Source: Trichuris trichiura
Taxonomy: Eukaryota > Nematoda > Enoplea > Trichinellida > Trichuridae
Assembly (NCBI GenBank): GCA_037903355.1
Contig: JBAJFE010000048.1
Location: 1 to 64,000, forward strand
Direction of reading: 5' to 3'
Length of the DNA stretch: 64,000 nt
Every line of letters begins with the position of its first letter. The stretch's first letter is position 1. The position numbers were made by a program, and so were the translations under genes. Shown one piece after another: positions 1-64,000 of the stretch. The notes under the pieces were generated by a model. The model ran no database searches and was not told where the DNA came from. It saw nothing but the letters and a program-made list of their open reading frames with translations.

Positions 1-1640
1 ACATGGAACTTTGATCGTACTGTTTCTTAGAATATAGCTTAAGGAAGCAGAATACTTGAAGGGTACCACGAAATCTAATGACCTCCCTAAACGTTTGAGT
101 AGTTCACTTTGTCCTGTGCCGTAGGGTAGGGTCATTAAAGGTCTCCATCCTTCTGGGTGCGTAGTCCTTAATGTATCTATTCTACGCCGCAGTGTTGATG
201 TCACGAAAGCTCTAGGGTAATTGCTCTCATAGATCGTTCTTTTAACACGGTTCAGCTCTCCTTCAAGAATATCTGCGTTAAAAGCAATAAACGCACCATC
301 TATCAAATCATGGATGACGCCCGTGAACATTGATCAGGGGTAGTGAGAGGAAAAATGAAACTACTGATCAAAGCAAGCTGCCTCACGGTAGACTGTGGAC
401 TTCAAAACATCGGCTCTTCGAATGACGAGTGCATCAAGAAAGGGTAGCTGGTTTTGACCCTCCTTTTCGATGGTGAGGGAGATGCAATGGAGCGAACAGA
501 CTATTTAGGTATTCAGGACGTGCTTCTTACTTACTGGCCTCCCACAAAGGAAAGACGTAAGTAATCGACATGTTTGAGAAATTGCGAAACTGCAAGAGCT
601 TCCGTGTTGGTAAATGTTTTTCTTCTAGATGTTCCATGAAGACCTTAACTAAGATGGGAGAGAATGGCATTCCCATTGGAGCTCCTTTCGTTTGAAGGAA
701 GAAAGTATCTTGAAATCTGAAATAGTTTCGCCCCTTCATGGAAAAGGATACTAGCTTTAGAGTGTGTAATGGGTCAAGCTTCATCCTTTGATTAAGGGTT
801 TCATCTGCTTCGAGATGATCTTACTAGATATTTAGGGTTTGCGCTATAGGCATGCTGTTGAAGAGGCCTTTGACATCGTAGCTCACCGTGATGTCCATGA
901 GGCGCGCTAGATTGTCTGACAGTGGTGCAAAAATGCTTACTGTTTCTTCTCTAGGACAAACACAAACCCGGAAGCGACTTTTGTATAGGTTCTAGGTATC
1001 AGCACAGTCTGAATGTCACGCTGTTGATGCTCAAACCTACTGGGCTATGGGGAATTTTTGCCTTGTGAATCTTGGCGAGTCCATACAGCTCTGGGTATGG
1101 TCCAATTTCTACTTTACGTTGTTCATGATGTATGTTGTTGCCAAATCTTACCTATCACCTCATCTCGCCTCTCTGAGACGAGCTGGCTAAGTAACGCTTG
1201 CAGAGATTTCCTCAATTGTTTAATTGGCCGACATCGTAAGGGATTTAAGGTGCTGTTGGAAGGAAGAGTTAAAGTTTATGGGGGTAGTTTATTTGTCGAG
1301 TAGTACAACCACACTTTAGGCCTTCCTGATCATGAGATCCAATTGTTGTCGAGGGTCTTCGGGCGCCCGTCTTTTGGTAATGGTAAGGTTGGACTGACAC
1401 TTGGTTGTGAGATGTCAAAGAGTATTCTTGATCACTGTTCTTATTTCCGCATCCTTCAAGCGTTGTAATGAAGAATGTATTCTACGGAGGCAGTGACATC
1501 AAGAAGTAGAACGTCCTTAGGTGCAGGCACAAAATTCAGGCTTTTGAACAGCACCTGGTCTTGGGTATCGCTTAAGCCTTAAGGAAATAAAGCCAAGATT
1601 TGTGACTCTTCTTTCCATGGTGTTACTTGGGAACGTTCAG
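1..1640 (-). mobile_element. Penelope-like retroelement, decayed, runs off the left edge
   Basis: This is a reverse-transcriptase fragment of a Penelope-like element read on the minus strand. Near 1455-1545 the conserved N-terminal block with LNFVPAPK is visible, near 860-930 the VSYDVKG block, and at 527-784 the RT block with GAPMGMPFSP and FMEHLEE. Further coding sequence runs to position 1. The frame is broken repeatedly, so it is a pseudogene. The segment 1-823 is almost the exact reverse complement of 1929-2751, which belongs to the next element. The C-terminal endonuclease of this copy would lie beyond the left edge of the window. Confidence 0.8.
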
Positions 1641-2751
1641 CCTTGCATGATTGGGAGCAGTGCATGGAATATAGTTTCCTGCTGAGTAGCCGTTTCTAAT
1701 TGGTAAAACAGAATGCGTAGTTGTTCTTTACTGCCTACATGAGTCAGTCTAGCGACCGTTGGTCTAAGAGCTGTTGAAGGTCTTCGAGGGTCTTGTCAAG
1801 GTCAGTACCAAATATCGCAAAGGTCTTTTAGCGGGTGTCCTTCTCAGGCCAGTGGTCTCGAGCATCAACAGAAAGACATCTAGATTGTGCTAATACCTAT
1901 GGCAGAAACCCTACCTAAGCATCTTTAAGGTCATCTCGAAGCAGATGAAACCCTCAATCAAAGGATGAAGCTTGACCCATCACACACTCTAAAGCTAGTA
2001 TCCTTTTCCATGAAGGGGCGAAACTATTTCAGATTTCAAGATACTTTCTTCCTTCAAACGAAAGGAGCTCCAATGGGAATGCCATTCTCTCCCATCTTAG
2101 TTAAGGTCTTCATGGAACATCTAGAAGAAAAACATTTACCAACACGGAAGCTCTTGCAGTTTCGCAATTTCTCAAACGACATGTCGATTACCTACGTCTT
2201 TCCTTTGTGGGAGGCCGGTAAGTAAGAAGCACTTCCTGAATACCTAAATAGTCTGTTCGCTCCATTGCATCTCCCTCACCATCGAAAAGGAGGGTCAAAA
2301 CCAGCTACCCTTTCTTGATGCACTCGTCATTCGAAGAGCCGATGTTTTGAAGTCCACAGTCTACCGTGAGGCAGCTTGCTTTGATCAGTAGTTTCATTTT
2401 TCCTCTCACTACCCCTGATCAATGTTCACGGGCGTCATCCATGATTTGATAGATGGTGCGTTTATTGCTTTTAACGCAGATATTCTTGAAGGAGAGCTGA
2501 ACCGTGTTAAAAGAACGATCTATGAGAGCAATTACCCTAGAGCTTTCGTGACATCAACACTGCGGCGTAGAATAGATACATTAAGGACTACGCACCCAGA
2601 AGGATGGAGACCTTTAATGACCCTACCCTACGGCACAGGACAAAGTGAACTACTCAAACGTTTAGGGAGGTCATTAGATTTCGTGGTACCCTTCAAGTAT
2701 TCTGCTTCCTTAAGCTATATTCTAAGAAACAGTACGATCAAAGTTCCATGT
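1..2751. repeat. Large inverted repeat, arms 1-823 and 1929-2751
   Basis: Position 1 pairs with about 2751 and position 823 with about 1929. Only scattered substitutions and a 3-nt indel separate the arms. Just inside the arms (824-860 against 1890-1928) the same PLE sequence is still homologous but clearly diverged, so identity drops abruptly at the arm boundary. The spacer of about 1.1 kb is PLE sequence. Confidence 0.85.
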
Positions 2752-3233
2752 GACTAGAGATCTGGTGTCGTTTATGAGATCAAATTCGCTTGCAATTCCT
2801 CTTACATAGGAGAAACCGGCAACTTTTTACTTCACAAGTTCAACCAACACTTAGATAGAATCAATCGTTACAACAATGCATGAGGAAAGATCAATGGAAC
2901 GCAAGAGAGCACGAAATTTTCACAAACGCCAGCCGACATACCCAAGCGTAAAGGCCGTAGCAGATAACCAAAGAAGAAATCCGAGCAGCCTAAGAAACAG
3001 AGAAAGGAACCGAATCACGGAAAACAATGCCTGACGGGATTACAGATTTAGCTGTCGTGAAACATTCATTCCAATGTTCGCTCGACCTCTGCGCGAGGAT
3101 CCTATGTTTCGAGAGTTTGTTTTCGCCAAGAAAAATCAAAGACGCGTTCTACAGCAGCCGTAATGAGTCTTCCAACAAAGACAAAGGTGTCCAAATTTGT
3201 GAAGCATGGAACCATCTGACCAATCAGAGCTGA
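1740..3233 (+). mobile_element. Penelope-like retroelement, decayed, with GIY-YIG end
   Basis: A plus-strand Penelope-like pseudogene. A short RT block with LRPVVSSIN lies near 1840-1880. The RT block with GAPMGMPFSP is at 1965-2225. The region upstream of the endonuclease is at 2422-2757, and a GIY-YIG nuclease domain at about 2758-2885 (VVYEIKFACNSSYIGETGN). The C-terminal tail near 3100-3233 contains RKIKDAFYS. Stops at 2755 and 2881 and a loss of sequence between 1890 and 1960 disable it. It faces the neighbouring copy head to head and shares about 820 bp of near-identical inverted sequence with it. Confidence 0.82.
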
Positions 3234-3439
3234 CGCTGCGCATTAACATCTTGTCTGCTTTACATAATACAATTACTGGCGTTAACAACTTTACCGTGCC
3301 TTAACATCGCTGAAGACGGAAATAGACTATTTCCAAATGCTACTATATCCTTCTGTTGCATATGAACGGAAATTAGACTGTTCTATTAGTATAGCGTTTG
3401 ATGTGCGAAAGTGCTTGTTGCGGTCTTTTCCTGTCAGCA

Positions 3440-3985
3440 GTGCTGAAGTACTTGTTTAGTACTTGTTTACTGAGTAAAAGTAAAAGGAAGCTTTTAGAAC
3501 TGCGCGCATTCCGTCGTGGGGGTACCTAATGACAAATTGTGACACAAACTAGCACGTTTATAGAGAAGGTAGGAGACTGGCTTTGTCGTGCCTATAATGG
3601 CTTTATGCAAATCTTTCGGCGACATTGGCCGCCGTGGGGTTGTGTGGTTCGGAACAAGGAGGAGGATCGTAAAAACCACACACCAAGCGCAATAGGACGA
3701 CAAACAAGGATGATGGTTACACTCGGTCAGTGAAGTATGGCCTACCGGTAATAGCCGCATGCATGTGTTCCCACGTTCATCCATCCGAACCACAAAACCG
3801 CACTGTCTCCAGCGCTGCCGAAAGATTAGCATCAAGCCATCATATGCATGACAAAACCGGTCACCCACCTTTTCTATAAATGCACTGGTTTGTGTCACAG
3901 TTTGTGATTAGCTACGCTCACGACGGAACGCGAGCAGTTCCGAAAGTTTCCTTATTTTTTACTCAGTAAACAAGTACTACTCCAC
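3440..3985. repeat. Foldback element with imperfect inverted arms
   Basis: The sequence 3440-3665 returns reverse-complemented at about 3760-3985, with about 80-85% identity by eye. The outer ends share GTACTTGTTTACTGAGTAAA. Both arms contain a decayed version of the hammerhead-like motif: 3491-3517 on minus, poor, and 3917-3945 on plus, better. The pair of similar reading frames on opposite strands here is a by-product of the inverted repeat and not two genes. Likely two PLE-type terminal repeats joined tail to tail. Confidence 0.7.
3917..3945 (+). ncRNA. Hammerhead-like motif, one core mismatch
   Basis: Reads CTCACGA, C, GGAAC, loop, GTTCC, GAAA. The stem is intact. The core has one change (CTC for CTG), which would be expected to abolish cleavage. 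The stem and loop match the motif at 54611-54640. Confidence 0.5.
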
Positions 3986-5141
3986 TTCCATTACTGTTAA
4001 CAGGGAAAAACCGGAACAGGCACCTTGGCATATTGAACAAAATTCGTGTCAACAAAAGAACCCTACGTTCAGCTTAAAATAGGATTTAAAAGCGAAAAGA
4101 AAGATCGTACGACGAATTCAACGTTTTGCATGCGACTACCCCACTTACTTTTGGTCCGGATGGCTAAGAGAACCATCATGGAGCTAACTCACGTTAACAA
4201 ACACGTTTCTGAGTAGTTTCAACATTCTTAGTTCGAACTCATTGAATGAGATTAATTATCGTATAACGGTTTTATTCTGTTGGCAGTGGTCTAGATAATG
4301 GATGAAAAAAAAATACGTTGAGCTTCTCTGGTACCAGTAACAAAAAAAAACAAAATAATTAAATAATTTACCGGTAAAATAAAAGTGGCAGCCTAACTGT
4401 GCACTAAGCTCGTTTCCTTATAGTGCTAACCTATTAAAACTACTCGGAGTTCCGTGCTAATACAAAGGCGGCAAAAACCAGTTTAAGACATAGGTTCAAC
4501 ACAAAAGGATAAAAACAAACTTCTAACAACAGGATATTATTTAGGACGGGATCACGCACTTCCGCAGTCCCTAGGAAAAAATCATTGCTCTCAATGAATT
4601 TTTTTCATTTTTAGCAGCAAAAGTGTCAACCAGTGACAAAGATGCATACTTTCAATTCACATACAAACTATATAATACGCTTACCAGGTAAACAAAAGAA
4701 CAATACCTCCGACCTTCAAGTGGATACCAACAGTAGCTTCAGCAGACGGTTGGCAACTGTGTCAAGATTGCTAATACCTGCGAATCGATAACGTTTTCTG
4801 TAGCTTAACTTTTCGTCTGATTCGAATGGTACGTAAAATCGGGTTTTCCTAAGCTTATTGCATTTGCTCTCCGTATGGTTTACATGTTGTGATATGTAGG
4901 CTCTGTTAATGATTGTTGGTGTGTCCATACATAAAATGTCATATCCAACTTTGTTCGCAAGCATGTCGTAAGAACGCGGCAGAAGGCCACGTAAGTCATC
5001 TTGAATACCTGACCCTCACTTCTCTCCTGTTGCGAGTCTTGAATGCTAGTGACACGGGTACTGTGTTCGTAGCTTTTTTCTCAATTCGATTTTTCCCAAA
5101 GTTGGCTGGTCGATAACAGGGCTAAGTTCGTTCTTCATAAA
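3986..5141. other. AT-rich stretch without recognised gene
   Basis: About 1.15 kb between the foldback element and the Tigger copy. I see no reading frame with a recognisable domain, no RNA gene and no repeat boundary. Short open frames here have no conserved motif. Confidence 0.5.
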
Positions 5142-7876
5142 CAGGCAGTTCTCGTATAACGCGAGCGTTTGGTCACTTAAAAATCCTAAAAAATTTCGCG
5201 TTATATGAAATCGCGTTATAGGGGACATGTAAAGTATAGAAAAATCACGATTTGGTTCAAAGCGTCAGAAGGATTGTTTACTTGTATACAACAACGGAGA
5301 GATATCTTAAATAAGCTGGGTAGAAACAGGAATTATGATGTACCTGAGCTACTTATTCTACCGTTAGGCACGCTGACGTATGCATCCTCTTACACGGGGT
5401 CTGAATAACATTATCTTTTACGGCGATCATACATTAACGACAGAGCTTTTATGATAGAACTCTTTACAGCGGACAGAGTTCAAACTGGCTTTCAGGAGCG
5501 GCGTGCTTCCGTCTTTAGCTTGTGGAAAGAGTCTCTCTCAGTACTAAAATAAACGACCTCATAGCTAGGAAAGAATGGAGTTCCGTTGGACTCACTTTTT
5601 TAATCTCACTATCCTTTGTTATGGGCGAACTGAGGTCCTATTAGATGTAGAAGGTAGCGCTTCCTCATCGTCACGATGTTTCTTCATTGCAGTAAAGTAG
5701 AATTCGAGCTTCTTTTGTTTTGCACGTGTACTTCTTTCATGCAGCAGCGGCTTATATGGCTCCAAGCAAGCTCGGATACCTCTTGTGGTTTTCCCGCTGC
5801 GTTCTGCAATACAATCATTGTCTTCGAGGCATTGTAAACGCTGTTCAATAGTTTCGAGGGTATCTGACATCTCAGCAGTGGTCATTTGTCGCGGAGGAGG
5901 CGGAGGAACTTCCTGATTTTCATCATCTTCTTCTCTTCCTTCTGCTTCCTCTGCTACAGAAAGTTCCTGCAGCTCCTCGGCGGTCAGCTCATCCGGTTGA
6001 CAATTCAAAATGTCTTCAATATCCTGATATTCCACTCCTTCAAAGCCTAGCCTGTTTGCCAACTGAACGCAGCTTTCAGTAATTTCGCATACTTGAGCAA
6101 AAGGCTCAAAGTTTTCAAAATTGCAGATCAGATCTGGGATGATTTTCCGCCAAACGCGGTGCAAGCACTGTTTCGATACGTCATTCAAGGCTTCTACGAC
6201 GTTGTTAATGACCATTCTCAGCTTATAGTTCTTCCAAAATTCCGTCACAGTTTCATAATTTTCTCCGTCGGTCGCGTCGATCAGCATCTTGAACGTTTGC
6301 CTTAAGTAGTAAGCTTTGAATGCTCTGATAACGCCTTGGTCAAGCGGTTGTAACGAAGAAGTGGTCCGTGCAGGCAAGAAAACAAAGTGGACATTTGGGT
6401 CTAGCTCAGCTATCATCGGTAGGTGGCTTGGCGCGCTATCCGTGATTACGAGAACTTAAAAGCTAAGTTCTTCTCATTCAAGTATTTCTTAATGTCATTC
6501 ACATAAGCATTAGAAAAAATATCAAGGCAAACTTGGGCGGTCATCCATCCTCTTTTGCTGTGCCTGTAGTAAACGCCCAAACTGCTTTTAACGATTCCCC
6601 TTAGGGCTCGTGGATTGGCATGACGATGAATCATCAACGGCTTTAGCTTAAAATCCCCACTATCGTTGGCACCGAGCATTACAGTCATACGATCTTTCGC
6701 AGCGCAGATTCCTGCAGTATGCCTACGCTCTCTGGAAATGTAGGTCCTTTTTGGAATACTCTTTAGATAAAGATTTGTCTCGTCGAAGTTAAAAATTTGA
6801 TCCAGTTTCCTCCTCTTTGACCAAGTTTTGTACTTCTATTGGAAATGTTTGCGCGGCATCGACGTCCGCGCTTCCTGCTTCGCCACAGAGACGAACATTG
6901 CGAAAACTGTATCGATTCTTGAAACGGCAGAACCGACCACTACTAGCAGTAAATGGAGGAATTTCAGTAGGATTTGTAGACTGTTTTTAAGGTCTTCGTA
7001 AATGGTAACTGCTTTTTGTCTGATGGTGAAAAACGTTGCTCCTATTCTTTTCATCGTTTGAGTTTCGATCCAAATGCTGAGTAGTTTTTTCATTTCTTCC
7101 CGTATCTTAGGCCTTGTTTTTATTGACATTGCAATACTTGAACCGGTACCGCTTACGCAAGTCTGTTTAATTTTTTCTGCATTGCTCTTAATGGTCCGCA
7201 AGGTTGATTCCTTTATGCCGGTAGCTTTGACGATATCACGTGTCGTCTCATTCCGTTCACACCGTTTCAGTATCTCAAGCTTCTCTCCAACAGCCAGCGC
7301 CTTTCGTTTTCGACCACTACCAGCTGACTTCGAATCAGGAAGCTTAGACATTTTCAGATACTTAAAGGCTATCCTCAGATCGCGGAATCAGACAAAATAC
7401 TTACGAACTGAGCTTGCAATCAGACGGTGTGAATGCTTTCCGAATTCTGTGCTAGCGTACTACGACTCACTGGAAAACTTCAACGATACCTGCGCTTCGG
7501 GAGAATTGAAAATGGAAACGTCGTCTGTGCAGATGTTCCTGTCGGCGCGAATTGTTCCACCGAACATGAATACTGATCAGTAGCCAGTTTGAGTATGCAT
7601 ATCGCAGGGTGCACTACTTCTGATAAGAATCCTAAACGTTTTTTGTCACATTTCGCTTGTTCGTGACCGAAGAACGCGCATAAGCTAACAGAGCGGCCTT
7701 TGTTTGCTCTCGGTGGATGAAAACACGGGGAGACTGCCATACGCCCACGCTTTCCAGCCGGCGAAATCGCGTAAGAGCGAAAACAGAATCGCGTTATGTG
7801 AGAAAATGCTACGATTTGAAAATCGCGTATAAGCGAAAACGCGTTATATGAACACGCGTCATACGAGAACTACCTG
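5142..7876 (-). mobile_element. Tigger-type (pogo superfamily) DNA transposon, copy 1
   Basis: The ends are inverted: CAGGCAGTTCTCGTATAACG at 5142 and a related sequence ending in ACGAGAACTACCTG at 7876. TA follows the right end; the expected left TA is mutated to AA. Sub-terminal repeats of the CGCGTTATA type lie at both ends. The transposase is on the minus strand, 7351 down to 5619. The element is longer than a bare transposase because about 0.5 kb of non-coding sequence flanks each end of the gene. A second copy of the same family starts at 9924. Confidence 0.88.
5619..7351 (-). pseudogene. Tigger transposase, frameshifted
   Basis: A DNA-cutting DDD transposase of the CENP-B/pogo group. 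Residues 1-70 (from 7351) form the CENP-B-type N-terminal helix-turn-helix, with KRKALAVGEKLEILKR and a GIKESTLRTI recognition region. The first catalytic segment, in the NFDET region, lies near 6770-6800 in another frame. The block MTVMLGANDSGDFKLKPLMI is at 6688. The last catalytic segment is followed by SSLQPLDQGVIRAFK at about 6360, and an acidic tail with a poly-Pro run ends at 5619. A frameshift after EDLK near 6985, plus breaks near 6835 and 6450, inactivate it. The segment 6416-5619 is a clean 265-codon stretch. Confidence 0.85.
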
Positions 7877-8211
7877 TATTTTAACATACCTCCTCCGTTT
7901 TAAGCTATTGATTACAATTAAAAGTGAAACAGTTTATTGATAACAATAGACACACTTCCGTAGCTCTTCCAACTGACGCGTTCTGCTTGCAGCGCTGAGG
8001 ACGGAACGTGTCAAAAACCACATCTCTCGGAAAGCTATGCAAGCGTGACTATTGTTATCAATAAACTGTTTATCTTTTAACTGAAATCAGTAGCTCAAAA
8101 GACAGGGAGATACGTTAACAAACATGAAGAAAGTGTTCTTTTGTTCACTCAGATAAAGTTACTCCCAAAACTGACCGTTAGGAAACTAAATCGTGGCTCT
8201 TAAACGACCTA
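7877..8211. repeat. Short inverted-repeat element between Tigger and hAT element
   Basis: A segment at about 7918-7951 containing AACAGTTTATTGATAACAAT reappears inverted at about 8046-8078. The intervening 95 bases show nothing recognisable. It could be a small foldback or MITE; ends and target duplication were not resolved. Confidence 0.45.
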
Positions 8212-9113
8212 GCAGTGATTCCCAAATGGGGTCCCAGGGGCCCTGGGAAGAATTGGGGGTTTAGGGGGTCCCTGGGAGCTTAGGGGGGCCTCAGGGGTTC
8301 CCTGGTAGTCGGTACCGCACGACGAGAGCGATGTGCCGTTCAGGATAGTGAGGCGAGGCGACCTGACATTACTCCTGACGACTATCGAGCCGGACGTGGA
8401 TAAATTAGTAGCACTACACCATACCCAGTCGTCACACTGAGGTAAGATCAAGCGACTGTCGTCTTGGTCAGAGGAAATATTGAATTTAGATTCAGTATTG
8501 CGCATCCCTGAGAACAGCATCGCAGCCTGACTTACATATTGCGCTACCATTGCTAACAGCCCAAAAAATTGAGGAAGAGGAAACCCAATGCGGCGCTTGT
8601 ATTCTGACGGCTCCCCGATCTGCAATTAGCCGGCTTAAGTCCAGCAATACGAAAAGAACGCCTTCAGTGCCAGCTAAAGAATTAAAGGCGTTAACAGTTT
8701 CGAATATCGTTAAGGAGCTTTCGCCGTATATGGCAGCCAGCTTCCTTACTAGCCATTTTGCTCTAGTGTAGAAAAGAAATTCAGCGTTGACTTCGCATCG
8801 CCAGGTTTTCCATCCATTGATCGCACACTCAACTTTCACAGCGCAAAAGATGGGGTCCTACTTGCGGCTGACTAGATCCGCAGGTTAATAAGGTTTTTAA
8901 TGACGGCCCGGCTTCACTGTTTTTTCTTTGGTATACACGGTAGGCAGCGAAGTCAATTCTACATTCTGCAGCCTGTTTTAGGTGTTGAACTACTTGTACG
9001 AATTCACAACAACGTAACCACAGTAGGCGCACCTGAGGATAACAGAAGCAGGAGAATTACGTTGGGGAGAATGACGGGGGGCCCTGGCTCCAAAAAGGTT
9101 GGGAAACACTGAC
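8212..9113. mobile_element. hAT-like non-autonomous element
   Basis: Starts CAGTGATTCCCAA (8212) and ends TTGGGAAACACTG (9113), an imperfect inverted terminal repeat of hAT style. The flanks CGACCTAG and ACCTAAAG look like a decayed 8-bp target duplication. A G-rich subterminal block (8230-8310) is typical of such elements. Internal open frames have no transposase motif. Confidence 0.6.
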
Positions 9114-9537
9114 CTAAAGGAATATGACGTTTCTACGTATTAATCCTTGATGCCATCAACAGTGGGACTCGTCTTGAGCTATTAGAATTTTCACACGATA
9201 CGAAGAATCCACGCTAACTGCTTATGCTCCGCTACGTGCGGTTAGGCTGTAGCTTTTAGATGGACTATGCAAGTTGTGAAAAGAAAGGGTTTAGTGAAAG
9301 GAGACCAGGACTTTTTGCCTGTGACTTTTGGCCACCCGAAGTAAGCGCTATCATTTTTGCCGAAGTTATGTATTCGATCAATACTAATAGATTACCGGCT
9401 ACTTGTACAACCTATTGCCAGATTCTATATGTTCCGATAAGATAGTCTGTGAATAGACCTAGTATCGGTCGTAAGTTGTGCGGTTTGCTGTCGTAACAGT
9501 GGCAACGAGGAGAGCCGACTTCGCGGCTTTGGGATAA
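9114..9537. other. Unassigned, probably the 5' part of the Gypsy remnant
   Basis: Lies between the hAT-like element and the recognisable Gypsy protease. No domain is readable. Its position suggests decayed gag sequence, but nothing in the sequence proves it. Confidence 0.3.
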
Positions 9538-9923
9538 CGGTGCCGTCTGAAACGCTTGGACGAGCTACCCTCTTCGCTGCAACAGTTTCACTGAATGACG
9601 TCCCAATGAAGATGGAGGTAAACTCAAAAGCCTTTTTTACGCTTATATTAGAAGCGACAGACCGCCAGCTCGTTTCGGACAGTGGTATAGACTTGTTTCC
9701 ATTTGTTCCTGTCATGAGAGATTTTTTAAGTCAGCCAGTATCGATGGTCGGAACATCTGACGTTTCAGTCAAGTATGGGCCATTTAGTGGCATACTGCAG
9801 GTTGTAGTGGCAGAAAAGAAGCATTGTAACCTACTCGGAAGAAATCGGTTTAATCATCTGAAAACCCAGCCGGCAGGGGTGCATCAAGTGACCAGTTAGT
9901 GCTTAGTGAAACTGCTCGAATTA
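9538..9923 (+). pseudogene. Gypsy-type protease fragment (outer element, left part)
   Basis: The plus frame 9540-9899 resembles the retropepsin segment of Gypsy polyproteins: VPMKMEVNSKAFF near residue 20 and the closing block LQVVVAEKKHCNLLGRNRF near residue 85. The catalytic DTGA is not preserved where it should be (LILEAT), so it is dead. The frame is cut at 9923 by the Tigger insertion, and the same Gypsy reading resumes at 18069 with the start of reverse transcriptase. Confidence 0.65.
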
Positions 9924-10420
9924 CAGGCGGTTCTCGTATAACGCGTTTTCGCTTATACGCGATTTTGAAATCGGAGCATTTTCTCACATAACGCGATTCT
10001 GTTTTCGCTCTTACGCGATTTCGCCGGCTGGAAAGTGTGGGCGCATGGCCAAGTCTCCCCGTGTTTTCATCCACCGAGAGCAAAAAAAAGCCGCGCTGTT
10101 AGCTTATGCGCGTTCTTCGGTCACGAACAAGCGAAATGTGACAAAAACGTTTAGGATTCTTATCAAAAGTAGTGCACCCTGCGATATACATATTCAAACA
10201 GGCTACTGATCGGTATTCATGTTCGGTGGAATAATTCGCGCCGGCAGGAACACGTGCACAGACGACGTTCCCATTTTCAATTATCCCGAAGCACTGGCAT
10301 CGTAGAGGTTTTCCAGTGAGTTGTGCTACGCTAGCACGGAATTCGGAAAGCATTCACACCGTCTAATTGCGAGCTCAATTCGTGAGTATTTTGTCTCATT
10401 CCGCGATCTGAGGATAGCCC

Positions 10421-10649
10421 TGTTCGGGACAGTCTGAACTCTTCCATACGTCTTACGGTAGAGACAACCTGCTCATCTCCGGAACCGATTACGAAGGGCA
10501 CACAGACAAGTAGTGCAGTCAGTCGTTTTCTAGTGTCAGTGTCCGTGCATGAGTGTTATCGGTACTATTCTATCGCGCGCCAGTCTGTATTTAAAATGTG
10601 CAAGTAAAATAGTTATACAGTCCACTATCGACGGCTACCGGCTGTAACA
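10421..10649 (+). repeat. BEL 5' LTR
   Basis: Starts TGTTCGGGAC and ends CTGTAACA. Seven substitutions by my count separate it from the 3' LTR over 229 bp, about 3%. A tRNA primer site should start just after 10649; the sequence there (TTCTGGTCCTCTGAGCC) was not matched to a specific tRNA. Confidence 0.95.
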
Positions 10650-10707
10650 TTCTGGTCCTCTGAGCCGGATCGCCGGGTTGTTTCTTTGAACCGAAACCAT
10701 TGCGTCT

Positions 10708-11886
10708 ATGGATCAGCTAAATCGACTGAAGAGATCGCGGGCAGGCCTGAAGGCGCGGCTCACGGTTCTTACTAAAGAGCTGAAGACGGCGTGCAGTACA
10801 ATGCAGGATGCATTGGCGGTAGAACAACTCATGACTTGCGTGGATGCAGTAGCAGTAAAGGCAAGAAGCGTTCAAGAAGAACTTGAGAGTTTGCTCTCTG
10901 AGGAGCAGGTAGAGCAGGAAGTCAACGTGTACATGATATTGGAAAGAGATATCACGGCGCTACGTGTAGAAGCGAGGCGGTACATTGAGAAGAGCAAGGA
11001 ACAGTCTGCCAAGGAAGTCCACAATGGTGGAGCTTGTGCTCCTGTTCTACCTAAGTGGGATTTGCCAAAATTCAATGGTGATGTTCTCTTGTTCACTGCT
11101 TTTTGGGACCAGTTTGAAGCTGGTGTTCATTCAAGATCAGACGTAAGTGACGTCACGAAATTCGTGTACCTAAGGACATGCCTGGAGGGCATTGCTTTTG
11201 ATGCAATAGCAGGATACAGTGTAACTGCGGCCAACTATGCCGCAGCAGTCGCTACTCTGAAGAGTAGATTTGGTAGGCCGAACCTGATTGCGGAGAAGCA
11301 CATCCTGGAACTCATGCAAACGGAAAAGTGTAATCGACCGACGGCTAGGGAACTGCGGCAGCTGCATGACACAGTGGCTAGGAATGTGAGAGCATTGGTT
11401 GCTCTCAACAAGGATCCTTCAAATGAAACTCTGTCAGCGGCAGAGGTGCTATTAGCAGTGCTCAAGCAGAAACTTCCCAGTATCGTGCGCAAGCGATGGG
11501 AAAGCAAAGTTTTGGCTGAAAGCCAAGAAGAAATGACCTTGGACGCATTCCTCGAGTTCCTGCATTCACAGGTGGAAATCGAAAACGCGGCTGTCAATTC
11601 TGAGAAGGAAGGCTGCAAGAACAAAAGAAGAACAGAGCCCTCTGAGCTAGAACAAAGGCGCAGGAAGGACTGGTTTCCGTCAGCAGCTGTGCTTCAGGCG
11701 ACAGTTCACAAAAGAAATATGTGCAGCTTTTGTTCTGGGGAACACGAAAACGCCACGTGTCAACGCTTTAGGAATGTCGACGCAAAAGGATGTTGGAAAA
11801 TGGTAAGGGAAAAACGAGCCTGCTTCTTGTGTTTGGGAAGTCTTTATCAGATGCACGAATGCAGTAAAAAAGAGGAAGGGGTTTAG
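10708..11886 (+). CDS. BEL gag polyprotein segment
   Basis: 392 codons from ATG 10708 to TAG 11884-11886. It has a coiled-coil-like, charged N-terminus (residues 1-100) and a central capsid-like region with WDLPKFNGD and the FWDQFE block common to BEL gag proteins. A cysteine-rich end follows, with CSFCSGEHENATC (CX2CX3HX4C zinc knuckle) and a degraded second knuckle (CFLCLGSLYQMHEC). The next frame, 11896-12606, is in the same phase. The TAG therefore looks like a nonsense mutation, or possibly a readthrough stop, inside one gag-pol frame. It would form the particle shell that packages element RNA in the cytoplasm. Confidence 0.85.
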   Translation: MDQLNRLKRSRAGLKARLTVLTKELKTACSTMQDALAVEQLMTCVDAVAVKARSVQEELESLLSEEQVEQEVNVYMILERDITALRVEARRYIEKSKEQSAKEVHNGGACAPVLPKWDLPKFNGDVLLFTAFWDQFEAGVHSRSDVSDVTKFVYLRTCLEGIAFDAIAGYSVTAANYAAAVATLKSRFGRPNLIAEKHILELMQTEKCNRPTARELRQLHDTVARNVRALVALNKDPSNETLSAAEVLLAVLKQKLPSIVRKRWESKVLAESQEEMTLDAFLEFLHSQVEIENAAVNSEKEGCKNKRRTEPSELEQRRRKDWFPSAAVLQATVHKRNMCSFCSGEHENATCQRFRNVDAKGCWKMVREKRACFLCLGSLYQMHECSKKEEGV

Positions 11887-13725
11887 TATCATCCCATGCT
11901 TGTGGAAAAGCGAAGGAGGGAGAAAGGTCAGGCTTCAGAGAACCGCAAAGTTCAAGTTGGCTTAGCAGGCATGCCGACAAAAGGAAGAGTTTTACTGCAA
12001 ACAGCCCGAGCAGTGATGCGGACTATGAGCGGAGATCGCACGGTGGTTATGTGCCTATTAGACGCTGGATCGCAACGTTCCTTCATTACTGAAGAATTGG
12101 CAAATAGAATGCGTCTCAACGGCCCGCTGGAATATGTAGAAATTTCCACATTGGGTGGACAGAGCAAGTACTGCAAGAGGATTCGACGAGTTCAATTTGC
12201 CCTCAGTGCTCTTGACAGCAGAGAGCGAAGAGGAGCTAAGCAGTGGCGAACGGTGGAAGCTTTGTGCTTATCAAAGATCTGCTCACCTATCCAGGCGAAT
12301 CCGTTACTTCAGAGACGATGGAAACATCTGCATGGACTGAAGCTCGTTGATCGGTTTCCAAGAGAATGCTCCAAAATAGATGTTTTGATTGGTCTTGACT
12401 ATTATTATGATTTTGTTAGTCAGGAGGTGCGTCACGGGCACGCAGGGGAACCAGTTGCCTTGCGAACCTTGTTCGGTTGGATAGTATGCGGCAGTATCGG
12501 TGAGGGAAACAAGGTAAGAAATGTGCGATCTTTGCACGCGCAAGTGATGGAGGACCCTAACGAAATTTTGACAAAGCTTTGGGATCTTGAAGCGCTAGGC
12601 ATCTGAGATGCGGAGGAGGCGAGGAGAGGTCAGTCAACAGAGGCGATAACGCACTACATCGAAAGTATAACCTTTGAGGGGGAGCGATGCGTCGTTCGAT
12701 TGCCATGGAAAACTGACGCTGTGAACTTGCCCAACAATTATAAGCAAGCAAAAGGGAGATTGTTTCAAATAGAAAGGAAACTTAGTGCTTCACGTCAAAC
12801 GTCGAGATACATGGAAGCCATGGACACCTACATCTCAAATGGCTGGGTCGAAGAGGTACATTATGACAGTGGTCAGTCGGGAAAAATTTGGTATCTCCCG
12901 CAGCACGCAGTCTTCAGAGAGGACAAGACCACCACTAAGTGCCGTGTTCTGTTCGACGGTTCGGTACGCCATGAGGGTCAGTCGTTGAATGACCACCTAG
13001 AACCAGGCCTAGCGTTACAAACTGATCTAATTGGAATTCTGTTACGCTTTCGTCGATATCGGTTTGGGTTGCAAGCGGACATCTCAAAGATGTTCATGCA
13101 AATAGGGTTGCCCGAAGATGACCGAGATGTTACTCGATACTTATGGCGAAACATGAACACTGACATTCCACCAGAGATCTTTCGTTTTAAAAGATTAACC
13201 TTTGGGTTAAGAAGTTCCCCATTTTTGGCTGTCATGGTGGTTCAGCACCATACGCGTCTTCACATCGAAACTTACAAGCGAGCTGCCGAAGAAGTTCTCT
13301 CTAACATGTACGTTGATGACTTCTTGACTAGTTGTACTGATTCAGACGAGGCTGAGCAGCTGGTGGACCAGCTGCGGAAGTTAATGCAGTTGGGTGGATT
13401 CAATCTCACGAAATGGAAGTGTAATTCATCATCGGTAGCAGAAGCAATAGGTGCGACTGACGTTACGGCGAACAATGACAGGATTGTTTCTAAAGTTTTG
13501 GGAGTGCCGTGGAACTTGGGTCAGGATGCATTGTCATTTATCACGCCACACGACGTGATTTCGAAGTCTCGTGAAACGAAAAGAGAGTTATTGAGTGCGG
13601 TGGCGAAAATCTTTGACCCCATGGGATTTTTAGCACCATTCACTATACGGGCAAAGATTATCCTACAGTCACTGGCAAAGCGGCTCTGGCTGGGACGAGA
13701 GTATTCCAGATGTTCTGAACGCTAA
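11887..13725 (+). pseudogene. BEL pol: A17 protease and reverse transcriptase
   Basis: This continues the gag phase. The protease carries the BEL signature D-A-G-S (LLDAGSQRSFI near 12058). A TGA at 12604-12606 interrupts it where related elements have an arginine codon, so it is probably a CGA to TGA change. Reverse transcriptase follows in the same phase, with the palm motif YVDD near 13312 (SNMYVDDFLTSC) and a thumb region ending near 13690. A frameshift at about 13685-13695 moves the rest into another frame. Confidence 0.88.
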
Positions 13726-15901
13726 GTGGAACAGATGGAAGCAAGAGTTGCATATGCTTCCACAGTTACTAGTTCAGAGAACGCTGATACCAGTGGTTAT
13801 AAATGCGGTCACAAGCATTGAGCTGCATGCATTTGCGGACGCATCTGAAAAGGCCTATGGCGCCGTCGTTTATTTGAAAGTCGAGACAGTTAGCGCAAAC
13901 AACTTTGTGAATATGGTTGTTGCCAAATCACGCTTAGCTCCATTGAAAAAGATCACTTTGCCTCGGCTGGAGCTGACAGCCGCATTAGTAGCTGCTCGCC
14001 TTGTATGCTATGTGAAACGAGAAATTGAAATGACGGTTGATCGTGTGGCATGTTGGAGTGACAGCAAAGTTGCTCTGAGTTGGATACGAAGTCCATCTAA
14101 GAGCTGGAAGCCATTTGTACAAAATCGCATACAAGAAATGCCGGCATTAGTAGATTCAGCAAATTGGTACTACTGTGCAGGGAAAGATAATCCTGCGGAT
14201 CTTCTAAGTCGAGGGACAACAATAGAAAATCTGAAATCTAATTCCTATTGGTGGCATGGACCTGCGTGGTTGAAAATGCCAGAGAGATCTTGGCCAAAAG
14301 ATGACAAAATGTCTGAACTGACAGACGTTCACGCACAAACCGTCAAACAGGAAAGACGTAAGAAAATCGTTGGTTTGCTAGCAGAGCAAAGCAGTGACGA
14401 GCAATATGCACTGGTACTACAGGACAGTAGTTTTGAACGCCTGCTAAGAATAACAGCGTGGTTGTTTCGTTTCGTGAAGAATTGCCGGCTTCCGAAAGAA
14501 ATGCAGAATAATGGTCTGGTCTCTGTGGAAGAGTTGCGCCAAGCAGAGCGACAGTGGTTCCGAAGAGTTCAGAAAGAGTTTTCTGAGGATGAGATAAACT
14601 GCATTGTGAAGCATAAAGCGTTGCGCAGCTCAAGTAAGCTGCTGATGTTCGATCCATATTTGGACGAGGACGGACTGTTGAGAGTTGGTGGACGCTTAGA
14701 ATCCGCCAGCATACAAGAAGCGGCAAAACATCAGATATTGTTACCACATAATCATGTGGTTGTGGATCTCTTGGTGAGGAGATGCCATGAACGCCAATTA
14801 CATGCGGGCGTGGAACACACACTGGCGATTCTACGTCAGCGTGTGTGGATACTGCGTGCTAGAAGCTGCGTGAAGAGAAGCATTCGTAATTGTGTTGTTT
14901 GCAAGGCTCAACAAACTGTTCCGTTTGAGCAAAAAATGTCATCACTCCCAGGGGTGCGTGTGAAGGCAGCATTTGCTTTTGAAAACACCGGCTTGGATTT
15001 TGCTGGACCGATATATGTACGATGAAGAAGGACGTGTGAAAAGGCATATATATATGCCTCTTCACTTGTATGACAACTCGAGCTATTCACTTAGAGCTCG
15101 TACCAGACGTGACGGCGCCACGGTTCGTTCTGGCTCTTCGACGTTTTTTCGCCCGACGGGGTCGCCCGGCCATTATACAATCTGATAACTTCAAGACTTT
15201 TAAGTCTGCTAGTCGAGAACTACAACAGCTGTTCAACGAAGACAACTCTGAGGTCATACAAAGAGAATTGACGAACCACCGCATACGTTGGAAATTATAA
15301 CCGAGAGAGCACCTTGGACAGGTGGATACTGGGAACGGTTGGTGAGATCAGTGAAAGGCCCACTACGAAAGATTCTCGGACGAGCTTCGCTGGACGAAGA
15401 AGAAATGTGTACAGTACTTTGCGACGTAGAGATTATGGTCAATGCCAGACCTTTGACCTTCGTGGGAGATGACCCAAAAGATCTGGCCCCCTCACGCCAT
15501 TTCATTTTTTAATAGGAAGGCAATCCGCAGAAGTTTCAGTTTCACTACCTGAATGTGGCACTGCAGATAGGTCCGTAAGTGGACATACTCTACGACAGCG
15601 ATGGAGATATCATCAGCAATTGCTGGCTCACTTCTGGAGAAGATGGAAAGAAGAGTATATAACTACGCTGTCCGGTAGAAAAAAATGGAGTGTCGAACGT
15701 GAGAACCCACGAGTGAACGACGTGGTTCTAGTTGCAGAGGATAACGTTCCCCGCCACCGTTGGCGTTTGGGAATTGTGGTGGAACTGCTACCAGGACAAG
15801 ATGGTCTCGTGCGAACAGTTCGTGTAAAGACTGCAGCAGGAGTAATTTCTCGTCCGACGAGAAAGTTACATCTCTTAGAATCCGCTAGCAGTCCGAGATA
15901 A
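13695..15901 (+). pseudogene. BEL pol: RNase H and integrase, frameshifted
   Basis: RNase H begins with ELHAFADASEKAYGAV near 13820. The integrase zinc domain (H, H, C, C) lies around 14785-14915. The catalytic core has its first aspartate in GLDFAGPIYV (14992), the second in IIQSDNFKTF (15175) and the glutamate in PWTGGYWERL (15309). The C-terminal domain runs 15620-15901. The frame shifts near 15020, 15294 and 15505, so no functional integrase can be made. All catalytic residues are still legible, which fits a fairly young but dead copy. Confidence 0.88.
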
Positions 15902-15926
15902 TGGGCCATGCCCATGGCGGGGAGCA

Positions 15927-16155
15927 TGTTCGGGACAGCCTGAACTCTTCCATGCGTCTTACGGTAGAGACAACCTGCTCATCTCCGGAACCGGTTACGA
16001 AGGACACACAGACAAGTAGTGCAGTCAGTCATTTTCTAGTGTCAGTGTCCGTGCATGAGTGTTATCGGTACTATTCTATCGCTCGCCAGTCTGTAGTTAA
16101 AATGTGCAAGTAAAATAGTTATACAGTCCACTATCGACGGCTACCGGCTGTAACA
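15927..16155 (+). repeat. BEL 3' LTR
   Basis: Same 229-bp length and the same ends as the 5' LTR. It is followed directly by the AGCCC duplication and then by the Tigger sequence that precedes the transposase start. Confidence 0.95.
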
Positions 16156-16174
16156 AGCCCTTAAGTATCTGGAA

Positions 16175-17589
16175 ATGTCTAAGCTTCCTGATTCAAAGTC
16201 AGCTGGTAGTAGTCGAAAAAGAAAGGCGCTGACTGTTGGAGAAAAGCTTGAGATACTGAAACGGTATGAACGGAATGAGACGTCAGGTGATATCGTCAAA
16301 GCTACCGGCATAAAGGAATCAACCTTGCGGACTATTAGGAGCAATGCAGGAAAAATTAAATAGACTTGCGTAAGCGTAACCAGTTCAAGTATTGCAATGT
16401 CAATAAGAACAAGGCCTAAGATACTGGAAGAAATGGAAAAACTACTCAGCATTTGGATCAAAACTCAAACGATGAAAACAATAGGAACAACGTTTTTCAC
16501 CATCAGACAAAAAGCAGTTACCATTTACGAAGACCTTAAGAAACAGTCTACAAATCCTACTGAAATTCCTCCATTTACTGCTAGTAGTGGCTGGTTCTGC
16601 CGTTTCAAGAATCGATACAGTTTTCACAATGTTCGTCTCTGTGGCGAAGCAGGAAGCGCGGACGTCGATGCCGAGCAAACATTTCCAATAGAAGTACAAA
16701 ACTTGGTCAAAGAAAAGGGCTACTGCCTCGATCAAATTTTTAACTTCGACGAGAAAAATCTTTACCTAAAGCGTATGCCAAAAAGGACCTACATTTCCAG
16801 AGAGCGTAGGCATGCTGCAAGAATCTGCGCTGCGAAAGATCGTATGACTGTAATGCTCGGTGCCAACGCTAATGGGGATCTTAAGCTGAAGCCAAAGCTT
16901 ATTACTTAAGGCGAACGTTCAAGATGCTGATCGACGCGACCGACGGAGAAAATTGTGAAACTGTGATGGAATTTTGGAAGAACTATAACCTGACAGTGCC
17001 CATTAACAACATTGTAGAAACCTAGAATGACGTATCGAAACAGTGCTTGCACCGTGTTTAACGGAAAATCATCCCAGATCTGATCTGCAATTTTAAAAAC
17101 TTTGAGCCTTTTGCTCAAGTATGCGAAATTACTGAAAGCTGCGTTCAGTTGGCAAACTGGCTAGGCTTTGAAGGAGTGGAATATCAGGATATTGAGGACA
17201 TTTTGAATTGTCGACTGAATGAGCTGACCACCGAGGAGCTGCAGGAACTTTCTGTAGCAGAGGAAGCAGAAGGAAGAGAAGATGATGAAAATTAGGGAGT
17301 TCCTCCGCTTCCTCCGCGACAAATGACCACTGATGAGCTGTCAGATACCCTGGAAACTATTGAACAGCGTTTACAATGCCTCGAAGACAATGATTGTATT
17401 GCAGAACGCAGCGGGAAAACCACAAGAGGTATCCGAGCTTGCTTGCAGCCATATAAGCAGCTGCTGCACGAAAGAAGTACACGTGCGAAACAAAAGAAGC
17501 TCGAATTCTACTTTACTGCAATGAAGAAACATTGTGAAGATGAGGAAGCGCTACCTTCTACATCTAATAGGACCTCAGTTCGCCCGTAA
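16175..17589 (+). pseudogene. Tigger transposase of copy 2, internally deleted
   Basis: The N-terminal helix-turn-helix is at 16175-16363 (MSKLPDSKSAGSSRKRKA), closed by a TAG at 16361. The second DNA-binding part and the first catalytic aspartate region (IFNFDEKN) are at 16397-16909. The middle of the catalytic domain, including SLQPLDQG seen in copy 1, is missing. The text jumps at about 16905 from LKPKL to a block that in copy 1 lies some 110 codons further on. A stop in the tail (AAT TAG, near 17290) and others confirm decay. The C-terminal tail 17323-17589 is intact. Confidence 0.85.
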
Positions 17590-18068
17590 CAAAGGATAGT
17601 GAGATTGAAAAAGTGAGTCCAACGGAACTCCTTACTGTTCTGGGAATGAGGTCGTTTATTTTAGTACTGAGGGGGACTCTTTCCACAAGCTAAAGACGGA
17701 AGCACGCCGCTCCTGAAAACCAGTTTGAACTCTATCCGCTGTAAAGAGTTCTATCATAAAAGCTCTGTCGTTAATGTATGATCGCCGTAAAAGATAATGT
17801 TATTCAGACCCCGTGTAAGAGGATGCATACGTCAACGTACCTAACGGTAGAATGAGTAGCTCAGGTACATCATAATTCCTGTTTCAACCTAGCTTATTTA
17901 AGATATCTCTCCGTTGTTGTTTACAAGTAAACAGTCCTTCTGACGCTTTGAACCAAATCGTGATTTTCCTATACTTTACATGTCTCCTATAACGCGATTT
18001 CATATAACGCGAGATTTTTTAGGATTCTTAAGTGACCAAACGCTCGCGTTATCTGAGAACTGCCTGTA

Positions 18069-18400
18069 TACGCTAAATTGCTCTGAAACAATCTCGGAGC
18101 TGTCAAAGGTTTTCCTGTGACTCTATGAGCAGACGCTTCAGAGGCCCTTATTTAAATGTGTGCTCGTCAACTTCCTTTTCCGCTTAAGCACCGCATCGAA
18201 GAGGAACTCAACCGCTTAGTATCACAGGGAATGCTAGAACCCGTTTGACATACGATATGGGCGGCACCAGTTGTCCCCGTCTTGGAGAGCTACGGTAACA
18301 TCCGAATTTGCGGAGACCATAAGTGTACCATTAATAAGAGTCTACGGCAAGACCTGTCCATGATTTCATCTGTTAACGAATTCTTGAACACAGTGTGCCG
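18069..18400 (+). pseudogene. Gypsy-type RT N-terminal fragment (outer element, right part)
   Basis: After the Tigger end the Gypsy pol resumes with KHRIEEELNRLVSQGMLEPV, WAAPVVPVLES and NIRICGDHKCTINKSL near 18185-18345, the start of a Gypsy RT. It breaks off near 18400, before the catalytic DD motif, where PLE-terminal sequence begins. Together with 9538-9923 it shows that Tigger copy 2 landed inside an older Gypsy element. Confidence 0.75.
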
Positions 18401-18585
18401 TGTATCGGGATGGTATTTCATGGTTCTGGTAGATGTTCTACGGCTTTTCCCGTTTTTTGTCTATGTTGGAATATAGTTTCTTTTTTCTGTTTTCTTTTCT
18501 TTTAACATCCGTTTAGAAATTTTGTTCTGATCTCTTCGTAGCGAGATTTTTCAGCCAGTTTTTTAATTAACGTTTAATGCGAAGC

Positions 18586-18614
18586 TTTCTGGCCTCGCCG
18601 TGGCCCGCCATCAG
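18586..18614 (-). ncRNA. Hammerhead-like motif, degenerate
   Basis: On the minus strand it reads CTGATGG, C, GGGCC-type stem, AGAAA. Core position A9 is changed to G, so it is probably inactive. It is the mirror partner of the motif at 18974. Confidence 0.5.
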
Positions 18615-18973
18615 CACAATTTGTGCCGCCCGTCGGATCGGTCATTATGTTAGGAAGCTGCTCCGTCTGAAAGAAAAGAGGACAACGAACGATGGAGAAG
18701 AAAGAGGATGGAGTGGCGGGAAAGAAGAGAGTTTAAAACCCGTTTGTTTAAAACAGACGAGTATATATAGTTTGTTCGCTCGTTGTTGCTCTTTTGTTAG
18801 TGTTGTCTCCGTCATTGAAGGTCGGTTCGGTGCTCGCTCGAAGTCTGACTGACTAGGCGGGACCGAAGCCTGACTGCTCAAGGCAGAACTGACGGCGGAA
18901 GTTTCTGCCAAGGTCAGTCGGATGGAGCTGCTTGCTAACATAATGACTGATCCGACGGGCGGCACAAATTGCG

Positions 18974-19002
18974 CTGATGACGGGCTACGGCGAGGCCCGA
19001 AA
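18974..19002 (+). ncRNA. Hammerhead-like motif, intact core
   Basis: Reads CTGATGA, C, GGGC, loop, GCCC, GAAA on the plus strand. Both conserved core boxes and the stem are intact. No gene is adjacent, so it marks an orphan element terminus. Confidence 0.6.
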
Positions 19003-19167
19003 GTTTCGCATTAAATGTTAAAAAAACGGGCTGAAAAATCTCGCTACGAAGAGATTAGAAGAAAATGTTGGAATCTATAGCGTCTTCGTATGGGACAATA
19101 ATTTTTCATGAGCTGACTTTAATTACGGAGCCCAAGTCCCGTCGAAAAAATGTTATTTCTCCGGAGC

Positions 19168-19195
19168 TTTCGGGTCGAACGAGACCCGTCTTCAG
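19168..19195 (-). ncRNA. Hammerhead-like motif, left arm of palindrome
   Basis: Minus strand: CTGAAGA, C, GGGTC, loop, GACCC, GAAA. A perfect five-base-pair stem. Confidence 0.6.
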
Positions 19196-19218
19196 CGGTT
19201 ATAAGTAACTTATAACCG

Positions 19219-19245
19219 CTGAAGACGGTCTCGTTCGACCCGAAA
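19219..19245 (+). ncRNA. Hammerhead-like motif, right arm of palindrome
   Basis: Plus strand: CTGAAGA, C, GGTC, loop, GACC-C, GAAA. The 5' stem strand is one G shorter than in the left arm, so the pair is not perfectly symmetrical. Confidence 0.58.
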
Positions 19246-19419
19246 GCTATGGAGAAATAAACGTTTTCTCGACGGGACTTGGACTCCGTAATTAAAGTCA
19301 ATTCATTATGAAAAATGTTGGAATCTAAAATTAAACGAAACATTTGCTCTACCAACGGATGGATGAGCGATTATTAAGAAAAATGTACAGAAACAATGCA
19401 CTTAACTTTATTTCAGAGC

Positions 19420-19447
19420 TTTCGGAACGCTCTAATTCCGTCGCCAG
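19420..19447 (-). ncRNA. Hammerhead-like motif 3' of a PLE frame, CTGGCGA variant
   Basis: Minus strand: CTGGCGA, C, GGAAT, loop, GTTCC, GAAA. It lies about 70 bp after the end of the PLE frame at 19516. Core A6 is G here, and the same variant recurs at 52202. Confidence 0.5.
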
Positions 19448-19515
19448 TGAGTTGGAAGGGGTGTTTACTCCGAAGGGCTACTAAATAAGCGTACGTAACA
19501 AAAGGGATGGGGACG

Positions 19516-20055
19516 TCAGCGTAGCAGGGAGCAGCATTTGGTTTTACTGATGAGTACATCCCATCCCGCGTTAAACTCTGCACCTTTATCACGGTTGATA
19601 GTACGACTGTGGCGGAAATAAAGGGCCTCCTTTACCAAGAGTACGTGTAAACGGCTCTCGCGACAGATTATCTGCGGACGTAGGCCGAGCGAGTACTGAG
19701 AGGAATGCTCGACGACTGTGGAGGCTTTGATTTTTTCTGTAACTCTCTCCGGTTGTTTTTTCTGTGGTCGACCTCGCCGCAGATTATGTGCCCATTGTCC
19801 GTCCGGTTGATTGAGTCTTCGCACCCCCTCTTTGTATCAGCCGATGTTAGACACGCGTGTGTTGAACTTGTCAAATAAAATGTTGCCCGTCTCTCCTATG
19901 TAGGAGGCGTTGCAACTGCAGCGGATCTCGTAGACAGCGCCAGGTCTCCTGTCAAAGGGAACTGCAATCTTATCGCTCCTCACCATTGAACGTAAACTGT
20001 TTGATGTCAGGAGCGGAAACGTAAAATCAAGCGAGCGGCTTAATCGTAAAATTCC
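19516..20055 (-). pseudogene. Penelope-like element, GIY-YIG and C-terminus
   Basis: Minus strand. The linker near 20040-19990 is followed by a GIY-YIG nuclease start, with AVYEIRCSCNASYIGETGN near 19940-19885. The typical tail has RPQIICRESRLHV, KEALYFRHSRTINRD and CCSLL, ending near 19516. The frame changes near 19850. Reverse transcriptase is absent. A plus-strand PLE piece abuts at about 20060, so two opposed fragments are joined here. Confidence 0.8.
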
Positions 20056-20059
20056 CCGG

Positions 20060-20400
20060 GAGTATAAAATTAACTATGGAGACAGAAGTAAATAACAAAC
20101 TCCCCTTCGTAGACATTTCAGTCATAAAGCAATGCAAGGGACTAAAGACCTCCGTTTGTAGAAAACCAACCCACTCTGATATGTACTTGCATTTCACTTC
20201 TTATCATCCTTTGTCGGTTAAAATAGGGATTCTAAACGAAATGGCCAACATGGCCCTATCAGTCTGTGACCCCGCATTTTCTAGCTGCTGAATTAAGACA
20301 CATCTGTAATACATTCACAGATAACGGGTACCTGCACACACTTGTTAAACATGTCGCTGCTGAATTTAGACGGAAGTCTAACCCAGTTAATGAGGGTCAC
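20060..20400 (+). pseudogene. Penelope-like element, RT-to-linker fragment
   Basis: Plus strand from about 20076: KLPFVDISVIKQCKGLKTSV, the block CRKPTHSDMYLHF, YHPLSVKIGILNEM and VCDPAF, all typical of the segment after the RT palm in PLEs. Frameshifts follow at 20280 (AELRHICNTFTDNGY continues in another frame). It fades out after about 20380. Confidence 0.75.
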
Positions 20401-20668
20401 AACACTATCAACGATAATAAAAATTATTTTTTTGAAAACAAACTTTTACGGTTTTTAATCCGCTTTTTTCATAAAACGTTTGTTGTTATAAACGTTGCTT
20501 ACGTAAGCAAAACCCTTAACCCTTTAAAAAACGTTGTTAAGGTGCATGTTTTACAGTTGAACCTGAGCACACAATTACCCTATATCGCTGTTTAACTATA
20601 AGTTACACACGAATTATTCATAACTCTGCGCTGAATCAGTAAACGGTTCTAGTGCTTGTAAAAGTAAA
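20401..20668. other. AT-rich spacer
   Basis: Nothing recognisable; the open frame here has no conserved motif. It ends at the GTAAA target duplication of the LTR element that follows. Confidence 0.4.
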
Positions 20669-21022
20669 TGTGACGAAAAGCGCGACGGGAATTACGGAAA
20701 CCGCTCCCTGCACGACGGGCGGTGAAAGCGACGATCCCTGCAAGGCAGACCTTGATAGTGACTCACGCAGGGTGGTCACCGTAAATAGCTATCAGGACGC
20801 GCGGGCGATCACTGGAAACGTCCGTCAGACGTCACCTCGCCCACGAAGTGACGCTCAGCCCCCGCCAGGATAAGGAGTATATAAGGAGCACCCGCGGAAG
20901 GCTGAGAGAGATTCGCTGGTTGTGTAACGCGCTTACGGTCCTGCTAAATTGGTGACCTGTGAGTGATAAGCTTTTGCGTGCGTCTGTCAACTGCGTTTAC
21001 TACAAGCTATCGAGGCCTTATT

Positions 21023-21202
21023 ATGGAACAGACGGTTGCCCCAATGAACTACTGGATGATCCCGGAGTTCGATGGGTCGTCCCTTTCGGCGGCAGAATGG
21101 TTACGGAAGGTAGAGTCTACATGTAAGTTATGCGGAGTGACAGACACGGTTCGGGTAATCGGTGTGAAGTTAACCGGCGAAATACAACGTCTTATACGAT
21201 GA
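21023..21202 (+). pseudogene. Gag N-terminal fragment
   Basis: ATG at 21023. It reads as a gag-like start with IPEFDGSSLSAAEWLRKVE, resembling the retrotransposon gag domain. It stops at TGA 21200, after which the text jumps to the RNase H region. Confidence 0.6.
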
Positions 21203-21237
21203 TAATAGTTTAAAGTCTGATACAGTGCAGGCTATTT

Positions 21238-21882
21238 CCTATTACCTGTGCCATGTATACAGGCGTTGCATTAGAAGTAGGTGGCTCCATAATAGAAGAC
21301 GGAGCATGGCTACGACCTGATGAGGCGCGCCATATCAATATGGCAGAATTAGACGCAGTGATTAAGGGGCTCAACCTTGCGACTGCCTGGAGGATGAAGG
21401 AAATAGAACTCATGACTGATTCCGCTACAGTGCACCGATGGATAGAAGATGCATTGTCAGGCCGGGCTCGTCTGCGGACTAAGGCGGCGAATGAAATGCT
21501 TATCAGACGTCGCATAGAAACAGTGCTGGCCCTGATTGAAGAGTACGACTTGCCAGTAACGGTCACTTTGGTGCGATCATCCGAGAATAAGGCCGACCGT
21601 CTAACCAGGGTGCCAAAGCGATGGTTGGCTTCCGCGGAGGCCACCAGAGAAGAGGTGTGCGCTACAGCCGATGATACACCACTTGAGCAGCTGATTGCAG
21701 AAGTACATCACGCTTCAGGACACCCGGGAGTGCGACGCACGCTGTACTTCTCCCGCCGCCGTGACCCCAGGATAACCAAACGTGACGTTAGTCGCGTTGT
21801 AAGCACCTGCGACATCTGCCAGTCCGTAGACCCAGCTCCAGTTAAATGGCGACGTGAAAGTCACAAGGAATTCTTCCTTTGA
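21238..21882 (+). CDS. RNase H and integrase zinc domain, uninterrupted fragment
   Basis: An open frame of 209 codons from ATG 21253, itself a remnant. RNase H features are near residues 30-75 (NMAELDAVIKGLNLA, then LMTDSATVHRW). The integrase HHCC zinc domain follows at residues 145-200: H and H in EVHHASGHPGV, then CDICQS. The protein ends at TGA 21880 before the integrase core. RT and protease are absent, so it cannot act alone. Confidence 0.75.
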   Translation, partial: PITCAMYTGVALEVGGSIIEDGAWLRPDEARHINMAELDAVIKGLNLATAWRMKEIELMTDSATVHRWIEDALSGRARLRTKAANEMLIRRRIETVLALIEEYDLPVTVTLVRSSENKADRLTRVPKRWLASAEATREEVCATADDTPLEQLIAEVHHASGHPGVRRTLYFSRRRDPRITKRDVSRVVSTCDICQSVDPAPVKWRRESHKEFFL

Positions 21883-22272
21883 CACCAAGCAACGTGGTTC
21901 TTTCTTTTTGTGACGAAAAGCACGACGGGCGGTGAAAGCGACGATCCCTGCAGGGCAGACCTTGATAGTGACTCACGCAGGGTGGTCACCGGAAACAGCT
22001 GTCAGGACGCGCGGGCGGTCACCGGAAACGTCCGTCAGACGTCACCTCGCCCACGACGTGACGCTCAGCCCCCGCCAGGTTAAGGAGTATATAAAGAGCA
22101 CCCGCGGAAGGCTGAGAGAGATTCGTGTTGTGTCGGTACAATAAACTGTTTGACAACCCTTTTTGCGTGCGTCTGTCAACTGCGTTTACTACAGTAAACA
22201 ACCGTAAAAGTTTTTTTCAAAAAAGAAATTTTAAAAAACGCGTTACGGAGAAAAAAAATATTATTATTATTA

Positions 22273-22470
22273 TTTCATGGTTTATGGTCTTCTACAGCTT
22301 TTCCCGTTTATCTGTTGTGCTTGTATCTGTAAATTAGACGAAACAACTGCTCTACCAACGGATGGATGAGCTCATCCATCCGTTGGTAGAGCAGTTGTTT
22401 CGTCTAATTTACAGATACAAGCACAACAGATAAACGGGAAAAGCCGTAGAAGACCATAAACCATGAAATC
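22273..22470. repeat. Near-perfect palindrome of two PLE termini
   Basis: The arms meet at 22371/22372 in the block ACCAACGGATGGATGAGC followed by its own complement. About 98 bp on each side are mirrored, out to ATTTCATGGTTTATGGTC. The same block occurs at 19351, 54553 and, diverged, at 32067, always in PLE-terminal surroundings. It is therefore a diagnostic PLE end sequence. Confidence 0.85.
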
Positions 22471-22498
22471 TCATCCCGTTACGAAGCACCCAGTGTTC

Positions 22499-22501
<3 letters not shown>

Positions 22502-22565
<64 letters not shown>

Positions 22566-22566
22566 G
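22502..22566. repeat. (TTA)n microsatellite
   Basis: About 21 TTA/ATT units next to the PLE palindrome. A shorter run lies at 22258-22275 on the other side. Confidence 0.97.
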
Positions 22567-22599
22567 CATATAGCAGCACTTAAACTACTCTTCCTTATC

Positions 22600-23950
22600 A
22601 CGTACGTTGGGTCTCCTGCGAATCAGGACGACACGGTGTGGGTGTGTCATTGTCTGTAGCGCGAGAAGTAGGTCGTTTGTCGCTCTCTCTCTAACTTGCG
22701 CTTCACGAGTAAACGTTCTTCACGTTGGCTGGCTCCCTCACGCGCGCCCAAGTTACAACAATTATTATTGTTGTTAATTTTTTTAAATTTCTTTGTACGG
22801 GTTTTCCGTTTTTTAAAAAATCCAGCGTACACGGTAATGAGCCCCGTTCTTCAAAAAAAAACTTATTAATAACCACAGCTTTCGGGCATCGTCTTTGCCC
22901 GTCTTCAGTGGTAAAAAAACGAGTCCACCACCCAGGTTGGTCGACTATTCAGCAAGCGCTCCCACTCAGCCAACCTGGTCAAAGGTAAGATCGGTTGGGT
23001 CCTACCGTGGACCGCGTTGATGTTCGCCTACAGCCATAGTCAGCCGTGCAAGAGCATAAGCGTCACTGCCGAACGTCCCGGGCGGCGACAAACGAACAAT
23101 AACAGCGGTGAGGTCTCTGCGTAACCCGTCACTTTCGCTGGTTTAAAGTGACTGAGACTAAAATCTTTTTTCTTAATCTTGATCATCTTTTTCTCTTCCC
23201 GATGTTGTCACAACACCACTTTTTATCCGCGGATAATGCTCAACGGTCCAAGGTGATTGACGTATAGAAACTGTGAGTATAACTGGCTCGGCTGAATAGG
23301 TTAGCATCTGTATGCGTTTTATTCTATTGCACAGCATCAATTGGAGATCTATTAAACGGCGAGATGCATAAAAATAACACCGTAAAATCATGCATGAGCT
23401 TTTGAGGGGCTATAATGGTTGCCGAAAAAGGTGTCAATTCTAGTCTAGTGCTTCTTCTTACAACAAACAAGCGGTGAGGGCGAACTCCGCGCTGGCTACC
23501 CCGCTCAACGTTTCTGGGCATTTTTCATCTCATTTTTCTGTGCCAACTCTCTCGATTCTTTCCCTTCGGCCAGAGTGCAAACTGCAACCAGCTTCATAGC
23601 TACTACTGCGTGAAGCCGGAATATCTTTACTCGCGAAGACATGTTAAGGCCACCTCCGGCACGGTTATAGCAAAGCGAATGAAAAGAGCTGAGCTCGACG
23701 CAAACGAATACAATTAGGCTCGATTCGTCGTATTTTGCTCCATAAGAGAATGCTGTCGACGCCTGGGTGAAAGGTAATATAAACGAGGAAACGCGCAAGC
23801 TGCGCCGGCAAGCATGAAGAAAGCATCGTCAAAGCAACGGAATCGGTTCTGTAATCAGGAATCTCCAATGCACGGTAATGAAAAACTTCGCTACGTTGAG
23901 TAATGAATGGCACATTGAAGCAATGACGGTTAACAGCTCCCAGCGACTGA
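22600..23950. other. Non-coding, one PLE-like mark only
   Basis: Apart from the hammerhead-like motif at 22880-22908 I see no conserved protein motif or repeat boundary. Short open frames on both strands have no family resemblance. Confidence 0.45.
22880..22908 (-). ncRNA. Hammerhead-like motif
   Basis: Minus strand: CTGAAGA, C, GGGC, loop, GCCC, GAAA. Core and stem are intact. Confidence 0.58.
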
Positions 23951-23961
23951 CACCGAGCAAA

Positions 23962-24173
23962 CTAAAGTGGTCAACTTACAGAGAGCAAACTAGCATTGCG
24001 TTCATATAGCATGTCACGGCTAAAGCGGTTAGCTACCCACTTACGGAGGTGGTCAACGTATAGGGGTTGTCTTTGCGCTTATTAACGTGCGGGCAAACCA
24101 ACTGGCCAAAATTCGGTCAACTTAGGGAGGCGGTCGACATAAGGGAGTGGTCAACTCTGGGGGTTCCACTGTA
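23962..24173 (-). mobile_element. MITE with CAGTGGAACCCCC-type end
   Basis: Read on the minus strand from 24173: CAGTGGAACCCCCAGAGTTG, then repeated GTTGACC-type blocks. It matches the MITE at 38755 (CAGTAGAACCTCC...). The left end near 23962 (AAAGTGGTCAACTTACAGAG) is less clear. Confidence 0.6.
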
Positions 24174-24314
24174 TATTACCTATACGTGAAAAACTGCTTC
24201 CGAAAATGCGGCGACAGTCTTACCATGCAAAACATTTTAGTACAAGGCAAAAGAGCAAGACAGATATTGAAAAAAGAAAATTTTATTGGGGCGCGCTCGA
24301 AGGAACAGCCCAAA

Positions 24315-41710
<17,396 letters not shown>

Positions 41711-43117
41711 TCCGTAGGATTGATTACAACTTGGAATGTTGGACGTTGGCTGTAGAAATTGGTTATCTTTACCACTCGGTGCTTCGGTTGGCTGTCAACC
41801 AAGCAAGTCCATTGCCTTGAAATTCTTTTCAATAGTCGGAGGAAGAGAATAGTTTTACAGAAACTGTTGTCCAGCACGAACGATTATTAAACACCCATGG
41901 AACTGTAAGTCAGACAATGTAAAGATAAAGAAACCCGGGGCAAATCCATGCGGCTAACACATTCAAAATGTAGAGTAAATGCTCACTGCCAACCTTATCA
42001 ACGTGCGACATGCGCAACGAGACTTACGTCTACCACTATTGTTCAGCTAAGCCAGTTCAGCAAAGCTATGTCAAAATGTATGCCTTTCTAGGTTTTTCCT
42101 GACATGTTCCCGTTCGTCCTAACTAACCAGTTAGTTACGTTCTGCGTTTTTTCCTAACAGTTGCTCATCCTTTTCTTGGTAGGTCAGTTGTTCTGGTACA
42201 ATGACAGAAGCTTGCTACGAGAAAGAACGGGAACAAGCCGGGAAAGACCTTGATATGGAGCACTTTTTTATTACAAGATATACATGCTTTTAAAAAAAGG
42301 AAGGATAAAAAATACATTTTTAAATAAAGTCTCTATATAAAACTAGGAAGAACATGAAAGCACTTTACACTCACCGAGCATAATTTACCGTATGACCGTA
42401 TACCTTACCGTATAACTACTGCCATACAAACTTGGAAAGCAATTAATGAGATTACGGTATTCCTAAAATTCCCTGCCATTGCCAGCTGGACTGTTTCGTA
42501 ATATAAGGGCGATTAAAAGTATTTGCTTATCACAGAAACATTTCAGTATGTCTTCGGTATTTTAGAATAGCATAATGTTTTAATGCCCTTGGTCGCATGA
42601 AAATACACCAAGTAACTTTAAAATGCATTTTTTAAAAATGGATGGATTATTATGAATAGAATGATTTTTCCAATTCTGCCATTGTTTTCCTGAAAAGCGG
42701 GCAAACATTGTCGCCGTAACGCAATGTACTCAATCTTACCTAAATTTTAGTAACTGCTCTTAGTATTTTAGTTCATTTATTTGGTGCGTTTAAGATAAAT
42801 TATCTCTGCACGGACGCATCTGCCTACCATAACATTTCACGACTTGTTACGTCGTTAGGAACGGGAACAAATCAAAAAGGTGAAAGGAGGTTCCCTTTGT
42901 AGAACCGTTTTCTGTTGACCACTGTCAGCGCGTTACTGATATGTCCAGAGGCTCGGCTCCTTCGAGCATCATGTGGTCTTATTACATTTCGCTTTAGTTT
43001 CCATCTTTTCGGGTACGTTAAAAGTTTTTTCGTCAAAGTCGTTTCTCCGTCTGCTTTCTGTTTATTTCTGCACGGCCAACCGTAGAAAGTGACGATTATC
43101 GTAATTTCAGCAAGCGT
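41711..43117. promoter_or_regulatory. Divergent intergenic region between the PDCD6-type and Ajuba-type genes
   Basis: 1.4 kb between the two opposed start codons, so it should hold both promoters. I see no clear TATA box, palindrome or transposon in it. A possible splice acceptor AATTTCAG ends at 43110, 7 bp before the Ajuba ATG, which hints at a 5' untranslated exon or a trans-splice site. Confidence 0.45.
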
Positions 43118-46100
43118 ATGGACGCAGAAGAGCTGATAAAACACGATCACGACACTAAACAATGGCTTGCTGACATAGAAAGCTTCCGACAACCTCCGCC
43201 CATGAAGAAACTAATGGATGACATGCGAGACGTTGCCAGTCTAGATGTACACTCGAAGAATATAGAAGATGACTTTCTTGCGAAGCTGCAAAAGTTTCAG
43301 TTGTCTGAGTCTCACCCGTATTCGGGGAATGACCGAGTGCAGACAGGCAAGCAGCTGGCGACAGTCGCTAAACTGAACGATTTGGGTATGCTTAGCTTAG
43401 CCAGTAGTTTCAAAAGAAAGGAAAAAATAAGCAAACATCAGGCAAAGGCTCTTCGCGAGGAGATCACGAAACTGACCCGTCCAACTAACCCTTTTAGTTC
43501 TTTGAGAAGTGATTCCAGCGGTTACGATAAAAATTCATCGTTCTGTACTTCTACGGAGCCGGACGATGAATCTACAACATCGAGAACTTCCTTCGATCAT
43601 GTAAAGTGTTCGAGTTGTTGTGTACACTTTGAATTTTCGAGAGAACAATGCACAAAGAGTGCCGCCGAATGCGCTCTTCTGCTTTCCAGTACTCGGTCAC
43701 AATCCCGACATGAGCCTACTCCTTGTTCAATACCAGCTACAGCTCCGATGGCAGAAAAAACTCGGTCGTCAGCCGGTGGGCATCAGACTAAAACGACTGA
43801 CAAGGAGATGAGCCCCATTATGGGGATTGCCAGCGATTTTTCTAACTCCCACACTTTGGCATCTCAAATCTCTCAAAGCGTAGCAGACATTCCGTGTTCT
43901 AAATATACTCAATGCCATTTGTGCTATATGCAAGACGGGTTAAAAGATGGCTTGCAACATGGATCACCCAAAAGAACACATGTTACTTTGTCTAGAGAAC
44001 ATATAGTTTCTCTGAACAAAAGAAAAGCTGCTGTACCGTCCCGTAAGTTGTGGTTATTCACTTTGTACAATCATACTATCCTGTGATCTTCTACAGCGAC
44101 ATTTAATGAGCCGCCCTGTTCGATTGGTGTTGACCACACTGCTGTCGGCGTTACGTCGCCATTGCTTGAAACAGACGACCTTAGGAATCGGCTGAAGAAA
44201 TGTTCGGCTAGAAGAGGAGAAATCGAAAAGAAAGTATCCAAGGGCAACACTGCTTACGGTAAGCATTGTTGGATCTTGGAGTAGAGAAAATCTGCACTTT
44301 TCTTTTTTTGTTGCAGTAATTAAGCACCTAATCGTTTTGTTTTGTTAAAGTTACTGATGGCGGATCTTTTTCTATCAGTGTTACATTGTTTTACTTTTGC
44401 TTGAATACGAAGTTGAGCGGCGTGCAGGTGAATTTTACTAAGGCTAAAAGTTTTGTTTATGCATACTTTAACAAAACCTTCCGGTTAGTTTCTGACAAAG
44501 GTTTCTCTTTGTTTGCTGAATTTTCAGGGCGTACCTGGCCCCATCACCGGCGCGTAATGATAAGCCTATGTGAACGTTAAGTTTTTGAGACGTGGTGCAG
44601 CTTAAAAATGGGAGGACGCGAGTTCTGACAAAATTTTCGTCCTTTCGAATTAATGTTTATTCTATCCTTAACGAAGCAAAAATAGTAGGATGAAATAAGT
44701 TAAATGAAGTTTTCTAAAAGTAATAATGAGTAAACAAATTAGTATACATAAAAAGAAATAGGAATGAAGAATTGTCTAGCTGATGAAATAGCAAAGATAA
44801 AACAAAAAAGGAACAAACTGTGAAGGATGTAAGCCCACTCGGTATTACGGCTGTTTCTATTTCACATTTCTTTAAATGTGATTTTATTGTTTCTGCCACG
44901 TGACTTCGGAATGAGTCGCACACCAGCAAGCTTCTGCTGTTACCATGCCCAAGCCTTTTTCTCGAGATGTTGTCAATCTACAATCTCAAACCCTGTTCAT
45001 CCATCCAGCCGTTCTCATGAAAGTGAACAAAGGCGCTAGGAGGAAAATCTTCCTTTGGCTTCCCTTTTCTCTTAAATATGACCATGGGCTTCAGCTTCAT
45101 TCCATTAGCCAGGCAGGACAGCACCACCGTGAAGTGAGTTCTTTCATGGCCGGTACTCTTCATTACCACAAACTTTGTGCCTTTACTTTCCACTGTTCTA
45201 TTGCCAATCATATGGAAACATATTGGCGTTTCATCCATATTACTGATCTCTCCCAACAAAAACTCATTCTTCCTTCTCAGATTACTGACATGCCTGGGAA
45301 TACAATTCCATGAGATAGAGTACAGTTTCATCTCTTCTACGAAATACGGCTTCGACTTTTGCTTATTTCGGGATGGCACGCTACGCTTCTTCAAAAAAGA
45401 GACGTGTAAACTTACCGCCGGAAATCACGCAGCTTATCCTCCAAATCCACAAGCATTTTCTGCGCAATTTTTGTTTTCTGTCTCAGGACGAGGTCCTTCC
45501 TTTTTATGAAACGGCTGCAGCATCCATGCGTTGCAGTAAAGCCGTAGGATAAGTGTGGGTTGTAACGGGCCCAGTTCATGGCTTTATCTTTCATGTCTGA
45601 TCTTGTGACGATACGGCCGCTCTGTCGCTGTTCTCTTACCCATTGTGCCAAACTGTTCTTTAGTTCCGGCCACTAGGCGGTGCCTGAGCGTCTTGCGTGT
45701 TGTTTCTTCAGCATCTTCTTCAGGGTCTCTTTCTGTTTCCTCCAATCTATTACCATCTTCCACGTAACGCCATACTTCCTGGCCGCCTGTGCGTTGTTGC
45801 TTTCTTTTGCCATCTTGACGAATTCTAACTTGAATCCGGCTTTGTAGCTTCTCCTCGTCATAGCTCGCGTGCAGAATGCACTAAATAAAGCTGAAAAATT
45901 CTGAAAAATTTTCAACTGCCGATATAACGTTTTGTTCTCTTGCACTGTTCACATGGTAACTTAATTTAAGGAAAAGCTCAACCAAAGATATTTCGTGGTG
46001 ATCCTTTGTTTTTCCATACTGGAAGAAAACCGCCTGTTATAGGACACTTTAATATGCTATTACAAAATGTTTTCACAGAAACGCAGGTATTGCTACCGTT

Positions 46101-48714
46101 TGGGGATAGGGCTTTTTTGACAGGCGTACAAACGCAGTTCTGGTTTTGACGTCTTTCTTTGCAATGTTATGTGAAATGATTATGAATTGTGGCAGTGTCT
46201 CAAGTTGGAAATTTTAAACAAGAAAGTAACTGTTGAAAGGTGCAACTGTGATTCAACAATTTATGAAAGCAGAGAATAAATTGAAAAATAACTTTAAAAA
46301 TGCAGAAGAAAATGCAGTAACATAAATGGTTGAGAAGATGAATAAAGTCTAGCTGCAGCTCGAAGTCAGCTCATATAGCTCTGAGGAGACAGAGCAGCCC
46401 TCGAGTAGCATCTGTCAAAAAAGTGGTACCTTTCTACAGTGGCAATCCATACATTTCTTGAAAACAAATATATGTGTGCGTTGTGACGAAGTACGAAATT
46501 AGTGGAAACCATTGCAAAATGCTATATCTTCACAATGACCTTACTTTCTCGACGACTGGCAACAGTAAAGTAACGCTTTTAACTTAATAGCTTTCAGAAC
46601 TTTTTACGTTCCATCTTCAGAGAACAACATTAGTGTATACCGACATAGAAATTTTATTTTACCAATAATCGGTAGCTTTTAAGAAGGCAAGAAGGAACGG
46701 ATGAATTACTAATAATTGTGTAACATGCGGGCTGTTTATCATTTTAACGGCCGTCCTTTCAGTCAGCATTGCTGCAGTAGTTCTGAGCTTTTCCACTTCA
46801 GACAGTTTGCTTAATTTCTAACTTCCTGCTTCGTAGCTCGCAAGTGTGACGGTTTCAACAGTTTGGACAAGCGAAAGACTATTCAATGCCATATTGACGG
46901 TAACTATTAGTTTTCTAGATTTTAAAAGATTAAAGAGCAACATTGGCCATGTCCATGCTGATTTGGGTACTCTCACTTTCAGCGATGATACCATTTATTT
47001 GATGTAAACGGCAATAACAAGAAAAAAAATATGCATGAGCGTATATGAATATATTCTGTACAACGGTGAGGCACGGAAAGATGTTGACAGAACGTAGAAC
47101 GGGAACGAGCACGCCGTCGGCTGAATGAGAAGACAGGAGCATCCACTCGGGAAGATACCGAAAGAAGAGCTAATGCGCACCGAAACTGTTGGCTTAAATA
47201 ACGGTGCGGGTAAACGGAAAAAGGGACCACCCGTGCGGGAAAGGAGTTTAGCTGAAAGGTCCCCTCACCTAGACGCCAATCAAACTGACGGTTTAGCAAT
47301 TGAAGAAACGGAGAGTGCAGTCCTCTTGCGCAGCTAATCACCTTGAATAACCTATTTATAAAGCAATGAGCCCTGTGCAACGTAAGCAGTTGTCAAGCTT
47401 GGCCTTCAGGCAGCTATGCTGCAGTGAAGGCGTGAGCTACCCCTGACATACTCTGTTCACCGAACCATGTCTGGTAAAAACGAATACGGTATAATTATGA
47501 AGTTAAATGAAGGGAAAATAAAAGGAAGTTAAATCTTAATTACAGATATGCATAGACGGTCAAACAACCACAGTCCAAATGATTTAGTTCACTTTAGTGG
47601 CAGCTTGATGAAACTGTATGCTATTTAGTGCCTGATCTGCTTTCTTTGATTTCTATCATATGCTGCGCGCACAAAGAGTTACTGAAGTTGGAATTGTGCA
47701 TGTATTGCCACTTATTATTGATGATTGTGACTTAATGGTAAATTGTTGACCATTTTTAAGGCCACTGTGCATTGTGTCATGGAGAGTTCAGCCGTTTAAG
47801 CGATGCTGTTAAAGCTCACGGTTACTTGTTCCACCGTGAGTGTTTCATCTCTCACAATCATGGTGGGCATAGAAATAATTCATTCAGCCTTAATGTTCCG
47901 TAAACTTTACTTTCAGGCAGCTCCTTGCATGGAGAAACCTTTTATGAATCAGACTTGGGCTTTTGTTGCAAAGAAGATGATATGGTTTGTTTATTCGTTT
48001 TATTCTTCGTTTATTTTCTCTTCCTAGTATCCTGGTTACCGAGAATTCGCCGAGAAGTGTCATAGCTGTGGAAATTTAATCCTGGCGATGGTACTTCGTC
48101 TTCTCGATAGCTGTTTCGAAGAGAACGTTTTGTGCTCTTTAGCTACTTCAAGCTGGGGGGAAGTGTTTCCATCCTCAGTGTTTTCGTTGTTGCAAGTGTA
48201 AAGTTTGCTTGGACGGGGTTCCATTCACGGTGGACAATCAGGGCCGATTCTTTTGCGTGCAAGATTACCACACATTGTTCGCTCCTAATTGCGCAAAATG
48301 CCGAGCCCCAATCACACCAGTTCCAGTAAGATTAGATGTGCTGTGTGCTTCCATTTGTAAATGAATCGTTATGCAGGGTGCTGAAGAAACTGTACGAGTT
48401 GTTGCTATGCAGCGAGACTACCATATCGATTGTTACGTCTGCGAAGTACGTAATATTTTGGCTTCAAAGATCTGTCGTTTACATATCGTTGTATGGGAAC
48501 TCAGCATCTATTATTACATGCCTACATATCACCGTTATCTCACATTGCAAGTTGAGTTCCCAACGAAATATTTTTTATTTAGGGTTGCGGCGTGCAGCTT
48601 ACAGACGAGCCAGGCAAACGCTGCTATCCTTTGGAAGAACATTTGCTTTGTCGCTCTTGCAACTTTTGTTGGACACTTACCGGTGGCACTGTTAATCCCA
48701 TTACGGACGTATAG
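43118..48714 (+). CDS. Ajuba/LIMD1-type triple-LIM protein (eight exons)
   Basis: An adaptor of the Ajuba family, which acts at cell junctions and in Hippo signalling. I read the exons as 43118-44042, 44097-44258, 47761-47862, 47917-47984, 48028-48090, 48143-48325, 48377-48445 and 48583-48714, all GT/AG, phases matching, about 567 residues. The N-terminal 360 residues are unstructured and Ser-rich, with cysteine clusters. Three LIM domains end the protein: LIM1 (HCALCHGEF...), LIM2 (KCHSCGNLIL...FRCCKCKVCLDGVPFTVD) and LIM3 (NCAKCRAPITPV...DYHIDCYVCEGCGVQL, ending LEEHLLCRSCNFCW). AEETVRVVAMQRDYH is the Ajuba-type LIM3 signature. In LIM1 the CxxC pair of the second finger is replaced (CFISHNHG). 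Intron 2 (3.5 kb) holds a pogo remnant; the others are 43-137 bp. Confidence 0.92.
44890..45960 (-). mobile_element. pogo-type DNA transposon remnant in an Ajuba intron
   Basis: A minus-strand transposase remnant occupies most of this interval; terminal repeats were not resolved. It lies in intron 2 of the LIM gene, opposite to the host strand. It differs in sequence from the Tigger copies at 5.1 and 9.9 kb. Confidence 0.75.
44978..45945 (-). pseudogene. pogo-type transposase, frameshifted
   Basis: Minus strand, from about 45880. The first helix-turn-helix is MTRRSYKAGFKLEFVKMAKE with AARKYGVTWKMVIDWRKQK. The second DNA-binding CENP-B-like region at 45651-45412 has WVREQRQSGRIVTRSDMKDK, MNWARYNPH and GFTATHGCCSRFIKRKDL. 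The first part of the catalytic domain, 45394-44978, has the aspartate in ISNMDETPICFHM, then VVLSCLANGMKLKPMVIFKR. The remaining catalytic part is missing. A stop and shifts at 45672 and 45400 separate the pieces. Confidence 0.8.
45961..47760. other. Rest of Ajuba intron 2
   Basis: AT-rich and without gene signal. It contains one hammerhead-like motif at 46592. Open frames near 47.0-47.3 kb have no recognised domain and lie within the intron. Confidence 0.45.
46592..46620 (-). ncRNA. Hammerhead-like motif in an intron
   Basis: Minus strand: CTGAAGA, T, GGAAC, loop, GTTCT, GAAA. The core is intact with one G-T pair at the stem base. It is antisense to the host gene. Confidence 0.55.
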
Positions 48715-49090
48715 AATAATTGTTTGTAATATGTTGCTGCTCCAGAAGAAAGCGTTTGATTTGAATAAGATTGTTATACCTTCACCTATTCCTATTCGCT
48801 ATTTAGTGTCAAATGTAACTAGAAATGATCGAAAGTGGGTTAGCTAGTGCTGCGCTTGACTCTCTTCAGATAATGCGACAGCTACCAAATTTGCACATGC
48901 GTTTCTGCTTCACTTCTGGCTCTTTATGCAACATCGCAAGACGTTTTTTATTTACTCAACGTTTGCTTCTCGCTTATTCCTCATTATTACTGTTAGTTCG
49001 ATTCTTCATACTCTCGATACCGTTTGCAAAATGTTAATGTCACAACCTCCTATGATTTATGCTGTCAATCTTTTTTGTACCTAGGTAACC
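48715..49090. other. 3' flank of the LIM gene
   Basis: Probably includes the 3' untranslated region. No clear AATAAA was pinned down; no other gene signal. Confidence 0.4.
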
Positions 49091-49091
49091 T

Positions 49092-50950
49092 CCCTTGTAT
49101 CCTCCGGTCCCCTGGTCTGCAATGAAAAGTAGCGAAATCTATTTGGTCAAGTATTTCACGGGCTTCGACACGGCTCCTGACGAATGGAGGGGCTCCACGC
49201 GACTGCGAACCCATCCCCGGTCTCCCGACGGCTCTTCAGCGAACGGACCCTTCAAAATGACAAATTCGAAGTCCACACAGCAAACCAACAGAGAGCAGCT
49301 GTAGATTTTGTAAAAACTTAAAATTTTCTGCAAGCCAATAGTCTTGCTTAACTTTCCTAATTGCACGCGGAAAGTACCAATGCCGGCACTATTCCGCACG
49401 AATGGAAGTGCTCCATGCGTTTGCAGAGTCCTCCGCGATCTACGAGCGGCTCCTGCGCGGAAGACGCGCCCTACAAATTGACAACCCCAATGTTTACGAA
49501 AGGAATCAACCGGAAGCAGGTCCAGAGTTTGTAAAATGTTAGAGTTTTTCTCAAAGGAATTGTTTTACTTAGCTCTTCTGAGTGAACGCAGAAACTACCA
49601 CCTCGGGCACGGTTCATGAGCAATAGAGGGACTCACGGGGCTTGTGGACTTTTCCGCGATGTCTGGTGGGCTAATAGAAGGAAAATGGACCCTACAAAAT
49701 GGTAAAGCCGAACAGTACGAAGGGAGTGAACCGCCGGCAGGTGCTTATTTTCTAAAAATTTAAAATGTTCTTCAAAAATACTCTTTAACTTAGCTTTTCT
49801 AATCGGACACAGAAAATACCAGCCCAAGGCACCCCTCGTGACCAACATAGGGGCACACTGGGCTTCTAGTCCAGCTGTTGCTACGTGGAAAACGGACAAA
49901 GCAGAACGCCAAAGTCGAAGTCTAAGAAGGAAATGCACCGGGAGCAGCCATAGATTTTCTAAAAGCTTAAAATGTTTTTCAAAACAACTGTTTTACTTAA
50001 CTTTTCTAATCAGACCGCAAAAGCACCGGCGTCGGCATGGTTCCTGCCGTGCGCAGGTGCTCCAGGGCTTGTGGACCCTTTCGCGGTCTCAGGGCGCCTC
50101 TTGCGCAAAGACGGATCCTATAAAAGGACGAAGTCGAAGTATACGCAGGAAACGAACCGGGAGCAGGTCTAGATATTCCAAAGCCTTAAAGTTTTCTTCA
50201 AAAGAATTTTTTACTTGACTCTTTTTACCGGACCACGAAAAGAGGGGCGGTGGCACGGTTCCTTACAGGTGGAGGTGTTCCATGCGCTGGTAGACGCTCC
50301 CGCGGCCTGCGGGTGGCACCTCCGCGGAAAGTAGACCCAACAAAGTGATAACGGCGAAGTATACCGGGCAAGTAAACCGGAAGCAGCATCAGATTTTGTA
50401 AAAGCTTCAAATGTTCTTGAAAAATATTGTTTTACTTAACTCTTCTAATCGGACGCTCAAAATGCCGGTGCCCTCACGGTTCATGACGAACAGAGCGGCT
50501 GCACGGACTTGTGGACCCCTCGGCAGTCTCCAAGAGGTTACTTTGTAGAAGATGGATCCTGCAAAATGACAAAGTCCAGTATGCGTAGGAAACCAACAGG
50601 GAGGAGGTCTAGAGCTTGTAAAAACTCAAAAGCTTTTAGAAACCAATTGTTTTACTTAACTTTTCTAATCGAACCCCTAATAAATTAGCGCCGACATGGC
50701 TCCTCACGACAGGAAATCCTCCACGCGCTTGTGAACCCTGCTACGGGCTCCAGGTGGCTTCTGTGCGGAAAACGGCACTATGAAAAAACAAAGTCGAAGT
50801 ATACGAAGGAAATGAACGAGGAGCAGGTGCAGATTTTCTAAAACCTTAGAATTTTCTTCAAGAATATTGTTTTACTTAACTCTTCTGATCGGACGCTGAA
50901 AATACCGGTGCCGGCAGGTTCTCTGACGAATCGAGCGACTCCACGAAGTC
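49092..50950. repeat. Satellite-like tandem array, about 220-bp unit
   Basis: The block TTTTACTTAACTCTTCTAAT, or a close variant, recurs near 49343, 49563, 49782, 49991, 50210, 50430, 50650 and 50870, giving spacings of about 209-221 bp. Each unit also has a GGAGCAGGTCTAGATTTTGT-like part and a purine/pyrimidine-balanced GC-rich part ending GTGGACCC. Units differ by roughly 15-25%. Short open frames repeat because the unit repeats; they are not genes. Confidence 0.92.
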
Positions 50951-51041
50951 CATGTCCATCGTCCATGTTTCCTGCGAATCCGTTAGTGTGTTTTCTTCAG
51001 CTGCATCACTAACCCTTGCTGAATTTTTGTTTAGCATTCTT

Positions 51042-51156
51042 GCATCGGGTCATTCGCTGACATTTGCTCTTGGACATGGGAAACATTGCCTTCTGCTGTT
51101 CAGCAATAAGATGTTTCCCATCTCCAAGAGCAAATGTCGGCGAATGACCCGATGCG
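51042..51156. repeat. Long hairpin immediately after the satellite
   Basis: CATCGGGTCATTCGCTGACA (51044) and onward is mirrored to TGTCGGCGAATGACCCGATG (51154). Arms of about 54 bp, loop around CTGTTCAG (51097), with one or two mismatches. Confidence 0.88.
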
Positions 51157-53230
51157 GCAGCGGGCATTGCAAGCGCATTCTATTCGGTGAATAGTGCTTA
51201 GTTTAACGTGTATCGGTATCGTGGTTCCACTATTCCTCAAAATAGACTTCAATGGACGCAGATCTGAGTAGATCCTGGAATTTAGTGCTCACTGTTCATT
51301 TATGACCAAGACTTGAAGAAGAACGCAAGTAACGGGAACTTTCGTGGTACTGTTAGGCGTAAAGGCTCCGCGAATTTTGCCAATGCTCACTCTCGACCTT
51401 TGGCTAAAGATAACTTGTCGCAAGAAGCCGTTCGACGTATGGAACCTTGATAAGGCACCTTATGTTCACTATGAACTAGGTCGTAAAAGCGAGAATTATT
51501 CTAATGATCCAAAACAAACAGCACAGATTAACCCTTTGACCAGTTGTCAAATCTTTATGTCACCCTGGCAACGATGAAACTTTGCTTTTGATTTGCTATC
51601 GCTTATGACGGTAGCAGAAATGTTCTGGAGATTACCAAGGTTCACCTGTTTGCTTTCGAGAGCAAAAGTTAAAGCGCTTGTTCACAAACAGCTACCGCTT
51701 TTCCAGTCTCTCAATTAAAAGGTGAACAAAGAAAAGCGAATGTCAGAACGACGTTCGAACATGTAATCCGTGCAGTTACCCTGACAATCGCAAACAGAAT
51801 GAAGAACTAAGACAGAGTTCTTATTTTTGCGCCTTTCTTAGGTCTGGTAGGTTATAATTGTGATGTGTGCTCTGTCATTTTGCTCAAACAAACCGAATGC
51901 AACCAGTCACACAATCATCTCCGTATTCTTAATCAACTTTGTTGCCTTTGTCCCAGCTAATGGAAGGATTATGGCATACAAAGGCGCCTCTGGTTTTTCG
52001 TAGGGTAACATGCTCCCATTGCATATGATTTTCAGTGGGAGGACGAGAGAGCATTCAAACAAAGATGCAGAGGCGTCAAGTTCAGTGAAGCGTGAGCTGT
52101 TCTGATCAGTAAAACCAGGAACTGCCCATTAAGTCCTTCATCCGTATCTTGCTCATTAAGACGGCTAGCTACAGGTAACCACATGTTGCGTGTGTTTAAT
52201 GCTGGCGACAGAATCAGAAGCGTTCCGAAAGCTTTGAGGCAACAGTCTTCTATTTTCAACTAAGCATGAAGTTCTTCTCTCAATCTTCTTAATCTTCAAC
52301 GACCTGTAGCGACCCACGATTAAAAACCTTTCCGTTTTTTCCTTTGCGAACTAATTAGATACATGTGACTATGATTATAGACGAAGAAATTACGCGTTAC
52401 CCGTTGGTAAAAGATAACAGTCACATGTCAACCATGTGTCGTGACCTGCGTTTATCGGCATTTTTAAGCGAAATTAAACAGTTGTATCAAAAGCAGTTGT
52501 GCTGATCGAACAGCGAACGTACCCATTACAGACCAACACCTAGGACGTTTGGTAGTTGTCAGCATTGAGCAACGACTATCCTAGACGAACATGATAGGGT
52601 GATGGTTCTGATATCCCAGGCTTAAACTATGGTGTAAACTGCATTACTTCTACTTAAAATTATTGCACACCAAATGACATTTCAACTTCAGTAGAATAAG
52701 CTGTGCTGTTATTTTTTTAAACCTTTGCTGTTGCTAACGGATTTCGTAATCCATCAAGCAGGCAGTAAGCTTTGGTAAATTTAAAATTTCGGTGCATTAA
52801 GCGATCTTACAGTGTTTCTTCAGAAAACGTATGCAGCCTTTCTGAGACAGCCAATATTCAAATTTAACTGTTTCTATGGATAAGGAGTTTTATTACTATT
52901 CATAAGCCATTATGACTTAAGAAGCTGACTGAAAACAGTATGAGGTACCTATGGCTAATTTTGGGAAATGAGAAACTAAAAGCAGCAGGTGAGTGATAGC
53001 TCATCATAGTAACACGAGGTACTAGCATTACGCGCAGGTTGAGAAGACATAATAACAGAAAACAGCATTTTCTCAAGTCACATGATGGAATCCTACCACT
53101 AGATACACAGAAAAGAATACTGCGCTGCTATTATCTTCAGCAGTGATTCGTCAATCCCTGCGGAAAATAAAGTCATTCTTTTCTAAAGACAAACGGCGTT
53201 GAGACAAATCCACAGATAACGAGGGCCTAC
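51157..53230. other. Unassigned sequence with scattered transposon marks
   Basis: Open frames at 51344-51577 and 52032-52259 match no family I know. A hammerhead-like motif lies at 52202. The end, 53207-53230 (CACAGATAACGAGGGCCTACTGTA), is a Tigger2-like terminal repeat like that at 27897. Confidence 0.45.
52202..52230 (+). ncRNA. Hammerhead-like motif, CTGGCGA variant
   Basis: CTGGCGA, C, AGAAT, loop, GTTCC, GAAA. It shares the A6 to G change with 19420-19447, so both descend from the same sub-family. Confidence 0.4.
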
Positions 53231-53237
53231 TGTACAT

Positions 53238-53785
53238 AGAACTGATAACTGGTTCATTGACCGTCTATCGCTGGGTTCGCGATGGAATGACGGGAAAAAC
53301 TCGGATGCAAACAAAAGCGGCTAACGAAATTCTTTGTCCGCAGGTGTGTGGCTACAATACTCGCATTGGTCGACGATTACAAACTGAACGTCACCATCAC
53401 GCTGGTAAGATCAGCAGACAAGGCCGACATCCTAACGCGAGTCTCGCGACGATGGATGGCGCCTACCGATTCCGTAGAAACTCCGGTCTGCGCGATGGCG
53501 GCGAGCAATGAAACCGTGAAGCTGACTACCGAAGTGCGGCATGTTTCGGGTCAACCTGGTGTACGACGGGCCCTCTACTTTGCCAGGCGTCGTGATACTA
53601 TAGTATCGAAGAGGGGTGTCAGTCGGGTGATCAGTGAGCGCGATATCTGCCATTCGATCGACCCTACAGCAGTAAAGTGGAAGCGGCGAAAGCCGGAGTT
53701 CAGCAGAGTGTGGCAGAGGCTAAGCCTGGATGTCACTCACTATAAAAGCAGGCTCTACTTGAGCCTCATAGGTTGCAGTGACTGA
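53238..53785 (+). pseudogene. Gypsy-like RNase H and integrase zinc-domain fragment
   Basis: Plus strand, two frames. 53238-53345 reads TVYRWVRDGMTGKTRMQTKA. 53348-53785 reads LALVDDYKLNVTITLVRSA, then RHVSGQPGVRRALYFARRRD and ERDICHSIDPTAVKWKRRKP. It matches the internal part of the element at 20669-22193 and extends slightly further, to the start of the integrase core (RVWQRLSLDVTHY). No LTRs were seen. Confidence 0.75.
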
Positions 53786-54194
53786 ACCCTCGAAATTTGC
53801 AATATGGCATCCCCGTCATTAGGCATCACGGGAAGTGTAGCAAGCTAATCGGTCTCCCTGGGAGTCTTCTTCAGCAATGTAAGCTGCGTGACAGCTTATT
53901 GCGCCAGAGCAAAACTGGTATCCCTATCTTCCAGCGAGGAAAAGGGAACAGATAAGCGCAACGTGGGGGAGGGGGAGTGCTTTGCTTGGGGGCAAGAGCA
54001 GTGCTTAGCCGAAGCGATGGTTGCTGGAACTTGAGGGTGGTGCGAGTGTGTGATCTGCCAGTGTAGTCGGAGTAAAAATTTTTCGTTCTCCTTCCTTGCG
54101 TGTGTTTACTGCAACAAGTTCATTTAAATCTGTTTGTATTTTGCCATCCATCTTTGTTTCGGTCTTCCTCGAGGGCGTTTTCCCCTGTTGAATG

Positions 54195-54332
54195 TGTAAT
54201 AACAAGAGACGATGCGCACGCAAGTCCTCCTTTACTCTACAGTCACTGCTGTACATTGCATAATTACAGTACAATGTGTGCTCGAGAACGGTTACGGAGC
54301 AGCGCCTATTATCCACCCTAACTGATACTACA
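54195..54332 (-). repeat. Gypsy 3' LTR
   Basis: 138 bp; differs from the other LTR at about five positions. A G-rich purine tract (GGTGGGGGACGGG on minus, about 54333-54346) lies directly before it. Confidence 0.92.
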
Positions 54333-54344
54333 CCCGTCCCCCAC

Positions 54345-54480
54345 CAACGCAAGCTCGTGTGGGGATCGCGGAAACATAGTCTCGTAAATATGTTGGTGGC
54401 CGCCGCTGTCTGTCAGGATACCGCCGTTGTTCTGTTGTCTGTGGGTTCCCGTGGTGCCAATGGAATATCTCCATGGGTGT
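54345..54480 (-). pseudogene. Gypsy pol C-terminal end beyond the PLE
   Basis: The minus frame reads MEIFHWHHGNPQTTEQ, then RQRRPPTYLRDYV, an Arg/Pro-rich end usual for Gypsy pol. It is the continuation of 56760-58994 after the PLE insert and stops just before the purine tract and LTR. Confidence 0.7.
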
Positions 54481-54552
54481 CTTCATAGTAGATCTTCAGA
54501 TTCACGGGTTTGGCCTGTTGGATGTATCTGTAAGTAAACTTCAAAGTGCCCT

Positions 54553-54570
54553 ACCAACGGATGGATGAGC
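54553..54570 (-). repeat. PLE terminal block
   Basis: ACCAACGGATGGATGAGC on plus. It lies 3' of the PLE frame and its ribozyme-like motif, giving the order frame, motif, block in this best-preserved copy. Confidence 0.75.
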
Positions 54571-54610
54571 AAATTGTAAGAGAAAATACAGAACAATTTG
54601 TATACCGTAC

Positions 54611-54640
54611 GTTTCGGAACTGCTCGTGTTCCGTCGTCAG
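54611..54640 (-). ncRNA. Hammerhead-ribozyme-like motif, best copy
   Basis: Minus strand: CTGACGA, C, GGAAC, loop ACGAGCA, GTTCC, GAAAC, then GTACGGTA. Core boxes CTGANGA and GAAA are exact. After GAAAC the run GTACGGTA can make the very short stem III of PLE-type hammerheads, with GTA as cleavage triplet. It lies 66 bp after the stop of the PLE frame. Hammerheads of this minimal type are established in Penelope-like elements. An unpaired pyrimidine sits between CTGACGA and stem II, and a stem I was not clearly found, so activity is not certain. Confidence 0.7.
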
Positions 54641-54705
54641 CAGTGTTGGGGAGGTGTTTATTCGGTAAGGGGTTTATATAGCGCATGGGTACAATGGGTG
54701 TTTGA

Positions 54706-56724
54706 TTAGTTGGGTAGGGCGCAGCATTGGAATTTATTAATCGGCGCAGCCCATACTTCACTAACCTCCACGCCATTGTCGCGATTGATAGTGGAGTTGC
54801 TCTGGATGTACAGAGCCTCCTTAATACGCCTAAGATGTAACAAGTTTTCGTGGCATATGATCTTCGGGTGCGGGTCGAGTGTGCACCGAGATGCGTGCTC
54901 AACGATCACTGAGGCACTTATCGCGTTCTCCATGGCTTTTCGAGGGTCCGTTGTCGGTGGACGCCCTCGGCCGGTGGCCTGTACCCCATTGAGTCTTCGT
55001 TCGGCGTTCTTGTATGTCAACACATTCTTCATGTGTTGGCCGAATCTCTTAAGTAAAGTGTTGCCCGTTTCTCCTATGTACGAGGCGTTGCAACCACACT
55101 TTATTTGGTAAATGACACCGGGTCTGCTGTCAAAAGGAACCTTGATCTTGTCATTTCTCACAATCGAACGAAGATTACATGAACTTTTAAATCTCACGTT
55201 GAAATTTAAGGAGCGCCCCAGTCTCCTGATCCGTTCACTTAAACCACTGTAGTAGGGAAGGAGCAGCACCGGGCGTTGTTGGTTATCAGGCGGGGACGGT
55301 GATGAAGGTTTATTTTGTTGGCACTGTTTAATAATGGAATTGATGAATTTACTGGGGTATCCGTTACTGCATAGTGTGTTATAAATGTGTCTTAATTCTG
55401 TATTTAAATATTCGGGGTCACAAACCGTTAGGGCCCTGTCAACCATCCCTTTAACTATACCTCTTTTAACTGAAATAGGGTGATGAGAAGAAAAGTTTAG
55501 GTGCCGGTCCGAGTGGGTAGGTTTCCTATAAACTGTTGTTTTTAACTTATTCCCTTGTTTAATGACTAAGACATCTAGAAAAGGGAGTTTACAATTATTT
55601 TCCTTCTCAATGGTTAGCGTTATCTGGTTGGGGAAGAGACTATTCAGGTGTTCCAAGAGAGTTTCTTCACTGCCTGATTTTATGATGGCAAAGATGTCGT
55701 CTACATATCTTTTGAAAATGATAGGAGGGGCACAGTCTTGCAGAGTGCTGAAGGCTTTTTCTTCGAGATGTTCCATGAAGATCTCCGCAAGTATGGGGGA
55801 GAGTGGACTGCCCATAGGCGCACCGTCCTTTTGTGAGAAGAAACTATCCTGGAATCTGAAGTAGTTGCCCTCGCGCATGCAGAACGACACTAATTTAACT
55901 ATGTGGGTGGGGTTTAATTTCGTCCTCTGCAAGATGGTGTCATCTGCATCTAACAGAGTTTGAAGCAAGTTGATGGTATATTTTATGGGAACGCTTGTGA
56001 AAAGGTCTTTTACATCGTAACTGACCATGATGTCACCGGGCTGCATTTTTATGTCTTTTAGTGTGGAACAAAATTCTTTACAATTTTTAACATTGGACTC
56101 GCGTTTACCGGTTAGGGGTTGGATTATAGTTTTTAGATATGAACAAAGTCTTGAGGTGACACTATTAATGCTGGAGACAACTGGTCTTAGAGGGACACCT
56201 GGTTTGTGGATTTTGGGAAGGCCGTAAAGTTCAGGGCACCTAGTGTTACTGATGTATGAGAGACTACGGTTTATTTTAGAAATAATTGGGTCTTGGGGTT
56301 CATTGGCGAAGGAGTCTAACATATTTTGCAAAAGTTTTCGGGTCTTATCGGTCGGGTCTTGTTTTATGGGACGGTAAACGGGGTTGCTGAGGAGCTCATT
56401 TATCTTTTGTGTGTAGATGTTCCTATCCAGTATAACAACCGTATTACCTTTGTCAGCCTTCGTAATCACAATGTTCGTTCTAGATTTTAGACTTTTAATG
56501 ATCCCCCGTTCTGAACTACTTAGGTTTGGGGTCGGACGATTGTTGTTGTTGTTGCGCAATACTAGGCTGGAGATGTGACCTTTAATTTCTTTAGCCACTT
56601 TAGGATCGGTTTGCGCGAGACCGTACTCTGTGGAGGCAATTATATCTAGAATCGGGGGGTTCTTAGGAGTGGGAACGAAATTTAAACCTTTGCCTAAAAC
56701 TGCTTTCTCATTGTCCGTTTAGAA
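54706..56724 (-). CDS. PLE reverse transcriptase with GIY-YIG endonuclease
   Basis: At least 630 codons open on minus, continuing upstream of 56598 to a TAA near 56725. The expected initiator part (FNLSSLVL) is one base out of phase at about 56722, so a single frameshift separates it from the rest. Blocks in order: KAVLGKGLNFVPTPK; the PLE signature KADKGNTVV; LPKIHKPGVPLRPVVSSINS; MVSYDVKDLFTSVP; GAPMGSPLSPILAEIFMEHL; the palm motif KRYVDDIFAII; linker; GIY-YIG as GVIYQIKCGCNASYIGETGN with LKRFGQHM; the tail KEALYIQSNSTINRD. RT copies the RNA at a nick made by the nuclease. It is the only PLE frame here that could be nearly functional. Confidence 0.93.
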
Positions 56725-56761
56725 CAAGGGAGCTGAGGTTAAACATTTCGACTTCTGGTGG

Positions 56762-57690
56762 CGTCCTTTCTGTGCGCGGTTGTAGCCGATTGATGTGCAC
56801 GATTTTGCACGTGTTGTCGTTTCTGCGCACTTTAACACTTGTGGGGTTTAGCGTTTCAACTACAGACAATCCTTCCTGCCATTGCGGTCTTAGTTTATTG
56901 CGTCTGGGGTATCACAACCATACTGGTGTTCCAGGGGCGAGTTCAGGTCGGGAAGTCGCTCGAGAGTCGTAAGCAAGCTTTTGTTGTTCCGACGCAGAGA
57001 CCAGATGTTCCTGGACGAGTGCCTGCAATCGTTGCATCGTGTGTGCTGTAGTCTTTCGGACCAGTTGTCTATTGAGTAATGCCACGGATTTTGCAACGTT
57101 GGTACTATTGGGAGCGCCTTCAAATCTCTGCCGAACATCAAAGTAAAGGATGTGTTGCCGGTTGAAGCGTGCCTAGAAGTGCGGTAGGCGTATAGGAGCA
57201 ACGGAAGGTGTTCTTCCCATTGGGACTCGTTCCGAACGTACGTTCGGAACATCTGCAACAGCGATCTGTTTGCTCTTTCCACAAGTCCGTCACTTTGCGG
57301 ATGGAATGGGGTTGTGCGTGTCTTTTTCACTCCAAAGGAACGCAATACTTGATGCAGTAAGTCGCTTTCAAAGTTACTGTCTTGATCAGAGTGCAACACG
57401 GACGGAATTCCCATACGACAGAAGATTCCAGTTAGTTCGCGGCTGACTGTTTCGGCCGTTTGGTTTCTTAGTGGAACAGCTTCCAGCCACTTGGTGAAAT
57501 AATCTTGCACAACGAGCAGATATTTATTACCTTGTATGGACAGTGGCACCTCGAGCACATCCACTCCGAGGCGTTCCCATGGTCGTCCAATTGAGGACGT
57601 TGGTTGTAGGGGGACCGGAGGGGGAGGCGGGAGCTTTGCCTGTTGGCAACTGATGCAACTTTTGCAATACTCTTCAACGTCTTTTGTCAT
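56762..57690 (-). pseudogene. Gypsy integrase
   Basis: The zinc ligands CKSCISCQ at the start are followed by the catalytic core. First aspartate in RLGVDVLEVPLS, second in VLHSDQDSNFES, glutamate in SDGLVERANRSL; all three are present. A frameshift after SERLQ near 57040 moves the C-terminal domain (NTCKIVHINRLQPRTER, near 56800) into another frame. The gene is broken by the PLE at about 56760. Confidence 0.88.
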
Positions 57691-57696
57691 GCCCGG

Positions 57697-58442
57697 TCAA
57701 TACGACATTGCGGCTAGTTTGGCCAGTGTTTTGGACACTCCGAAGTGGCCTGCAGTGCAGACGTCGTGAGCTGAGCGAAGAAAGTCTTCTCGAAGTCGTC
57801 TAGGGACGACGACTACCCGAACAGGTTCCGTCGCATAACGTGGCTGCAACGTACGGGCAACGACTCCGTCGACGACACTCAGCTGGTGGCGCACTTGGCG
57901 CAACCTTCGGGGAATCGGTAATCTGCTGCTAAAAGGGATGTTGCGTAGTAGTGCCTCTCTAACAGCGCTTAAGATCGAATCCCGCTGCTGTTCTCGACGC
58001 AGTGTATCCATGCTAATTTCTGTAGTAACTGACGTAGCAGCGCATCTATCCTGACTTCTGGATAGTGCGTCTGCGTTTGTGTTGGTGTGGCCTGGCCGAT
58101 ATTTGATAACATAGTCGTATTCCTGGATAGCTAACGCCCAACGGGCCAAACGTCCGTCCATCTTTTGTGCTGCGAGCCACTGTAACGGGGCGTGGTCTGT
58201 GAAGATTGTGAAAGATCGGCCCAAAAGATAATGGCGGAATGTCTTCAAAGCGAACACGATTCCCAAACATTCCTTTTCTATGGTGCTATAATTCCTTTTA
58301 CTTCTTGTTAGACTGCGGCTGGCAAAGGCAACAACGCGTCCTTGTTGTTCCAACACAGCTCCCAGGCCGGTGTCGCTCGCATCGGTCATCAATTCGAAGG
58401 GCTTATGAAAGTTTGGAAGCGTCAGAAAGGGGGCTGTTGTCA
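57697..58442 (-). pseudogene. Gypsy RNase H and linker
   Basis: A clean 248-codon frame. RNase H: FELMTDASDTGLGAVLEQ, then STIEKECLGIVFALKTFRHY and FTIFTDHAPLQWL, and the tether ending RPGHTNTNADALSR. The integrase zinc domain begins near 57800 (HDVCTAGHFGVSKTLAKL). It ends in a TGA near 57697, at a place where the family has tryptophan, and the integrase follows in the same frame. Confidence 0.88.
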
Positions 58443-58994
58443 AGAGTTTTTTCAGGTTGTCGAATGCGGCCTAACACGCATTTGTCCAGTGAAAAACAGT
58501 ATCCTCACGTAGTAAATTATACAATGGCTCAACAACAGTTGCGTAGTTGGGAACAAAACGCCTGTAATAGGACGTTAGCCCGAGGAAGCGTTTAAGCATC
58601 TTTTTGTCTGCTGGTATTGGCCAAGATGCTATAGCCAAGACCTTGGATGGGTTCGGGGCAACACCGTTAGCTGAAAACACGTGTCCTATCCTACATTTGG
58701 ATCCTTTGAGCGTCAGACCGGTATCTGTCAATTTTTCCAGAACAGCTTGTAGGTGCAGTGCATGAGTTGTGTGGTCGGGTGAAAAGATAACAATATCATC
58801 AAGGTAGACAGCGGCGATGTCACAATCGCTCAGAATAATGTCCATCATTCGTTGAAAGGTACTTGGGGCTCCGGTTAGGCCGAAAGGCATTCTTTTAAAC
58901 TGGAACAGGCTCATGCCAGGTCCCGGGGAGAATGCTGTTTTCTCCACGTCCTGTGGACTGATAAGAACTTGCCAAAACCACGCTCTGCTACCAG
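58443..58994 (-). pseudogene. Gypsy reverse transcriptase (C-terminal half)
   Basis: Starts abruptly in the middle of RT with FWQVLISPQDVEKTAFS, then MPFGLTGAPSTFQRMMD and the palm motif AAVYLDDIVIFS (YLDD intact). Next are FLGLTSYYRRFVPNYA and a nonsense TAG near 58470. The first half of RT is deleted together with gag and protease. Confidence 0.88.
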
Positions 58995-59132
58995 TGTAAT
59001 AACAAGAGACGATGCGCACGCAAGTCCTCCTTTACTTTACAGTCACTGCTGTACATTGCATAATTACAGTACAATGTGTGCTCGAGAACGGTTACGGAGC
59101 AGTGCCTATTATCTGCCGTAACTGATACTACA
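58995..59132 (-). repeat. Gypsy 5' LTR
   Basis: 138 bp. Followed on minus by the primer site and then, abruptly, by the RT coding sequence. Confidence 0.92.
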
Positions 59133-59199
59133 AATGCGCAGTAGCAACTTTTTCGCAAGATGGTTCTAAATGAGCCATCTTAATAAAAAGAAATAGTAA

Positions 59200-59720
59200 A
59201 TTTGCCGCCTAATGAACTGGAAAAATGGCTCACAGCGGCAAAGAAGTCCTGGTATTACTGAGGAATCAAGAAGTCTGGGAACTGGTCAAGTTACCCGCCG
59301 GAAGAAAGGTATTAGCATCGAAATGGGTATTCAAATTAAACAGAAATGCAGACGCCTCAATCGATACATGTAAAGGGAGACTAATGGCACGTCGTTTTTC
59401 ACAGCACTACAGTGAAGAATGCGATGAGACGTTTGCGCCTGTAGTGAGGTATGAAACTATTCGAACGCTACGTAGCATACCAGCCATATAATTTCTGCAT
59501 GTTCGTTATTTTGACGTAAAATGTGCGTTCTTCAATGGTGAAATTCAAGAAGGATTATATATGTAACAACCGCCAGGCTTTGAAGATCCAGGAAAAGAAG
59601 ATTTTGTGTTATGATTGAAACGCAGTATTTATGGTCTGAAGTATTCAGCACTAGCATGGAAGAAAGCCACAGAAACGCTGGCGGATTTCGGCTTCCACCG
59701 TGCAAAGCAGACTTAGGCTT
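59200..59720 (+). pseudogene. Copia-type reverse transcriptase fragment
   Basis: From about 59225: the frame with EVWELVKLPAGRKVLASKWV, then RLMARRFSQHYSEECDETFA and PVVRYETIRTL. It stops at 59489 and continues in other frames with FDVKCAFFNGEIQEGLYM, QPPGFEDPGKEDFV and SIYGLKYSALAWKKATETL. This is the N-terminal and middle part of a Ty1/Copia RT. The YVDD palm motif is missing. It sits directly beside the AATG duplication of the Gypsy element, so Gypsy probably inserted close to or into it. Confidence 0.85.
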
Positions 59721-60081
59721 ATCCACAGGAAGGGAATCCAGCGGTACCGCAACGTACGTGCCGTTCAACAGCGTCAATTTTCCATCCGTCGAATCGCCAG
59801 ACGGCAAACTGACGCTGTTGAACCAGTGACGATGAGCTAACGATACTGAAAATTACCAATGGAGTGACTTACTGGTATGAAAGCGGCTTCCCGCACGAGC
59901 GTCGTCACATTGACATGCGCCCGACAAGATGTCGCCAGCAAAAGGTTACGTACGAAGAAAATGTTGATTCGGGAAGCTATACATAGTAAAGCATTTTCAG
60001 GAGGGCAATACAGTACGCGTCACCATGGAATTATACTCATTCGTTTTCTTGAAAATCCATGTTGTAGATAGGTTATTTTAG
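59720..60081. other. Upstream flank of the SYAP1-like gene
   Basis: Contains a hairpin: GTTCAACAGCGTCAATTTTC (59763) against GCAAACTGACGCTGTTGAAC (59822). It should hold the promoter of the next gene; no specific element could be picked out. Confidence 0.5.
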
Positions 60082-62439
60082 ATGGAAGTTTCCTCGACGA
60101 ATAATTCTAAACCCGAGCAAGTTATCGAGCAGCCTGGTGAAAGTGTCTTGGAGTCGAATGCCAAGCCAGAACGACCAAAGTCTCATTTTTTTCCATCTTT
60201 CTCCACCCTACTAAACAATCTGAAGTCCGGAACGGGTAGCTTATCAGTTTTGCTAGTTAACCTTCTATGTTCAGTATATTTTGCAGAAGAAATTATCGCA
60301 GGCGCGAACAAGTTGATCAAAGATACAGAGAATGTCCTCTGGACAAAAGTTAGTGTGTCCTTTTATTGAAGTTGTTTGTAACTTTTCCTTGCGTTCCAGA
60401 CAGCGCTGAACAGTTTCTCGTTAGAGCAACAAAAATTCATTCAGCAGCAGTCCGCTGAGCAAATAGTCGCTCAATCAGTGCCTCCTTGGACTGGTTGTAA
60501 AGACGAATATTCAGTCAAAAGGCAGTGCCTTTCTCTGTCCTCCGTAGAAGACAATTTATTGCGTGAACCACCAGCTGGGTGTGACTTCAGCTTCGATTTT
60601 TCGGCCTATCTGCCGCAGGCTTTTGGTGCACTGGAAGCTGATCCAAAGTTGCAACAGTTGCGCTTTACTTTAGTGCCAAAAAAGTAACGACTGTACTTTA
60701 CCTGTAACGCTTACTGTTCATCGTTCAGAATAAGCGAAGAGACATTTTGGAGAAATTACTTCTTTCGCGTTTCGTTAATCAGAAAAGCTGCTGAGCGAGA
60801 GGAGGTAGCAGCAGGAGAAAACAGTGGTACTTTTAGTTTTGTTTAGTTTTTGGTTGTGTTGTTTATCTTTGAGGTCATTAACGGACGTACTGTCTTTGTT
60901 CATAACGCAGTTATGTTATTAGGTTGTTGCATTCAAAGTAGCTGGTGGTTAAAAATCGAACTTGCGCATTTTACTGGTTACGTTTGAGTGTTTATATTTC
61001 ACTGGAGTGTTGTCCATAATCATCGCGACCAATGATGTTTTATTTATTGATGCAGTCACGTTAGGCATGGACACATTTTTCCTGTCTTTTTTCAAATAAC
61101 TTATACCTTTTCTGTAATAATCTTCGGGGCGAAATCGCAGAAAGGCTTCAAAGGCATTGTGACTGCATTGTCATTGGGATACTCTTTTCGGCACTCAAAG
61201 ATGGCTGAGTCCAGAAAGGATAGTAACCGGGAGGGAACAGGTTCGGTAAATGTGGAAGATAACAAAGTTCTTCGACGCCCAACTCGTTAGTTTTGCTAAG
61301 GGTCGCAAAAGAAGTGAGCGGCTGAGCGTAGTCCCGCAGAACAGCCAGCCTTTTCTCGCAAAAGTTCTTGCCCACATTATTCTTAATTTTTTGTACGCTT
61401 CTTCCATTTCCCGCCTGTAAACATCTGTTGTAATAGATCTCCCGTTCGAAGAGGTTGTAGTGGATAATGCCTCCAGCACACCACCGTATTGACAACATTG
61501 CCTTTGGGCGGAGCTATGATCTCAAGAACTTTTCAGAGGCTCCTCCCTGCCCATCCACATGGCGGTACGCTTCCTGTTATTATAGAAGCAGGATTTTCGT
61601 TGCATGTAAAAGCTCTGTACAGAGAAGAAGGCCATTTTTTTGACGAAGCGGGTAGGTCCAAGCATCTATTAAACTTGGCCCAATCTCTGCTATCGATTAG
61701 TTCATAGGAAGTCGTTATTGGCAGGTAACATTTCTACGTTCCTAAGTTGAGCGAATTGTTTGGTGGCGGTCGACTGACGTACACCTGCCAACTCTGGAAT
61801 CAATTCTCTTTGATAGCTTCCGGTAGTGCTTCCGTCTTCCTCCAAACCCACACTTTACAGCGAGGAGTACTTCTAACCACTCCGCCTCCTCTATTTGGCC
61901 TCCGCGGCGCCGTCGCCGAACCTTTGGAGCCAATGTCGAAGTGTTCACTGCGGCAGTGGATGAACACCAAAAGGTTCAGCAAAATCTTGACTGGCCTTTG
62001 TTGTTCACAGCTTGCGTTTAAACCCTCCGTCGCTTTAAATGCGCAATCAAGCAAGCTCAGTCAGCGTGATTATGCACATAGAAAGTTCAGCTTTTTTACT
62101 TCAACTCTGAGTATAACTAGCAATAACAGGGAGGAGCAAATGAAATTCAACCTTACAAATGGTTGGCCACTTTGAATGCGACGGACTAATAATAATTTTC
62201 TTTGTCGGTCGCTAGTTTACGGGAGATGGCGTATAACGTGCCTATGAACTTCAGACGCTCAAGAGTCGAGCTTACTCTATTCGTCAGGAGCTGACTGGGA
62301 ATCTCAGCTACTCACTGATTTGGACGAGTATGAATTAGTAGCCGCTCAGAATGCACAAGAAAATCAAAAATGGATTGAAGAAATAGAGACAGCCCTGGAT
62401 GAAGAAATAGAAAACGTGAAGAATGACGTGTCCCCTTGA
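60082..62439 (+). CDS. SYAP1-like BSD-domain protein (four exons)
   Basis: Resembles synapse-associated protein 1 (SYAP1), a BSD-domain protein linked to AKT/mTORC2 signalling in animals. I read the exons as 60082-60348, 60400-60683, 60729-60826 and 62255-62439, GT/AG, phases 0, 2 and 1, about 277 residues. The N-terminal part is acidic and Pro/Ser-rich, then a helical segment (about 60-120). The BSD domain begins SVPPWTGCKDE and has EDNLLREPPAGCDFSFDF, LRFTLVPKK, then ISEETFWRNYFFRVSLIRK, where FWRNYF is the BSD signature. The C-terminus has ADWESQLLTDLDEYELV, the conserved SYAP1 end. Introns 1 and 2 are about 50 bp; intron 3 is 1.4 kb and contains a mariner remnant. A missed small exon in intron 3 cannot be ruled out. 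Confidence 0.9.
61035..61500 (-). pseudogene. mariner transposase C-terminal half in a SYAP1-like intron
   Basis: Minus strand. WCAGGIIHYNLFER (61480), NRCLQAG, KKLRIMWARTFARK, the DN region decayed to LRDYAQPLTSFAT, then VEELCYLPHLPNLFPPGYY where the family has PPYSPDL.PSDY, and the end RPEDYYRKGISYL near 61100. It has at least two frames. The second and third catalytic aspartates are lost. It is a SETMAR-like mariner and a different copy type from that at 26.9-27.9 kb. Confidence 0.72.
61501..62254. other. Rest of the SYAP1-like third intron
   Basis: Has a plus frame of 142 codons (61747-62175) and an overlapping minus frame, neither with a recognised domain. Probably intronic debris. Confidence 0.4.
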
Positions 62440-63330
62440 TTGTTGTTTGTCTCACCTATTAGACTCCTGTCACCTGAATATTCCCTACATCTTTTCCTTC
62501 TTTGATCGCCATCTGCACATTTTTCCATCGTTGCATTGAAAAGGCTTTCCATTTCTTAGACAGTGCAAACTACTGAAAAAATTGAAGGCAGAAAATTCAG
62601 CCAGTTGACTGAAGTAAGCATTTCAAGTTCGACAAAGCAAAGCTTGGCAGGGCAACGAAAACATCATTTCTGTTATTACAGCTAGGATACATGGGTCCTT
62701 TGTTGGAATCAAGAAGAACAGAACATGTACAACATGCGTTCGTAGCAACTTTCCTAATTCGATGCTCAAATCAGCTCAGTGATTTTCAACCTCAAAATCA
62801 CCATGTCACCCTGAGCGCAGTACTACTTTCGACGCCTCAAAGTATTGTTGGAAACTTTTCCACCACGGTCCTTTTCTCCCCCTAAAGTCCTAGCGCCCCG
62901 TGTAATACCACAGCATGCAGCATCCGCACCGACTGTAAACAGCGATAAGCACATGCAAAACTTACCTTGGTTTAAGCACCTTCAGAGGTCCAGCAGTGCC
63001 ATAGCTATACGAGCTGACAAAATTTCAGTGGCAAAAAGATTGCGCTGGAGATATCTCCGGCCGAGTACCAGTCATTTTCAACCCTTTTTCGGCTAAACCC
63101 CCTTGGAAGGTGTCCTCAGGTGCCAAACCCCTTTTCTTATCAGTCAATTGATTGTTGCGTTTTTGTGTAGCAGCCAATCAGCTTTCAATGACAACCTCCT
63201 AGGATCAAGTCAGTGCACGGATACAATGCGAATGTGTAGTCGTCGAATCATTTACTGGTGAACGCCAAGAAACTAAGCATTTTAACAAAGTGACAGACCC
63301 CTAAAAAAGTTACACAAAAAGGAATTATCA
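62440..63330. other. 3' flank of the SYAP1-like gene
   Basis: No recognised coding sequence. Frames at 62691-62885 and 62845-63096 show no domain. 63050-63135 (CCAGTCATTTTCAACCC...AACCCCCTTGGAAGG) has the look of a hAT-type terminal region, unproven. Confidence 0.4.
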
Positions 63331-63339
63331 AACTAATGA

Positions 63340-64000
63340 GATACGTGAAGGTAGTACTTTGCAATTTTCATAGTGTCTGGTTCCAAGTTGGACAATGAAA
63401 GTCGCAGGTCGCCTTTGGCAGCAACATCCGTTCTGTTCCTAGCTTCTAAGGCAGCTACCATACTAATCCCCACTCAACTAAGTACGTGGAGGGAAACGTT
63501 ATGAGAAGGGTTTGCACCTTAACACAGTGACCAAATTGGCGACGTGCAGTTGTGTCACTTTGAGGGTCAATCAAACTCTGAAATTTCTGTATCGACTTCA
63601 AAGGCTGATACTCCAAATGGATTTACAATCCAATCTGGGATATTCGAATTCACCAAGTCATAAAGCCTTTCTTCCATGTCTTTCTGAATTTGCTTCGGGT
63701 GACTTACATAAACCAGAAGGTTATCGTTCATTTCCTCCGCAATCGTTTTCAGGTTTGGGAATTGCAAAAATTTGTTGCGACCTATTTTACGCCAATGGAG
63801 TTTGAGGTCTTTTGAGAAAACAGATGACTAGTACTTTGCTGTTCTTGAAATCACTATCTCTTCCTTGTGAGGCAGTCCTTGTTTAAGGGATTAAACGTCA
63901 CAAAAATGTCAGTGAGATAGAATATGTCCGCTTCAGTATCAATGAATTTGTCTCCGTTTTCCTTATAAGACATAAACGCAACTATCGTTCTCCATAGTGC
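63340..64000 (-). pseudogene. hAT transposase fragment, runs off the right edge
   Basis: Minus strand, 64000 towards 63340. IVAFMSYKENGDKFIDTEAD and FYLTDIFVTFNPLNKD are near 63970-63880; then a clean frame 63767-63567 with VSHPKQIQKDMEERLYDLVN and DWIVNPFGVSAFEVD. The WI(R)NPF pattern is shared by the ZBED5/GTF2IRD2-like hAT transposases. Stops near 63840 and after 63560 show decay. It may belong to the same broad family as 25545-26207 but is not the same copy. Confidence 0.7.

Follow-up and report, generated by a model that had tools for sequence, protein, structure and literature searches.

The window, that is, the whole stretch of 64,000 nucleotides analysed here (Trichuris trichiura contig JBAJFE010000048.1, positions 1 to 64,000), contains Penelope-like sequences in several states of preservation. 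A 5'-truncated element lies at 54706..56925 on the minus strand (RVT_1, 1.6e-11), with an open frame of 670 aa (54706-56718) encoding an RT and with homology traced to 56925 by tblastn; its 3' pLTR carries a hammerhead (54596-54651). The best relatives of this protein among the matches listed come from Trichuris muris and T. suis. The frame matches RVT_1 (within 54709-56718) and has no Pfam GIY-YIG match of its own, but over residues 375-668 it aligns with 49% identity to a GIY-YIG fragment at 39220-40107; the two Pfam domains occur together in 2 of 120 relatives among the matches listed (P0063 and P0101). As read from the sequence, an RT and a GIY-YIG endonuclease share one ORF, which is the organization of GIY-YIG-type Penelope-like elements. 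The remaining pieces, all placed by tblastn, are a fragment with a GIY-YIG domain at 39211..40305 (-; PF01541, 4.4e-6), whose C-terminal end precedes the 38976 (-) core by 250 nt; a C-terminal fragment at 19489..20160 (-), in which the match to the window's protein stops 78 nt before the 19447 (-) core; a fragment at 1834..3254 (+; inverted repeats I2 and I6), with its C-terminus at 3251, 59 nt ahead of the 3310 core, and an inverted partner at 1-1785 (-); and a C-terminal scrap at 30131..30295 (+), 355 nt ahead of the 30626 core. Each of the five C-terminal ends of Penelope-like genes in the window is followed by a same-strand hammerhead 59-355 nt downstream, which bears out the link to these elements drawn in the initial annotation. 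Of 9 elements on contig C1, 7 have a hammerhead exactly 72 nt downstream of the ORF, a count made on the best of the element matches listed and on the strict ACGT form. The hammerhead is thus located in the pLTR, with the start of the ORF downstream.

Eighteen motifs with CTGANGA, one pyrimidine and GAAA had been claimed in the initial annotation. Reading all 18 places (for minus-strand copies the listed coordinate is the left, 3', end) showed these letters intact in 11, and stem II is paired with at most one mismatch in 8 of the 11. The other seven places have changed core letters: CTCACGA at 3917 (3906..3961, +, E 1.2e-6), CTGATGG at 18586 (18570..18625, -, E 1.8e-8), CTGGCGA at 19420 (19404..19458, -, E 5.7e-10) and 52202 (52200..52236, +), TTGAAGA at 31792 (31788..31827, +) and 35164 (35153..35207, +, E 5.8e-9), and GAAG for GAAA at 38949 (38933..38987, -, E 3.4e-10). 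The best copy, a minimal type I hammerhead (54596..54651, -, E 2.9e-20), has CTGACGA followed by C, GAAA, an ACGT palindrome, A as cleavage base and a stem I of 4 bp with one G.U. Core letters are also intact at 30615..30669 (+, E 1.4e-13), 37633..37687 (-, E 5.9e-14), 22864..22919 (-, E 5e-14), 18963..19018 (+, E 8.8e-11; AGTT after GAA) and 46576..46629 (-, E 4.6e-5; broken stem I). The copy at 22864..22919 is probably not cleavable, because its cleavage base is G. Another copy with a broken stem I has the ACGT palindrome (33661..33715, +, E 4.2e-10), and one with a partly mispaired stem II (41108..41162, -, E 1.2e-11) adjoins an inverted pLTR piece at 41168-41238 (inverted repeat I15). Two head-to-head pairs are present: 19152..19206 (-, E 6.5e-17) is the left arm to 19208..19261 (+, E 7.6e-12; stem II short by one base), and 18570..18625 is the left arm to 18963..19018. 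Not all of the 11 intact places have, in addition, a preserved stem I and a cleavage base other than G, and from their sequences many of the window copies look like decaying relics.

The E-values are those of a covariance model whose training set comprised 47 copies, all from genome loci outside the window. These were kept from 53 candidate rows; L017, L021:1144-1197, L024:1490-1546, L025:1488-1544, L033 and L044 were dropped as doubtful or as lacking stem II. The model finds 16 window copies at E<=5e-5, among them 15 of the 18 listed places (E 2.9e-20 to 4.6e-5) and one that the initial annotation had missed (3299..3354, +, E 1.2e-7). Three places have borderline values and are doubtful: 31127 (31116..31171, +, E 0.018), 31792 (E 0.05) and a second unlisted one at 7984..8049 (+, E 0.01). 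The weak copy at 52202 has no match with default filters and scores 9.9 bits (E 0.015) with filters off in a 601-base search. Of 16 stretches chosen by place, the background control of the model used 14, and it understates the background because L034 (4 copies) and L036 (2 copies), both of which had given model rows, were left out.

Set against 100 dinucleotide shuffles, the counts are far above chance, provided that the extra pyrimidine is included. The strict descriptor with the pyrimidine matches 8 times in the window (shuffled mean 0.12, maximum 1), the form with relaxed core letters and GAA[AG] 13 times (mean 0.56, maximum 3; one match, the unlisted place 14583, is probably chance), and the relaxed core with GCT, CGT or GTT after GA[AG][AG] 14 times (mean 0.17, maximum 2). 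The textbook descriptor, which omits this base, is the wrong one: in the window its strict form gives 1 match (0.17, maximum 2 in 100 dinucleotide shuffles) and a looser first scan 3 (0.92, maximum 3 in 50 shuffles), i.e. little or no excess.

The order read from the copies is a short stem I, CUGANGA with one pyrimidine, stem II, GAA, mostly AGCU or ACGU, and mostly a non-G cleavage base; the A that opens AGCU/ACGU is the last A of GAAA. In a covariation alignment of 44 distinct rows, 90.3% of cells are paired (79.5% in helix 1, 95.5% in helix 2) and both helices show compensatory changes. Cells changed on both sides number 70, compared with 28.8 in shuffled alignments, with none of 500 shuffles as high, a count that is inflated by kinship among the copies (common descent). 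The covariation score is 0.413, compared with 0.191 shuffled (again 0 of 500 as high) and at most 0.096 with partners slid; two of the 11 pairs in this set are the AGCT/ACGT palindrome, preselected by the search pattern. Counted by pair, 7 have a change on both sides, compared with 5.7 shuffled, and 106 of 500 shuffles are as high, so that this measure does not go beyond shuffles. Stem I comprises 3-4 bp, the fourth pair being formed in 22 of the 44 rows. In 42 clusters its first three pairs are formed in 88, 79 and 81% in a single register, and the mean of the four pairs is 0.73, compared with at most 0.37 in other registers. The motifs in the window are, on this comparative evidence, real RNA structures. 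The initial reading of a selected RNA structure of hammerhead type, with compensating stem changes, is upheld by the covariation of stems I and II and by the shuffled controls.

The cleavage base fits the NUH rule, with C in 17, A in 16, T in 7 and G in 2 of the 42 cluster representatives (non-G in 40). Of the 42, 11 come from the window. Probable chance matches number at least two, window 14583 and L017, the latter accounting for one of the two G; the window copy at 22908, which likewise has G, is hidden inside a cluster. The conserved pyrimidine sits between A9 and stem II; across the genome a purine replaces it at 143 places (control 13), compared with 4,611 with the pyrimidine. With the two middle bases left free, the palindrome is AGCT or ACGT in 95 of 100 places, AGTT in 2 and AACT in 3, among the matches listed on one strand of one contig, where related copies are counted singly and the fourth-place T is fixed by the pattern. 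T occupies the fourth place in 3,710 of 3,831 places. Vertebrate Penelope-like elements carry an additional base between A9 and stem II, and their palindrome is ACGU. The monomer has no stem III; in its place is a 4-nt self-complementary palindrome without a loop, and the stable intramolecular stem III and longer stem I of canonical type I hammerheads were not found. Stem III could form only between two copies, since AGCT/ACGT is self-complementary and cannot close a hairpin, and single copies transcribed alone may well not cut, as they would have no intramolecular stem III.

Across the 72.7 Mb genome, intact core letters occur at 5,101 places (4,611 AGCT and 490 ACGT), compared with 6 and 16, respectively, for reversed-pattern controls. 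The window holds 10 strict-core copies, compared with ~4.5 expected from the genome-wide count, so that its density is about twice the average and not very special, contrary to the unusual density first claimed. On C1, three identical cores are spaced at exactly 475 bp (2085522, 2085997 and 2086472). The viral contigs searched for relatives gave 15 raw pattern matches; a Penelope-like gene was not found in them. The Rfam covariance models have no match in the window at the gathering threshold, and at E<=10 they give 19 matches, none to a hammerhead and most to microRNA models on long hairpins. This silence is probably due to the copies having no stem III of their own. The initial annotation had called for such a scan and treated a lack of hits as grounds for rejecting the motifs; that rule would reject a true finding, because Rfam has no match to real copies. 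The motifs are real, and their type is known from other animals; they are abundant here and invisible to Rfam.

The copies end mainly at two positions ~40 nt apart, at the start codon or ~40 nt into the ORF. Relative to the ATG, 6 of 17 3' ends fall at +4 to +6, 6 at +41 to +45 and 5 elsewhere, the 17 being aligned ACGT-reference rows above the score cut, of which one, L034 9398 -, aligns across families. Neighbours in inverted orientation no more than 250 bp apart are head-to-head in 16 of 16 cases among the matches listed in two sets of 100 places. With a looser anchor, 17 divergent and 3 convergent neighbours are found within 600 bp when both scores are >=11 (the convergent ones being L016 and, in the window, two that lie between neighbouring pairs), and 23 divergent (one pair counted twice) and 14 convergent at any score. 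In the window, the arms of the pair 19152..19206/19208..19261 are identical at 87 of 94 positions around a 23-nt palindromic centre, and those of 18570..18625/18963..19018 at 85 of 93 around a 359-nt centre. Centres measure 6-74 nt in 14 of 17 pairs, several of them clear palindromes whose loops span a few nt. In L027 1400/1501 an inverted repeat is lacking, and the tail comparison therefore covers the other 16 pairs; arms are 89-100% alike in 14 of these, 85% in L025 and 76% in the mixed pair L034, in which two different families are joined. By score, exactly one arm carries an extra ~40-nt tail in 13 of 16 pairs and both arms in none; the cut of 15 was set after the scores were known, and in a control of 150 regions the 95% level was 12 and the maximum of 38 is presumably a true tail. 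The three pairs below a clear tail call are window 19195/19219, L025 and window 18614/18974. Judged by eye, tails may also be present on the left arm of 19195 and on both arms of L034. A first automatic tail test (7 tails in 69) was too strict, and one of the seven, L004 +, is by position not a real tail. The combination of pLTR, optional tail and head-to-head inverted pLTRs is, in its sequence features, that of Penelope-like elements.

It is very probable that the motifs are minimal type I hammerheads in Penelope-like pLTRs, many of them remnants of solo or inverted pLTR insertions. Chance matches to a loose pattern might account for the 3 of 18 listed places that are weak or borderline; for at least 15 of the 18 they are refuted by the shuffles, the model E-values and the genome counts against reversed patterns, and as a general explanation chance is negligible. 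The motifs are high-copy dispersed repeats, many within near-perfect inverted repeats, as would be expected of ordinary DNA repeats such as terminal inverted repeats of DNA transposons with an incidental stem-loop likeness. This reading is nevertheless highly improbable, as stems I and II vary by compensatory changes specific to the register, hammerhead rules are followed both in the core letters and at the cleavage base (mostly non-G), and copies stand at a fixed distance from RT/GIY-YIG genes. That many copies are instead metazoan retrozymes, small tandem non-coding units mobilised in trans, would suit the copies without an adjoining protein gene and the 475-bp array on C1, but is unlikely: copies often end at a Penelope-like start codon or ~40 nt into the ORF, in 7 of 9 C1 elements among the matches listed their distance from the end of the ORF is 72 nt, and published animal retrozymes carry type I motifs of the canonical kind, in which loop-loop contacts occur (PMC7229834).

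If the motifs are Penelope-like hammerheads, two pLTR copies, in tandem elements or in two RNAs, would have to pair via AGCU/ACGU, which cannot close a hairpin, and the resulting double hammerhead would cut both RNAs after AGCU/ACGU plus one base, upstream of the ORF. None of 130 local alignments begins within 6 nt of the predicted cut site, so that no cleavage footprint was seen; the test is weak in that loci were fetched around intact motifs and a single cross-family stretch contributes 18 of the rows. In the sampled insertions the template appears to have run through the ribozyme, so that cleavage would not have set the ends of these copies; the ribozyme may rather trim or regulate multimeric transcripts. 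In a lizard Penelope-like element, ribozyme mutants did not impair insertion in vitro, the ribozyme cut only with protein added, and RNA-seq ends were absent at its cut site (PMC11167929). As to the head-to-head pairs, fold-back self-priming of one cDNA, rather than priming at both sides of a double-strand break, is quite plausible if slightly disfavoured. The short centres of 14 of 17 pairs (6-74 nt), several palindromic with tiny loops, are consistent with it, and self-priming has been proposed for the same arrangement in a rotifer (PMC3846280). However, a tail on one arm only in 13 of 16 pairs and on both in none fits one start on each of two strands, the protein of the lizard element is active on both strands, cutting as well as extending them (PMC11167929), and the joining of two families in L034 is hard to obtain from a single cDNA. 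It is possible, but rather doubtful, that this whipworm-type lineage combines a core variant with the conserved A9-stem II pyrimidine, a ribozyme active only as a double through its 4-bp palindrome, and genome-wide head-to-head pairs as fossils of two-sided priming, their two DNA strands as a rule using two different RNA start sites, one with the tail and one lacking it.

With ~5,100 intact-core copies, this small genome is a natural data set for two open questions: what the Penelope-like ribozyme does, given that cutting is dispensable for insertion in vitro, and how Penelope-like elements prime DNA synthesis. As the Rfam models find none of the window copies, annotation that relies on Rfam may miss an abundant animal ribozyme.

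Hammerheads of Penelope-like elements were reportedly treated by Lunse, Weinberg and Breaker in 2017. A search by title and abstract start found, among the entries listed, no paper on Trichuris or nematodes together with hammerheads or Penelope, and absence from print is not claimed. Penelope-like elements are already known to carry minimal hammerheads, which number thousands in an animal genome (PMC7761336) and are said to act as dimers (PMC7761336, PMC6466107). The copies described here share with them the type I order, the lack of an own stem III, the location in the pLTR and the thousands of copies per genome, and may differ from them in keeping a pyrimidine between A9 and stem II and in a palindrome that is mostly AGCU. 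Metazoan retrozymes likewise carry hammerheads in repeats, and some need dimers; their motifs are canonical with loop-loop contacts and their RNAs ~170-400 nt long, whereas the copies here belong to Penelope-like pLTRs (PMC7229834). Like Pen2a of Adineta vaga (PMC3846280) and PAc of Anolis (PMC11167929), the whipworm elements combine RT and GIY-YIG in one ORF, have a pLTR that extends into the ORF with an optional 30-40 bp tail, and form head-to-head inverted pLTRs with palindromic junctions. Unlike in Pen2a and PAc, the pLTR motif is present here in thousands of copies, and the two main end positions lie ~40 nt apart.

The initial annotation named 18 hammerhead-like places in the window. Read directly, 11 of them carry the worded core letters (CTGANGA, one pyrimidine, GAAA), whereas the core is changed in the other seven. 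With one base allowed between CTGANGA and stem II, the window holds eight strict copies against 0.12 in shuffles, and a relaxed core joined to the palindrome (the self-complementary AGCT or ACGT after GAA) occurs 14 times against 0.17; the excess is strong only when that one base is permitted. The Rfam check suggested at the outset finds no hammerhead in the window, neither at the gathering threshold nor at E<=10. A covariance model trained on 47 copies, all from other loci of the same genome, gives 16 matches in the window at E<=4.6e-5; it recovers 15 of the 18 places, two more being borderline and that at 52202 weak, and finds an unlisted copy at 3299-3354 (+). Its background is one match at E<=1e-4 and three at E<=0.0015 in 135,827 bases, from 14 of 16 stretches chosen by place (loci L034 and L036, whose six copies had trained the model, are omitted). 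The density, initially described as unusual, is above the genome average but not exceptional (10 strict-core copies against ~4.5 expected from 5,101 in 72.7 Mb).

The proposed compensating stem changes are borne out. In an alignment of 44 distinct rows, pairing holds in 90.3% of cells and 70 cells are changed on both sides, compared with 28.8 in shuffles, and the signal is lost when the partners are slid; counted by pair, double changes (seven pairs show at least one) stay within the shuffle range. The palindrome, preselected by the search pattern, makes up two of the 11 pairs in this count. It is supported independently of the pattern when both middle bases are left free, AGCT or ACGT then standing at 95 of 100 places among the matches listed. 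In 42 clusters, stem I pairs 1-3 are formed in 88, 79 and 81%, the correct register stands out against eight others, and the cleavage base, directly 3' of the palindrome, is G in only two. At AGCT places, A9 and stem II are separated by a pyrimidine in 4,611 cases and by a purine in 143.

Seven stretches of the window resemble Penelope-like proteins; the best relatives of the window's protein are annotated in Trichuris muris and T. suis. The suspected association with such elements is confirmed at all five C-terminal ends reached (54709, 39226 and 19525 on the minus strand; 3251 and 30271 on the plus strand), each having a hammerhead on its own strand, 59-355 nt further downstream. On C1, a contig of the same genome, an ACGT-type motif lies exactly 72 nt beyond the coding match in 7/9 elements (10 matches, two being pieces of one element). 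C1 also has three motifs of identical sequence on one strand, at 2085522, 2085997 and 2086472, all with the core letters intact; set exactly 475 bp apart, they possibly form a small tandem retrozyme-like array.

Other repeats share the window. Positions 1-2751 form a 99% inverted repeat (1-823/1926-2751) with Penelope-like RT sequence in both arms, and a near-perfect 198-bp palindrome at 22272-22469 has a stretch in common with the Penelope-like pseudo-LTR (pLTR) at 54530-54570. A BEL/Pao element (10421-16155; RT, Peptidase_A17 and integrase zinc domains) carries 229-bp repeats at its two ends (97% alike) and is flanked by inverted copies related to DDE_1 (pogo-like) transposons (5138-7370/16156-18070). 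A Gypsy-type fragment (54194-59132; RNase H and integrase domain), with a 139-bp direct repeat (54194-54332/58994-59132), adjoins a Penelope-like element. Six degenerate repeat copies, spaced by ~220 bp, occupy 49262-50945, five being 62-78% like the reference copy.

Among the matches listed (two listings of 100 places each), inverted copies no more than 250 bp apart are all head-to-head (16/16); at up to 500 bp a single convergent case appears, sitting between two head-to-head pairs, and within 3 kb 25 are divergent and three convergent. With a looser anchor, sampled loci give 17 divergent versus three convergent pairs within 600 bp, both scores being at least 11. Arms are 89-100% alike in 14 of 17 pairs examined, and centres measure 6-74 nt, likewise in 14/17. 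By score, the tail (an extra ~40 nt on some copies' ends) is present on exactly one arm in 13/16 pairs and on both in none. The pair at L034:3648-3758 joins arms from two motif families, one with GGGAC and the other with GGAAC stems, which suggests two different template RNAs within one insertion. Copies often end at the ORF's ATG or ~40 nt beyond it: in 17 rows aligned to one ACGT-family reference, six end at +4 to +6, six at +41 to +45 and five elsewhere.

Because AGCU or ACGU cannot form a hairpin, stem III requires a second copy, and tandem pLTR transcripts or two RNAs would form a double hammerhead, as two reviews describe for Penelope-like elements (PMC6466107, PMC7761336). The predicted cleavage would take place upstream of the point where the ORF begins. 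The sampled copies continue across the ribozyme in the direction of the start codon, so their template RNAs had not been cut at that point. No copy among 130 starts at the cut site, a weak result as most of the sample came from the surroundings of intact motifs. Given these uncut templates and this weak search, a function can only be inferred: most likely the processing of multimeric transcripts, possibly with protein assistance.

This kind of ribozyme and element is already known; what may be new is its record from this host, the conservation of the pyrimidine, the predominance of AGCU and the regular occurrence of one tail per pair. The two end positions match the optional tail and two reverse-transcription start sites that earlier work reports for Penelope-like elements (PMC3846280; PMC11167929). 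The uncut templates agree with a lizard element, whose insertion in vitro is unaffected by ribozyme mutants (PMC11167929).
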